Shown: positions 1 through 47,792, counted from the first letter of the stretch. The stretch is DNA of 47,792 nucleotides from a virus (IMGVR_UViG_3300030104_006315:1-47792), one strand, 5' to 3'. Numbers and translations: made by a program. The notes: generated by a model not told the origin, from the sequence alone.

Positions 1-71
1 GTTGTTACTGCAAATTCAGCGAGTGACTGACCACTACGGCCTTTTAGTTTTTTTCTTAGTGATTTGAACAT
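1..71 (-). CDS. TadE-like prepilin, 5' end only (runs off the window)
   Basis: Only the first 23 codons are in the window. The start at 71 has a good ribosome site (AAGGAG, about 8 bases upstream). The N-terminus is strongly basic (KSLRKKLKGR) and is followed by GQSLAEFAV. This is a prepilin-type site: cleavage after Gly with Glu at +5, followed by the beginning of a hydrophobic stretch, as in TadE/TadG and Flp pseudopilins. If so, the product would be cleaved by a host prepilin peptidase and inserted in the inner membrane. Nothing else can be seen. A type IV pilin-like or unrelated membrane protein is possible. It lies downstream of a terminator and may have its own promoter. Confidence 0.5.
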   Translation of the reverse strand, partial: MFKSLRKKLKGRSGQSLAEFAVT

Positions 72-116
72 TTCAGTTCTCCTTCAAGTTGTTATTGTTA
101 CCTATATAATACAATA

Positions 117-144
117 ATTGTACCACAACCTGTTATTTTACAAA
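117..144 (-). promoter_or_regulatory. possible promoter for the TadE-like gene
   Basis: On the minus strand there is an extended -10 (TGGTACAAT, hexamer at 117-122) with a weak -35 (TTTGTA, 139-144) 16 bases upstream. It lies between the terminator at 202-223 and the start codon at 71. It does not belong to the GCTTGACT family seen at 26-46 kb, so it may be a late or host-type promoter. Confidence 0.3.
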
Positions 145-201
145 CTTTTTTTTATTTTTTTATTTGTGTTGATATTGTTGAACTTAGAGTATAAAATAAA
201 A

Positions 202-223
202 AACCCCACTAAAAAGTGAGGTT
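202..223 (-). terminator. rho-independent terminator of the tail/envelope operon
   Basis: Nine-base-pair stem (AACCTCACT / AGTGGGGTT with one G-T pair), TTTT loop, then a run of T on the minus strand. It sits 30 bases after the stop of the 253-519 gene and ends the long late operon before the TadE-like gene. Confidence 0.8.
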
Positions 224-252
224 TCAAAATGTTACATATGTTACAAACTGTA

Positions 253-519
253 TCAATAAATTACAAATGGTAATTTTGCTGTAACAAATTCCCAAATAAT
301 CATACCTACAAATGTAAATAAACCACCCAACATTGTTGCTAAAGCATCTTTATTACTCCATCCACTTGTTGCATAATAAACATCATATAGTTCTTTACCA
401 AATGAAACTATTAACATTACTATCCATGATTCGGTAATTCCATATACTGCTGCACCACCCATAAAGTGTAGGAACTTATCTGTTCCCCATTGTAACATAA
501 AATCATTAAATTTACTCAT
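253..519 (-). CDS. small membrane protein, YfiM/VanZ-like
   Basis: 88 residues with about three hydrophobic segments (near 20-40, 58-78). The pattern DKFLHFMGGAA, then GKELYDVYY and GWSNKDALATMLGG resembles the DUF2279 (YfiM) membrane family, whose signature is DK..H followed by K-E-x-D and G..(K/R)D....G. The function of that family is not established. The start overlaps the stop of the lipoprotein gene upstream (TAATG), so the two are translationally coupled. A second, distantly similar protein is encoded at 3517-3807 and the two flank the envelope cassette. A role in modifying or protecting the host envelope is inference from the neighbours. Confidence 0.55.
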   Translation of the reverse strand: MSKFNDFMLQWGTDKFLHFMGGAAVYGITESWIVMLIVSFGKELYDVYYATSGWSNKDALATMLGGLFTFVGMIIWEFVTAKLPFVIY

Positions 520-1088
520 TAATATACTCCTTGATAAAATGTAGCTTCTGGATTTGTACCCACTTCCAAGTTTTGAAAAATAATTATACCATGTTGCATT
601 ATGTCAGCATATGGATTATAAAAATAACCATCCACCATACCATCTACCTTACCATCCTCGTACTTAGTAATTGCACCTTGTCCAAATTCTGTGTAATCGG
701 ATAGACCTACAATTTCTAGTGTTACTCTACCACTTGTAGTTTCTAATAATGATGGATCAGCTTCTGTACCACCTATGTATATCTTCTCATCTATAAGTTG
801 TCCATTGTCTGCTCCATTATTATCATACATAATCAAAGCATAATGTTCTTTTTCAGGTGAGACTCTACCAAACTCTTTTTGAAAGTGAACCACAAATATC
901 TTTTTTATAGAACCATCTTCTTGTACTGTAGATGCTCCATATGTAGTTACACTTTCATAATATTCACGAGGTACAATTTCTGAACCATTAACATACATTT
1001 GAATGTTTTCTTCTAACGGTTCTTCTACTCTGTCATCTTCACAACTAAGTGAAAATAATAAAAAAGAAAGTAAAAGTAGTTTTTTCAT
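519..1088 (-). CDS. lipoprotein, function unknown
   Basis: 189 residues. The N-terminus MKKLLLLSFLLFSLSCEDD is a classical type II signal peptide with lipobox LSLSC and Cys16 as lipidation site. The Asp residues at +2/+3 would favour inner-membrane retention in enterobacteria, but other phyla differ. The mature part is acidic, rich in Tyr, Gly and beta-strand-like segments, with no Cys and no domain that I recognise. It is coupled to 253-519 and follows the thioredoxin-like gene by 9 bases. A lipoprotein in a late phage operon fits superinfection exclusion or envelope modification, as for known phage lipoprotein morons, but this is inference. Confidence 0.6.
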   Translation of the reverse strand: MKKLLLLSFLLFSLSCEDDRVEEPLEENIQMYVNGSEIVPREYYESVTTYGASTVQEDGSIKKIFVVHFQKEFGRVSPEKEHYALIMYDNNGADNGQLIDEKIYIGGTEADPSLLETTSGRVTLEIVGLSDYTEFGQGAITKYEDGKVDGMVDGYFYNPYADIMQHGIIIFQNLEVGTNPEATFYQGVY

Positions 1089-1097
1089 TTTTTTCTC

Positions 1098-1472
1098 CTA
1101 AAATACATCTTCTGATAAAATATCATCTATGGCACCTTTTATATCTTTATTACTGATATCTAATTCACCATCCATATCAGCCTTCCAAGTTTCTTTCTTA
1201 GAACCATCATAGAATAATGCCATTGATGGAAAGTTTCTAAATCTTAATTTCTTTACAACCTTTGGAGCATCTTCACTCTTGACTCTAATTATTTTACAAT
1301 CTTGATATCCACTAACACCCTTCAGTATCTTTTCATCTACATCTTGTTCTTGCCATTCAGATGAAAAGATAGCAACTACTATTCCACCATTGATTTCTGA
1401 TTTAAAGTTCTTGTCATTTACTTGTGAAAATGCAACAGACAGGAATAGTAATAATGTTAATATGTTTTTCAT
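1098..1472 (-). CDS. exported thioredoxin-fold protein without CXXC
   Basis: 124 residues. A signal peptide (KNILTLLLFLSVAFSQ) suggests export, with cleavage after FSQ or nearby. The mature part looks like a thioredoxin fold: beta strand GIVVAIFSSEWQEQD where the active-site CXXC would be expected, then CKIIRVKSEDAPKVVKKLRF and the cis-Pro element RNFPSMALFYDGSKKETW. Both catalytic Cys are absent; the position reads SSEWQEQD. One Cys remains (DCKII). Redox catalysis is therefore unlikely. Binding or chaperone use is possible. It lies between the lipoprotein gene and the MshEN-domain gene, 9 bases from each. Confidence 0.55.
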   Translation of the reverse strand: MKNILTLLLFLSVAFSQVNDKNFKSEINGGIVVAIFSSEWQEQDVDEKILKGVSGYQDCKIIRVKSEDAPKVVKKLRFRNFPSMALFYDGSKKETWKADMDGELDISNKDIKGAIDDILSEDVF

Positions 1473-1481
1473 AACAAACTC

Positions 1482-2138
1482 CTATTTATCCCTTTTCCTT
1501 CGTTCAAGATCTTTGATATCTTTTTGTAATTCTTTGATGAGTTCTTCATACTCATCTAATACATCATATACAGCATCCATATCTTCTTGTAGACCTCCAA
1601 CTTGGTTCTTATATTGTTCATATGACCGTGGCCAGTTATGACCATCAGGTTTGGATGGATATTCATCCGTAAAAATCTTTTCTATATCTATCTTTGGTAA
1701 TTCTTTTGCCTCTTCAATTTCACCTTGTAGAGTATACCACATACCAATCAATGATGCCAATCCTGTTCCAGCTGCTATCATTGTTTGAACAGATAATGTA
1801 AATTTAGTATCCAATACTTTATCCTCTGATAATTCAATTGGTTCTTTTTTCTTAGGTTTTTCAACTGGAGGTATATCCTTTACCTCAGGTTTTATTTGTA
1901 CAGATATTGGTTCGTTATGAATTTCTTCGTGTTTCTCTTCGTGCTTTTCTGTGTCTGAATCGTGATTTAATAATGCGTTAGTGATGTCATCAAAATCACA
2001 AAACCCTTGATCTACAAGTATTTCACCAAGAGTGCGTTTGTCACCCTTAACTTGAACTTGTAAGGCTTTGTTTAGTTGTCTTTTAGTAATAATATCCTCA
2101 TCACACAACAACTTACCGATTTTGATGTCACCATTCAT
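1482..2138 (-). CDS. MshEN (GspE N-terminal) domain protein with membrane segment and coiled coil
   Basis: 218 residues. Residues about 4-60 (IKIGKLLCDEDIITKRQLNKAL then RTLGEILVDQGFCDFDDI) fit the repeated 'LG.iLv..g.it..ql..AL..Q' pattern of the MshEN / type II secretion GspE N-terminal domain, which in some ATPases binds c-di-GMP. No ATPase domain follows. There is a His/Glu-rich linker, a Lys/Pro/Glu-rich stretch, a hydrophobic segment (MIAAGTGLASLIGMWYTL, about residues 117-135) and a C-terminal coiled coil (about 175-215). It looks like a membrane-anchored adaptor rather than a motor. Direct TAA-ATG contact with the Cys-rich micro-ORF upstream suggests coupling. Confidence 0.5.
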   Translation of the reverse strand: MNGDIKIGKLLCDEDIITKRQLNKALQVQVKGDKRTLGEILVDQGFCDFDDITNALLNHDSDTEKHEEKHEEIHNEPISVQIKPEVKDIPPVEKPKKKEPIELSEDKVLDTKFTLSVQTMIAAGTGLASLIGMWYTLQGEIEEAKELPKIDIEKIFTDEYPSKPDGHNWPRSYEQYKNQVGGLQEDMDAVYDVLDEYEELIKELQKDIKDLERRKRDK

Positions 2139-2189
2139 TTAATTACCACAATTACAATTTACACAATCACATCCACAACAGTCACACAT
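2139..2189 (-). CDS. 16-residue Cys-rich micropeptide (CxC repeats)
   Basis: Translation is MCDCCGCDCVNCNCGN: seven Cys in 16 residues, arranged as CxC and CC motifs as in metallothionein metal clusters. It has a strong ribosome site (TAGGAGA, 6 bases before ATG), starts 9 bases after the outer-membrane protein gene stops, and its TAA is directly followed by the ATG of the next gene. The position in the operon and the ribosome site argue for real translation, or for a leader peptide coupling the next gene. A chance ORF cannot be excluded at this length. Confidence 0.5.
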   Translation of the reverse strand: MCDCCGCDCVNCNCGN

Positions 2190-2198
2190 AATTATCTC

Positions 2199-3494
2199 CT
2201 AGTTTAAGAATTGATAATTAAGACCAAATTTAATATCATATGCTGGTCTTTCCCAATAATACAGATAACGACCTTCAGTAAATACACCTAAGTTCTCTTT
2301 TATTTTTACACCTAAGATAGCACCAATGTCATAATCATTCCAATCGTGCCACATTGGATTCATATACATAAAATCACTTGCTTCACCACCCTCTTCTAAA
2401 TGAGTTTGATAATGAGCAGCATTATGATAGGCATGTTTTGAATGACCATAGTGATAAGGTAGCCAATTACCCCAAGCATGTAACCACCACTTTTCATCAT
2501 AGTGATACCAATCAACACCTAAAACTAAAGATGTTTCACTTTGATATCCTAAGTCTTTTTTAACACCACCTATGTAATTTTCTAACATTTTTGGAAAGTG
2601 GTAAATAAAATATTCTCTATCTGTATAAGCAAATATTCTACCTGACTCATCTCTCCACAACCAATCATGTCCCCAATATTCACCACCTTCATTCCAAAAA
2701 GGACCAGAGCCTTCAACTTCTCTGATCTCTCCTGTTTCAGGATCTACTTCATAAAGTGTTCTTTTTTTCCAACCAGTTGGTGAGTTCGGGTCAATCATAG
2801 TTGAGTCATACCACATATTATCATCAATACCAAAAGCATCTTCAGCAAAATTCCACCATTGTCCTTTATACCAAGTAGTATCAAGAACCATAGCATCAAA
2901 TCCATATACAGGATGTTGTCTGTGTTTTAGACCAACAGAAAAGTGTAGTTTATTAGATAGTGCTTCAGGTGTAAGATGTATACGAATATCACCTTGACCG
3001 TAAGCAATATCTTCAAGACCTAACTCTGTCCATCCAACTTTTGCCATAACCCAATCACCAATATACCGCAACCAATATTCTTGGTTTAGATATTCATTAC
3101 CCCATTGTCTACCTTGTGAGAATCTGATTAAGTATTCCCAACCCTTTACAGGACCAAATGTCGCACTTTCATTTGCGTTCTGTTCTGAGCCATCATACCA
3201 AGTTCCACCTCTACCAGCAGACTTAACACCTCGTTTGGGTTCGTATTGAAATCTACCAATCTTACGAAGTCCAAATGATGTTTGGAAATCAGGTTTTAAT
3301 TCTCTTTCAGTTCGTTCTACTTGCAACACACCAGTTGATAGACCACCAACAATGGCAAATCTATCGTCTTGATAGCGAGGAGCATTTAAACTAAAACTTG
3401 AATAAGCTGTGGAATACTTAAAAAAGTTAGTAAAAAAGTTCTGACTAAACAAAGATGAGGATAGCAGTATCCCTAATATAATTTTCTTTAACAT
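2199..3494 (-). CDS. exported protein, probable outer-membrane beta-barrel
   Basis: 431 residues from the ATG at 3494, chosen because AGGAGAAAACAG precedes it and a signal peptide follows at once (MLKKIILGILLSSSLFSQ); a longer reading frame upstream lacks both. The mature protein is rich in Trp, Tyr and Gly with alternating strand-like segments (WLRYIGDWVMAKVGW, YDIGAILGVKIKENLGVF, FTEGRYLYYW) and ends in FGLNYQFLN, as in outer-membrane barrels. The middle (about 210-300) is a loop-like region with WYDST and WNEGGEYWGHDW. No known phage porin is recognised. It may have come from a host and might change the receptor landscape of the infected cell. Confidence 0.55.
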   Translation of the reverse strand: MLKKIILGILLSSSLFSQNFFTNFFKYSTAYSSFSLNAPRYQDDRFAIVGGLSTGVLQVERTERELKPDFQTSFGLRKIGRFQYEPKRGVKSAGRGGTWYDGSEQNANESATFGPVKGWEYLIRFSQGRQWGNEYLNQEYWLRYIGDWVMAKVGWTELGLEDIAYGQGDIRIHLTPEALSNKLHFSVGLKHRQHPVYGFDAMVLDTTWYKGQWWNFAEDAFGIDDNMWYDSTMIDPNSPTGWKKRTLYEVDPETGEIREVEGSGPFWNEGGEYWGHDWLWRDESGRIFAYTDREYFIYHFPKMLENYIGGVKKDLGYQSETSLVLGVDWYHYDEKWWLHAWGNWLPYHYGHSKHAYHNAAHYQTHLEEGGEASDFMYMNPMWHDWNDYDIGAILGVKIKENLGVFTEGRYLYYWERPAYDIKFGLNYQFLN

Positions 3495-3516
3495 CTGTTT
3501 TCTCCTAAAGTTAATT

Positions 3517-3807
3517 TTAAAGAACCATCCACCACGCTGCACCAACTTCAACTATTATGTCGGCTGCCGTGTTCCAAGCCCATTTCTTTTTACTACCATA
3601 GACTCTCCAGTCCTCTATGATATATTCAAATATTTCCCATGCAATTCCAATGATTAATACCCAAAGAACTGCCCATAAGTCGGATGAACCCAACCATTGA
3701 GCTATTTTTGCAATAAATAAACCAGCTGCTATGTGATATGATGTCCAATGGTCAAGTTGACCTGAATCTAATTGCCATTGTACGATTTTATTAAAGGGTG
3801 TATTCAT
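3517..3807 (-). CDS. small membrane protein, VanZ/DUF2238-like
   Basis: 96 residues with two or three hydrophobic helices. The motifs are H..AG (SYHIAAGLF), IAWEIFEYIIEDW and KKWAWNTAADIIVEVGAAWW. The order His..., W-E-x-x-E and N-T-x-x-D-I is that of VanZ-like/DUF2238 membrane proteins. Function unknown. ATATTTATA lies 20 bases upstream of the start, with AGGAGAAA as ribosome site. It begins the distal envelope cassette immediately after the tail-fibre genes and is a remote counterpart of the protein at 253-519. Confidence 0.5.
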   Translation of the reverse strand: MNTPFNKIVQWQLDSGQLDHWTSYHIAAGLFIAKIAQWLGSSDLWAVLWVLIIGIAWEIFEYIIEDWRVYGSKKKWAWNTAADIIVEVGAAWWMVL

Positions 3808-3830
3808 AATATTTCTCCTATATAAATATG

Positions 3831-4649
3831 TTAATAATCCATTCTTAATAAGAACTTCATAGGTAATTTTTTACTTTTTGGTATTGGTTTTGATAATTTA
3901 GCATAACCAATTAAACCATTTTGGTCATCATATAATCCTATTTCTGATATATAATTTGGAAAATCACTACCCGTCAAATTATCTTTTAATTGACCTAATC
4001 CATTTCTATGAAAGGTAGTAACATTAGTTGTATTATTAAGTTCATTTGGTTGTGTGTCACAAGTCCACTCATAAGTGTTAATAGTATGTATTCCTTGATA
4101 ATTAATCTCATAATTACCACTAGTAACATCTGTATAATCATTTGTTCCATCAAAAGATGCTGTTTCAGTAATAGTAAACACTCCTATATCATAAAATATA
4201 TTGCCAACATAATTGTCTTGAGATGATAAAGCAGATACCGATTGCGAAAAAGTAGCATTTGTAGAAAAAAGATTTCCATTACTATCGTCTACTATTCTAG
4301 CACCAGTTGTAGTATCATTCAAAACAAAGCTACCTTTTTTTATACCCTCATCAAATTTTGATTGTGGAATAAAAATAATAGAGCCACTTTCGTAAAATTT
4401 ATTTAAAAAAGTTTTTTTACCAGTGCCGTCATTTCCTATTGTAAATGATTCATTAAAAGTCGTTTCATTTATATGTGAACCACTAAAATAAAAATTTATA
4501 CGAGCAAAATCGTAGTAACTTTTAGATACAGAATTAGATGAGGCTGATAAAAATTGATGTCGTGTTATATCAGACTGAGTTAGGTTAAAAGTCTTATTAG
4601 ACTTATACTCATAAGTGTTTTGATTATTAGTTGTGAATTGTTTATACAT
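3831..4649 (-). CDS. tail-fibre or virion protein, C-terminal module shared with neighbour
   Basis: 272 residues, rich in Asn, Thr, Ser and aromatic residues, without signal peptide. The C-terminus (YISEIGLYDDQNGLIGYAKL, then LSKPIPKSKKLPMKFLLRMDY) closely parallels that of the 354-residue protein at 4659-5723 (FISEVGLYDNQNALLAVGRL). Both also share an N-terminal region ending in '.KSYYD/YN'. They are paralogous ends of fibre-like proteins. The composition and the place at the end of the baseplate/tail operon suggest a fibre or adhesin. The receptor is unknown. Confidence 0.55.
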   Translation of the reverse strand: MYKQFTTNNQNTYEYKSNKTFNLTQSDITRHQFLSASSNSVSKSYYDFARINFYFSGSHINETTFNESFTIGNDGTGKKTFLNKFYESGSIIFIPQSKFDEGIKKGSFVLNDTTTGARIVDDSNGNLFSTNATFSQSVSALSSQDNYVGNIFYDIGVFTITETASFDGTNDYTDVTSGNYEINYQGIHTINTYEWTCDTQPNELNNTTNVTTFHRNGLGQLKDNLTGSDFPNYISEIGLYDDQNGLIGYAKLSKPIPKSKKLPMKFLLRMDY

Positions 4650-4658
4650 TCCATAACA

Positions 4659-5723
4659 TTAGTAAGTCAAACGAACCTTGACAATTGCTTCAGAACTAAA
4701 GTTCTTATTTATTGGAGAACTTAATCTACCAACAGCCAATAAAGCATTTTGATTATCATATAATCCAACTTCACTAATAAAAGTCTGTGGATTTGTTACC
4801 ATATCACTATGTCTTATCTTATAAGTTGAACCACTCCAAAAGGTTATATTTTGTGATAGGTTATATTCACTAGCTTTAGCTCTACAAAAATAATCATAGA
4901 TATATTGTTGTTCTTCTGAACGAATTGTTATTGAACCCTTTTGTATAGCAGTTCTAATCTTGTTAGCGTTATCAGCTGCATCTGCAATTCTAAGGTCTGG
5001 TGCCAACCCATTACCAGTATTAGTAACTCCATGACCACTTCCACTTGTTACATAATTAGGATCACCAGGTAAACTTGATGAAAGAGCATTAGCACTTAGC
5101 ACCATTAGACCAGCATCAGGATAAAAGAAACCATAAGTTTTAGAAGTATATGCTTCTTTAACATTTCCAGCAGAACCAGATACAACATGATATCTTGGAC
5201 CGAATGGAGCAGATTCAGCATCTTCATTTTTAGAATCATCAGTTAATGATATAGCATGAGCAGCTCCATTAGACAATGAACCAGAGAGAGTTACTGTCCA
5301 AGTGCCAGGATTTAATCTATCTTTCATTTGTAATCTTTCAGCAGCAACAATATATACATCTGACTGACTTACAGCATTGGCACCGTTAGTGCCGTCAATC
5401 ATTATAAAACCAGTTCCATCTCTTAATTTTTCAGCATTTGTTTCTGTAAAATTATAAAATTGTTTATAGATAGCTTGAGTAGTCCCCTCTACAGTTGTTG
5501 ACTGTTCAGCACTACCACTACCTTCGATGTGACCATAAGTTACACTAAACATGTCTTTACTATTGTGTTGTAAATTATAGTAGTAAGATTTTTGTGTGGT
5601 AGATAGTGAAGAGGTTGTGAAGCTGGAACCAGCAAGTGTTCCAAGACCACCATCAAAAAATCCGTTAGTCACAGTAATCTGTGTTGTTATAGTGTCCTCT
5701 GCTATATTAAATGTTTTCATCAT
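4659..5723 (-). CDS. tail-fibre or virion protein, paralogue of 3831-4649
   Basis: 354 residues; translation may start at either of two adjacent ATG codons (5723 or 5720). It is rich in Ser, Thr, Gly and Asn. The C-terminal module (FISEVGLYDNQNALLAVGRL) is shared with the next gene and resembles the ends of phage fibre proteins, in which such modules help in trimerisation or assembly. It begins 10 bases after the 222-residue structural gene. Size and composition fit a virion protein; no enzymatic motif is seen. Confidence 0.55.
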   Translation of the reverse strand: MMKTFNIAEDTITTQITVTNGFFDGGLGTLAGSSFTTSSLSTTQKSYYYNLQHNSKDMFSVTYGHIEGSGSAEQSTTVEGTTQAIYKQFYNFTETNAEKLRDGTGFIMIDGTNGANAVSQSDVYIVAAERLQMKDRLNPGTWTVTLSGSLSNGAAHAISLTDDSKNEDAESAPFGPRYHVVSGSAGNVKEAYTSKTYGFFYPDAGLMVLSANALSSSLPGDPNYVTSGSGHGVTNTGNGLAPDLRIADAADNANKIRTAIQKGSITIRSEEQQYIYDYFCRAKASEYNLSQNITFWSGSTYKIRHSDMVTNPQTFISEVGLYDNQNALLAVGRLSSPINKNFSSEAIVKVRLTY

Positions 5724-5733
5724 GGCTCAAATC

Positions 5734-6402
5734 CTACGCTGTTGTATTATTAGCTTCTATGGTTACGGTTACAAATGCTGGAGCAGAACCATCTCTTGTT
5801 ATTTCAACACCAATAGACCTTTGTGTGGTTATCTGCTGTGGTCTTGCATTTATTATTAATTCACTTTGATTCGTAATTGTAGCAATTACAGGATCAGGAT
5901 GGTCAAATGATGGCAAGTTAGTAGCACTAAAACCACCACCGATGGTCACTTGTTGTGGTGTTATTCCTGTAGAAGTTAAACCTCTAATATCTAATACCTT
6001 AAAAGTATACTCAGCACCTCGAACATTTGGAAAAACTCTTGGAATTATTGTAATAGGATTACTCTCAGTTTCACCAGGAATTTTACTTATCGTAACTGAA
6101 GTACCACTTGTTACAGTAATAAAAGAAAAGTTTTGTACATTTCTTTCACCTTCACCGTATAATCTATACCTTAAAAAAACATTATCATCAGGTACGGCTT
6201 CTAACATTGGAAGATTAGTTATTGCACTTCCATAAGCACTAGAACCAGACGGATGGTCTGCATTATAAAGTGTGTAGTCTACACCTGTATCTCCAAAAGC
6301 ATATTGTGTGACTCCTAGTGGTTGTCCATTTGCTAACTTCTGTCGACCTAACTTAGTTAAGATGGCATCCACTATTACAGTATCATTATCTAAAATTCCC
6401 AT
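5734..6402 (-). CDS. virion structural protein (tail/fibre-associated)
   Basis: 222 residues. The start (DAILTKLGRQKLANG, then YAFGDTGVDYTLYN) is a pattern that I know from structural proteins of marine T4-like phages. The rest is beta-rich with a Gly/Thr-rich tail. It probably belongs to the tail fibre or baseplate periphery. A 55-base spacer separates it from the 1608-residue gene, longer than elsewhere in this operon, and contains AT-rich ATATATTTATAG that could be a late promoter element. Confidence 0.55.
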   Translation of the reverse strand: MGILDNDTVIVDAILTKLGRQKLANGQPLGVTQYAFGDTGVDYTLYNADHPSGSSAYGSAITNLPMLEAVPDDNVFLRYRLYGEGERNVQNFSFITVTSGTSVTISKIPGETESNPITIIPRVFPNVRGAEYTFKVLDIRGLTSTGITPQQVTIGGGFSATNLPSFDHPDPVIATITNQSELIINARPQQITTQRSIGVEITRDGSAPAFVTVTIEANNTTA

Positions 6403-6457
6403 AATTGTAATCCTTGTATTAAATTATATCTAACTATAAATATATCCAAAATTTATT

Positions 6458-9400
6458 TTACCTTATTACTTTTAACTTCTTAGTAGTATCTGAACCACCC
6501 ACATTAATTATATAAGCTGAAATCGTTGGTGATGTATCTAATTCAGGATCGAAAAATGTTGGATTTGTACCATCATTTTGTGTTCCTTTGTAAATAAGAT
6601 TTGTTAAATTATCTTTACTCGTACCAACCTTGAAATAGTGATTAATTGGATAAGTTATATTTCCATTCGTATCTGATTTAAAGAAAAGTGTTCTACCTAC
6701 CATCCTACCATCTACAGTAGCATCATCACTACCAAAAAAAGATGAATAGGTATATCCACTTCCACTATCTACATAATAACGATTTCCAAAATGTCTAAAG
6801 TTATCGTGATGATTAAAAGGTTGTTTAGCACTTTTACCAACTCTATCTTCGTACGCACCACTTACAGGAAAAAACTCTTCAATATCACCAATAGTTCTAA
6901 AGTGAAATCTACTTTCATATTTGTAAGTATTAAAATCTCCATTACTACCAGCATTACTTGATTTAAAGAAAGTTTGATTTTCACTCTTTCCTGCATTTTT
7001 ATAAAACTCATTTTTAGAGCCTAGTAATATATTAGTAAAATCATTTAAAGTAATATTAAAAACATTTTGATTTAATGAATCAGATAAATCAACTATGTCT
7101 ATTGGTATTGCGTTATTTTCATGAGATTTTTCATTTGCCGTAGAAGTTACTCCCACATCACTAAGAACATTTACAGTTTGTTCTTTTAAATTTTCATTAG
7201 CAAGTGCCGATACAGAAAACTCATCTGTTGGAACATCAATTGTTTTACTGTGCTTATTTTGATTAAGTAAAACACTAACAGTTGGCTCTGATAAACTAGA
7301 AGAACCCATCACTTTGTTTGGATTTAATTGTGTTTGTAAAGAAGCTCTTTTTATTTTTGACCTGTGTAAAATATCATTTCTAACTTCATATGAAAATTCA
7401 ATTTTAGATTTAGCTGGAATTACCTCTTCTAACTTTTCCATAAATCCAGAATCATCTGTGTGGTCTTCTATTGTAAACAAACTTTTAGGTATATCAACTG
7501 AAACACCTCTCTCAGTAACTAGTTTTTTTCTTAAATTTACTAAATCGCTATAAATTCCATCATTAACACCATCATCTAAAAAATCATCTAAGACAAAATC
7601 TGACATAGCATTTATTATTATTGAATCTACAGCATCAACATAAGAATAAGTTTTTCCAACCTTATTAATAATTTGTACTTTAGGTATGTTTGTTCCATCT
7701 TTTACAGGTTGTTTTAGTGTAGAAATATTATTATTTAAATTCCCAACAACTTTCAAATCTGAGCCTATTTTGAATTGTTTATCACTTTTAATAGAATCAG
7801 TTCCCCTAACTTGAAAACTGAAATTTTTAATTGTTGATACGCTATTTTTTATTGATAAACTAGGCTGAGATGATAATGTTTTATCAAAACTTTTTATCTT
7901 ACTTTGAGATGATATGTCTTTTATGACAGTTGAATTTTTATTTTCGTTTAACGGATAATGATAAACTAAATTATCTCTTGCTGATGTAGCAGTACCACCA
8001 ACTACGCTTTGATAATTTAATATGTGTTGTTTAAATTTAGACATGCTGATGTAAGCATCCCAAGCCCTAATTTCAGCAACTGAACCAGTTATTTGTTCAC
8101 CAAATAATAGATTACCACCAGTCATACCTGATGCTGTTATAAAATTTTTGTTTATGTGTGAGCCAGATAAATGTGATGCGAGAACACTAGAATCATGTGT
8201 GGACATACTTACAAATTGTATATCTTTTATTTTATCACCATCTTTTCTACCAACAAACATATGATAAGATTGTGTAATTGATGTGGCTTCTGTTGTGTTA
8301 CTAGCAGTCACTTCATTTCTTTGTAGAAGAACATTAAAGTATTTAAAATTATTTATGTCATTTATAAAATCTGTTGACATAGAAATATGATTAGTAGCTA
8401 TATTAGCTCCGGCATGCTCTTTATAATTTAATCTGAATTCTATACTACCAGTGGTATTAGAGGATCCAGATGGTATTACTCTCAAATCCCAATTATCATT
8501 TGAACCACTTGACCTAACTAATGTTTGATTATTAGTTGTATTGGTTGTCCTAAAAATAAACTCTATACCGTTAGGTTTTGCTTCATTTGACCACCAATCT
8601 AAAGCTAAAAAATTAGAACCTGATGATAAATTTAGACTTCTAAATGGCTCTGTTCTTTCTAAAAATGAAACATTACCTGTAGTGTTTTTTAGACCATTAT
8701 CTAAATCATTAACAACATTGTTAGTAAGGATACTAGGATTGTGTTCATCTATAGATCCTCCGTATTCAGTTAATTTAAAAGTATTGGTATCATACCCATA
8801 TAAATTTAGTAAAGTATTTAGTCCTTCAGCAGTTCCTTTTGTTTTGTAAATATAAACAATGTTATTTAAAATTTTAGTCCATAAAGAATTAATAGCTTTT
8901 TTGTCACCAACTTCATCTCCACGAGTTCCTTCTAAATAATCTTCTATACTACCTGTTATTGGATTAAGTAAATCAAATCCTAACGAATTACCTATTATTG
9001 GTAATAAATTATCAGGAATAGAGTTTGGATTTTTATATCCCAACTTATAAAAATTATGATAATTATCTATGTAACTTCTTAACAAATCAAATTGCTCACC
9101 CAACATATTTACAAAGTCTCTAAAAACTTTATGTTCGTCACCCTCTCTTAAAAATTCAGGTAAATTATTTATTAAAGAATGGATATTATCATTATCATAA
9201 TTTTCAGCAATAGTCTCCATTGAATCATACCAACTATTCCATTCTGATGAACCATCATAACTACCACTAGATGGTCTATAAATTTTTGAAAATGGGTGTA
9301 TATCAGTTGGATTATTTTTTGACACAACTACATCAGTAAAAAATGCTTGTTTACGAGAAGTACCTTCAGTAAAAACAGGAAACAAATCACCTTGTGGAAG

Positions 9401-11284
9401 CAGAGAAGAAGTTATAAATTCCTCTGAATTAATAGTACCATCATCTTTAAAAGGTGTTGGAAAAATGTAAGGAGCGTAATCACCTGTAGCATCAAGCATA
9501 CCATAAGCGAAACCGTTACCAGCACTACCACTAATTGAAGCTGATATTACATTTGAACCAGAAAGAATTTCCCAATCAATTGAATTTTTAACATAAGATT
9601 GTTCACCATCAATAATTGAATGTACACCAAAATTTTGTTTTGGTCTAAAATAATTTTGTTGTGCTTTAAAAATGTATCTTTGATAGTTTGATCCAGTGGT
9701 TTCTGGATTTAATATAGCAGAACCGCTCCAAGCATCAAAAGGTAATTTTCTATTATTATTGTAAGCATAATTACCTAACTTGGTTTGACTATTGGTATCG
9801 TAAAATTGATTTGCCTCACTACCACTTATATTTAAAGAGTATCCAACACTACCAGAACTTCTCAATAAAAAACTAAGATAGAAAAAATCATTTGAGTTAT
9901 AAAAAGGTGGTTGTTCTACATTATATAAATCAGTAAATAAATGTATGTGACCGTTATGTCCTTTTTTATAAACTCTATCAAAACCATCAAAGTCTTGAAG
10001 TTTTGTTTCGGAGTTGTGTGTGAATCCAGATTGGACTTGTCCATAAAAATCTTTTCCAGCCAAGTTAGAACCAATTCCAGGAGCAGATGATGTGGAGTAG
10101 CTTTGACCATCGTGATACATAAAGTGTTCATAATGTGTAAACTCATCTTCAACCTTTCTTATTTGTTCAAATAGGTGTTTTCTTCTCTCCACTACTTTTA
10201 AGCTACTTGTGAAGGCAAGAGACTGACTGATTTGATTATATAGTCCTTCTAATTTTACTACTTTGTTTTTAAAATTTTCTAACTTTGATTTTGCTGAACC
10301 AAAGAAAACATGATTATCAAACTTACCATAATCTATGTTAAGATTTAAATCTTTTTGTAAACGAGTTACTTCTTCTACTATATTTTCTCCATATGAAGCA
10401 GTTATAGAATTATAATTGACATAAGAATCATTGACAGATGTATTTTCAGTAATGTAGGTTTCATCTATAGTTAGACCTAATCCACTTATAGCAAGTTTTT
10501 CTCTATCTATGAAAAATATTGTTTCAGTCTGTGATGATAAAAACTTATTTGATATATGAAAATTTGACTGTAACTCTCTTACATCATTAGGCAAAGGTTG
10601 ATTTAACTTTAAAATAAAAGTATTTTTATTATCAGTAACTCTGTCTAGAGCATATCCATTTATTGGAACTAAACGACCTTGTGTTAATTCTAAGTAAGAG
10701 TTAAATTGATAAGTACCATCTTCATCGCCATCATTTAAAAATCCAAAAAGTTGATTTACATAATCATCATCCAATCCATTAGAATTTATATTCGTATCAA
10801 CAACTAACCTTATTTCTTTTCTACTAGGTGATATTTCAGAAATATATAATTCATTGTTTTCTCTAAATCTAGTTATAAAATCAAATTGTAAATTATAGTT
10901 GTCCTCACTAAAACCTTCTCTATCTAAATACTCATTTGGTTTTAAAAATATTTGATTATCTCTTATGTAAAAATCATTTAATTCTGACTGTAATATTGTA
11001 GAATCTTGAAATAAACCAATATCTGAAAAGACAGATGTTTTTATTTTGGGAAACCCTCTTCCTTCATTTTGACCACCCAATTCATATTGAATTTTACCAA
11101 AACTTTCTTTATCAGTTACACCTTTGCTTTGCCAATAAGAGCTATTGGATATAGTGCCATTACCCCAATTCTTTTTTAAATCAAAATAACTATCTACATA
11201 GATTTCACCAAATGATGTGAACTCATAACTTCCCGATGAAATCAATTCTAAAGTATCATCATTATATTGTCTTAATATTTCCAT
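6458..11284 (-). CDS. giant baseplate/tail protein with P2 gpI-like and LamG-like regions
   Basis: 1608 residues, the largest protein here. Residues about 1-690 are Ser/Asn-rich with no clear domain. Residues about 700-840 (LPEFLREGDEHKVF, IPDNLLPIIGNSLGFDL, YKTKGTAEGLNTLLNLYGYD) resemble the tail protein I family (phage P2 gpI), which in baseplates links wedge and fibre. Residues about 880-1110 look like a LamG/concanavalin-like sandwich (NGIEFIFRTTN, GSVAEIRAWDAYISM), often glycan-binding. A long repeat-poor C-terminal part follows. It is coupled (TAATG) to the 700-residue gene upstream. It probably forms part of the baseplate and fibre network. Confidence 0.6.
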   Translation of the reverse strand: MEILRQYNDDTLELISSGSYEFTSFGEIYVDSYFDLKKNWGNGTISNSSYWQSKGVTDKESFGKIQYELGGQNEGRGFPKIKTSVFSDIGLFQDSTILQSELNDFYIRDNQIFLKPNEYLDREGFSEDNYNLQFDFITRFRENNELYISEISPSRKEIRLVVDTNINSNGLDDDYVNQLFGFLNDGDEDGTYQFNSYLELTQGRLVPINGYALDRVTDNKNTFILKLNQPLPNDVRELQSNFHISNKFLSSQTETIFFIDREKLAISGLGLTIDETYITENTSVNDSYVNYNSITASYGENIVEEVTRLQKDLNLNIDYGKFDNHVFFGSAKSKLENFKNKVVKLEGLYNQISQSLAFTSSLKVVERRKHLFEQIRKVEDEFTHYEHFMYHDGQSYSTSSAPGIGSNLAGKDFYGQVQSGFTHNSETKLQDFDGFDRVYKKGHNGHIHLFTDLYNVEQPPFYNSNDFFYLSFLLRSSGSVGYSLNISGSEANQFYDTNSQTKLGNYAYNNNRKLPFDAWSGSAILNPETTGSNYQRYIFKAQQNYFRPKQNFGVHSIIDGEQSYVKNSIDWEILSGSNVISASISGSAGNGFAYGMLDATGDYAPYIFPTPFKDDGTINSEEFITSSLLPQGDLFPVFTEGTSRKQAFFTDVVVSKNNPTDIHPFSKIYRPSSGSYDGSSEWNSWYDSMETIAENYDNDNIHSLINNLPEFLREGDEHKVFRDFVNMLGEQFDLLRSYIDNYHNFYKLGYKNPNSIPDNLLPIIGNSLGFDLLNPITGSIEDYLEGTRGDEVGDKKAINSLWTKILNNIVYIYKTKGTAEGLNTLLNLYGYDTNTFKLTEYGGSIDEHNPSILTNNVVNDLDNGLKNTTGNVSFLERTEPFRSLNLSSGSNFLALDWWSNEAKPNGIEFIFRTTNTTNNQTLVRSSGSNDNWDLRVIPSGSSNTTGSIEFRLNYKEHAGANIATNHISMSTDFINDINNFKYFNVLLQRNEVTASNTTEATSITQSYHMFVGRKDGDKIKDIQFVSMSTHDSSVLASHLSGSHINKNFITASGMTGGNLLFGEQITGSVAEIRAWDAYISMSKFKQHILNYQSVVGGTATSARDNLVYHYPLNENKNSTVIKDISSQSKIKSFDKTLSSQPSLSIKNSVSTIKNFSFQVRGTDSIKSDKQFKIGSDLKVVGNLNNNISTLKQPVKDGTNIPKVQIINKVGKTYSYVDAVDSIIINAMSDFVLDDFLDDGVNDGIYSDLVNLRKKLVTERGVSVDIPKSLFTIEDHTDDSGFMEKLEEVIPAKSKIEFSYEVRNDILHRSKIKRASLQTQLNPNKVMGSSSLSEPTVSVLLNQNKHSKTIDVPTDEFSVSALANENLKEQTVNVLSDVGVTSTANEKSHENNAIPIDIVDLSDSLNQNVFNITLNDFTNILLGSKNEFYKNAGKSENQTFFKSSNAGSNGDFNTYKYESRFHFRTIGDIEEFFPVSGAYEDRVGKSAKQPFNHHDNFRHFGNRYYVDSGSGYTYSSFFGSDDATVDGRMVGRTLFFKSDTNGNITYPINHYFKVGTSKDNLTNLIYKGTQNDGTNPTFFDPELDTSPTISAYIINVGGSDTTKKLKVIR

Positions 11285-13386
11285 TAAAATGCCTGTTCAT
11301 CTATTGTAGTTTCTAGCAAAGGTGTTCTCATCACACCATCTCTTTGAATTTTACCATCTTGTGGTTGATTAACTTTATAGTCTCCAACTAAAATTCCTTG
11401 TTCTTCAAAACCCATTTGGTTTTGTATAATCAGAAACTCAGAATTTGCTGGATTTAAATCAACAACACATTTATCATCACCTATAAATATATCGGTAGCT
11501 AAACTATTGATTGGTAAATCATCAAAGCCATTTGTTATCCACTCTAACTTATCAGCTCCAATAAAATCATATATGTCTTTTGGTTCTGTAAAAATTCTTG
11601 TCTGTGACAAATCAATTTGTCCAGGTCCTTCTCCTAAAAACCCATCATTTATTTTTTCTACATAATCCTTTGATGAAGCTTTCTGTAGGTAGTCCTCTGA
11701 AATAAAGTTGTCATCCTTTACAATTTTAGATACCGATGTATGATATTCTGATTGTTTATCAAATCCACCTATAATTACTTGATTATCTCCAATAGGTAAA
11801 AAATTAAAATCAGTTCCGCCAAATACAGCAAAATCTTGAGATTGTAAAAGTCCATCATTTACAACTATGTTTTTTGTTACAAGGTAAGTTTGTGTTAAAA
11901 AAGATTTACTCTTATCATATCTATAAACAATTATTTTTATAGACTTGACGCCTGGCGTATTATAAACATGACTTACCGAATCTTGTATTGGAACTGCTTC
12001 TCTATTTTGTGATGCAAACCATTTTCGTAAAAAATAATTATCGCTCTGTGGATATTCCTCAATATCATAAAGATTAAAAAAATATGTATCTCGTATATCG
12101 GTATTGGATAATAATTTTTTTTCATCGCCCCATTGAATAACTTGATAGGTAAAATAAGAATTATTCATTCCAAAATCTATATTCCCAACAAATTCAGCTA
12201 TATCATCTTCACTTAACTCGGGATCTATATAAAAAAGATTAGATATGTCTTGTAAATTTTCATTCGATATTTCATTTTGAAATTCAAGATTATTAAATAA
12301 TTGTACATTAAATGAAACTTCTAAAGGATAAGAAGTATCGTCATACTCAACTAATTTTTCTTTACCGTCATAATATAAAAGTTCATTTTGATTGACTGTT
12401 GTGGTATCAATTAAAAAAATTTCGTCATTAGGTCTTATACTATTAATGATACTAGAATCATCAAAAAAGAAGTTATACTCAAAGTTTGGAGCTCCTAGTC
12501 TTCTAAAAAAATCAAAGATTGATTCATCGCCTATAGCTTCAGAAGTAAAACCATCATTTAAAATATCCAATTCCCAAAAACCGTCTTCGTTTATAAATGG
12601 AACAGATGATACATTACTTAGTATAACATGAGAGCTTTCACTAGGATTTCTAAACCTAAGTTCTTTTGGAAAAAAAAGTTCATGTGTAAAATCACCAGCA
12701 TAAGAGGCTTCTTCTATTTCAAGTTCATCAAATGCTCTTTCAAAAACCAAACCTTTATTCTCTCCAAAATCAAACTCAAATCTAAAACGATTGTCGTCTT
12801 GTATCTCTTTTATATAGGCTAAATTATTATTATTAGGAAAATCCTCATTGACATCAATTTCTAATTGTTGTCTGAATTGTCTATTATCCCATCTACCAGC
12901 TTGTCTATTACCACCTGAATAATAATGTCCCCAAACCACTATATGCCTATCTTGTTCTAATCCATCTAAAACTTCGTCTATGTCATCGGTATAATTAATA
13001 CTAGGTACATTATCAGGATTTGAACTTATCTGTGTGTTTTGAATATCGGTAATAGTATCAGTTAGGATATCACCATAAACCGCATTGCTTCGACCTGCAG
13101 TGCCTGATATCAATTCTCTGTTATATCTAACTCTTACTAGAGGATTAGGTCTTTCAAGTATACCTTCATTAAACCCAACACGAACATCTCTACCTCTAGG
13201 ATCTGAAGTTGGGATTTGACCAGTATCTAAAGTAAATACTCTATTGTCTTTTACAATTGAATTCCAATTTCCTAAAGAAAAATCTTCTAAGTTATCATTG
13301 TTCAATCCAAGTTCATTTACAGAACCATTTGGATAAACACCTGGTGTTGACCAACTTGGATATTGTTGTTTTTTAGAATATTCCAT
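11284..13386 (-). CDS. large virion structural protein, probably baseplate/tail
   Basis: 700 residues, acidic, rich in Asn, Asp, Phe and Tyr, no signal peptide. I do not recognise a named domain. The N-terminus (SWSTPGVYPNGSVNELGLNN) and the beta-rich composition fit an exposed tail protein. The C-terminus (IDEQAF) matches the end of the 220-residue protein upstream (SEQAF), and the two stop/start junctions share 20 identical bases. It lies between gp6-side genes and the giant tail protein, so it may do the work of T4 gp7 or gp10, which is inference from order only. Confidence 0.55.
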   Translation of the reverse strand: MEYSKKQQYPSWSTPGVYPNGSVNELGLNNDNLEDFSLGNWNSIVKDNRVFTLDTGQIPTSDPRGRDVRVGFNEGILERPNPLVRVRYNRELISGTAGRSNAVYGDILTDTITDIQNTQISSNPDNVPSINYTDDIDEVLDGLEQDRHIVVWGHYYSGGNRQAGRWDNRQFRQQLEIDVNEDFPNNNNLAYIKEIQDDNRFRFEFDFGENKGLVFERAFDELEIEEASYAGDFTHELFFPKELRFRNPSESSHVILSNVSSVPFINEDGFWELDILNDGFTSEAIGDESIFDFFRRLGAPNFEYNFFFDDSSIINSIRPNDEIFLIDTTTVNQNELLYYDGKEKLVEYDDTSYPLEVSFNVQLFNNLEFQNEISNENLQDISNLFYIDPELSEDDIAEFVGNIDFGMNNSYFTYQVIQWGDEKKLLSNTDIRDTYFFNLYDIEEYPQSDNYFLRKWFASQNREAVPIQDSVSHVYNTPGVKSIKIIVYRYDKSKSFLTQTYLVTKNIVVNDGLLQSQDFAVFGGTDFNFLPIGDNQVIIGGFDKQSEYHTSVSKIVKDDNFISEDYLQKASSKDYVEKINDGFLGEGPGQIDLSQTRIFTEPKDIYDFIGADKLEWITNGFDDLPINSLATDIFIGDDKCVVDLNPANSEFLIIQNQMGFEEQGILVGDYKVNQPQDGKIQRDGVMRTPLLETTIDEQAF

Positions 13387-14048
13387 TAAAATGCCTGTTC
13401 TGATTTTTCTGTTTCTATACCATCTGGTATTATTAAAGTATCAATTTTAAGTCTTAGGTTTTCATCAAGAGACAATTGAAAATCTTGATTATATTCTATT
13501 TTATTTATTTCTGTTTTGTCAATTATATCTTCGGTAGTTCCAAAAGGGATGTTATATTCAATATCTAATATTAAATTTTCATCCACTTCATTTAAATCAG
13601 TTATTGGTGACATTGTAGCATTACCATATGATGTGTCTACATTAACATCATCTTCAAAAATTCCATTTTCGTCTAACTTAGGCAAAATAGGATATAGATG
13701 ATTATTTTCCCATTCTTGCAAACTATTATCAAGTATAACTATTTCATCATAAGATTGTCTTGGAGTTTTCATGCCACTAGATACTCCGATTTCATCATCA
13801 ACACCAACATTCTTTACCAACAAAGTGTCTTTTAAATTAAAAAAATTATAATCATTTGGTATTATATTTTTCCAATAAATTTTTTCATTTGGGACATCAC
13901 TATCATCACTTTCAAATCCTAGTTGTTCCCACATTGGTTTTACACCCTTATAAATTTTAGTTGTTGCTATATCAACATTATTTAAAGCAGTATCTTTAAA
14001 TGTATTTGTTAAATTTTTATTTATGAATCCGTTATGTATCTTAGCCAT
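13386..14048 (-). CDS. virion-associated protein, unknown
   Basis: 220 residues, acidic, with no recognisable domain. The N-terminus (MAKIHNGFINKNLTNTFKDTAL) is followed by WEQLGFESDDSDVPNEKIYW, and the end is SEQAF. Stop and next start overlap (TTTTAATGGAA). The position inside the tail operon and its composition suggest a structural or assembly role. Confidence 0.5.
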   Translation of the reverse strand: MAKIHNGFINKNLTNTFKDTALNNVDIATTKIYKGVKPMWEQLGFESDDSDVPNEKIYWKNIIPNDYNFFNLKDTLLVKNVGVDDEIGVSSGMKTPRQSYDEIVILDNSLQEWENNHLYPILPKLDENGIFEDDVNVDTSYGNATMSPITDLNEVDENLILDIEYNIPFGTTEDIIDKTEINKIEYNQDFQLSLDENLRLKIDTLIIPDGIETEKSEQAF

Positions 14049-14056
14049 GTCTGTTC

Positions 14057-15796
14057 CTACGGATTACCTCTTCTGTCATCTGAAGAAGTTTCTCCAAGTT
14101 CAAATAACAAATCACCATCTCCAAAATTTTCTGGTCCTGGTTCTATAGTCATGTTTATACTATACCAACCTCTTATTAAATCACCTGAATTTCCCTCTTC
14201 ACCACCAATAACAATAATTTGTTGAAGTCTAAATCCACTACGACTCTCACCATCTAATATAATTAAATTTTCTGGTGGTTGTCCTTGAATTTCAAACTTT
14301 ACAAATAATCTTGGTCTACTAGAACTATCACCCAATAAATCTATACTATTTATCTCGTTTACATTTTCTCCATTTAAAATATCAGCCTCATAAAAAAATT
14401 CACCTTCAATTACTATTTCTTGACCTTTATCATTTGTTACTATGTCTTGATCATTCAATGGTAAACCAATGTCAATAAATCTTATAAAACTAGCCTGTAA
14501 ACTTTCTCCTTGTTCTACCACTTGAAAACCAATATTAAAATTATAATCACAAGAGCCATCATCTGTGTTAGCACCTTCTACAAAGTTATTAGCATTAGAA
14601 TCTATACACCCAAATATTATTTCATCTATAAGTGGCTCAGTTGAATCACTTATCTCAATAGAATATGGATTTAAAAGTGATGTAAAATTGTCATTTAATT
14701 CTGAATTTATTTTATTTAAAAAATTAAATATCGTTAACCTATCTAATAGATTTAATTTTTCTACTAGTTTTGGCGTAGCACTTTCATTTTCTTGATTTAA
14801 AGTTAATGGATTTAATCCCATTATATTAGCAGTCGATTTAACTAATGAAGAGTCTGAACTTAATCCACCTATGGTGGCAAAATTAGAAAAGTCATATAAT
14901 TTTAATTCATAATTCTCAGAGGGATTTAATAAAATATTTGTTTGAAACTTTTCGTAGCCACCTATGATACGACCTTCATAGATAGCACAAACTAAGCCAG
15001 TTATGGAGTAAAAACCTGGTTTCTCATAAAAGTGTTCTAATAGAGTTGTTCCTTCTAATAATTTTAACTCACTTGTATGTTCTCTTGGAGTACCATCACC
15101 CCAATCCAAACGAAAAAGATAAAAGCCAGTATCTTCTCTATCCACAGAAATAGACTGTGATATGTAAAAATCAAATCTGTTTCTTCCACCACCAGTAAAC
15201 TTTTGTTTTGAACCATAAGTTTCAATATTATGAGATGGCGTTCTACCACTAGTTCTTGGGTATAAATAATAATTTATTTTACCCTCAGTTGCTAAATTGT
15301 ATTCAGTTGGATTTATTTGTTTATCATAATATCTATCTAATCTAATTATTTCGTCATCATTGTTTACATCGGTTACAAATGGTAAAGCATCAATTGAATA
15401 TCTATAAGTTGATGAAACATCAAAACTTTCATTAAAAACAATCTCCTCTTCATTATCATCAATAATAGGTCTAGTATTCAAAGTAGTCTCTATTTTTCCT
15501 TTTACATATGACTGAAAAATATTTTCATCAAAATTAGAATTTTCCCAATAATCTCTATTATTAAGAGTGAAAGTTCCTAAAGTCTGACGATTGTCTCTTT
15601 CCTCAGTAACTTTTGTTGAGTTGGGAAACTCGAATGATGAAGAATTTATAAAATTAGGATTATTATAAGTTAAATCAATTCCTCTATCGGGTTGAAATAC
15701 TCTTAGTTGTTCATTACCATTACCACCCTCAGTTGGTGGTCCTACAGACTGTTCTGCTGTATCGAATAATTCCTCTATGGAAGTAAATTTTGACAT
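14057..15796 (-). CDS. virion protein with PKD-like domain and GCxD...DDGSC motif
   Basis: 579 residues. Around residues 228-300 there is a PKD-like fold (FRLDWGDGTP, then LEHFYEKPGFYSITG). PKD domains are beta sandwiches in surface proteins. Around residues 392-415 there is the Cys-bounded motif FGCIDSNANNFVEGANTDDG followed by SCDYN, which is common in secreted proteins of Bacteroidota and Marinimicrobia. No signal peptide precedes it, so here it is a virion part. The N-terminus contains a short acidic and Gly-rich stretch. It is likely a fibre or baseplate-decorating protein. The motif is one of the few clues to the host. Confidence 0.55.
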   Translation of the reverse strand: MSKFTSIEELFDTAEQSVGPPTEGGNGNEQLRVFQPDRGIDLTYNNPNFINSSSFEFPNSTKVTEERDNRQTLGTFTLNNRDYWENSNFDENIFQSYVKGKIETTLNTRPIIDDNEEEIVFNESFDVSSTYRYSIDALPFVTDVNNDDEIIRLDRYYDKQINPTEYNLATEGKINYYLYPRTSGRTPSHNIETYGSKQKFTGGGRNRFDFYISQSISVDREDTGFYLFRLDWGDGTPREHTSELKLLEGTTLLEHFYEKPGFYSITGLVCAIYEGRIIGGYEKFQTNILLNPSENYELKLYDFSNFATIGGLSSDSSLVKSTANIMGLNPLTLNQENESATPKLVEKLNLLDRLTIFNFLNKINSELNDNFTSLLNPYSIEISDSTEPLIDEIIFGCIDSNANNFVEGANTDDGSCDYNFNIGFQVVEQGESLQASFIRFIDIGLPLNDQDIVTNDKGQEIVIEGEFFYEADILNGENVNEINSIDLLGDSSSRPRLFVKFEIQGQPPENLIILDGESRSGFRLQQIIVIGGEEGNSGDLIRGWYSINMTIEPGPENFGDGDLLFELGETSSDDRRGNP

Positions 15797-15803
15797 AGTT
15801 CAT

Positions 15804-17075
15804 TTATGATGGTGTTGTTGATACTTCCCCATCCGTTTCTTCTAACTCAGAATCTGGTAAATCTGGTGAAGTGGTGGTTGTTGTTTCGTCTTTCTCTGTA
15901 GTAGTGACACTTAAATCACCTATCTTGTAACCTCGTGCCCTTAAAAGTTCCGATTTACTAATAATTTCTACTTTACACTTAGCACCAAGTCCACTATTTG
16001 ATACCAAAGAAGCCTCATCAATAATCTCTTGACTTGGATTAGTAGCACTTACATAATTTAAATCTATGTGATTTAACCAATATTCTTTACTCCTTCGCAG
16101 TGGACTATCATTATCAACATTTAACTCATTGATATTTGGATTATAAGTAGCACAGATAAAATACCATTCATTTAAATCATCGGTTGGTATGTTTGGATAA
16201 AGTTGATGTATTACATTATTAGTATAAAAATCAATAGGACTACTTTGATTAACAGTTCTTCTAGCTCTATTTTCTACACCCCAATGATTGTCTCGTAAAG
16301 TTCCATCACCCTCTCTAACTGTTAATCTAATCCATCTTTTGTAATTATTAGCATTATCAACATTGGTTCTTGTTTCTAATCTAAATCCCTCTCCATTTTC
16401 ATCTAAAGGATTACCAAAATTAAAAAGTGTTCCACCTTGTGTTTTTCCAACAAACCTCACCCACATAGTTATCGTAAAACCTTCAACCAAGTAAGAAGGT
16501 CCTGTAACACCATCTATCGTAACTTGTTTTTGAAACTCTAACAACCCATCATTTTCATTTCTTAATATTATAGCTTGATTTGGTTTTCTTATTTTAAGAA
16601 ATCCTTCAGATACATTTTCATAGTCAGGTCGTTGGTCAATCAAAGTTTCGATAACATTATCAACATCAGCAAGATATGTATTTAATTTATTTCTCATTGA
16701 CTCAAGAGTTTTTCCTTGATTGTTAGTGTCTTGTTCTGCCTGAGAATCTAATCTAGTTATATAAGCATTAGTAAGGGATGGGGAAGCACTAATACGAGAC
16801 TGTTCATCTTGGTCATAGTTTTGAGCTGATTCAACTATATCATTTCCATCATTGTCAACAAAAATAGGTTTTGGTCCTATTAAATCATTGAAGTCACTAA
16901 AGAAATCATTTATCTCATCTTGACGAGTTGTTTGGTTTGGTAGTAATTCAAATACACGAGTATCTAATACCTCACGAGCTTTTTCAGGATTTATTTTTAC
17001 ACCTGTTTTTGGTTTCGTCAATTGACTAAGATTTAAAATATTTATGAAAAATCTATCTCTTACTACAGCAGACAT
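15804..17075 (-). CDS. virion protein with LamG/concanavalin-like domain
   Basis: 423 residues. Residues about 190-345 resemble a LamG-type beta sandwich (VEGFTITMWVRFVGKTQGGT, then FNFGNPLDENGEGFRLETRT and NEWYFICATYNPNINEL). The C-terminus is a Thr/Glu/Asp-rich tail (TTEKDETTTTTSPDLPDSEL). LamG folds often bind glycans, so a role in host-surface binding is plausible. Stop and start overlap or lie 8 bases from neighbours. T-rich tails also occur in the next gene, which suggests that they interact or are both exposed linkers. Confidence 0.55.
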   Translation of the reverse strand: MSAVVRDRFFINILNLSQLTKPKTGVKINPEKAREVLDTRVFELLPNQTTRQDEINDFFSDFNDLIGPKPIFVDNDGNDIVESAQNYDQDEQSRISASPSLTNAYITRLDSQAEQDTNNQGKTLESMRNKLNTYLADVDNVIETLIDQRPDYENVSEGFLKIRKPNQAIILRNENDGLLEFQKQVTIDGVTGPSYLVEGFTITMWVRFVGKTQGGTLFNFGNPLDENGEGFRLETRTNVDNANNYKRWIRLTVREGDGTLRDNHWGVENRARRTVNQSSPIDFYTNNVIHQLYPNIPTDDLNEWYFICATYNPNINELNVDNDSPLRRSKEYWLNHIDLNYVSATNPSQEIIDEASLVSNSGLGAKCKVEIISKSELLRARGYKIGDLSVTTTEKDETTTTTSPDLPDSELEETDGEVSTTPS

Positions 17076-18298
17076 TAAGAACCTCCTGACTCTTGTGTTT
17101 GAATAAGAGCTTCATCATAGTATAATATTGCCTCTTCAGCAATAACAACATCAATTATAAGACCATCATTATTATATCTAATTACATATTGTTGTAGTTT
17201 AAAATATTCTCCAGGTTCTAATGGAGAGTCGAATGGATTAGAATAATCAATTTCATCTGGTAATACAAGATTGAATTTAGATTCAATATCAGTAATAAAA
17301 TTTTCATGTATATTCTGACAAATTTGTTCAAAATTTTCACCTTGTAAATCTTCTCTATTTTCTAAAGTATTTCGGTCTTTTTTATAAAATACAAGTGGTT
17401 CGTTTTCATTACGACCTGTTTGTTTTTTCCCATCTCTTATTGTAGTTTGCATTGATAAAATTTGTTCATCACTTAGAGTATTATTCTCAAACCACTTCTT
17501 GTAAATAACATCACTAACTATTTCCCTAACTGCTTGTATAGTTTCATAACTAACTTCTTCAACAACATTGGCACTTTCAGCTTGAACCATAGTAGTTTGA
17601 GAAATTAAACTTTGAATTATTATTTCTTCTGGCTTTAGCTCATGAACTACACCCAACACACCCTCATTAATCATTGCAGTACCATCTTCATGTAAATGAT
17701 ATAAACCTACATATGGATTAAGTAAATTTGGTAAAAGATAATCTGATTTAGGATCAGCAAAATACCAATTGTCCTCTTCATTAGCAACCAATCCAACTTC
17801 AACTATTGGATTTATCAATACCTCTTCCTCTAGTGCTTGTTGTTGGACAGGCACTATAATCTCTTCGGGTAATAATTCATGAACAACTCCTAGAGTGCCA
17901 GCCCTAATCATCCTATCACCGTTCTGATGTAAGTGATATGGACCTACATATTCTTCACCCGTCTGTTTGAATACAAATTGACCTGGAAGTGCCTGTAAAT
18001 TTACTTGCACAATTGGATTATCCTTTAATATTTCCTCTTGTTCGTCCAATATAGTTTCTGTATCTTGCTGTTTAGTAGTCATGGACTGTTGACTAGATGT
18101 GCTACTAGCTGTTTCACTTTGTTGAGTGGTTGTAGTCTGTCTAGAAATTTGTTGAGTAGTTGTTGTTTGTTGTTGACCAGTTCTTTGTGTAGTCGTAGTT
18201 CGTCTACGAGTTGTCTGTGTAGTCGTAGTCTGTTGTGGATCAATAGGATCAGTTTGCTGAGGTGAAGGTGTGACTTGTTGTCTTGTATGATAAGGCAT
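17075..18298 (-). CDS. virion protein with Thr/Gln-rich N-terminus and two YHLH repeats
   Basis: 407 residues. Residues about 8-70 are almost only Thr, Gln, Arg and Ser (blocks of TTTTQ). Two copies of a ~35-residue repeat follow: YVGPYHLHQNGDRMIRAGTL and YVGLYHLHEDGTAMINEGVL, each ending VVHELxPEEII. Similar 'GPYH.H..G' motifs occur in baseplate-region proteins of marine T4-like phages. The conserved His residues could bind metal. The protein sits between the DNRLRE-like and LamG genes. Its exact place in the virion is unknown. Confidence 0.55.
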   Translation of the reverse strand: MPYHTRQQVTPSPQQTDPIDPQQTTTTQTTRRRTTTTQRTGQQQTTTTQQISRQTTTTQQSETASSTSSQQSMTTKQQDTETILDEQEEILKDNPIVQVNLQALPGQFVFKQTGEEYVGPYHLHQNGDRMIRAGTLGVVHELLPEEIIVPVQQQALEEEVLINPIVEVGLVANEEDNWYFADPKSDYLLPNLLNPYVGLYHLHEDGTAMINEGVLGVVHELKPEEIIIQSLISQTTMVQAESANVVEEVSYETIQAVREIVSDVIYKKWFENNTLSDEQILSMQTTIRDGKKQTGRNENEPLVFYKKDRNTLENREDLQGENFEQICQNIHENFITDIESKFNLVLPDEIDYSNPFDSPLEPGEYFKLQQYVIRYNNDGLIIDVVIAEEAILYYDEALIQTQESGGS

Positions 18299-18299
18299 A

Positions 18300-19394
18300 T
18301 TAAGTCCTCAATATAAATTCAAAGTCGTTATCGTAGATTATCTCCTGACCATCGTTGTGATTAACCTTTATCAGTATTTTATAAGCACGATTAGGCTCAA
18401 AGGCATTTAAGTCTTGTTTGAAATAGTTGGAAGTATTATCACAACTCATTGTTGTGAAAGCACTAAAAGGTACAACTGATTCGTTTGTTGCCATATCTAT
18501 AATAGAATAAAAACCCGAACCATGTGGTATGAAACTACCACTGACAGTTTGAACTGATGTTGTAAATGATTTTTGTATGTATCTTTTTCGAGCACCAAAT
18601 CTAAACTTAACAGTTTCGTTTTCTTTATATGCTTCTCTAAAATGTAATGGATATAAAAAGTTTTCACTATTGCCACTAACATCTAGTTCAGTTAAACTGC
18701 CTGTATTTGAACCAGTTGCTGGTAGATGGTCATCCCATTTTAATTCTATTTTTGGTGAGTATATCGTATTAGTTTGTCTTGAGAAAAATTTTAAATCTTC
18801 AAAACTACCAGTCGATATTTCTCTACTACCAGAAAGTCTAACTAATAAACCAAAATTATTATTTTCACCACTAAACCATTTTTTAGCAACAGAAGTTATA
18901 TCCATATTTATATCAGGTGATTCGGATGAAAATGATTGTGTAACTTCATCTTCTGATATGTAAGTTCCACCAGCATCTTCCCAAGTGACTTCAGCTCCGC
19001 CTTGTGGAAACGATCTGTTTTCCCAACTACAACCATCTGTTGTTTTAGGAACATCAGCCTCTTTACCTACTCCTTCACTCCAAGATTCACTTATAGGATA
19101 AGCAGCAATTGTGTACTCTTCACTTAAACCACTTGTACCTTCGGTTTCATAAAGTCTTAAATTTAGTTCATAATCACTTGGTAAAACAGATGAACTAATA
19201 TAAGTTTCAATTTCTTCAGTATCAAACTGTAATAAAACACGAGTTGGATAATGAAATGTTCTATCAAAAAATACTTTTTTTAATTCAAGAACTTCATCTT
19301 GTCCTGTATTTTTATCTTTAAAATCTTCACCTGTAATTTGATTTGAACCACTACTGATAAAGGAGTCTTTGGTTGTAAAAAAATATTTATGCAT
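18300..19394 (-). CDS. virion protein with DNRLRE-like beta domain
   Basis: 364 residues. The N-terminal 180 or so residues (KYFFTTKDSFISSGS, TRVLLQFDTEEIE, LNLRLYETEG, ESWSEG, VAKKWFSGENNNFGLLVRLS) follow the pattern of DNRLRE / carbohydrate-binding-like surface domains: a 'D.f..' start, a '(R)vllqFD' strand, 'W.eG' and 'v..W..g..nnG...'. The remaining part is beta-rich. It directly follows the gp6-like gene (overlapping codons). It may replace T4 gp7/gp8 next to the wedge, or it may be an accessory binding protein. Confidence 0.55.
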   Translation of the reverse strand: MHKYFFTTKDSFISSGSNQITGEDFKDKNTGQDEVLELKKVFFDRTFHYPTRVLLQFDTEEIETYISSSVLPSDYELNLRLYETEGTSGLSEEYTIAAYPISESWSEGVGKEADVPKTTDGCSWENRSFPQGGAEVTWEDAGGTYISEDEVTQSFSSESPDINMDITSVAKKWFSGENNNFGLLVRLSGSREISTGSFEDLKFFSRQTNTIYSPKIELKWDDHLPATGSNTGSLTELDVSGNSENFLYPLHFREAYKENETVKFRFGARKRYIQKSFTTSVQTVSGSFIPHGSGFYSIIDMATNESVVPFSAFTTMSCDNTSNYFKQDLNAFEPNRAYKILIKVNHNDGQEIIYDNDFEFILRT

Positions 19395-21307
19395 TATATC
19401 ACTTTCCCATAAATGTCGTTATTAGGATTTCTTAATTCAAATACAGCAGGAGTAACTGATGGTCTATAAATTCCATTCTCTAAAGCGTTTTCAAAATTAT
19501 ATTGAAATCCATAGTCTATATTTCCATCAGAAACAATATCACCATCACCTTGATAATAGTAAAGTTTTCTGCCAGTGGCATATTCATCATTTCCATCTTG
19601 GAATAACTTAAGTTCTTGTATTCCTATTACACCATCTAAACTTAAAATGTTATATTGTAAATCATTCATATTAATTGATTGTTTAAATTGCATCTTTTCT
19701 ACTTTGAAAAAATCTTTTATAACATCAATAACATTTAATTTAACTTGAGTTACATTAAATCGTCTATCAGCTGAAACTATAAATCTAACTCCAAAATTAA
19801 TAAAGTAACCAGAAAATAAAGTATCATTTGCCGTAAATCCAAAATCAACGATGTCGTTAATCATTCTAAATTGATTTAAATAAGTGGCTACATTTTGTAA
19901 TATAAGTTGTGGAGTTTGCACTAATTTTTTACCTTGATTGTAAGAAAGAGTAGAAACAAAAAGTGTACCACCATCTAATCTTTCAACATAAGCTTTAGCA
20001 ATACTACCAAATCTAGTGGGTAAACTTTGTATTCTTGCCGTGTAATCTTCTTTAGTTACACAACGAAGTTGAGAAGCAAAAAAAGCACTGGCATTATTTC
20101 TTATTTCCTCTACTGTTTGTCCATCAGTACCACCTATACTTGGTTCATCATTTGTTACTGTTAACTCTACACCACTTGGGCTATTATTAACAGTTGTAAG
20201 TTCACCTGACTGAACATTGGTTTCAGATCCGCCTCCTCCTCGATAAGTAAATGTTAAAATAGTGTTTGATGGAGTCTCCCCTAAATTTAAATTATTACCA
20301 ACAGTAAGACCTATAGAACCTGGTATATCAGAAAGATTAGTTCCATTTATAGTTACACCAGCTTGTTCTACGGGATCTACATTTGAACCAGAATTACTAA
20401 ATCTAAATAATCCATTACCAAACTGAAATTTATATGTTTGAGTATCTTCATCAAACTTAGTGGTAAACTTTTTGTTTGTCTTTATATATTCAGCAACATA
20501 AGGTATTGGTATGGATGAAACATCATCACTAGCTTCTCCTTGACTGTAAGAAGTATCTCTTGTATTATCATTAGTGTAGTGTGTTTCTTTTAATACTTTT
20601 TCTTGTGCTAGGTAATCAACCCCATACCATTTTTGACCTGAGGCATCTACACAGTCTATGACTTCAATTAAATCATCTTCTCCTAAGTCTAACTCTAAAA
20701 ATTTTGTTGGACTTTCTACTGTAAAAGATTTTGTTTTTGTTTTACCAGATATAGCTCTCACATACCTAGTTAAAACATAAGAAGTGGCCTCTCCATTTTC
20801 GTCAAGAATCGGTGAACTTATTTTAGGATCATTAGAGCCACTTGATGTGAAATCTATTTCACTTGTTGTTTCAAAAAGTATCTCAGAGTCGATATTTGAA
20901 GCAATTTGTAGTCCACTATCAATAGATGATGGAGCTTCACCGTATAAGGGTTCTCCATTATCACCAGCATTAATTGTTGTCTCTACTTTTAACCTAACAA
21001 CTGACGGTGTTTTGTTTGGAGTTTTGTAACCAAGAAACTCTGCAAGTCTACGAATATTTCTTTTTTCTGTGGCAGTAGCTAAAATATTTTCTTTGTAATT
21101 ATAATCAATGTAATAAGAAAGGACATCACCAACATAACTTGATAATTCTATCAACATCATACCTGGAGATGTTTCATTAAAATCTTTGTATGTATCAGGA
21201 AAATAAGATTTAGTATACTCAATTAAATCAGTTTTTATCGTGTTAAAATCTTTACTAGTATAATTAATATTTGTCGGTATTAATTTTTGTTTTTCTGTAT
21301 ATGCCAT
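19394..21307 (-). CDS. gp6: baseplate wedge protein, gp6-like
   Basis: 637 residues, close to T4 gp6 (660). The N-terminus (NINYTSKDFNTIKTDLIEYT, then ETSPGMMLIELSSYVGDVLS and TEKRNIRRLAEFLGYKTPN) is the hallmark of gp6 in marine T4-like phages. A baseplate J-like core is seen in the middle (GQTVEEIRNNASAFFASQLR, VTKEDYTARIQSLPTRFGSI). T4 gp6 forms the ring connecting the wedges of the contractile baseplate. It lies directly downstream of gp25, in the order expected for this family. Confidence 0.88.
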   Translation of the reverse strand: MAYTEKQKLIPTNINYTSKDFNTIKTDLIEYTKSYFPDTYKDFNETSPGMMLIELSSYVGDVLSYYIDYNYKENILATATEKRNIRRLAEFLGYKTPNKTPSVVRLKVETTINAGDNGEPLYGEAPSSIDSGLQIASNIDSEILFETTSEIDFTSSGSNDPKISSPILDENGEATSYVLTRYVRAISGKTKTKSFTVESPTKFLELDLGEDDLIEVIDCVDASGQKWYGVDYLAQEKVLKETHYTNDNTRDTSYSQGEASDDVSSIPIPYVAEYIKTNKKFTTKFDEDTQTYKFQFGNGLFRFSNSGSNVDPVEQAGVTINGTNLSDIPGSIGLTVGNNLNLGETPSNTILTFTYRGGGGSETNVQSGELTTVNNSPSGVELTVTNDEPSIGGTDGQTVEEIRNNASAFFASQLRCVTKEDYTARIQSLPTRFGSIAKAYVERLDGGTLFVSTLSYNQGKKLVQTPQLILQNVATYLNQFRMINDIVDFGFTANDTLFSGYFINFGVRFIVSADRRFNVTQVKLNVIDVIKDFFKVEKMQFKQSINMNDLQYNILSLDGVIGIQELKLFQDGNDEYATGRKLYYYQGDGDIVSDGNIDYGFQYNFENALENGIYRPSVTPAVFELRNPNNDIYGKVI

Positions 21308-21323
21308 TAATATCTCCTATGTC

Positions 21324-21857
21324 TTAGTAACCGCCGCCACCACCGCCGCCACTAGTTCCAGCAGTAGCTCCACCACTTACATTGCCGCCACTCGAAGCAC
21401 CACCACTTTCTGCTACTCCTGTTCCACCTGTAGTTAAATCTACTTCAACCGATTCTATATAATTTGGAGCTCTTTTTAAATTAAAATCTATCTTCACATT
21501 TACTTGGTTGGAACTATCCACTCTATTTACTTGAATATCTCTTAGTTCAACAAAAGGTAACCATATTTGAAATGTATCTAAAATTTCATTTTCAATTTTA
21601 ATTATTGTATCATCATTTAATGGTTCAAATAATATCTCTTTCAAACCCATACCTAAATTTGGTTGAAAAACTCTTTCACTTTTATTAGTTTTTAAAAGAA
21701 GTTTTATATTATTTTTTATTGCGTCTACAGTTGTTTTTGTAGTTTGAAAATACCCATCACCGTTAGGAACTCTAGCAAAAGGAAAATCAATTCCTACAGA
21801 AACTCTCGTATCTTTATCTTCTACAAACCTATCTTTTCTTCTGTCTAATATTGGCAT
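21324..21857 (-). CDS. gp25: baseplate wedge protein, gp25-like, with poly-Gly tail
   Basis: 177 residues, of which about 1-135 are the gpW/gp25 fold (DAIKNNIKLLLKTNKSERVF, QPNLGMGLKEILFEP, then ENEILDTFQIWLPFVELRDI). T4 gp25 (132 residues) links sheath initiation to the baseplate and bears the conserved EPR-like core; here it reads FEPLND. The last 35 or so residues are a Gly/Ser tail (SGGASSGGNVSGG and GGGGGGGY), absent from T4 gp25, and the DNA there is GC-rich. The gene precedes gp6, as expected. Confidence 0.85.
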   Translation of the reverse strand: MPILDRRKDRFVEDKDTRVSVGIDFPFARVPNGDGYFQTTKTTVDAIKNNIKLLLKTNKSERVFQPNLGMGLKEILFEPLNDDTIIKIENEILDTFQIWLPFVELRDIQVNRVDSSNQVNVKIDFNLKRAPNYIESVEVDLTTGGTGVAESGGASSGGNVSGGATAGTSGGGGGGGY

Positions 21858-21858
21858 T

Positions 21859-22209
21859 TTATGATTTCGTTACTTTTTTTAACTGTACTTTACTTTTCAT
21901 TGACTCTATCCTACCACCAGCTTTTAAATTACTTGGTTTTTGACCAGTATCACTAACAGCAGTGGTTATGGGTATTAATGGTATTGTTACAGGACCTCCA
22001 GCATTTGGAATACCTTGTACATTCGTGAGAGTCTGTGACATTTCTAATTCAGTAACAGTAAATGTTTGAGCTTGAACCCATTTTACTATCGCATCTCTCA
22101 AATCATCAGCTAAATCTTCAACTTTTTTCTTACCTTTAGCATCAGCATCAAGATATTCTTTTCCTAAGTTTTTTTCAAAGGCATCATATATGTCTGTCCT
22201 AAGTCCCAT
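21859..22209 (-). CDS. baseplate-region protein, unknown
   Basis: 116 residues. Two helices at the N-terminus (TDIYDAFEKNLGKEYLDADA, VEDLADDLRDAIVKWVQAQT) are followed by an extended region rich in Pro and Gly (GIPNAGGPVTIPLIPI) and a basic end (MKSKVQLKKVTKS). It overlaps the 142-residue gene by 11 bases and lies 1 base from gp25. The size and place between the spike and gp25 would suit a small baseplate or tail-completion component, but no homologue is recognised. Confidence 0.5.
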   Translation of the reverse strand: MGLRTDIYDAFEKNLGKEYLDADAKGKKKVEDLADDLRDAIVKWVQAQTFTVTELEMSQTLTNVQGIPNAGGPVTIPLIPITTAVSDTGQKPSNLKAGGRIESMKSKVQLKKVTKS

Positions 22210-22627
22210 TCTTAAACCTTGCTTTTTCCTCTACTTTTTTCATTACTTGAGAATAATCTTTTGTGAACGCCTCTGTTAAATGTTCAGGCAAATTTTGTGT
22301 ATTATCTGTTACAGACTGAACTTGAGGTTCTTCATTTATTTTTTTCCAATCATCAGATGCTGCTGTTTCAGCAAGAATATCATTTAAGATACTATCTTTT
22401 GTTAATACAGGATTTGATTGTGGTAATGTCGGAGTCGGAACTTTTGACTGAGTGTTTGTTTTTTTAGTTGAAGATGAGTTAAGTTGTGGTGCTCTATCTT
22501 CTACTATACTATTAGTATTACCATTAACTAACACTTCATTTAACTTTTTTTCAAGTCGACTAAATTTATAATCTAACTCTTCTCTTATTATATCTCTTAT
22601 TAACTTCTTAAATATATTAACCTTCAT
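22199..22627 (-). CDS. small helical protein, baseplate operon, unknown
   Basis: 142 residues. A charged coiled-coil-like N-terminus (IRDIIREELDYKFSRLEKKL) is followed by a Ser/Thr/Pro/Asn-rich linker and a short helical end. The layout resembles small scaffold or assembly proteins in marine T4-like phages. No enzymatic motif is seen. It starts 8 bases after the spike gene stops. Confidence 0.45.
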   Translation of the reverse strand: MKVNIFKKLIRDIIREELDYKFSRLEKKLNEVLVNGNTNSIVEDRAPQLNSSSTKKTNTQSKVPTPTLPQSNPVLTKDSILNDILAETAASDDWKKINEEPQVQSVTDNTQNLPEHLTEAFTKDYSQVMKKVEEKARFKNGT

Positions 22628-22635
22628 TTTAACTC

Positions 22636-23913
22636 CTATCTGTTTTCTTCTATGAAATGATGATGACTTAAAAAACTAGGTCCATCAATACCATAAGTAA
22701 TGTTTCCTTCATCATCCTCAGTTGATCTTCTTTCTTCTAATTCTGCTAACACATCTGTTATACTTATTTCAGCTCCTTCAACTGTAAGACCACTTGCTGA
22801 AAATAACGGTGAGCCAGTAGAGTCTACTAGTGGTACTGGAACTCCTTGTACTAGAGCGTGAGCATTTTTTAATATCTTTGTCATTATTTCTAAAATTTTT
22901 CTTAATTCTTCTCCCAGCACCATTGGTTGATTTTGAGTTTTTGCTGGTTCTCCTAAATAAATATTACCAGAATTAATAACTGAATAACCTTGATTGTTTA
23001 AAGTAAAATTTTGTTTAGAACCAAAGTTTATATTTCTGTTTGATGAAACAGTAAAATCACCCTCCCCACTCCTAGCATCAAATGTTATTTTATCTGATGT
23101 TATAATTATTTGATTAAATTTTGTTTCGTTACCATCTTCCAATTCACCATAATTATAATCAAACTCCGATTGTTCACCGTCATTACCAAGATTTAACTTA
23201 AACAAGGGATTATCGTTTTCACCTAATATATCAGTAGATAATCTATATCCACTATTAATAGTGAAATTTTCTTCCAAAGAACCATTTGACAGCATCGATA
23301 TTAAAGAACCTTGACTCAATGACTCCTCTATATTATTATTATTGTTACTTATATTAATTAGTGGAAATATATCTCTTGAACCAATTCTAATTGCATTCGA
23401 GTGTCTACCCTCAAGCAGAACATCAGAGTGTCTTGATGCTTCATAGGAGATAGAATATAAATCTAAATTACTTTTTCTTTTTTGTAATTTTTTTACTGAT
23501 TTGTCGGCATATTCAACACCACGACCTGTACTAGTGTCTACTTCATTTCTAAGATATAGTCCTCTGTTTTCTAATTTAGAATCGTAAAAATTAGAATAAG
23601 ATTGATTTGGATTGTTAAAAGTATTTAAAGGACCAATGTAATAAACTTTTTTTGCTATTTGTGTAAATAAAACGATATCACCTTTGGTTATCGAATCACT
23701 TATACCCCTAAACAAAGGTCTTGCCGTTAATTTATTTTTTATTGTAGGTAGAGTGGTTTTTAAAGGTCTTAAGTCTATCATTTGAGACGATTGAGTTTTT
23801 TCTTCTGTTTGTTTAGGTGAATCAAAATTGTTAAGGTATACTTTGTTAACGATTCCTAAATTAAACTCTATAGCTTTAGTTGCTAAATCATCAAAAATTC
23901 TGCCTAAAGCCAT
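22636..23913 (-). CDS. gp5: baseplate central spike/hub protein, gp5-like
   Basis: 425 residues. Residues about 60-130 form an OB-like region (ITKGDIVLFTQIAKKVYYIG, then PLNTFNNPNQS) as at the N-terminus of gp5 from marine T4-like phages. Later parts contain repetitive beta strands (DKITFDARSGEGDFTVSS, NINFGSKQNFTLNNQGYS, INSGNIYLGEP) that fit a trimeric needle. No lysozyme catalytic domain, present in T4 gp5, is visible, which is usual for marine relatives. A helical end (LRKILEIMTKILKNAHALVQ) follows. The spike punctures the outer membrane during infection. It is coupled to the genes on both sides. Confidence 0.72.
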   Translation of the reverse strand: MALGRIFDDLATKAIEFNLGIVNKVYLNNFDSPKQTEEKTQSSQMIDLRPLKTTLPTIKNKLTARPLFRGISDSITKGDIVLFTQIAKKVYYIGPLNTFNNPNQSYSNFYDSKLENRGLYLRNEVDTSTGRGVEYADKSVKKLQKRKSNLDLYSISYEASRHSDVLLEGRHSNAIRIGSRDIFPLINISNNNNNIEESLSQGSLISMLSNGSLEENFTINSGYRLSTDILGENDNPLFKLNLGNDGEQSEFDYNYGELEDGNETKFNQIIITSDKITFDARSGEGDFTVSSNRNINFGSKQNFTLNNQGYSVINSGNIYLGEPAKTQNQPMVLGEELRKILEIMTKILKNAHALVQGVPVPLVDSTGSPLFSASGLTVEGAEISITDVLAELEERRSTEDDEGNITYGIDGPSFLSHHHFIEENR

Positions 23914-24311
23914 TATGAGTCACCATACTTTTGTCTTATCTCAGACATATCAACAATGTCGTCTTTCTTCTTTTGCAAGTCTTCTGCTACATCTTCAAGA
24001 GAAGCCATTAATTGTTCTTTTTCTTCGTCAGACAACAGACTAACACCACTTTCATCAATAGTTTGCTTAGACATTATTCTCTGATATAGAGTTGCTAGTT
24101 TAACAAGGTTGTCATCATTTTTAATACCCACATCCATCAGTTCCTTAATAATAGGACCTACAATAGCAATATCTTCGATACCTTGTATGTAACCATGTAC
24201 CTCTTGGATTAACAAGTCGATTTGAGTTTTCTTTAACTTGTTATTCTCGTATATCTCTTGGGATAAATCAGAGAAGTTCTTATCACCGAATATTTTAATG
24301 TCATTATCCAT
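23913..24311 (-). CDS. small helical protein upstream of the baseplate genes
   Basis: 132 residues, acidic and mostly helical (KKTQIDLLIQEVHGYIQG, then LLSDEEKEQLMASLEDVAED). No domain is recognised. The start at 24311 has no good ribosome site; an AT-rich element (ATATTTATA) ends four bases before it. It is the first gene of the structural run and overlaps the spike gene, so it may be a baseplate-assembly factor. Confidence 0.45.
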   Translation of the reverse strand: MDNDIKIFGDKNFSDLSQEIYENNKLKKTQIDLLIQEVHGYIQGIEDIAIVGPIIKELMDVGIKNDDNLVKLATLYQRIMSKQTIDESGVSLLSDEEKEQLMASLEDVAEDLQKKKDDIVDMSEIRQKYGDS

Positions 24312-24338
24312 ACATATAAATATGGTATGGTTACAATA

Positions 24339-25046
24339 TTATACTAAAGAACCTGTATATCTTAAATTATCTATATGACCTCGTGTGAGAACTTCTTCTT
24401 GAATTTTTGGATATATTTTACGAAATGTATTTGTGACTTGTGTTATTTTAGATGTTTTGACATCTGTCATTTCACGAATCATTATATAAATTGCTTTTTT
24501 ATTAAAATTATCAATGTTATCTTTATTTCTACACAGGTACAATATTGATTCAGCAATATCTCTATCTTGTGACTTTGGGAAAAGTCTTTCTATATTTTCT
24601 TCAAAGTAATCTATGGTTTTTCTAAATATATCAGCCGATGGGTTTTTTTCTATTTGTTCATCATCATGACCATGACCATATAACACATCAATATCATCAT
24701 GAATTTTCATCTTTTTATAGTTAGCATTATTATTTAGGATAAGATAGTTTTTTGCCACTACAGAGAAATAACTAAAAGCTTTACTACCTTTAGTTTCATC
24801 AAACTTATGCATGTTGATAACGAGATTAGAAACTACCTCTTCTTGTAAGTCTCTAAACCCATAACTAAAATAACTAAACTTAAAAGTGTTAATTATATTT
24901 TCTGCTAACTTAAGAAATGCAGCATGTATCTCTTCAGTATAGATTTTATTTCTTTCTGATGGACTACTAGAGTGATTATATCTTACGATAGCATCATGTA
25001 CAGGTGTACCAAAATATATTTTACTTTTCTTTTTTCTCTTTTTCAT
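24339..25046 (-). CDS. gp55: late-transcription sigma factor, gp55-like
   Basis: 235 residues from the ATG at 25046, preferred because GAGG lies 8-11 bases upstream; a TTG at 25067 would add 7 residues. A basic N-terminus (KKRKKKSKIYFGTPVHDAIV) is followed by a region 2-like segment (FSYFSYGFRDLQEEVVSNLV, then INMHKFDETKGSKAFSYFSV) as in T4 gp55 and other short sigma70-family factors. T4 gp55 directs host RNA polymerase to late promoters with the help of the sliding clamp. It is at the border between early-type operons and the structural operon, which fits that role. No typical TATAAATA promoter series was found. Confidence 0.82.
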   Translation of the reverse strand: MKKRKKKSKIYFGTPVHDAIVRYNHSSSPSERNKIYTEEIHAAFLKLAENIINTFKFSYFSYGFRDLQEEVVSNLVINMHKFDETKGSKAFSYFSVVAKNYLILNNNANYKKMKIHDDIDVLYGHGHDDEQIEKNPSADIFRKTIDYFEENIERLFPKSQDRDIAESILYLCRNKDNIDNFNKKAIYIMIREMTDVKTSKITQVTNTFRKIYPKIQEEVLTRGHIDNLRYTGSLV

Positions 25047-25311
25047 TTTCTTCAACCTCAGTTTCAAATAAATTCTCTAATTCTTGACCAAGTTGTTTTA
25101 TTTCATTGAAGAAAAAACCAACTTCATCGTCTGATTCAAATGTTCCTTTATCGTCTATTACTTTAAGTTGAAGTTTTATTGATTCTATTGTGTTGCTTAT
25201 ATTTAGTATTATGTTTTCGTATGCATTAATACGGCGTAATGCGTAAAAAGTTACTATCCCTAAAAAGGTGGTAACAATTCCTAATGTAATTGTAATAATG
25301 TAATGTAACAA
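25021..25311 (-). CDS. small membrane protein with coiled coil
   Basis: 96 residues with a TTG start next to the stop of the 48-residue ORF. One transmembrane helix at the N-terminus (ITITLGIVTTFLGIVTFYAL) is followed by an amphipathic coiled coil (YENIILNISNTIESIKLQLK) and a Lys/Glu-rich tail. It overlaps the sigma-factor gene by 26 bases. Similar small TM-plus-helix proteins lie near gp55 in other marine T4-like phages, but their role is unknown. Confidence 0.5.
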   Translation of the reverse strand: MLHYIITITLGIVTTFLGIVTFYALRRINAYENIILNISNTIESIKLQLKVIDDKGTFESDDEVGFFFNEIKQLGQELENLFETEVEENEKEKKEK

Positions 25312-25458
25312 TTATGACTCTAGTTCTAATATTTTATTATCTATTAAATCTATGACTTCTATAAGTATTTCGTTTTGGTCTTCTTCATGATGTGTGTCTA
25401 TTTCTAATAACAAAGCTTTTAAATCCTCTAAAAAGATTATCATCTCCGAGTTCATCAT
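25312..25458 (-). CDS. 48-residue acidic protein
   Basis: Starts at ATG 25458 (an in-frame second ATG follows) and ends at TAA 25312-25314. The product is acidic and helical (IIFLEDLKALLLEID, then EILIEVIDLIDNKIL). The start overlaps the upstream stop (TAATG) and the stop touches the TTG start of the next gene, so it sits in a closed translational chain. Unknown function. Confidence 0.55.
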   Translation of the reverse strand: MMNSEMIIFLEDLKALLLEIDTHHEEDQNEILIEVIDLIDNKILELES

Positions 25459-25811
25459 TAAGCATCTCCTACAATTTGTGTTAGTAATTCAAGAACTTGG
25501 TCATTAGTAAAATCATCAAGTTCTGATATATGTTTATCTAATACAGAAACCAAATCTTTCATATGACTATTTTCATATTGCTCCATAGTCTTATCATACA
25601 ACTCTGGATTTTCTATTTCTAATACATCAAGTATTTGATTTATTAAGTCATTAGCATCTGTTAAATTCTTACGAACTTTATAAAACATTTCTTTATGTTT
25701 TGATTGTTCTATTTCTAAAGTATCTAACTTGCTAAGTATGAAAGATAATACTTTAATGATTTGTTCGTTGCTTGTTTCTTTGTGTTCCATATATTCATAA
25801 ATATCTACCAT
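25458..25811 (-). CDS. 117-residue helical protein, unknown
   Basis: Acidic, almost wholly helical (NEQIIKVLSFILSKLDTLEI, then ANDLINQILDVLEIENPEL and VSVLDKHISELDDFT). No Cys. It looks like a coiled-coil adaptor. It is in the small-gene operon between the 78-residue gene and gp55. No family recognised. Confidence 0.5.
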   Translation of the reverse strand: MVDIYEYMEHKETSNEQIIKVLSFILSKLDTLEIEQSKHKEMFYKVRKNLTDANDLINQILDVLEIENPELYDKTMEQYENSHMKDLVSVLDKHISELDDFTNDQVLELLTQIVGDA

Positions 25812-25852
25812 TCAACCAAATCACTTATATTTAAGTATTAAGATTTTAGATT

Positions 25853-26089
25853 TTAGTACACATCCATCCCAATATCACCTAATGTTTTTAAGTCTTCACG
25901 ACCATCACATTCAGAGTAATCATCAACAGCAGTATCATCTAATTCACCTTCATTAAAGTAATCAAGATTAACTCTCTTGTTTTCTTTATAGTTAGGAGTA
26001 GATGATGACAATTTGTCCATAGACTTCATTTGTCTTTTATCATCTGCCGTTAATTCAAATTGAGAAATATCAATTCTTTTAGTTTTCAT
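25853..26089 (-). CDS. 78-residue acidic protein, unknown
   Basis: A Lys/Arg-rich start (MKTKRIDISQFELTADDKRQ) is followed by a strongly acidic C-terminal half (EGELDDTAVDDYSECDGRED). No domain recognised. It is the first gene after promoter 26222-26250 and has a ~125-base structured leader (hairpins at 26122-26156 and 26161-26182), which implies regulated or stabilised translation. AGAGGTT upstream serves as ribosome site. Confidence 0.55.
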   Translation of the reverse strand: MKTKRIDISQFELTADDKRQMKSMDKLSSSTPNYKENKRVNLDYFNEGELDDTAVDDYSECDGREDLKTLGDIGMDVY

Positions 26090-26121
26090 TTTTAACCTCT
26101 TGTTTTATTGTTTAAATTTTA

Positions 26122-26182
26122 GGGGCATAGAAGAAAGGAAGAAAGAACTATGCCCCATAAGAACCTCTTATAAATGAGATTC
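26122..26182 (-). promoter_or_regulatory. structured 5' leader with two hairpins
   Basis: Between the promoter at 26222-26250 and the start at 26089, the RNA can form a 9-bp hairpin (GGGGCATAG / CTATGCCCC, 26122-26156) with a pyrimidine-only loop of 17 bases, and a 7-bp hairpin (GAATCTC / GAGGTTC, 26161-26182). AAGAGGTT occurs both in the leader and at the ribosome site. It may regulate translation or protect the 5' end. Confidence 0.5.
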
Positions 26183-26221
26183 AATTCTTTGAGAACGATA
26201 ACCTATTTAATTATCCAATAC

Positions 26222-26250
26222 AATATACAAACAAATAACCATTAAGTCAA
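26222..26250 (-). promoter_or_regulatory. GCTTGACT-family promoter P1
   Basis: -35 TTGACT (26245-26250), spacer 17, -10 TATATT (26222-26227) on the minus strand. AATGCTTGACT begins within the stop of the Popeye-like gene. It drives 25853-26089 and possibly the genes down to the sigma factor. Confidence 0.8.
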
Positions 26251-26253
26251 GCA

Positions 26254-26907
26254 TTATTTTTGAGAACTTGAAACTAAATTGTTAGATACTTGTTCACTTA
26301 AAAGTGACTGTATTGTAAAATATAAAGAGGGATTTCGTTTCAACAAATCCTTAAAATCTTTTTGTGGCCAAACTAAACACTCTGTGTTATGTGCGACTTT
26401 ACAAGTAGCAGTAGCTGGTTTCTCTGTAAGAAAAGACATCTCTCCTACAAACTGACCATCTTTTAATTCAGCTACTTTGTTATCATTAACTAAAATATCA
26501 ACCATACCATTGTAAATTAAAATTAAATCATTTACAGGTTTACCTTGTTGAATAATTGGTAATGGTGATTTAAATTTTTTCCATTGTGCAATCTTAGTAA
26601 TCTTTAGAAACTCTACTGGTGATAAACCACGAAACATAGTTTCGTATAATTCTTTTTCTTTTGTTGACATCTTAACAGGTCTCTTCTCATAAATGATAAC
26701 TGCTATATGATAGATATTAACTAAAACAAATATGATGTTCCAATTTATTGCTAACCACATCGGTTCTACTGGTATGTAAAAATTATAAAGTACAGAGAAC
26801 AAACTAGCTAGTATAGATAGTATTCTAAGATACAGTATGTCCTTTACCAAAAAAGAAAAGGCAATAAGACCAAAGGCTAAGTGTCCAGCTAAAGTTGCTA
26901 TGTTCAT
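26254..26907 (-). CDS. Popeye-like membrane protein with cyclic-nucleotide-binding-type domain
   Basis: 217 residues. Three hydrophobic segments fill residues about 5-75 (AGHLAFGLIAFSFLVKDILY, LRILSILASLFSVLYNFY, INWNIIFVLVNIYHI). A cNMP-binding-type jelly roll spans about 95-205 (SPVEFLKITKIAQWK, IIQQGKPVNDLILIYNGMVD, GQFVGEMSFLTEKPATAT). This three-TM-plus-cNBD layout is that of Popeye-domain proteins. In the phosphate-binding cassette GEMSFLTEKPATAT the usual Arg is Ala, so canonical cAMP binding is doubtful. It is coupled (ATGA-type overlap) to the SLT enzyme gene. It may sense or regulate something at the inner membrane, perhaps lysis. That is inference. Confidence 0.65.
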   Translation of the reverse strand: MNIATLAGHLAFGLIAFSFLVKDILYLRILSILASLFSVLYNFYIPVEPMWLAINWNIIFVLVNIYHIAVIIYEKRPVKMSTKEKELYETMFRGLSPVEFLKITKIAQWKKFKSPLPIIQQGKPVNDLILIYNGMVDILVNDNKVAELKDGQFVGEMSFLTEKPATATCKVAHNTECLVWPQKDFKDLLKRNPSLYFTIQSLLSEQVSNNLVSSSQK

Positions 26908-27479
26908 TTTAGATTCTTTTGAACTCTCTTTACATAAAAGTTATTACTAATATAATTATTAGAATATTTTTTTGTTACTGTAGGACCATGACTATAGGCG
27001 GTAAGTGTTGATTCTAAATCATCGAAGTGTTCGTTAAGTTCAGCTAGATATTTTATGCCGACAGTAACATTTACATAAGGATCAAACAAATCTTGTTTTG
27101 GTGTTTGAAACTCGGACATGGCCGTTGATGGTAATATCTGCATTAAACCAATCGCTCCACTTGTGGAAACGGCTTTATGATTCCAATCGGATTCGGTTTG
27201 TATAACGGCTTTAACCATTTCATAATCAACCCCATACTCCCAACATAGAGCCTCTATATAGATAAGTATATGTTTGAGTTTAGATTTGTTCAAAGAAGAT
27301 TTTATCCCATCTGCTTGTAATTTATAGGCACTTGGAGTAAATGGCACATTAACCATACGAACAACTGTTTCAGTTTTTGTTTGTATTGGTGTATTAGGCT
27401 CAACTATTTCCATATAAGCCATAATAGACAAAGATGTGGTCAATACACCTAATAGGTAATATAGTTTATTTACTGACAT
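26904..27479 (-). CDS. membrane-anchored SLT-type lytic transglycosylase (probable endolysin or virion lysozyme)
   Basis: 191 residues. An N-terminal signal or signal-anchor helix (LYYLLGVLTTSLSIMAYM) is followed by an SLT domain at about 75-185: catalytic Glu96 in VIQTESDW, SGAIGLMQILPSTA, DPYVNVTVGIKYLAEL. The final motif, usually AYN-G-G, reads TAYSHGPTVTKKYS. The enzyme would cut the MurNAc-GlcNAc bond in peptidoglycan. The N-terminal anchor suggests Sec export without a classical holin (SAR-like). It overlaps the Popeye-like gene by 4 bases. A hairpin lies just upstream (27506-27571). Confidence 0.72.
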   Translation of the reverse strand: MSVNKLYYLLGVLTTSLSIMAYMEIVEPNTPIQTKTETVVRMVNVPFTPSAYKLQADGIKSSLNKSKLKHILIYIEALCWEYGVDYEMVKAVIQTESDWNHKAVSTSGAIGLMQILPSTAMSEFQTPKQDLFDPYVNVTVGIKYLAELNEHFDDLESTLTAYSHGPTVTKKYSNNYISNNFYVKRVQKNLK

Positions 27480-27505
27480 TGTATTTCCTTTCTTTATTAA
27501 TAAAT

Positions 27506-27571
27506 ATAAGGTGGCACTTCTTCTTTTAAGTCGTTGACTTGTTGAGGACTAAAGAATTAGTACCACCTTAT
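27506..27571 (-). promoter_or_regulatory. intercistronic hairpin
   Basis: ATAAGGTGG (27563-27571) pairs with CCACCTTAT (27506-27514), closing a 66-base element. An inner hairpin AAGTC-AAC-GACTT is possible. The 5' arm includes the stop of the zinc-ribbon gene. No T run follows, so it is more likely an RNA-processing or stabilising element than a terminator. Confidence 0.5.
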
Positions 27572-28122
27572 GAATTATTTTCTAATTTTTTGAAAAACTT
27601 TTTTTCTTTTGAGGTCATCATTTGTAATTTAGAAAGGTTATCAATCATTTTACCCTTCTGAATTAATGATATTTTGTCTTGTGAATATAACTCGTTTACT
27701 TTGTCTACTGCCCGTTGATAACCATATTCAATAAATTCTTTGACGATTGTTTGGTAAAGTGTTCTATTTTCCATATGAGAGAACTTTTGAAAATTTTTAC
27801 GAGAGATTTTTTTCTCTGTTGTCTTACTATATATATTGTCATAATAAGATTCTAACCACCTATCCCAACTATTGTCAGCATAAATGCCTTTAGCAGTTCG
27901 TCCACCATTAGCAGACCTTCGGTCTAATCTCTGAATATTTCTTTTAGTATCTTCTTGGACAGGTTGGACAATCGCACCTGTTTTGTGTGGATACACGACA
28001 TGAGCTGAATACTTTTGAGTATCAGAACATTCAAGACAAGTAAACAAACCGAGTTGAACTCTTTTGGAATCTAACTCGGATGAACATTTTCTACAAACTA
28101 TATTATCGGCTACTTTTAACAT
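27568..28122 (-). CDS. zinc-ribbon protein, unknown
   Basis: 184 residues from the ATG at 28122; an ATG at 28152 would add 10 residues and increase overlap with the upstream gene. Neither has a strong ribosome site. The N-terminus holds CRKCSSE and CLECSD, a two-knuckle zinc ribbon (CxxC...CxxC). The middle has RRSANGGRTAKGIYADNS, and the rest is basic and helical (KKISRKNFQKFSHMENRTLY). A nucleic-acid or polymerase partner role is plausible. Phage family unknown to me. Confidence 0.5.
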   Translation of the reverse strand: MLKVADNIVCRKCSSELDSKRVQLGLFTCLECSDTQKYSAHVVYPHKTGAIVQPVQEDTKRNIQRLDRRSANGGRTAKGIYADNSWDRWLESYYDNIYSKTTEKKISRKNFQKFSHMENRTLYQTIVKEFIEYGYQRAVDKVNELYSQDKISLIQKGKMIDNLSKLQMMTSKEKKFFKKLENNS

Positions 28123-28321
28123 TGTATAATGCGTCGTGGTCTTTTTTCTCATTTAAGATAACTTTTTCTATTTCATCTTTAAGATGATATAAAGTACATC
28201 TAGCACCATCAATGTAACTCTGTGAATCAGAGTTAGCATTGTAGTCTGGTAAAGTATTCATAGCGTCATCTAACTCACTTTCTATCTCACATAAATGTTC
28301 TAGTATCTTTTTATAATTCAT
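28103..28321 (-). CDS. 72-residue protein, unknown
   Basis: Acidic N-terminal helix (KKILEHLCEIESELDDAM), a middle SDSQSYIDGARCTLYHLKDE and a basic end. No domain recognised. It overlaps the zinc-ribbon gene start and has a typical ribosome site (AGGAG) 10 bases after the 94-residue gene. Confidence 0.45.
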   Translation of the reverse strand: MNYKKILEHLCEIESELDDAMNTLPDYNANSDSQSYIDGARCTLYHLKDEIEKVILNEKKDHDALYNVKSSR

Positions 28322-28330
28322 TTTTAACTC

Positions 28331-28615
28331 CTATGAGTGCCCTACAAACTCTGGTATATCTCTATCCAAATCAACTTCTGTATCAAAACCTGTGGTTTGT
28401 AAACCATCTACATAACTACCACACATCCTATCGGTCATATCATTTTCTAACCTAGCCATCAACCTCTTGTTACCTTCTGGACTCATCCAATTAGTCCTAT
28501 GGAACTTACCATTAACCCACATCTCAACCACCTTAATGGCGTTGGATAAAGAGCTAAAACAATATTCCACCTTAACATTGTCATTACCGACAACATATTC
28601 ATAAACATAAGTCAT
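28331..28615 (-). CDS. 94-residue protein, unknown
   Basis: Starts with VYEYVVGNDNVKVEYCFSSL, then KVVEMWVNGKFHRTNWMS and acidic residues. No recognisable domain. It directly follows (no gap) the 119-residue gene. It belongs to the P2 operon of small early-type genes. Confidence 0.45.
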   Translation of the reverse strand: MTYVYEYVVGNDNVKVEYCFSSLSNAIKVVEMWVNGKFHRTNWMSPEGNKRLMARLENDMTDRMCGSYVDGLQTTGFDTEVDLDRDIPEFVGHS

Positions 28616-28975
28616 TTATGCTTCTCCTTTTACTTTGTTAAAAAATTCATCCTTAGTGATACCAAGTCTACCATTGGTTTTCAAACCCCAAGTAAACTCA
28701 CTCTTTAATTTCTTGTTAGCCAATACATCAACAAAAAACTTATTGGTTGGATTCTCACATACAAAATCGTAGTTCTTTAAGAACCTATCAACAGCGTTCA
28801 TGTCACTACCTTTGGTGAAATACATCCTCTCATAAGGAAGATTACAAGTGCTCATAGTCAATTTGAAATTCTTGAAATACTTACTATACTCAACACTAAC
28901 ATGATGAATAGTACCACTCCTCTTATTTACCCAATAAGTGTAAGTACCTTCTTTTAGATGTTTTTTCAAATTCAT
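28616..28975 (-). CDS. 119-residue protein, unknown
   Basis: The reading frame is open further upstream, but promoter P2 (-10 at 29002-29007) would start transcription near 28995, and the ATG at 28975 has AAGGAA upstream, so this start is chosen. The sequence MNLKKHLKEGTYTYWVNK is followed by SGTIHHVSVEYSKYFKNFKL. Basic, no domain recognised. Confidence 0.55.
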   Translation of the reverse strand: MNLKKHLKEGTYTYWVNKRSGTIHHVSVEYSKYFKNFKLTMSTCNLPYERMYFTKGSDMNAVDRFLKNYDFVCENPTNKFFVDVLANKKLKSEFTWGLKTNGRLGITKDEFFNKVKGEA

Positions 28976-29001
28976 TATTTTATTCCTTTTTTTCACGATA
29001 A

Positions 29002-29030
29002 AATATACACAGAAAAACAATACAAGTCAA
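29002..29030 (-). promoter_or_regulatory. GCTTGACT-family promoter P2
   Basis: TTGACT (29025-29030), spacer 17, TATATT (29002-29007). The TGA stop of the SWIM gene (29027-29029) is inside TTGACT. It drives the 28616-28975 gene and those following. Confidence 0.82.
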
Positions 29031-29269
29031 GCATTATTTAAAACTTTTTTAAATAAATTTTTCTTGAATGTATTACTTATTTCTTTGATATGTCTACAAG
29101 ACTTTCTAAAGGCATATCCTTTACAACCACAACTATAGTGTTTGTGAAATGGATGCCATTCAACCCAATAGTGATTACCATTAGAACCATTGACACGCCA
29201 TTTGTTGTCTTCTACTATACTACCATCGAACTTGTCGATGATATAATCTATTAGTTGTTGTCCCATCAT
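29027..29269 (-). CDS. SWIM zinc-finger protein
   Basis: 80 residues. SWIM motif CxC...CxH is seen in HYSCGCKGYAFRKSCRHI, preceded by VEWHPFHK. SWIM fingers bind DNA or proteins. The protein is a minimal SWIM unit with a basic, helical end (NTFKKNLFKKVLNNA). Start overlaps the upstream stop (ATGA). Its last codons AAT GCT TGA are part of promoter P2. Confidence 0.68.
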   Translation of the reverse strand: MMGQQLIDYIIDKFDGSIVEDNKWRVNGSNGNHYWVEWHPFHKHYSCGCKGYAFRKSCRHIKEISNTFKKNLFKKVLNNA

Positions 29270-29643
29270 ACTAAGTAATTAGGACCTGTCCATCTATAGA
29301 ACTTACCACCGTCAAAAATATTTCCTCTAGCCCACTTTGCTGGAGCTCTCCAACCAGCAGCTTTGAAGACATCACCTTTTCTATGAGGTATTCCTTTGTG
29401 AGCTCCATCTTGATTAGCAATAAAACCCCACACCGAACTACCTTGTAAAACCTTAGTGTATTTCCTACCAACTTTGATATTAAGACTTTCGTTAAAGTCT
29501 TGAATAGACCTTAACTTAATGTCTTTGATATTCCCTTTTACAGCATCAGGATTAGTCCAATTATAATAATCATCTTTGATGCCTAACATTAGGTTATTGA
29601 CAGCATCCCAAAAATCTATGGTTGAATTTTTATTATATACCAT
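29266..29643 (-). CDS. 125-residue protein, unknown
   Basis: Contains KVGRKYTKVLQGSSVWGFIA, NQDGAHKGIPHRKGDVFKAA and WARGNIFDGGKFYRWTGPNY. Trp- and Gly-rich with a basic centre. I do not recognise a family. It is linked by overlaps to the 64-residue gene and to the SWIM gene, all three in the P3 operon. Confidence 0.5.
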   Translation of the reverse strand: MVYNKNSTIDFWDAVNNLMLGIKDDYYNWTNPDAVKGNIKDIKLRSIQDFNESLNIKVGRKYTKVLQGSSVWGFIANQDGAHKGIPHRKGDVFKAAGWRAPAKWARGNIFDGGKFYRWTGPNYLV

Positions 29644-29827
29644 AAGCCAACTCCGCTTTCATTTCTAAGTAATCTGTTTCGGCATCTTCCATACCGACAT
29701 GACTTATTGTTCCCATACCAGACTTACTAACTAATTTTATTGGTTTTGGTTTTTTACCGATGGCTTTATCCATCTCAACGAAGAACTCGTCCATGTCCTT
29801 TTTTATTTCCTTTAGAATCAAATTCAT
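29633..29827 (-). CDS. 64-residue protein, unknown
   Basis: Begins MNLILKEIKKDMDEFFVEMD and later has KPIKLVSKSGMGTISHVGME. No domain recognised. First gene after promoter P3. AGGAAATAAATA precedes the start. Confidence 0.5.
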   Translation of the reverse strand: MNLILKEIKKDMDEFFVEMDKAIGKKPKPIKLVSKSGMGTISHVGMEDAETDYLEMKAELAYGI

Positions 29828-29855
29828 TATTTATTTCCTTTTTCTTACACCTAAA

Positions 29856-29884
29856 GCTACTAATTAAATACTATATGAGTCAAG
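29856..29884 (-). promoter_or_regulatory. GCTTGACT-family promoter P3 (variant -10)
   Basis: TTGACT at 29879-29884 and, 17 bases on, GTAGCT in place of TATATT (29856-29861). From the -35 through GTAGCTTTAGGTG it is nearly identical to P9 (40088-40116), which shows that the unusual -10 region is conserved. The HNH gene stop (GCT TGA) lies inside TTGACT. Confidence 0.6.
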
Positions 29885-30344
29885 CATTATTTTTATTTTT
29901 TTCTCTATCTTTTTTGGTTTTTTCTTTATGACAAGGTTTACATAGAGTTTGCATATTATCTAACCAATAGTAAGACCAATCCAACTCCTTTTCGGTTTTA
30001 CCCTTTTGTTCCATCAATGGTTTGATGTGGTCTAAGTCCCACCCTCTTCGAGTACATTGTGTACCACAACTATTACACTTACCTCTATCTCGTAACCATA
30101 TGTGTTTTCTAGCTTCACCAGAATGATAGATAATCATGTATTGTGTAGCACACTTTTCATGCCAGGTCTTTCTCGTATTGTGAATTCCACTTTCTACAAT
30201 TTTTTCACCACACCATCGACATATGCCTTTTTCAGAAACATAATAAGAATCTGGTTTTGGTGGTTGTCTAAAGTTACCATCCCACTCTTCTTTTTTTCTA
30301 CCAAAGGTATGTTTGTGTCGTCTACCAAATCTACTTAATGGCAT
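29880..30344 (-). CDS. HNH endonuclease
   Basis: 154 residues. There are two zinc-knuckle pairs: CRWCGEK (about 42-48) and CNSCG (about 92-96). The HNH motif follows: WDLDHIKPL, then WLDNMQTLCKPCHKEKTKKD. It is a metal-dependent DNA nicking/cutting fold, probably a free-standing homing-type endonuclease or a DNA-packaging helper. It lies next to two tRNA genes, a common site for phage homing nucleases. The C-terminus is basic. Confidence 0.85.
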   Translation of the reverse strand: MPLSRFGRRHKHTFGRKKEEWDGNFRQPPKPDSYYVSEKGICRWCGEKIVESGIHNTRKTWHEKCATQYMIIYHSGEARKHIWLRDRGKCNSCGTQCTRRGWDLDHIKPLMEQKGKTEKELDWSYYWLDNMQTLCKPCHKEKTKKDREKNKNNA

Positions 30345-30356
30345 ATATTTTCCTTG

Positions 30357-30429
30357 AGTGGTGGGTGAGAATCGAACTCACAAATAATGGATTTGCAATC
30401 CACCCCCTTAACCATTCGGGCACCACCAC
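30357..30429 (-). tRNA. tRNA-Cys (GCA)
   Basis: 73 bases without CCA. The 7-bp acceptor (GTGGTGG / CCACCAC) and T-arm (GTGAG-TTCGATT-CTCAC) pair perfectly. Anticodon loop TTGCAAA gives anticodon GCA. The D-arm is short (CCC/GGG) and the loop contains GG. Confidence 0.9.
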
Positions 30430-30435
30430 ATATTG

Positions 30436-30508
30436 TGGAGCTGACAGGACTCGAACCTGCGACATCCTCCGTGCAAGGGAGGCGCTCTCCCAACTGAGCT
30501 ACAGCCCC
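30436..30508 (-). tRNA. tRNA-Ala (TGC)
   Basis: 73 bases without CCA. Acceptor GGGGCTG / CAGCTCC (one G-T pair), D-arm GCTCAGTTGGGAGAGC, anticodon loop CTTGCAC (anticodon TGC), T-arm CAGG-TTCGAGT-CCTG. It lies 6 bases from tRNA-Cys, likely a joint transcript. Confidence 0.93.
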
Positions 30509-30513
30509 ATTAA

Positions 30514-31023
30514 TTAAAAATCACCAGGCGCCACTTGAAAGGTGTTAAGACCTAAGTCTCTCCACATCTTGACAACTTTATCCCTATCATCCACGACAAG
30601 AAAGACATCATCGATATCGACAAAGGTATCTAACATCTTCTTCTTTAGGATTTCATCTGGCATAAATCTCATATCGAATGTGGCTGGATTACCATCGGCA
30701 ATCGGCCATGACTTATCTTTAAACTTATCTGGTCTCATAACCAAAAGGTCAAAGGGTACATCCCACCAAACCAACCAATCTACGGTCGCATCAAAACCTC
30801 TATCGTTTCTACCTGAAAAGATAACGATTTTGAATCCATCTTGATGGAACATCTGAGCCATCTTAATTACTGGTTCATTTGGCGTATCCCAATTCTTAAT
30901 AGAATTGGGAGCAGCAAAGATTTCCCAATCCAACTTACCATTGGGTTTCATAGACTTATCTCTCCTAACATCGATATTAGCAAGAGTTCCATCCAAATCA
31001 AATATAACTGTTTTCTTACTCAT
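30514..31023 (-). CDS. polynucleotide 3'-phosphatase-like HAD enzyme
   Basis: 169 residues, the size of the C-terminal phosphatase domain of T4 Pnk. HAD motif I is FDLDGTLA (about 8-15), motif II IFSGRND, motif IV VVDDRDKVVKMWRDLGL, and the end QVAPGDF is typical for the Pnk phosphatase domain. It removes 3' phosphates from nucleic acids. No kinase Walker A is present, so this is a stand-alone phosphatase. It is adjacent to the two tRNA genes, which may suggest tRNA repair, or general nucleic-acid repair. Confidence 0.8.
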   Translation of the reverse strand: MSKKTVIFDLDGTLANIDVRRDKSMKPNGKLDWEIFAAPNSIKNWDTPNEPVIKMAQMFHQDGFKIVIFSGRNDRGFDATVDWLVWWDVPFDLLVMRPDKFKDKSWPIADGNPATFDMRFMPDEILKKKMLDTFVDIDDVFLVVDDRDKVVKMWRDLGLNTFQVAPGDF

Positions 31024-31024
31024 T

Positions 31025-31216
31025 TTAACCCCACGCTACAAGGTTAAAGTCTACCCATTTAGTTTTACCATTGAGAAACTGAAGCTTGGTCTTGAGTTTT
31101 ACCCAAGTATCATTCTTCACTTTACCACCTTTTACATCAACGGCTTTTGCTTGAAAACCATTGAAGAAAACAACCTTGTCTTTCCAAAGTTTGTTTTTAA
31201 GTTGTTTAGATTTCAT
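31025..31216 (-). CDS. 63-residue basic protein, unknown
   Basis: MKSKQLKNKLWKDKVVFFNG, then FQAKAVDVKGGKVKNDTWVK, ending in NLVAWG. Beta-rich and basic. No family recognised. It is the first gene after promoter P4 and 1 base upstream of the phosphatase gene. Confidence 0.5.
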   Translation of the reverse strand: MKSKQLKNKLWKDKVVFFNGFQAKAVDVKGGKVKNDTWVKLKTKLQFLNGKTKWVDFNLVAWG

Positions 31217-31240
31217 TTTCTTTTCCTTTTCTTAGGTCTA

Positions 31241-31270
31241 AATATAATAAAGAAAATGTATATGTGTCAA
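31241..31270 (-). promoter_or_regulatory. GCTTGACA-type promoter P4
   Basis: TTGACA (31265-31270), spacer 18 to TATATT (31241-31246), or 17 to TTATAT. The stop (GCT TGA, 31267-31269) of the 42-residue ORF lies in the -35. Drives 31025-31216, the phosphatase and possibly the tRNAs. Confidence 0.8.
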
Positions 31271-31395
31271 GCAATTTCTTTTTTTAAATCAATCTTTTCT
31301 TGTTGTCTTGATTTGCGCTTTTTACTTTTTATCACTTTAGTGGTAGGTATCGGAAAGTTCGACATCTTCGGTTTGTATAGTTTCTTTTTTTTCAT
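31267..31395 (-). CDS. 42-residue highly basic protein
   Basis: Starts at 31395 (MKKKKLYKPKMSNFPIPTTK) and continues VIKSKKRKSRQQEKIDLKKE, ending IA. About one third Lys/Arg. The start overlaps the stop of the upstream 24-residue ORF (ATGA). Nucleic-acid binding or host takeover role is plausible. Its stop sits in the P4 -35 box. Confidence 0.55.
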   Translation of the reverse strand: MKKKKLYKPKMSNFPIPTTKVIKSKKRKSRQQEKIDLKKEIA

Positions 31396-31466
31396 TTCCA
31401 CTTCCACCCATTGTTTATTTGCATTAATACAATAATAAGTATAACACCTAACAATATATAACTCAT
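31392..31466 (-). CDS. 24-residue single-span membrane peptide
   Basis: MSYILLGVILIIVLMQ followed by INNGWKWK: one hydrophobic helix with basic end. The start overlaps the stop of the 126-residue gene (ATGA) and GGAGATG provides a close ribosome site. Short, hence uncertain, but coupling on both sides supports it. Confidence 0.45.
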   Translation of the reverse strand: MSYILLGVILIIVLMQINNGWKWK

Positions 31467-31840
31467 CTCCAATCCGACCTCAGATACGGTCTGTGCCATA
31501 ACTCACCTGTATTTGGTAGTCTAATTAGATAATAGTATCTTTCATCTATTATGAACATCTCACTAGCAGAGTGTGGATTGACTATCTCAAACACTATCCT
31601 TTCCCTCAGTATTTCTCTAATCTCATCAGAGTAAACTTCAACCATATTGTTGAAACTTGCTGGTTCGATTATCTCAATCTCAATATTACATTGTAAGTCA
31701 TCACTTGGAACTAAACGATACGGCACCATTTCTAAAGGTGTGTTAGCATTTGGATATGCTTGTCCTTTCAGATTAACACCGAATATAAATGCTAGTATTG
31801 CTATAATTATGTGTACCATAGATAATGTTGACTTCTTCAT
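31463..31840 (-). CDS. exported or membrane-anchored protein, unknown
   Basis: 125 residues from the ATG at 31840, which overlaps the upstream stop (TAATG); a slightly longer start is less likely. The N-terminal hydrophobic helix (MVHIIIAILAFIFGVNL) resembles a signal peptide or anchor. The mature region is beta-rich (CNIEIEIIEPASFNNMVEVY, then EIREILRERIVFEIVNPHSA). Position among small membrane genes suggests a cell-envelope function. No known domain. Confidence 0.5.
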   Translation of the reverse strand: MKKSTLSMVHIIIAILAFIFGVNLKGQAYPNANTPLEMVPYRLVPSDDLQCNIEIEIIEPASFNNMVEVYSDEIREILRERIVFEIVNPHSASEMFIIDERYYYLIRLPNTGELWHRPYLRSDWR

Positions 31841-31926
31841 TACCAATTCCTAAAGTAATCTTTGTATAGATAGAATGTTAATGCTATAATTACTACAGCA
31901 GTTGCTAATCCAAATTCAATCATCAT
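31840..31926 (-). CDS. 28-residue single-span membrane peptide
   Basis: MMIEFGLATAVVIIALTFYL followed by YKDYFRNW. One TM helix with basic/aromatic end; AGGAGACAAT precedes the start. Its stop overlaps the next start (TAATG). Confidence 0.55.
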   Translation of the reverse strand: MMIEFGLATAVVIIALTFYLYKDYFRNW

Positions 31927-31947
31927 ATTGTCTCCTATGTTGTTTTT

Positions 31948-32073
31948 TTATTTCCATATTCCTACATCCCAAGGCTCTCTTGGTTTGTAACCTTTTCTTT
32001 TTAGTTCTTTTGCGAACTTGGCTGATTGTCTGACAACTAACCACTCTTTAAATCTATGCCATAATTTAATCAT
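31948..32073 (-). CDS. 41-residue basic protein
   Basis: MIKLWHRFKEWLVVRQSAKF followed by AKELKRKGYKPREPWDVGIW and K. Basic, helical first half. It overlaps the upstream 33-residue ORF by 8 bases. Function unknown. Confidence 0.5.
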   Translation of the reverse strand: MIKLWHRFKEWLVVRQSAKFAKELKRKGYKPREPWDVGIWK

Positions 32074-32167
32074 TCCAATTATCAACCACACCTTTTATGT
32101 ATCTAAATATTATAAATATTATTGGCATCCACACATACCATACATCCATTACATCTCTATAATCCAT
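32066..32167 (-). CDS. 33-residue membrane peptide
   Basis: MDYRDVMDVWYVWMPIIFII followed by FRYIKGVVDNWND. One aromatic hydrophobic segment. The start overlaps the stop of the 84-residue gene (TAATG). Confidence 0.5.
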   Translation of the reverse strand: MDYRDVMDVWYVWMPIIFIIFRYIKGVVDNWND

Positions 32168-32421
32168 TATCTACTACTCCTATATGCAATTATATCTTCT
32201 ATCTCATGTTCTTTACCCTTAACATCTTTAAATGTTGTTGGTAGCTCTTCATACTTATATGTTGGAAACTTACCATGTGCTGTCATACTACCAGGTAATC
32301 TATATGGTGGACAATCACTTAAATCACATTCGTTCCATTGAAACCAATCGTCTGAACCTTTAATCTGAATCATAGGTTTTGACTCATTAAATAAATATCT
32401 TTGTCGTAATGTTATCTTCAT
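32167..32421 (-). CDS. 84-residue protein, unknown
   Basis: Start at ATG 32421 chosen because it overlaps the upstream stop (ATGA); a longer in-frame extension would run far into the upstream gene. MKITLRQRYLFNESKPMIQI is followed by KGSDDWFQWNECDLSDCPPY and acidic residues. No domain recognised. Two Cys (C, C seven residues apart) are seen. Confidence 0.5.
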   Translation of the reverse strand: MKITLRQRYLFNESKPMIQIKGSDDWFQWNECDLSDCPPYRLPGSMTAHGKFPTYKYEELPTTFKDVKGKEHEIEDIIAYRSSR

Positions 32422-32738
32422 TTGACTTGCATCTTTTGTAAACTCTGTGGCACATTCTGTTGTATGTAATGTTGTATTACAAATGCTTCTGCTATATGAG
32501 AGAAGAACCAAAAGAATGTAAGTATCGGAACATATATTCTAAAGTCTAATCCCATCACAGAAATTCCTAACCAAGTAAAGAATATCATACCCATTGACTT
32601 AGTTAGAAAACTTATACCAGTAAATCCTAATGACATAACACTACCTCTAGCAACCACAACATACACACCTAAAGCTAGATGTATTAAGTTAAGAAAAGAA
32701 GGTGCTATAACTCCCATTAAAAAATATTCTGCTATCAT
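32418..32738 (-). CDS. four-span membrane protein, unknown
   Basis: 106 residues, nearly all hydrophobic, with segments at about 5-28, 35-50, 52-68 and 72-90 (FLNLIHLALGVYVVVARGSV, FLTKSMGMIFFTWLGISVMG, YVPILTFFWFFSHIAEAFVI). A KMQVK-type tail ends it. No family recognised. First gene of the P5 operon, followed by a ladder of very small genes. Confidence 0.5.
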   Translation of the reverse strand: MIAEYFLMGVIAPSFLNLIHLALGVYVVVARGSVMSLGFTGISFLTKSMGMIFFTWLGISVMGLDFRIYVPILTFFWFFSHIAEAFVIQHYIQQNVPQSLQKMQVK

Positions 32739-32767
32739 TTAAATAACCTTTTCTATTTAATTACCAT

Positions 32768-32797
32768 AATATACGAAAAAAAATATATTTGTGTCAA
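32768..32797 (-). promoter_or_regulatory. TTGACA-type promoter P5
   Basis: TTGACA (32792-32797), spacer 18, TATATT (32768-32773). It is preceded by CACTTGACA rather than GCTTGACT. Drives the membrane-protein and micro-ORF operon 32738-31267. Confidence 0.75.
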
Positions 32798-32831
32798 GTG
32801 TTTTTTACAACAATTTTAGTTATTTATTAAT

Positions 32832-32857
32832 GGTAGGGGAAAGTCTCCTACCTTTTT
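32832..32857 (+). terminator. terminator-like hairpin in the leader of the plus-strand gene
   Basis: GGTAGGGGA / TCTCCTACC forms a 9-bp stem (one G-T) with a 3-base loop, followed by TTTTT on the plus strand. It lies 24 bases before the start of the plus-strand gene and so could be an attenuator or a stabilising 5' hairpin. A weak TTTACA-N17-TTAATG pair lies just upstream. Confidence 0.6.
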
Positions 32858-32880
32858 CCTTTAACTAACGGAGAATAAAC

Positions 32881-33102
32881 ATGAAGGAAGTAATAACAAT
32901 GGTCAAAGGATACATAGATGACATAGCTCATCTTATGATGTCCTTTGTAGCCATAGGTGCTATATCTGAAGTAATCTTTGGAACTGGTGTCTTTGGTGTC
33001 AAAGTTATTGGAAACCTAACATCAATTATCAGTACATTCGGTGAGTCCGGATTTGCTGGACTTGTCGCTTTGTTGGTGTTGGTGGGTTTATTTCGTAAGT
33101 AG
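32881..33102 (+). CDS. 73-residue two-span membrane protein, only plus-strand gene
   Basis: Starts MKEVITMVKGYIDDIAHLMM with GGAG 8 bases upstream. Hydrophobic segments are at about 17-35 and 55-72 (GFAGLVALLVLVGLF), and the middle VKVIGNLTSIISTFGESG is polar. Charged ends and two spans resemble small holins and also small membrane proteins common in marine T4-like phages. It is flanked by a leader hairpin and a bidirectional terminator. Role not shown. Confidence 0.6.
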   Translation: MKEVITMVKGYIDDIAHLMMSFVAIGAISEVIFGTGVFGVKVIGNLTSIISTFGESGFAGLVALLVLVGLFRK

Positions 33103-33113
33103 GTAAAGATAAA

Positions 33114-33145
33114 AAGGGATGACATACCTACTTGTGTCATCCCTT
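33114..33145. terminator. bidirectional terminator between convergent genes
   Basis: 11-bp perfect stem (AAGGGATGACA / TGTCATCCCTT), loop of 10. On the minus strand it is followed by TTTTTATC, a good terminator for the TonB-like gene; on the plus strand, 12 bases after the plus-strand gene stop, it has a weaker T tract. Confidence 0.85.
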
Positions 33146-33157
33146 CGGTTATAAACT

Positions 33158-33490
33158 CTATTTAAATAATATAGGTAACTTATATCTTACTTTAACTGGC
33201 TTTCCATTTTGTAACGCTGGTTTAAATTCCAAACACATTACTTTATCTATTATTGCTTCGTTTAACTTAATATTAAAAGTATCTACTATATTGGGTTCTG
33301 TAACTTTACCTTTTGTATCCACAGTAAACTCTACTAATATATTACCAACAAAAGACATCGTGTCTAAATGTTGAACATCATAGTAGCTTAGATTAAAAGG
33401 TTTCTTTACTTTAGGATATTGACTCTTACCAACGGGTAAGTTTTGGGCTATCAACGAGCCCATGAGTAACAAACATAACAAGACTCTCAT
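33158..33490 (-). CDS. exported TonB C-terminal-domain protein
   Basis: 110 residues. A signal peptide (MRVLLCLLLMGSLIAQ) is followed by about 30 residues (KSQYPKVKKPFNLSYYDVQH) and the TonB C-terminal fold, residues 47-110 (SFVGNILVEFTVDTKGKVTE, then KVMCLEFKPALQNGKPVKVR). TonB contacts outer-membrane transporters. There is no long Pro-rich spacer, so it cannot span the periplasm as TonB does. It might compete with host TonB or occupy a receptor. It has its own terminator. The promoter is uncertain. Confidence 0.68.
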   Translation of the reverse strand: MRVLLCLLLMGSLIAQNLPVGKSQYPKVKKPFNLSYYDVQHLDTMSFVGNILVEFTVDTKGKVTEPNIVDTFNIKLNEAIIDKVMCLEFKPALQNGKPVKVRYKLPILFK

Positions 33491-33867
33491 TGCTCTTCTC
33501 CTACTTTGTGAGGGTTTTTAACTATCGCTTCTATAAGTAAATATTAAACATTATAAAATAATATAACAATATAGTGTTAGTTTTTTATGAGGATTTATAA
33601 TATGTGTTAATATTTTGTAAATAAAAAAAGCTATAGGTAAAAAATTGACGCCAAAATTTACGCCACCTTAGCCGGGCTAAAGCAATGCTTTAACAGCATG
33701 GAAAACCGAATGAAGATTAGGTATATAGCGATAGGGCTGGAAAAGGAATAACCAGCCCCTTAAAGTATCGCTTTAAATGTGAGCCACCCACCTCGGAGGC
33801 CTTTTAACTTATGTGGTTTCGAGTTGCTCTGTAGCACATAAGAACCTCGGAGGTAGGGTGGATATCT
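33491..33867 (-). ncRNA. non-coding region with candidate structured RNA (33630-33861)
   Basis: No gene was found in these 377 bases. On the minus strand, downstream of the ATPase gene, the RNA can fold as nested stems: CCACCC...ACCTC-GAGG (33845-33861) with CCTC-GAGGTGGGTGG (33784-33799), about 15 bp; inside it CTTATGTG / CACATAAG (33835-33842, 33808-33815); then AGCGATA / TATCGCT (33766-33772, 33727-33733) around GGGCTGG / CCAGCCC; and GCTATA / TATAGC (33724-33729, 33630-33635) before seven T. 33491-33629 is AT-rich and may hold a promoter for the TonB-like gene. Confidence 0.5.
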
Positions 33868-35055
33868 TTAGAAAGGATTCACTTGGTCGACATCGTTGTC
33901 CTCTATGTCGTGGTCGGTGAAGAGTTCTTCGTCACTACCATCAGACACGAACTTCTGTACTATCTGTTTGACAAAGGTTCTCTCACTATCCACACCACCA
34001 GTAGCGTCATACTGAGGGTAGATGGTGATGTCAGCAGCTTCCATTAGATTGAAGCCGTCAAACAGTAACCCAGCAATCTCTACTGAGGTTCTTGTTGACA
34101 CACCACTCGTTATACGAGGGTTATCTGTCGCAGCCTCAGTACGAGTCAAATGGGTAATGGACGATATATTTTTTAGTTCACTTTCATCCACAGTAGGAAA
34201 CATATACTTGAGTAAACCGAGCTCTTCTTCATCGTTCAATAAGTCCATCTCGATAACGGTGAATCTATCCATTAGGGCTTTATCTAACTGTCTAGTAGCC
34301 GTGTATTCATTACCTATATTAGCGGTCGCAATAAAAGTAACTCCATCAGCCACTTTAATAGTGTCTTGACCATCAGACTCGTCTAACCTTAAGTATCTCT
34401 GACCATAGTCGAGAACAGTCATCAAGATATTCCAAGCGTCAGGATGAGCCCTTGTTAACTCGTCAAGCAATATCACGGCATTAGGTGTTTGAATAGCCTT
34501 AACGAATAACGACTCTGAGAAGTAAGTTCCTTTACCTTTGTCGAAATGAACATTACCGATAAGAGAAGCTCTCGGGTCTTGTGTCGCACCCAAGTTAAAG
34601 TAAAAGTCAGGCCTATCGAGGGCATTGACCAATGACTTAGCCGCCATAGTTTTACCACAACCGGCTTGACCAGTCATCATTATATTCTTACCTCTAACGG
34701 CTGACCTAATAAGGTACTTCCATTTCAGCTCTTTCATGACCAAACCAGTCGGTTTTAGTCCATATGAGTTAGAAATGAAGTCAACGATTTCATCGTGACC
34801 ATCTGGTATCTCTACATCGGATGGGGCATCAGGTACATGGGATACTGCACCAAAGTTCTCCATCGGTACTTTCCACCAATAGATACGACCACCTTTACCC
34901 TCTCGACATTCTAATGCCATACCGGCATTATACGCACCTTTCCTCGTGCCAGTCCTAATGAACGAGGTTAATTTATTTCCATCACTATCCCAAGCATTAA
35001 ATCGATTACCCGATTTAACCACTTGAACGACAGTTCCGATAGTTGGTTTATTCAT
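33868..35055 (-). CDS. cobS-like: MoxR/CobS-like AAA+ ATPase
   Basis: 395 residues. Residues about 1-90 are a basic N-terminal domain. The AAA+ core follows: Walker A GQAGCGKT (about 128-135), Walker B VILLDEL (about 193-199), sensor ATANIGNEY, and arginine-finger region LDKALMDRF. Phage proteins of this kind are often called CobS and act as chaperone-like motors with VWA partners. The VWA/CobT-like partner is encoded at 38077-40059. Pairing by family is well known, but the target of the phage pair is not. P6 lies upstream; a structured RNA lies downstream. Confidence 0.82.
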   Translation of the reverse strand: MNKPTIGTVVQVVKSGNRFNAWDSDGNKLTSFIRTGTRKGAYNAGMALECREGKGGRIYWWKVPMENFGAVSHVPDAPSDVEIPDGHDEIVDFISNSYGLKPTGLVMKELKWKYLIRSAVRGKNIMMTGQAGCGKTMAAKSLVNALDRPDFYFNLGATQDPRASLIGNVHFDKGKGTYFSESLFVKAIQTPNAVILLDELTRAHPDAWNILMTVLDYGQRYLRLDESDGQDTIKVADGVTFIATANIGNEYTATRQLDKALMDRFTVIEMDLLNDEEELGLLKYMFPTVDESELKNISSITHLTRTEAATDNPRITSGVSTRTSVEIAGLLFDGFNLMEAADITIYPQYDATGGVDSERTFVKQIVQKFVSDGSDEELFTDHDIEDNDVDQVNPF

Positions 35056-35087
35056 AAAACTCCTTTTTTTCCTTTTTTTAACACCTT

Positions 35088-35116
35088 AACTTACACATAA
35101 TAATCATTAAAGTCAA
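35088..35116 (-). promoter_or_regulatory. GCTTGACT-family promoter P6
   Basis: AATGCTTGACT with TTGACT at 35111-35116. At 17 bases the -10 is TAAGTT (35088-35093) preceded by TGTG, weaker than in other members. It drives the AAA+ gene 33868-35055. Confidence 0.62.
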
Positions 35117-35393
35117 GCATTTTCTTCAATTATTTTTGGGACGCCAGAAGTATTTCTACTAGCAGTGACTCTTAATCCTAGTCCCTAATTGTAGTGTGGT
35201 GGGGACTTGAACCCCACAGCCGTACCGAGTGTGCTACTCATCGAGATACTCAGGCAATCACTCCCTTTTTCTCTTCGACTCCACTAGGCTAGATAGGTGA
35301 TTAATCCATCCAATACCCTTCACACCAACCTCTTTGGGAAGGTGGGGACTCGAACCCCACGAAAGCACCCTTATCATCCCTCAAGGATACCTA
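35117..35393 (-). ncRNA. candidate non-coding RNA with two tRNA T-arm-like hairpins
   Basis: No protein gene fits. A transcript from P7 would carry GTGGGG-TTCGAGT-CCCCAC (35342-35360) and GTGGGG-TTCAAGT-CCCCAC (35199-35217): 19 bases each, one difference, with the TTCRA loop of tRNA T-arms. No complete cloverleaf could be built around either: the acceptor partners do not match. Other possible stems: GAGT/ACTC near 35235-35250, and a GGGAC/GTCCC closure (35139-35186) around AGTA-GAAA-TACT. It may be decayed tRNA genes or a tRNA-mimicking RNA. Confidence 0.45.
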
Positions 35394-35423
35394 AATATAA
35401 CACTAAAAACCAATACAAGTCAA
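35394..35423 (-). promoter_or_regulatory. GCTTGACT-family promoter P7
   Basis: TTGACT (35418-35423), TATATT (35394-35399) at spacer 18 or TTATAT at 17. No protein gene follows before P6, so it appears to drive the T-arm-like RNA. Confidence 0.75.
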
Positions 35424-35515
35424 GCATTTTCTTTCACTTTTTTCATCTTTTTTTCACTTTTGTGCGGTCGCAATAGGGTAATGAATCCAAAAGCTAGCTT
35501 GACGCCTATAGTCGA

Positions 35516-35544
35516 AATATAACACATATCTAGCACAAAGTCAA
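35516..35544 (-). promoter_or_regulatory. GCTTGACT-family promoter P8
   Basis: TTGACT (35539-35544), spacer 17, TATATT (35516-35521). It is 121 bases upstream of P7 and no gene lies between them, so the product would be a short RNA or a leader for the P7 unit. Small stems (AAGCTAGCTT palindrome) occur downstream. Confidence 0.75.
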
Positions 35545-35777
35545 GCAAAAAGTGATAAAAAGCCATGTAAAAAAAAGTTTTTTCAAGTGTGTGTGAGCAC
35601 TATATGTCGTAGTCTGTCACATAGTCGGTAATCAGTAGATTTGTCAGAGAGATAGTATTATAGATAGGACAGATTCCCCACCATAACCCACTACTAACCT
35701 ATTTGATTAAGTATTATATTGTATATTTGATGTATATCCCTCGATAGAGGGTAAAAAGTGTTATAAATAACAAAGTG
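35545..35777. other. AT-rich spacer without a gene
   Basis: 233 bases. A 5-bp hairpin CCCTC-TATC-GAGGG lies at 35738-35751. The plus strand has stretches such as GTCACATAGTC and GTCAGAGAGATAG with no clear repeat. I see no ORF, tRNA or promoter of the GCTTGACT family here. Confidence 0.5.
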
Positions 35778-35864
35778 CTAACTATTAAATATGTCTCTAT
35801 TTAACTCTTTGGCAAGTCGGTAAAATACTACCACACCAATGATATAAAGTGTAATCTCTATCAT
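35778..35864 (-). CDS. 28-residue single-span membrane peptide
   Basis: MIEITLYIIGVVVFYRLAKE followed by LNRDIFNS. One hydrophobic helix with a charged tail. Start overlaps the upstream stop (ATGA). Last gene of the operon before the non-coding stretch. Confidence 0.5.
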   Translation of the reverse strand: MIEITLYIIGVVVFYRLAKELNRDIFNS

Positions 35865-36142
35865 GATTTAGTCTCTTCTTCATAGTTCAGTATGGCTATT
35901 AATTCCATTACTAATTCTCCATACTGAGGATATTTAGCAAGTGCTTTTAAAAGTTTTTCAATGTATATGGTTGGTACATGTTCTAACTCAGGATACTCCA
36001 TTAACATTTTACCCGCATGAAAAAAACTATCTATTGCTTCCTTTACTTCTTTTGGATGTTCACCCTTTATAATTTTCTTACCATCTATATAATCAGTAAT
36101 GAGATTATTGTAATATTCTCTTGTTATTTCTTTGTCGTCCAT
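35861..36142 (-). CDS. 93-residue helical protein, unknown
   Basis: DKEITREYYNNLITDYIDGK, then DSFFHAGKMLMEYPELEHVP and LMELIAILNYEEETKS. Helical and acidic with no domain recognised. It overlaps the GIY-YIG gene by 19 bases. Confidence 0.5.
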   Translation of the reverse strand: MDDKEITREYYNNLITDYIDGKKIIKGEHPKEVKEAIDSFFHAGKMLMEYPELEHVPTIYIEKLLKALAKYPQYGELVMELIAILNYEEETKS

Positions 36143-36651
36143 ATCTTTCTCTTATCTTCGGAACTTAGTCTTTTAATACGATACTCTTCTTTGAGAGCTT
36201 CACTTGCTGTAAAACCTGACTTACGCCATTTTAACTCAAATGGAAGTCTACTCTTTACATACTTACTTCCCTTACCACTTGCATGTTCTTGCATCCTTCT
36301 ATCTAAATCTCCCTTACATATACCCGTATAAATTGATTTATCACTACACTCCAACATATACACAAACCATTGAGCAACCATAGGTTTCTTTGTAAACGGG
36401 TCTTTTTTAATCTTTTCATTATTCATCATATTTAATTTATCCGTTGCACTTAATAGACCTAAATGGTCTTTTATGTCAAGTAAATCCGATTCTATTTTAT
36501 CCAACCTCTTCATTACCTTTTCCATTTCTTTATAAGAGACAACTCCATGACCATAGACCTTATGTGGTCGTTTAAGTATACTCTTGATATCTCTAAGAGT
36601 TTTCTCGACATTAAGTTTTGGTTTGATTTCTTTTAACTTATCCCAACTCAT
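36124..36651 (-). CDS. GIY-YIG nuclease with N-terminal helical extension
   Basis: 175 residues. Residues 1-90 are helical and basic (KLKEIKPKLNVEKTLRDIKS, a coiled-coil-like MEKVMKRLDKIESDLLDIKD). Residues about 92-175 are a UvrC/YhbQ-type GIY-YIG domain: WFVYMLECSDKSIYTGICKG, DLDRRMQEHASGKGSKYV, KEEYRIKRLS. The first part of the motif reads VYML..YTG, as in the YhbQ family. It probably nicks DNA. Homing or defence against competing DNA is possible. Confidence 0.78.
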   Translation of the reverse strand: MSWDKLKEIKPKLNVEKTLRDIKSILKRPHKVYGHGVVSYKEMEKVMKRLDKIESDLLDIKDHLGLLSATDKLNMMNNEKIKKDPFTKKPMVAQWFVYMLECSDKSIYTGICKGDLDRRMQEHASGKGSKYVKSRLPFELKWRKSGFTASEALKEEYRIKRLSSEDKRKIWTTKK

Positions 36652-36757
36652 CTTTACTTCTATCTCTACGATTAGCCCAATACACCCATAATATAACCAA
36701 AATGATTGGACTTACCAACACACCCAATATCACTAACAAAAAGCTAAACATCCACAT
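36638..36757 (-). CDS. 39-residue single-span membrane protein
   Basis: The ATG at 36757 follows GAAAGGG and overlaps the upstream gene; a further in-frame ATG is 6 bases later. MWMFSFLLVILGVLVSPIIL is followed by VILWVYWANRRDRSKDELG: a long TM helix, then a strongly basic end. A longer start (36820) would run through most of the overlapping gene. Confidence 0.5.
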   Translation of the reverse strand: MWMFSFLLVILGVLVSPIILVILWVYWANRRDRSKDELG

Positions 36758-36968
36758 CCCTTTCATCCCAATAGCGGTCAAAAAGGTCTTCTTTGCTCGT
36801 ATCATCCCAATCCATCCCATAATTAAAATAGTCTCTTATATAACTATCTATATCGGAACGATTAAAATAAAGTCCACGAATGTTTGGTGGACGAGTCTTT
36901 CTATAATTCTCTTGGTCTTGGTTGATTCTTTTCCAAAGATAATAACCCAATTTATTCGCGTTTCGCAT
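36744..36968 (-). CDS. 74-residue protein, unknown
   Basis: MRNANKLGYYLWKRINQDQE, then RGLYFNRSDIDSYIRDYFNY and an acidic end. Tyr- and Asp-rich. No family recognised. It overlaps genes on both sides. Confidence 0.5.
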   Translation of the reverse strand: MRNANKLGYYLWKRINQDQENYRKTRPPNIRGLYFNRSDIDSYIRDYFNYGMDWDDTSKEDLFDRYWDERDVDV

Positions 36969-37176
36969 TAGTCCACTTACCCTTTGTCATGATTACTTCA
37001 CTACTTGGATACCAATGACCAACACCTGTATCTCCACCTTCCATCACAAATGTCATTTCCACGCCATCAATAGTTTTTCTTTCTTGAGCATAACCACGCC
37101 TTTCTTGTTTAACAAGATATTGTCCTAAACTATCAAATGTCTCGATAACATAAGTACAAGGATTCCGCTTTGTCAT
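36952..37176 (-). CDS. 74-residue protein, unknown
   Basis: MTKRNPCTYVIETFDSLGQY, then EMTFVMEGGDTGVGHWYPSS. Beta-rich, one Cys. No domain recognised. First gene of a run of small genes; the upstream spacer 37177-37327 carries a direct repeat. Confidence 0.5.
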   Translation of the reverse strand: MTKRNPCTYVIETFDSLGQYLVKQERRGYAQERKTIDGVEMTFVMEGGDTGVGHWYPSSEVIMTKGKWTNAKRE

Positions 37177-37248
37177 TTTATAACCTCTTTTATTTTTACT
37201 TTAAATTTCAATTTTATTCATCATCTCAACCTTAACCTTAACTTAAGT

Positions 37249-37282
37249 CCTAAGTTGACTCGCAACCATACCTAAGTTGACT
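37249..37282. repeat. 12-bp direct repeat, 22-bp period
   Basis: CCTAAGTTGACT occurs at 37249-37260 and 37271-37282. The period of 22 bp is two helical turns. They lie in the 151-base spacer before the 36952-37176 gene and could be protein-binding sites. Nearby TTAACCTTAACTTAA is also repetitive. Confidence 0.6.
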
Positions 37283-37327
37283 AGTAAGAGATTCAAATTA
37301 TCACTAAATTCTTTTTTTGTAGTTTTT

Positions 37328-37624
37328 TTATTCATCATCATCATCCCAACTTGGCAAATTCATCCCCAAGTCCCATATGATTTCATCAAGTGACTTTAAA
37401 TCACTATTGTGTTTGCCCTCATGAAAATCATCCGCAAAGTGTTTTAACTCATTCATGTCTTTTTCATCAAACGGATCGTCTTCATTGTAAGGATAAAGGT
37501 CATACATTTTGGAATAAAAGGGCATTATCATTTCATTGTATTCGGGATGTAACTTCATTAAATGCTTGATACAATACATCATACGAACCCAATCTTTAAA
37601 TTGAATTTGAATTGGTTTATGCAA
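37328..37624 (-). CDS. 98-residue acidic protein, unknown
   Basis: MHKPIQIQFKDWVRMMYCIK, then PYNEDDPFDEKDMNELKHFA and an Asp/Glu-rich end (WDDDDE). No domain recognised. It overlaps the upstream gene by 8 bases. Confidence 0.5.
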   Translation of the reverse strand: MHKPIQIQFKDWVRMMYCIKHLMKLHPEYNEMIMPFYSKMYDLYPYNEDDPFDEKDMNELKHFADDFHEGKHNSDLKSLDEIIWDLGMNLPSWDDDDE

Positions 37625-37841
37625 CTGCTATATTTTGACTTAAGATAGATTTTAATAAAACTTCTTCGTAGTCATCCTTTTCCATTTCTTTTAAACCCAT
37701 TTGAAATAGATTATTTAATTGTTCGTCATTCATTGAAGATACAATATGGTCAATCGCATCATCAAGTGATTTACGAGCTTCTTCGGGCATTTCTTCACAA
37801 GAAGCAGCAATTAAATTATCTATAAGTTCGGGTAGTGTCAT
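37617..37841 (-). CDS. 74-residue acidic helical protein, unknown
   Basis: MTLPELIDNLIAASCEEMPE, then SLDDAIDHIVSSMNDEQLNN. Acidic and helical, so perhaps an inhibitor or adaptor. No family recognised. Preceded by AAGGAGTTACT. Confidence 0.5.
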   Translation of the reverse strand: MTLPELIDNLIAASCEEMPEEARKSLDDAIDHIVSSMNDEQLNNLFQMGLKEMEKDDYEEVLLKSILSQNIAVA

Positions 37842-37875
37842 AGTAACTCCTTATTAATAAGTATGATTAAATTTA

Positions 37876-37905
37876 TATATACAACCCACGAAAAAAATTT
37901 CCCAA
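37876..37905 (-). promoter_or_regulatory. possible promoter with TATATA
   Basis: Minus strand TTGGGA (37900-37905), spacer 18, TATATA (37876-37881) within GTTGTATATATAAATT. Not of the GCTTGACT family. TATAAATT overlaps it and resembles the T4 late element, so it may be a late promoter for the 37617-37841 operon. Confidence 0.35.
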
Positions 37906-37910
37906 ATTTC

Positions 37911-38075
37911 TCACTCATCCTTCTTCTTACCCCACCTTAGAAAGTCAAAAATTTCTTTAGTAATCTCTTCATGTTCACCGTCCCAAGAGTATGTTTTTCT
38001 CATTTGCTCAACATGCTTCTTAATCATTTTTTCAACGATTTTTCGACTTTTTCGCGAATGTAAAAGAAAACTCAT
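37911..38075 (-). CDS. 54-residue basic protein, unknown
   Basis: MSFLLHSRKSRKIVEKMIKK followed by HVEQMRKTYSWDGEHEEITK and EIFDFLRWGKKKDE. Begins 1 base after the VWA-gene stop. Basic helix at the N-terminus. Unknown function. Confidence 0.5.
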   Translation of the reverse strand: MSFLLHSRKSRKIVEKMIKKHVEQMRKTYSWDGEHEEITKEIFDFLRWGKKKDE

Positions 38076-38076
38076 A

Positions 38077-40059
38077 TTATTTCTGAAGGAACTTTTGATT
38101 CATTGTTTTTGCAACATTCATCATGTTAGTACAATCGATGAAACTCGCATCCTTACCATACATTTTCTTGAAAGTATTTTCGTCATTCTCACTTCTGTAA
38201 CCCTCAGAGATAAAGTAACTCATGATTTTGATTCCATTATTCTTCATCATTTTTACCATTCTTCTAGCGTGGTCAATGGCTCTATCACCAGCATAATAAA
38301 CATCGTGACCAGTATATCTTCTACCAGTAGAGAACCAAGGAGCCCCATCTGAATAGTTGATGAAGTAGTTATCCTCACCATTTGCACCTTGTAACCACTT
38401 CTTCATGATGGCTTCGTAACATAGTGACTCAGGAGTAACTCCACCAGGTTGAAGAGCCTTCCAAAGAGTTTTGATTTTTGATAACTTATCTTTCTTACTA
38501 TTGTAAACAATCACTACAACCGGCTTATCTTTGTTAGTCCACCTAACATCAACAGTAACATGAATATTTCCAGCCATGTCAGCAGCTTTTGCCATCGCAA
38601 CAGCAGACTTAATGGCTTTCTCAAACTTTCCACCACTCATAGAACCACTCCCATCAATCGACAAGTGTAAGTTAGCTTTGTTGTATCTTTCTTTCTGAAT
38701 CTGTGAAAAGACATTCTCATTACCAAAACCCAACTCCGAGATTAATCTCTTGTTGATTTTACCTGTGTTTTGTCTTGTGAAAATCAAGTCTTTCTCTTCA
38801 CCACGAATCTTAAGTTTTCTACCTAGAATCGCACCAAGTCTGAAACCCTCATTGATGGCCTCAACCATTTTTGAACCACCACTCCAATAATACTCATCAT
38901 AGTATTTGTCATCAAGAGAACGAAAGAAAGGAAAGGCACCACTTTCAATAAGTTCTTTAGTAAGTGATGGAATCACAACAGTTCCAACTTTACCAATTCT
39001 ACCATCTCCAACCTCGACCAACTCTGTATTTGAGTTTGATAGGGCATTGACAATCTCTGAATCTTTCTTTGTCAAAGTAGACTTTGGAGTTTGACCATCT
39101 AAGAACTCTTTTTGTTTATCAAACATATTCTGAATTTGTTTTTGTTGTTGAGGAGATAACTCTTCACCATTTGACTCAGTAGGATTTCCATCATTAGGAG
39201 TCATCTGAGCATCGCCAGTATCAACCTCAGTTCCATTACTACTAGAACCACCCTCAGACTCTTGATTTTCCCCATTCTCGGTGTTTTCGTTGTTACCCTC
39301 ACCATTACCATCTTCAGGTTGTTGGACACTATCTACAATCTTAAAGACAATCTCACAAACAGACTTTGCCAACTGAATGGCGTCATCAGTAGACTTTAGT
39401 CTTGAGATGTTTTTCATATTAATTATTCTGTAAATGTCACTAAGTCTTGGAAGAGCCGTAAAATCAGTAGCCTCATTAGTGAAGTTGACAATTCTAAACA
39501 TATAAGAATCTAAGTCTAACTCACGATACATCTGTGAATTAAGACCTTTCGCAACTTTCTTACCATTGAAATACTTGTTGTAAAGACTATGGTAGTAACC
39601 CTTGTAACCAGGCGAACCTCTGAAAACGATGTTATCGACTCGTCTATCCTCAATGTAGTTGATTATCCCACGAAAGAACTCCATCTTGTGGTGGGTTAAT
39701 TCAAACTCTCTAATTTTGTAAGTGTTACGAGCATCAGCAAAAGCATTGAAATCAGAGTAGGCTATGTGACTACCTTCATGAAGAGCCAGACCAACTACAT
39801 GGTCAAAGTTCTTCTCATTGATATTCGCACCGATAGTAACAGATTTACCATCAGTAAAAGAATCACCACGAGAGGGGAACTTGACAGGAATGTTTTGACC
39901 ACTTACGATACGAACAAAGTTACCGATTGCCCTTTTGTGACCGGCAAGAGCAATATGGTCTTTACCTTTTTTTACTGGTTTGTCATCGATATCAGACAAC
40001 AAGTCATCAATCAGACTTGTCCTACGATTGTCAAACCAAAAATCTGAATATTTACTCAC
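38077..40059 (-). CDS. cobT-like: VWA-domain protein, CobT-like
   Basis: 660 residues. The N-terminal part has an HEGSHIAYSD zinc-peptidase-like motif (about 94-103). The middle (about 255-305) is an acidic Gly/Asn/Glu-rich linker. The C-terminal VWA domain starts around 460 with MIDAS DGSGSMSGG; a downstream YSDGAPW supplies another acidic residue. CobT/VWA proteins act with MoxR/CobS AAA+ ATPases, and the partner is encoded at 33868-35055. In this phage pair the two genes are separated by about 3 kb of small genes. Target unknown. Confidence 0.8.
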   Translation of the reverse strand: MSKYSDFWFDNRRTSLIDDLLSDIDDKPVKKGKDHIALAGHKRAIGNFVRIVSGQNIPVKFPSRGDSFTDGKSVTIGANINEKNFDHVVGLALHEGSHIAYSDFNAFADARNTYKIREFELTHHKMEFFRGIINYIEDRRVDNIVFRGSPGYKGYYHSLYNKYFNGKKVAKGLNSQMYRELDLDSYMFRIVNFTNEATDFTALPRLSDIYRIINMKNISRLKSTDDAIQLAKSVCEIVFKIVDSVQQPEDGNGEGNNENTENGENQESEGGSSSNGTEVDTGDAQMTPNDGNPTESNGEELSPQQQKQIQNMFDKQKEFLDGQTPKSTLTKKDSEIVNALSNSNTELVEVGDGRIGKVGTVVIPSLTKELIESGAFPFFRSLDDKYYDEYYWSGGSKMVEAINEGFRLGAILGRKLKIRGEEKDLIFTRQNTGKINKRLISELGFGNENVFSQIQKERYNKANLHLSIDGSGSMSGGKFEKAIKSAVAMAKAADMAGNIHVTVDVRWTNKDKPVVVIVYNSKKDKLSKIKTLWKALQPGGVTPESLCYEAIMKKWLQGANGEDNYFINYSDGAPWFSTGRRYTGHDVYYAGDRAIDHARRMVKMMKNNGIKIMSYFISEGYRSENDENTFKKMYGKDASFIDCTNMMNVAKTMNQKFLQK

Positions 40060-40087
40060 TCAAAAACTCCTTTCTAATTACACTTAA

Positions 40088-40116
40088 AGCTACTAATAAA
40101 ATACTATATAAGTCAA
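40088..40116 (-). promoter_or_regulatory. GCTTGACT-family promoter P9 (variant -10)
   Basis: TTGACT at 40111-40116 and, 17 bases on, GTAGCT (40088-40093). The run from -35 to GTAGCTTTAAGTG is nearly identical to P3. It drives the VWA gene. Confidence 0.6.
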
Positions 40117-40140
40117 GCATTATTTTCACTTTTTTTAAAA

Positions 40141-40563
40141 TTATGGTAAAACCCTTTTATTAAATTGTTTGAATAGTTGGTTAGCATACTTAGCCTGTTT
40201 AGGTGTTAACTTACCTTTGGCATGAACTCGTTTAGTTATACTGTCCAAGAACTCCATTTTCTCATATTCATACTGACGAGTATATCCACATTTCGTTAAT
40301 AAATATTTAAGTTTAGTTATCTTGGATAACATCGCTTCTCTTTTCCTCTTTATATCAGGATCACCATAAGTTCGGTAGGTTGCTGCTGCGGTTTGGATGG
40401 AATCCAACATCTTTGGTGTTATTTTAAAATCACTAACTAACTTTCTGTGCATTTCAGATAAAAACTGATGATAACCGGTTGGTAAGGTTCTCGTGTACTC
40501 ATTATCATTTAACAAGTCTCTGAGGTCTTTTATTTCTCTTTTATATCTCTCTTTGTTCGTCAT
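40141..40563 (-). CDS. 140-residue basic helical protein, unknown
   Basis: NKERYKREIKDLRDLLNDNE, then IQTAAATYRTYGDPDIKRKR and a C-terminus LTPKQAKYANQLFKQFNKRV. Highly basic helices suggest nucleic-acid binding. Preceded by P10. No domain recognised. Confidence 0.5.
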   Translation of the reverse strand: MTNKERYKREIKDLRDLLNDNEYTRTLPTGYHQFLSEMHRKLVSDFKITPKMLDSIQTAAATYRTYGDPDIKRKREAMLSKITKLKYLLTKCGYTRQYEYEKMEFLDSITKRVHAKGKLTPKQAKYANQLFKQFNKRVLP

Positions 40564-40571
40564 ATATCTAA

Positions 40572-40600
40572 ATTTAACTCTAAATACAAATACGAGTCAA
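40572..40600 (-). promoter_or_regulatory. GCTTGACT-family promoter P10
   Basis: TTGACT (40595-40600), spacer 17, TTAAAT (40572-40577). The stop of the 40597-41085 gene (GCT TGA) lies in the -35. Drives 40141-40563. Confidence 0.68.
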
Positions 40601-41085
40601 GCATTTTCTCGATTTTTTTTCCAATATTTTGTAGCTTCTAATTTTCTATAAGCTGAACCTAATGCCTCTCTTGTGGCAATACTCGTTATAAAACAAGGTG
40701 CGTCTTTTCGTGTTAATACATCGTTTGTTTTTCTTTTGTCGTATGGATTGAAACAGACGGCTTTCAGATGTCCCAAATCTATTTTCTTTAAACTTTCATT
40801 AATAAAATTCTGATAGTTAACGACTGTATAATTACCATGATAGTCGGTGTGTAAATACATAGCCGTAGTGAAGTTATCGTCTTTATCAAATTTTTTAATT
40901 GACTCAAAAATAGAGCCCTCTTCAGGATTGTAAAATTCAATTAGTAGTTTATTTGTCTTTCGTTCAGGTGCCAAAAATGGACAAACAGGAAAACCACCAA
41001 AGTCATCGTTTGGTGTTTCCAACCAATCCATCCATTCTTCTAATTTTTCTAAGACTTTTTGTTTATCTATGTGAATATTGACCAA
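40597..41085 (-). CDS. 162-residue protein, unknown, conserved-looking
   Basis: Begins with a TTG start (VNIHIDKQKVLEKLEEWMDW), the least certain point. Contains GGFPVCPFLAPERKTNKLLI, a pattern of conserved phage proteins of unknown function, then HGNYTVVNYQNFINESLKKI and RKDAPCFITSIATREALGSA. Cys in PVCPF and APCF. It overlaps the coiled-coil gene. Its last codons AAT GCT TGA form part of P10. Confidence 0.5.
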   Translation of the reverse strand: MVNIHIDKQKVLEKLEEWMDWLETPNDDFGGFPVCPFLAPERKTNKLLIEFYNPEEGSIFESIKKFDKDDNFTTAMYLHTDYHGNYTVVNYQNFINESLKKIDLGHLKAVCFNPYDKRKTNDVLTRKDAPCFITSIATREALGSAYRKLEATKYWKKNRENA

Positions 41086-41348
41086 ACCTTCTCAATAACC
41101 AAACCTACAAAACCTACTCCGATGATACCTCTCCACTTTTGTGAATTTTCTCTAAACCTTGTATTCTCTTTTGTTTCAGCCCATAATCCTTCGTGTGGAT
41201 TAAATAGGTTTTCTTTTATAAAACTTAATGATTCATCTGTTTTTTGGTGAGCTTTTTCCATGTCGTTTTTTAAATCAACAAGGTCTTGTCGCATGTCGTC
41301 CAATTTAAGATGTGCTATCTCTAACTGTTTTCTGTCGTGTTGGTTCAT
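41067..41348 (-). CDS. coiled-coil protein with C-terminal membrane anchor
   Basis: 93 residues. Coiled coil at about 5-55 (LKLDDMRQDLVDLKNDMEKA) and a C-terminal hydrophobic helix (WRGIIGVGFVGLVIEKVW). This is the layout of XhlA-like proteins of phage lysis modules, and also of many unrelated small proteins. No ribosome site is strong. Lies between the methyltransferase gene and the 162-residue gene. Confidence 0.5.
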   Translation of the reverse strand: MNQHDRKQLEIAHLKLDDMRQDLVDLKNDMEKAHQKTDESLSFIKENLFNPHEGLWAETKENTRFRENSQKWRGIIGVGFVGLVIEKVWSIFT

Positions 41349-41406
41349 AACTATAAATATACCTTTATTTTGACTTCGTTATATTTTCTCACATGGAATA
41401 TACAAG

Positions 41407-42633
41407 TTATTTCTTTTCCCATATCCAAATTGGTTCACAAAATCTCTTGTCTTTGTTCTTCTCTACCATCTCTAAGGTTTTCTCTTTAAACTGAGTATTA
41501 TCCTTGGCAGTTCCAGCTCCACCAGAGTTTGGTCGTTTTGCCATCTCCATTCCAATACAACCTATGTATTCCATATCTCTGTATTCATCAAGAAACTCAT
41601 TCATCGGGTCACATATCTTTAGGTATTGTGCACCACCTTTGGTTTTTGCATTTACATCTGATATATTGACACATAACTTACCACCAGATTTTAATGTTGG
41701 TAACATATTGTCAAGAGATTTCTGAAGAAACTGATAGTTCCAACTATCTATGTCTTTGTATCTAACCCAACTTTGATTATCATCTTCACCATATCTTTCT
41801 ATATTGAAATAAGGTGGTGATGTAAATATAATATCAAAGGTATCATGATATTCATTAAAGTTGAAATCTTCAGCCGCGGCAAGATGAAACTTAGTCTTCT
41901 TTTTATTTTCAAAGAATGTCAAATGATTATCGTAATATCTGGCTTGTCTTTCGTAAATAGGATGATTCTCTTTACGAGGATCTACACCAACATACAATTC
42001 GGTATTCATACTGGCATAGAATCCAGCCAACCTATCACCCCAACCCATTGAAAAATCCAATACATTTTTTACATTGAAATAATCATACATAGCTTTTGCC
42101 ACATTTGGTTTGAACTGAGAACAAATGTATTTACGAAGTCCAATCATAGTCCTTAATATAGACCTATCTATCTTGGTTAATTTCAATGAATAAGCAGCAC
42201 CCATCAAACTCTTCATAAAATCAAATGTTTCCCAAGTCCTTTTGGGTCCTGGATAGGAACTTGATTCAACCGACCATCTGTTTTCTTGTTGGAAATAATT
42301 ACTGGCTTTATTACCTATGTTATTTCTCGCGAAGTACCATTGTGAACCTCTGTAATCTAAAGGATAATCATAACCCTCTTCACTTCTAGCAAACCACTCA
42401 CCTTCTCTCAAAATGTCATGAACCCAAGTTCCTTTCAACTTGTTGAAGTCTTTACGACAATCTTCTTCGGTCATCTCCATAGTTGGCATTGGATAAGTCA
42501 TAGCGACAGTTGCCAGAGATTCCTTTACATCATCTTTGTCGAATGTATCCTTTATGTAAGTCCATTCTTTTTCATCGATGTGAAGATATGGTTCTTGGTT
42601 TTTAAACTTATCAAAGTAATCAAGATACACCAT
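41407..42633 (-). CDS. DNA methyltransferase (TSPPY type)
   Basis: 408 residues. SAM-binding motif I-like NVLDFSMGWGDRLAGFY (about 188-204) and catalytic TSPPYFNIERYGED (about 268-281) are the features of amino-methyltransferases. TSPPY is frequent in N4-cytosine methyltransferases, so m4C or m6A is possible. The N-terminal 180 residues are an additional domain (WVHDILREGEWFARSEEGYD). Target-recognition region is not identifiable. It follows the UV endonuclease gene (14-base overlap) and lies near the glycosyltransferases. It may protect phage DNA. Confidence 0.8.
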   Translation of the reverse strand: MVYLDYFDKFKNQEPYLHIDEKEWTYIKDTFDKDDVKESLATVAMTYPMPTMEMTEEDCRKDFNKLKGTWVHDILREGEWFARSEEGYDYPLDYRGSQWYFARNNIGNKASNYFQQENRWSVESSSYPGPKRTWETFDFMKSLMGAAYSLKLTKIDRSILRTMIGLRKYICSQFKPNVAKAMYDYFNVKNVLDFSMGWGDRLAGFYASMNTELYVGVDPRKENHPIYERQARYYDNHLTFFENKKKTKFHLAAAEDFNFNEYHDTFDIIFTSPPYFNIERYGEDDNQSWVRYKDIDSWNYQFLQKSLDNMLPTLKSGGKLCVNISDVNAKTKGGAQYLKICDPMNEFLDEYRDMEYIGCIGMEMAKRPNSGGAGTAKDNTQFKEKTLEMVEKNKDKRFCEPIWIWEKK

Positions 42634-43564
42634 GTAACTCCATATATTTTTTTACGGCAAGTTCTTTGTGTTTAGCCTCTACCATGATATCAACATCATT
42701 ACCATAAGTATCAATATAATCGTAGACATAATCAGAATGGGCTTGAGGTCTAATTGACTCGTCAAGTCGTTCCTTACTGCGACTCTCGCTATAATGGACG
42801 ACTGGTGTAATACCTTTCGGCCAAGTTGATATAGCCAACTCCAAAGCTTCTTTCTCTGTGAGTCCACCATCGCAAAATCTGTGGTGATGATAATCGAATA
42901 CAATAGGAATACCGATATGTTTATATACTCCATAATACAAGTCCTTTACTGAATACATTGATGCTTTGTCATCGTTCTCTACAGTCAAACGAGTCTTAAC
43001 TGAATCTGGTAATCTGTGAAAGTTCTCACAGAATCTTTTCATAGAACTTTCTTTATCACCATAAGCTCCACCGATGTGTATGTTGATTTTGTTGTATGGT
43101 GTTCTACTGAGATTCATCATATCAAATGTATCACCATGCATCGTCAAGTCACCAACACAATTTTCAACGACATGTTCATGTGGTGATGTCAATACATTGA
43201 AAGGACCTGGATGACAGGTTATCCTAACACCATGTGTCTCTACCTTTATGCCAGCAGAGCGTAGATAAATTTTCATTTTATCCAAATCTTTTAAATCTTC
43301 CCATTCGTATTCAGACTTCCAAGGTGCAAGTCCACTTGTAATACGAAAAAACTTGTAACCATTAAGTATGTTCCAATCAATAATCTTATCTAAATCCATA
43401 CAATTTTTAAGTGCGACTTCACTCGCATAATCAACACCTTTACTTTCAAAGGTTCTTTTAATCATACTACGACCTGTTGTGATTGGTTTTACTCCCTTTT
43501 CTTTACCACCCCACTTTTGTGGATATGATAATTGCATGTTGATACACGCATAACCTATGTTCAT
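42620..43564 (-). CDS. uvdE: UV damage endonuclease (UVDE/UvsE)
   Basis: 314 residues, normal size. Diagnostic motifs are MNIGYACIN at the N-terminus, NGYKFFRITSGLAPWKSEYE, HPGPFNVLTSP, NKINIHIGGAYGDKESSMKR, LTVENDDK, GIPIVFDYHHH and VVHYSES. TIM-barrel metallo-enzyme that incises 5' to UV photoproducts, important in sunlit surface water. Start overlaps the MazG-like stop (ATGA). Confidence 0.92.
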   Translation of the reverse strand: MNIGYACINMQLSYPQKWGGKEKGVKPITTGRSMIKRTFESKGVDYASEVALKNCMDLDKIIDWNILNGYKFFRITSGLAPWKSEYEWEDLKDLDKMKIYLRSAGIKVETHGVRITCHPGPFNVLTSPHEHVVENCVGDLTMHGDTFDMMNLSRTPYNKINIHIGGAYGDKESSMKRFCENFHRLPDSVKTRLTVENDDKASMYSVKDLYYGVYKHIGIPIVFDYHHHRFCDGGLTEKEALELAISTWPKGITPVVHYSESRSKERLDESIRPQAHSDYVYDYIDTYGNDVDIMVEAKHKELAVKKYMELHGVS

Positions 43565-43818
43565 AATAAGTTACTCCATTTTTTTAGTTTTTTAAGTTTT
43601 ATTTTTTTTCGTTCATCTAAATCTTGTTGGTTCAACAAACCTTGTTCCATCATCAAATCTATCATTAATAAAACATCACCAGCTTCCTCTATTAATCTAG
43701 GATGATTTTTATAGTCCTCGCATCTAATAGCTTTAGAACAAGCCTCTATCAATTCACCACATTCTTCCATCGTAATAACCATCAGTTCTGTATTGTAATC
43801 TAGTTTTTTATTTATCAA
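43561..43818 (-). CDS. mazG-like: MazG-like nucleotide pyrophosphohydrolase
   Basis: 85 residues, a short MazG form. TTG start (GGAGGAGA upstream). Motif EECGELIEACSK (ExxxE) and LIEEAGDVLLMIDLM (ExxD) are the metal-binding pair. Family members hydrolyse NTPs or alarmones. Phage MazG is thought to change nucleotide pools of the starving host. First gene after P11. Confidence 0.85.
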   Translation of the reverse strand: MINKKLDYNTELMVITMEECGELIEACSKAIRCEDYKNHPRLIEEAGDVLLMIDLMMEQGLLNQQDLDERKKIKLKKLKKWSNLL

Positions 43819-43887
43819 TACTCTGGTCTCCTCCCAAAATCATTCTTTTGTATTCTTCTTTTTAGGTGTTTTTTATATTGATATAAT

Positions 43888-43916
43888 AATATATAGTTTT
43901 TTATTGACTTAATCAA
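43888..43916 (-). promoter_or_regulatory. GCTTGATT-type promoter P11
   Basis: AAAAGCTTGATT with TTGATT at 43911-43916, spacer 17, TATATT (43888-43893). The HD-gene stop lies 5 bases before. Drives mazG, uvdE and probably the methyltransferase. Confidence 0.75.
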
Positions 43917-43920
43917 GCTT

Positions 43921-44664
43921 TTAATCACCGAATAGCTCCTTAAATGCTTGATTAGCAGCTTTTGATTGTTCTGATTTCTTCTTTACCTCTTCTTCTTTCT
44001 CTACTTTGATATCGTGGTCACCTCTTGCCCATTCATCGTTTTCAATCTTACTCGCCATCATATCAGCCTGATGTAATATATAAGGTATGTTTGTTTTAAG
44101 TTGTCGGTCTTTAGAATAACTTATATAATAACTTTTATTAGCTTCTTCATACAGACCATCGGTTAGTCTTAATCCAAGATACTCATTTTCTGTCATCTGA
44201 ATACCGAAGTGTTGTAACAACCAAATAGCTCTATCTGTTACCGTCATGAATTGTAACTTACCATTGTGTTTGTAAATCAACCCTTGATTTTTTCTATGCC
44301 AGTCTGAATCGTTTGGTGTGTAGTAATCCTCTGATAAATCACCAACTTTACCTAAGTCGTGATGAAGAGCAGCAAAGATAAGTTCCTCTTTGTCAAAGTC
44401 ATCAATGGTCGCACCATTTCTACCCCAAAGGTCATATATTTGAACGACTAAATCAGTAATATGTAAAACATGTTCCACATACCCACCGGCGTGAGCATTG
44501 TGAAAGTGTTCTTTTCCACTTGCTGGTGCCAACATCATCCTTTCTTCAAAGTAATCATACATCTCTAACAACCCCTCCAGCCTTTCGCCGGAGAAGTTGT
44601 CGTTGATTATTTGTATGAGTTTATCCCAATTCTCTTGGATTTGTTCAGGTGTTAGTTCTTTCAT
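43921..44664 (-). CDS. HD-domain phosphohydrolase
   Basis: 247 residues. His/Asp pattern NAHAGGYVEHVLHITDLVVQ, FAALHHDLGKVGDLSEDYYT (HD in ALHHDLGK), and later YILHQADMMASKIENDEWAR with another Asp. This is the HD superfamily of metal-dependent phosphohydrolases on nucleotides or RNA. The C-terminus is a charged Lys/Glu stretch and a short tail (KAANQAFKELFG). Located 9 bases after the ParB-like gene. Confidence 0.78.
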   Translation of the reverse strand: MKELTPEQIQENWDKLIQIINDNFSGERLEGLLEMYDYFEERMMLAPASGKEHFHNAHAGGYVEHVLHITDLVVQIYDLWGRNGATIDDFDKEELIFAALHHDLGKVGDLSEDYYTPNDSDWHRKNQGLIYKHNGKLQFMTVTDRAIWLLQHFGIQMTENEYLGLRLTDGLYEEANKSYYISYSKDRQLKTNIPYILHQADMMASKIENDEWARGDHDIKVEKEEEVKKKSEQSKAANQAFKELFGD

Positions 44665-44673
44665 TCTTTACTC

Positions 44674-45909
44674 CTAAAATGTTAGTGGGTGTGGTGTTAC
44701 GATATACCCATTGTTATTGTCATTTGGTTTTAACTCACCTGTAAATGTGGTTAACTTTGAAACAGCTTCCAAGTTTATCTTTGTACCAAACCTACTTGTC
44801 TTTCCAAAATCAAGTTCATCTACTTTACCATAAGACACATAGAAATAATCAAACTCAGGAGTATAACCTACAAACAAGAAATAACCTGTCTTAGGATGAC
44901 GACTGATAAACTCAACCTTATTCCCATTCTTGATTTGACATGTCTTTATCTCAATACCAGCATTATGTAATGGAAAAGATATGTCATAGATTCCATTGTC
45001 TTTAGGATCGTAAGCGACAGCCTTATTAGACTCAGATGAACGACTATTGATAGAATCTGTTACAGCGTTAGCAAACAACTCATGCACAAGACCACCAACG
45101 ATATTCTGTTGGATGTTTCTGAAACCGTATTTAGTCTCTCCTTCAGTATCAGTAAAAGTAGCATCACGAAACATGGTCATCAGATTACTGACTCTATTAA
45201 TTGAATAAATAACATGACTATTGTCTATCGCATTTTCTAATATCTTAGAAGTGTGCATGTACTGAGCATTCTTCTTGTTCTTAGAATCATCAGATTTAGC
45301 AAAACTCACAGCTTTAGCGATGGATAAATTGTTACCACCATCAGAAAATATTCTAGCGACTAAATCAGGTCTATCATATCCTTTGGGAGTGTCATATGTT
45401 TTATCAGTTAGCAGCTTCAAGTTTTTATAACTATATTTGTAACTCAACTGAGCAGCAGAGCAGATTTGTTTAACAATATGTTCTGGACATGAACCATCAT
45501 TTTCATTTCTATACTCTTCAATTGCCGTCTGAACACTATTCCATTGTCTTTCAAGATTAGATGGTCTACCCATATTGGCTGTCATCAGTCTCATTATGTT
45601 TTGAAATTTGTTCTTTGGTTTCTTGGTTTGACTCCAAATAATTGGAGTCTCCGTATAACCTAACTCTTTAATAGCCGCAATCCGAGTGTGGCCTGACTTA
45701 ATCTCAAGAGTTTTTGGATATACTATTGGTGGCTCTATGAGTCCATCTTCTTCGATTTGTCTTTGCAAATCCTTGAAGTAGTCTTCATCCGCACCCCCAT
45801 ATATTTCAATATTGTCCTCATCTGGATTGAGGTCATGAATATTAACTATATCATCATATCTCTCTGTGCCTTCTGTGATGATATCTTTTACTTTTTTACT
45901 TTTCGACAT
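44674..45909 (-). CDS. ParB-domain protein with possible C-terminal nuclease fold
   Basis: 411 residues. Residues about 25-105 are a ParB/Srx-type domain (KDLQRQIEEDGLIEPPIVYP, KTLEIKSGHTRIAAIKELGY). Residues about 105-270 are helical (NKFQNIMRLMTANMGRPSNL). The C-terminal ~100 residues contain NGIYDISFPLHNAGIEIKTC, followed by GYFLFVGYTPEFDYFYVSYG, which may be a PD-(D/E)xK nuclease core (D, ExK in IEIKT). ParB domains occur as CTPases and as partners of phage DNA-modification genes. A structured leader and P12 precede it. Confidence 0.58.
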   Translation of the reverse strand: MSKSKKVKDIITEGTERYDDIVNIHDLNPDEDNIEIYGGADEDYFKDLQRQIEEDGLIEPPIVYPKTLEIKSGHTRIAAIKELGYTETPIIWSQTKKPKNKFQNIMRLMTANMGRPSNLERQWNSVQTAIEEYRNENDGSCPEHIVKQICSAAQLSYKYSYKNLKLLTDKTYDTPKGYDRPDLVARIFSDGGNNLSIAKAVSFAKSDDSKNKKNAQYMHTSKILENAIDNSHVIYSINRVSNLMTMFRDATFTDTEGETKYGFRNIQQNIVGGLVHELFANAVTDSINSRSSESNKAVAYDPKDNGIYDISFPLHNAGIEIKTCQIKNGNKVEFISRHPKTGYFLFVGYTPEFDYFYVSYGKVDELDFGKTSRFGTKINLEAVSKLTTFTGELKPNDNNNGYIVTPHPLTF

Positions 45910-45941
45910 TATTTCGTCTCCTAGTTATGTTTATTATCTAC

Positions 45942-45986
45942 GGTGTCTCTTGGGTAGTCTCTTAAATGACTACGATAGGCGACACC
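45942..45986 (-). promoter_or_regulatory. nested hairpin in the ParB-like leader
   Basis: GGTGTC / GACACC (45981-45986, 45942-45947) encloses TAGTC / GACTA (45968-45972, 45955-45959). It lies in the 5' UTR between P12 and the start at 45909, just upstream of the ribosome site AGGAGA. Likely regulatory or protective. Confidence 0.5.
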
Positions 45987-46006
45987 TTACTTTAACCTAT
46001 TTCTAT

Positions 46007-46035
46007 AATATACGGTAAAATACCATACATGTCAA
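46007..46035 (-). promoter_or_regulatory. TTGACA-type promoter P12
   Basis: TTGACA (46030-46035), spacer 17, TATATT (46007-46012). The glycosyltransferase stop is 8 bases upstream. It drives the ParB-like and HD genes. Confidence 0.8.
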
Positions 46036-46042
46036 GTCTTTT

Positions 46043-46864
46043 TTAAAAAAAGTCATGTTTTATAGTTTTTGATGATTCATAAGCTTCTTTCAACTTGTAT
46101 CTAAACTCCACGAATGTGTAGTCTAACTTTTTACCATGTTTACCCCAAGGTTTCATATTCTCGTTATGGATGTATACAAAATCAGGATACTTTTCCATCA
46201 ACTTCATATGTTCTCTTTTATGTAATTCTGGATCTCTGATATTCTCTAATCCACCCTCTCCCCACATTTCGCTGTGTTTTGGGAACTCGTCACTCACTCG
46301 GTTCTTATAACCTCTGACAATACAATCTATCATGAATCTACTGTCCTCACCAACTTGACATAAGTCCCACTCTATATCGTCTATAAACTTTGATAGTTCA
46401 TTACCATCAATCATAGTCGCTTGAATTATATCTTTATTCTCCAAGTATGCCTTTCCTGGTGGTAATCCTGATGACTTATGTCCAATGTGCATTATGTTCT
46501 CCTCATCCATCCAACTATGGAACAGAGTAAACATCTCGTCTAAATCATCTTTGGTACATATTCTTTTGGACACATCCATGTTCGGTTCTTTACCAAAATA
46601 TTTAGCGTTCCTTCTATGTAAAATAACATCATCATCAATCATGTAAAATCTCTGTTTACCAGCATCTCTACAGATTAACTCTCTTGTTTTAGCGATACCA
46701 ATATTATCACCAACCACCAAATATTCTACATCGTATTTATATTCATCCTTCTCTTGTTCTTGAACCACCATAAACACTTTCTCTTTATACTCGTCTGGTA
46801 AATTATCAAATGTCATTTGGTTATTCGGTCTACGAAATGTTGGTATATAAATTTTATCAATCAT
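46043..46864 (-). CDS. glycosyltransferase, TET-associated (TAGT) type
   Basis: 273 residues from the ATG at 46864, chosen because it overlaps the upstream stop (ATGATTGA). GT-A-like N-terminus: IYIPTFRRPNNQMTFDNLP, VVGDNIGIAKTRELICRDAG and YMIDDDVILHRR, in which DDD is the nucleotide-sugar/metal site. Several marine phage proteins of this layout are TET-associated glycosyltransferases that decorate modified cytosines. Sugar and base unknown here. Lies beside a second glycosyltransferase and the methyltransferase genes. Confidence 0.6.
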   Translation of the reverse strand: MIDKIYIPTFRRPNNQMTFDNLPDEYKEKVFMVVQEQEKDEYKYDVEYLVVGDNIGIAKTRELICRDAGKQRFYMIDDDVILHRRNAKYFGKEPNMDVSKRICTKDDLDEMFTLFHSWMDEENIMHIGHKSSGLPPGKAYLENKDIIQATMIDGNELSKFIDDIEWDLCQVGEDSRFMIDCIVRGYKNRVSDEFPKHSEMWGEGGLENIRDPELHKREHMKLMEKYPDFVYIHNENMKPWGKHGKKLDYTFVEFRYKLKEAYESSKTIKHDFF

Positions 46865-47792
46865 TTTCACTCTCCCCCCAAACCCAATGATAAGTGGGTG
46901 TGGCATCATCAATATCATAAACATTAGAATCTTCCATAAGTGCCCTTCTATATGGCGTCCAAGTTATACCACCACCCCACCTTAGTTTTTGTATTAATTC
47001 TCCTTTGGTAATACCATGAGATTCTCTAATCATTCTTTTTATATCTTCTATCTTCTCTGATTTTTTTAGATTAGGTAATCTACTGACTAATTCATCTATG
47101 TATTCTGACATCTCTTCCATGCTATATCTAAACAACATGTTGTTTCTCATCCAATCTAATCCCCTATTTCCCATCTCATTACGATGGTCGTTGTCATCCA
47201 AGTATTTATTTAATAACTCTATAGCTTGACTATTTGTCTTAAAAAACTCAGCGTTAGATTGTAGTTCCTTGTAATATAGTTCATCATACATAATATAAGG
47301 TGTTCCGTTCATCAAACCATCAGTTGTAGCAACACTCCACCCACCATACTTTTGTTTAGGTGATAACCCAACACGACAGTTACTTAATTTTTCGTAATAA
47401 CCAGCCTTCTCAAATTTATCAGTAATAACATAATCTCTATTAGGTTTATTTAATAGTGGTATCCACACCTTGAAATCTTGTCTTTGCTCTCTTAACTCAT
47501 CTACCACAGACATGAAATTATTGAAGTCCTTATATTCTTCTGGTCTATGATTGAACACGATTATTTTATCAGTATTTTCATTTGTCTTTTCAAGTATATC
47601 AGATTCTTTTACACCAAGATACTGAACCCGCAATATCTCATCTACTTTATCTATGGTATCTTGATTGAATGTATCCTTCATCTCTGTCAATACCAATTGT
47701 TTTTGATACTCGGTATTTAGATAACATCTATCATACTCCAATAGACCAGTTATATTTTGATTAAACGAACTGACTTCCCATGTTGCTGTATT
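46857..47792 (-). CDS. GT-B-like glycosyltransferase, 5' end outside window
   Basis: The frame is open to the window edge (17 further codons upstream of a TTG at 47741), so the start is missing. The visible 311 residues include FNHRPEEYKDFNNF, SVVDELREQRQDFKVWIPLL, GLSPKQKYGGWSVATTDGLM and NGTPYIMYDELYYKE, the C-terminal GT-B half where acidic residues bind the sugar nucleotide. The last ~60 residues (MIRESHGITKGELIQKLRWG, WTPYRRALM) form a small separate domain. Stop overlaps the next start. Confidence 0.55.
   Translation of the reverse strand, partial: NTATWEVSSFNQNITGLLEYDRCYLNTEYQKQLVLTEMKDTFNQDTIDKVDEILRVQYLGVKESDILEKTNENTDKIIVFNHRPEEYKDFNNFMSVVDELREQRQDFKVWIPLLNKPNRDYVITDKFEKAGYYEKLSNCRVGLSPKQKYGGWSVATTDGLMNGTPYIMYDELYYKELQSNAEFFKTNSQAIELLNKYLDDNDHRNEMGNRGLDWMRNNMLFRYSMEEMSEYIDELVSRLPNLKKSEKIEDIKRMIRESHGITKGELIQKLRWGGGITWTPYRRALMEDSNVYDIDDATPTYHWVWGESEND

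Follow-up and report, generated by a model that had tools for sequence, protein, structure and literature searches.

Probable early promoters with a CTTGAC −35 element lie outside the virion operon of a marine T4-like virus contig

A virus contig of 47.8 kb, analyzed here in full and called the window, carries a set of 12 promoter-like sites (P1–P12) that the first-pass annotation had described as one family with an extended −35 element, and these sites raise the question of which RNA polymerase would read them and at what stage of infection. The contig is probably a fragment of a larger genome. Mechanical ORF calling places a minus-strand virion operon in its left 25 kb with a gp55-like late sigma gene at the upstream end of that operon, and the rest of the window encodes UvdE, an AAA ATPase, a methyltransferase, ParB-like and DNA-glycosyltransferase-like proteins, a PNKP-type phosphatase and many small ORFs (Table 1). 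Among isolates, Microcystis phage Mel-JY01 and the Flavobacterium phages immuto are nearest, with the best matches to both the gp6 (∼30–34% identity) and the gp55-like protein (∼40–42%) of the window. The window itself has no capsid gene, and the capsid of G001, a longer relative with a gp6 55% identical to that of the window, is ∼50% identical to those of Mel-JY01 and immuto and 38% identical to that of Rhodothermus phage RM378. These identities point to the Far-T4 branch for the virus of the window, which would make it a divergent "Far-T4"-like marine T4-like myovirus. The gp55-like protein had no significant match in Pfam or the PDB, a nucleotide search against isolated phages gave matches in the tRNA region only, and Rfam at the gathering score returned two tRNAs in the window and nothing else.

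Reading the sequence directly, we found all 12 sites where they had been annotated, with a spacer of 17 or 18 bases throughout and TATATT as the −10 element in 8 of the 12. The extended −35 is exactly GCTTGACT at eight sites, GCTTGACA at P4, ACTTGACA at P5 and P12 and GCTTGATT at P11, and a single further exact GCTTGACT occurs in the window, on the plus strand at 47224. Sites of this kind could have been selected by eye from random matches in AT-rich DNA, where TTGACA or TTGACT followed by an AT-rich −10 is frequent by chance on both strands once mismatches are allowed. So that the sites would not be judged by their own motif, we built the scoring matrix on relatives, which were gathered via UvdE, AAA ATPase and gp6. 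It was made from 365 sites of the form TTGAC-N-TAnnnT in intergenic DNA of related viral contigs (the AAA ATPase set plus the closer portion of the UvdE relatives), none of which has a 25-mer in common with the window. Scanning the whole window with this matrix yielded exactly 11 sites of at least 8 bits, namely P1–P10 and P12, against a mean of 0.68 and a maximum of 3 in 60 simulated windows. Ten of these score 25.7–36.3 bits and P8 scores 11.9, the next best score in the window being 6.8, and all 11 lie on the minus strand, above 25.3 kb and outside the structural operon. The independent matrix, the strand bias, the intergenic position and the conservation in many contigs refute chance for 11 of the 12 sites, and as an account of the family we give it a negligible probability. 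P11 (43911, TTGATT) is the site to which chance probably does apply; because it scored below 6 bits it was dropped, and the twelve-member family first described becomes one of 11.

Table 1. Promoter-like sites, candidate late boxes and associated features of the window
Feature	Coordinates	Strand	Description
P1	26222..26252	−	GCTTGACT-N17-TATATT; 29.8 bits; upstream of two small ORFs, then the gp55-like gene
P2	29002..29032	−	GCTTGACT-N17-TATATT; 26.5 bits; an internal ATG with AAAGGA lies 20 nt after the predicted start and is probably where ORF 28616–29020 truly begins
P3	29854..29885	−	GCTTGACT-N18-TAGCTT; 34.4 bits; predicted start 20 nt before ORF 29633–29827
P4	31241..31272	−	GCTTGACA-N18-TATATT; 25.7 bits; predicted start 18 nt before ORF 31025–31216
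P5	32768..32799	−	ACTTGACA-N18-TATATT; 33.0 bits; predicted start 23 nt before ORF 32418–32738
P6	35088..35118	−	GCTTGACT-N17-TAAGTT; 32.6 bits; predicted start 26 nt before AAA ATPase gene 33868–35055
P7	35394..35425	−	GCTTGACT-N18-TATATT; 36.3 bits, best in the window; followed by ∼270 nt of non-coding DNA
P8	35516..35546	−	GCTTGACT-N17-TATATT; 11.9 bits, weaker member; followed by non-coding DNA
P9	40087..40118	−	GCTTGACT-N18-TAGCTT; 33.1 bits; predicted start 21 nt before the GTG of ORF 38077–40059
P10	40571..40602	−	GCTTGACT-N18-TAAATT; 26.8 bits; predicted start at or adjoining the ATG of ORF 40141–40563
P11	43888..43918	−	GCTTGATT-N17-TATATT; <6 bits, membership unsupported
P12	46007..46037	−	ACTTGACA-N17-TATATT; 30.5 bits; 91 nt before ParB-like gene 44674–45909
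Virion operon	253..25311	−	gp6 baseplate wedge 19394–21307, gp25 21324–21857; without CTTGAC promoters
gp55-like late sigma factor gene	24339..25067	−	phrog_234, E 7e-8; ∼42% identity with immuto phage proteins; downstream of P1
Candidate late box TATTTATA	24315..24322	−	11 nt before ORF 23913–24311; conserved in relatives
Candidate late box TATTTATA	6435..6442	−	upstream of ORF 5734–6402
Candidate late box TATTTATA	3821..3828	−	upstream of ORF 3517–3807

The sites have the layout of sigma70-type promoters, whose −35 and −10 hexamers stand 16–19 bp apart, and they lie on the coding strand and upstream of genes. At six of them (P2, P3, P4, P5, P6 and P9) the predicted 5′ leader is 18–26 nt long, as would suit the proposed division of the region into short operons, a proposal that does not extend to P7 and P8, which precede non-coding DNA. 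In an unbiased hexamer search of 159 relative loci, with no hexamer preselected, CTTGAC stood far above every other: 432 of its 547 intergenic copies precede TAnnTT at −35 spacing, where the base rate is 2.2% (z ∼ 120) and a reversed control gave a handful. The C directly before TTGAC is present at 233 of 238 relatives' sites with a −10 at 17–18 bp versus 61 of 239 without one. Conservation of the "GC" before TTGAC, as originally reported, is thus borne out for the C, and the G is optional, the base before the C being G at 105 and A at 81 of the 238 sites.

The conserved element is larger than first noted. Upstream of the −35, A-tracts peak at −3 to −9, −13 to −19 and −23 to −29 from the C in 317 sites of the relatives, with a period of ∼10 bp, as expected for UP elements or curved DNA, and an UP-element-like A/T-rich stretch at this position is also a feature of T4-type early promoters. 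There is in addition a preferred spacer start and a weaker downstream preference for the discriminator TAGGTAT. Although a G immediately precedes the −10 in 66% of sites, the TG dinucleotide is not conserved at the right place, and the extended −10 (TGn) of T4-type early promoters was not found. Some relatives carry neither promoter type and a further set uses TTTGG instead.

Two readings of the −35 region other than as a main-sigma hexamer have to be weighed against this profile. The first is a heat-shock promoter, read by the host RpoH (sigma32), whose −35 also begins CTTGA. The −10 of sigma32 promoters is of the CCCAT type, which is absent at 12 of 12 sites, where TATATT or TAGCTT is found instead, and a stress sigma would be an unlikely dependence for immediate early expression of a phage. 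Even though promoters predicted for sigma70 and for RpoH coincide to a large extent in Sinorhizobium meliloti (PMC3616915), we regard this reading as highly improbable. The second is a middle promoter, in which TGCTTGA would be a box of the MotA kind with a phage activator bound to it and a sigma70 −10 downstream, and the sequence wwTGCTTgA of the window does resemble the T4 MotA box (a/t)(a/t)(a/t)TGCTTtA, in which T4 tolerates ACTT as well (PMC2988021). The T4 box, however, stands 12 ± 1 bp from the −10 (PMC2988021), whereas here the equivalent sequence is separated from it by 19–20 bp and TTGAC has the canonical distance of 17–18 bp. In relatives, strong conservation is lacking at both the T and the G before CTTGAC but is seen at the C after TTGA, a position outside a MotA box. 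With the spacing wrong, middle promoters of the MotA type were rejected and are very unlikely.

The first-pass annotation had confined the family to the non-structural half, with no site between 3.8 and 24 kb, and had proposed a motif scan of the genome and its relatives in which the motif should not prove frequent in the late region. This expectation held. None of the 11 sites falls within 3.8–24 kb (binomial p = 2.5e-4) or elsewhere in the virion operon, and in structural segments, whose limits were drawn by hand from matches, we counted 0 of 48 early-type sites in three relatives of 120–130 kb and 0 of 59 with the window included. The non-virion location, with late operons left free, is in all four genomes that of T4-type early promoters. 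ATATTTATA boxes upstream of genes, in contrast to the 0/59 of the early type, occur in structural segments (14/35) as well as elsewhere (Fisher p = 1.3e-7).

The late genes carry a separate box, TATTTATA, which is common within the Far-T4 lineage and to which the 14/35 in the structural segments of the four genomes refers. It is the reverse complement of TATAAATA, the T4 late box, for which we saw no enrichment upstream of genes in the window. TATTTATA was found in the window, G001, G003, G006, immuto and Mel-JY01, RM378 has TATTTAAA, and TATAAATA late boxes occur in the Cyano-T4 phages HTVC008M, Mosig and Melnitz. In immuto TATTTATA lies 18–33 nt before the starts of the sheath, tube, terminase, portal and tail-spike genes and is absent before the capsid, protease and gp6 genes. 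A literature search found no paper describing this lineage-wise pattern of late boxes, which is not proof of novelty. The gp55-like gene has an early-type site upstream in the window, G001, G003 and G006, and this arrangement agrees with a cascade like that of T4, with the late sigma produced early by host polymerase.

The presence of a gp55-like sigma gene in the window also bears on a further reading, in which P1–P10 and P12 are read by a phage-specific sigma or a phage-modified polymerase and not by unmodified host RNA polymerase. The discriminator lends it some weight: the conserved TATATTTAGGTAT is common to Flavobacterium phage immuto despite another −35, and with TAGGTAT common to that phage, one part of the promoter tracks phage descent and might be recognized by a phage factor. 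Against it stand the canonical sigma70 −35/−10 layout and the occurrence of CTTGAC in distant T4-like phages of other hosts, and TATTTATA, a box that tracks lineage, is the more plausible target of the gp55-like factor. We consider this reading unlikely. A phage-specific "GC" contact was rejected, since the base concerned is the C and it is common to distant phages; the annotation had left a phage-specific and a host-sigma-specific contact side by side, and it is the host-sigma option that is favored, with CTTGAC present in S. meliloti and in SAR11 and OM43 phages.

The interpretation that we prefer, at a probability of roughly 0.8, is that P1–P10 and P12 serve as early promoters in a lytic Far-T4-type myovirus of the T4 superfamily, working in a T4-like manner through unmodified host RNA polymerase. 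At infection, this polymerase with its main (RpoD/sigma70-type) sigma would bind the strong UP/−35/−10 promoters, the alpha C-terminal domains being drawn by the phased A-tracts upstream of the −35 while sigma region 4 would read CTTGAC(T/A) and region 2 TATATT or TAGCTT 17–18 bases on. Transcription would cover genes for host takeover and DNA metabolism, small RNAs and the operon with the gp55-like late sigma, which would then send the polymerase to the TATTTATA box at virion genes. With a separate late box there, early promoters would be unneeded at those genes. What the sequences show is the motif, how far it is conserved, in which compartment it lies and how it varies among phages; host sigma recognition, UP-element function and the reading of the late box by gp55 are what we infer. 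Early timing is suggested by gene content and likeness to T4 (PMC2988021), and because the window is a fragment the label "early" rests on gene content.

The identity of the host was approached through the same elements. A Shine-Dalgarno sequence precedes 49% of window ORFs versus 1% in immuto, which argues against a Bacteroidota host, and the Bacteroidota promoter type (TTTG with a −7 box TAnnTTTG, no Shine-Dalgarno sequence) was not seen, the −35 being CTTGAC and 0 of 12 −10 regions reading TAnnTTTG. Shine-Dalgarno use, another signal that depends on the host, varies together with the −35 type (median 0.47 for CTTGAC-type loci versus 0.12 for TTTGG-type loci), but the loci are related and are therefore not independent cases. 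Naming SAR11 as host on the basis of CTTGAC was rejected because the OM43 phage Melnitz has CTTGAC as well and SAR11 chromosomes gave no signal: two chromosome samples of 200 kb each had no CTTGAC promoter signal and the perfect consensus was absent from six SAR11 genomes, although SAR11 chromosomal promoters may simply be weak. Searches with the relatives' gp6, which are uninformative because they had no positive control, found no virus of this group in 297 SAR11-family genomes and no host match in genome contigs. CTTGAC does not separate alphaproteobacteria from other hosts.

Given that the −35 differs by host while TATATTTAGGTAT and the late box are shared by lineage, the −35 hexamer seems to be adapted to the host sigma factor, and the −10/discriminator and the late box seem to be inherited within the phage lineage. 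A broader generalization, which we put forward tentatively and judge somewhat less probable than even, is that Far-T4 promoters are modular, joining a host-exchanged −35 (CTTGAC, TTTGG or AGTTGC) to a lineage −10/discriminator, with TATTTATA read by a divergent gp55. If this were true, the host phylum of an uncultured marine T4-like virus could be read from its −35. The sites provide a map of probable early transcription starts and an annotation motif for these abundant uncultured viruses, and they suggest that early promoters carry host information and late promoters lineage information; if confirmed, this would aid host assignment of uncultured phages and raise the question of how gp55-type sigma factors changed specificity.

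Among known systems, the early promoters of T4 are of the UP/−35/TGn/−10 type and outcompete host promoters (PMC2988021). The family described here resembles them in comprising several strong sigma70-type promoters preceded by UP-like sequence, in serving non-virion genes alongside a gp55-type late sigma and in conservation that extends beyond the core elements. It differs in its CTTGAC(T/A) −35, its TATATT/TAGCTT −10 without a strong TGn, its three helically phased A-tracts and its TAGGTAT discriminator. The S. meliloti sigma70 consensus, CTTGAC-N17-CTATAT (PMC2573895), has the identical extended −35 and a similar −10 but is chromosomal and belongs to a soil alphaproteobacterium, and because a phage of the OM43 clade, which is not alphaproteobacterial, also has CTTGAC the likeness is not evidence for an alphaproteobacterial host. 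At the same 17–18 bp spacing, the −35 is GCTTGAC in the SAR11 phages HTVC008M and Mosig and GCCTTGAC in the OM43 phage Melnitz, with CTTGAC at 11 of 12 sites in HTVC008M and 17 of 20 in Melnitz; unlike the window, all three belong to the Cyano-T4 branch and use the TATAAATA late box, and the −10 of HTVC008M is mostly TGATATAAT, without TAGGTAT. Flavobacterium phage vB_FspM_immuto is the closest isolate in its gp55-like protein, and its gp6 and capsid also place it among the nearest. Its −35 is AGTTGC (19 of 25), 26.7 kb of its upstream DNA contain no CTTGAC and its genes have no Shine-Dalgarno sequences, yet its −10/discriminator, TATATTTAGGTATC, matches that of the window family, and it shares with that family both TATATTTAGGTAT and the TATTTATA late box.

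Most early-type promoters of the long relative G003 (loci L096 and L215) have TAGCTT as their -10, a hexamer that is common to them and to P3 and P9 among the window's minus-strand candidate early promoters. In one clade of relatives collected via UvdE (L138-L167), the -35 differs, being [TC]TTGG placed 19 bp from TAnnTT, and Shine-Dalgarno use is low; together, these two features suggest Bacteroidota-like hosts.

In the leader that follows P1, a GC-rich hairpin (GGGGCATAG...CTATGCCCC) precedes the first ORF; it may act as an attenuator or terminate a small RNA. The non-coding stretch preceded by P7 contains two hairpins resembling tRNA T-arms. The downstream one, with its surrounding segment, is kept ahead of the AAA ATPase gene in L171-L174, and it matched no recognised tRNA, tmRNA or Rfam family. 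Nucleotide searches found similarity to isolated phages only in the Ala tRNA region. The gene with the cyclic-nucleotide-binding/Popeye-like domain match is also present in G003 and a second long relative, G001.

Features of the window discussed here
Feature	Position	Strand	Remark
Candidate late box TATTTATA	3821-3828, 6435-6442, 24315-24322	coding	upstream of genes
P1 leader	26090-26215	-	GC-rich hairpin
Phage gene, cyclic-nucleotide-binding/Popeye-like domain match	26254-26907	-	PF04831, PF00027
tRNA-Cys(GCA), tRNA-Ala(TGC)	30356-30508	-	
Non-coding stretch	35119-35387	-	~270 nt, preceded by P7
T-arm-like hairpins	35201-35215, 35344-35358		within the stretch

A second motif, TATTTATA, lies on the coding strand upstream of genes in the window, the long relatives G001, G003 and G006, Flavobacterium phage immuto and Microcystis phage Mel-JY01, and takes the form TATTTAAA in Rhodothermus phage RM378. 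It resembles a late promoter specific to the Far-T4 lineage, and its sequence is the T4 box in reverse complement. In its place, the Cyano-T4 phages (HTVC008M, Mosig and Melnitz) have TATAAATA.
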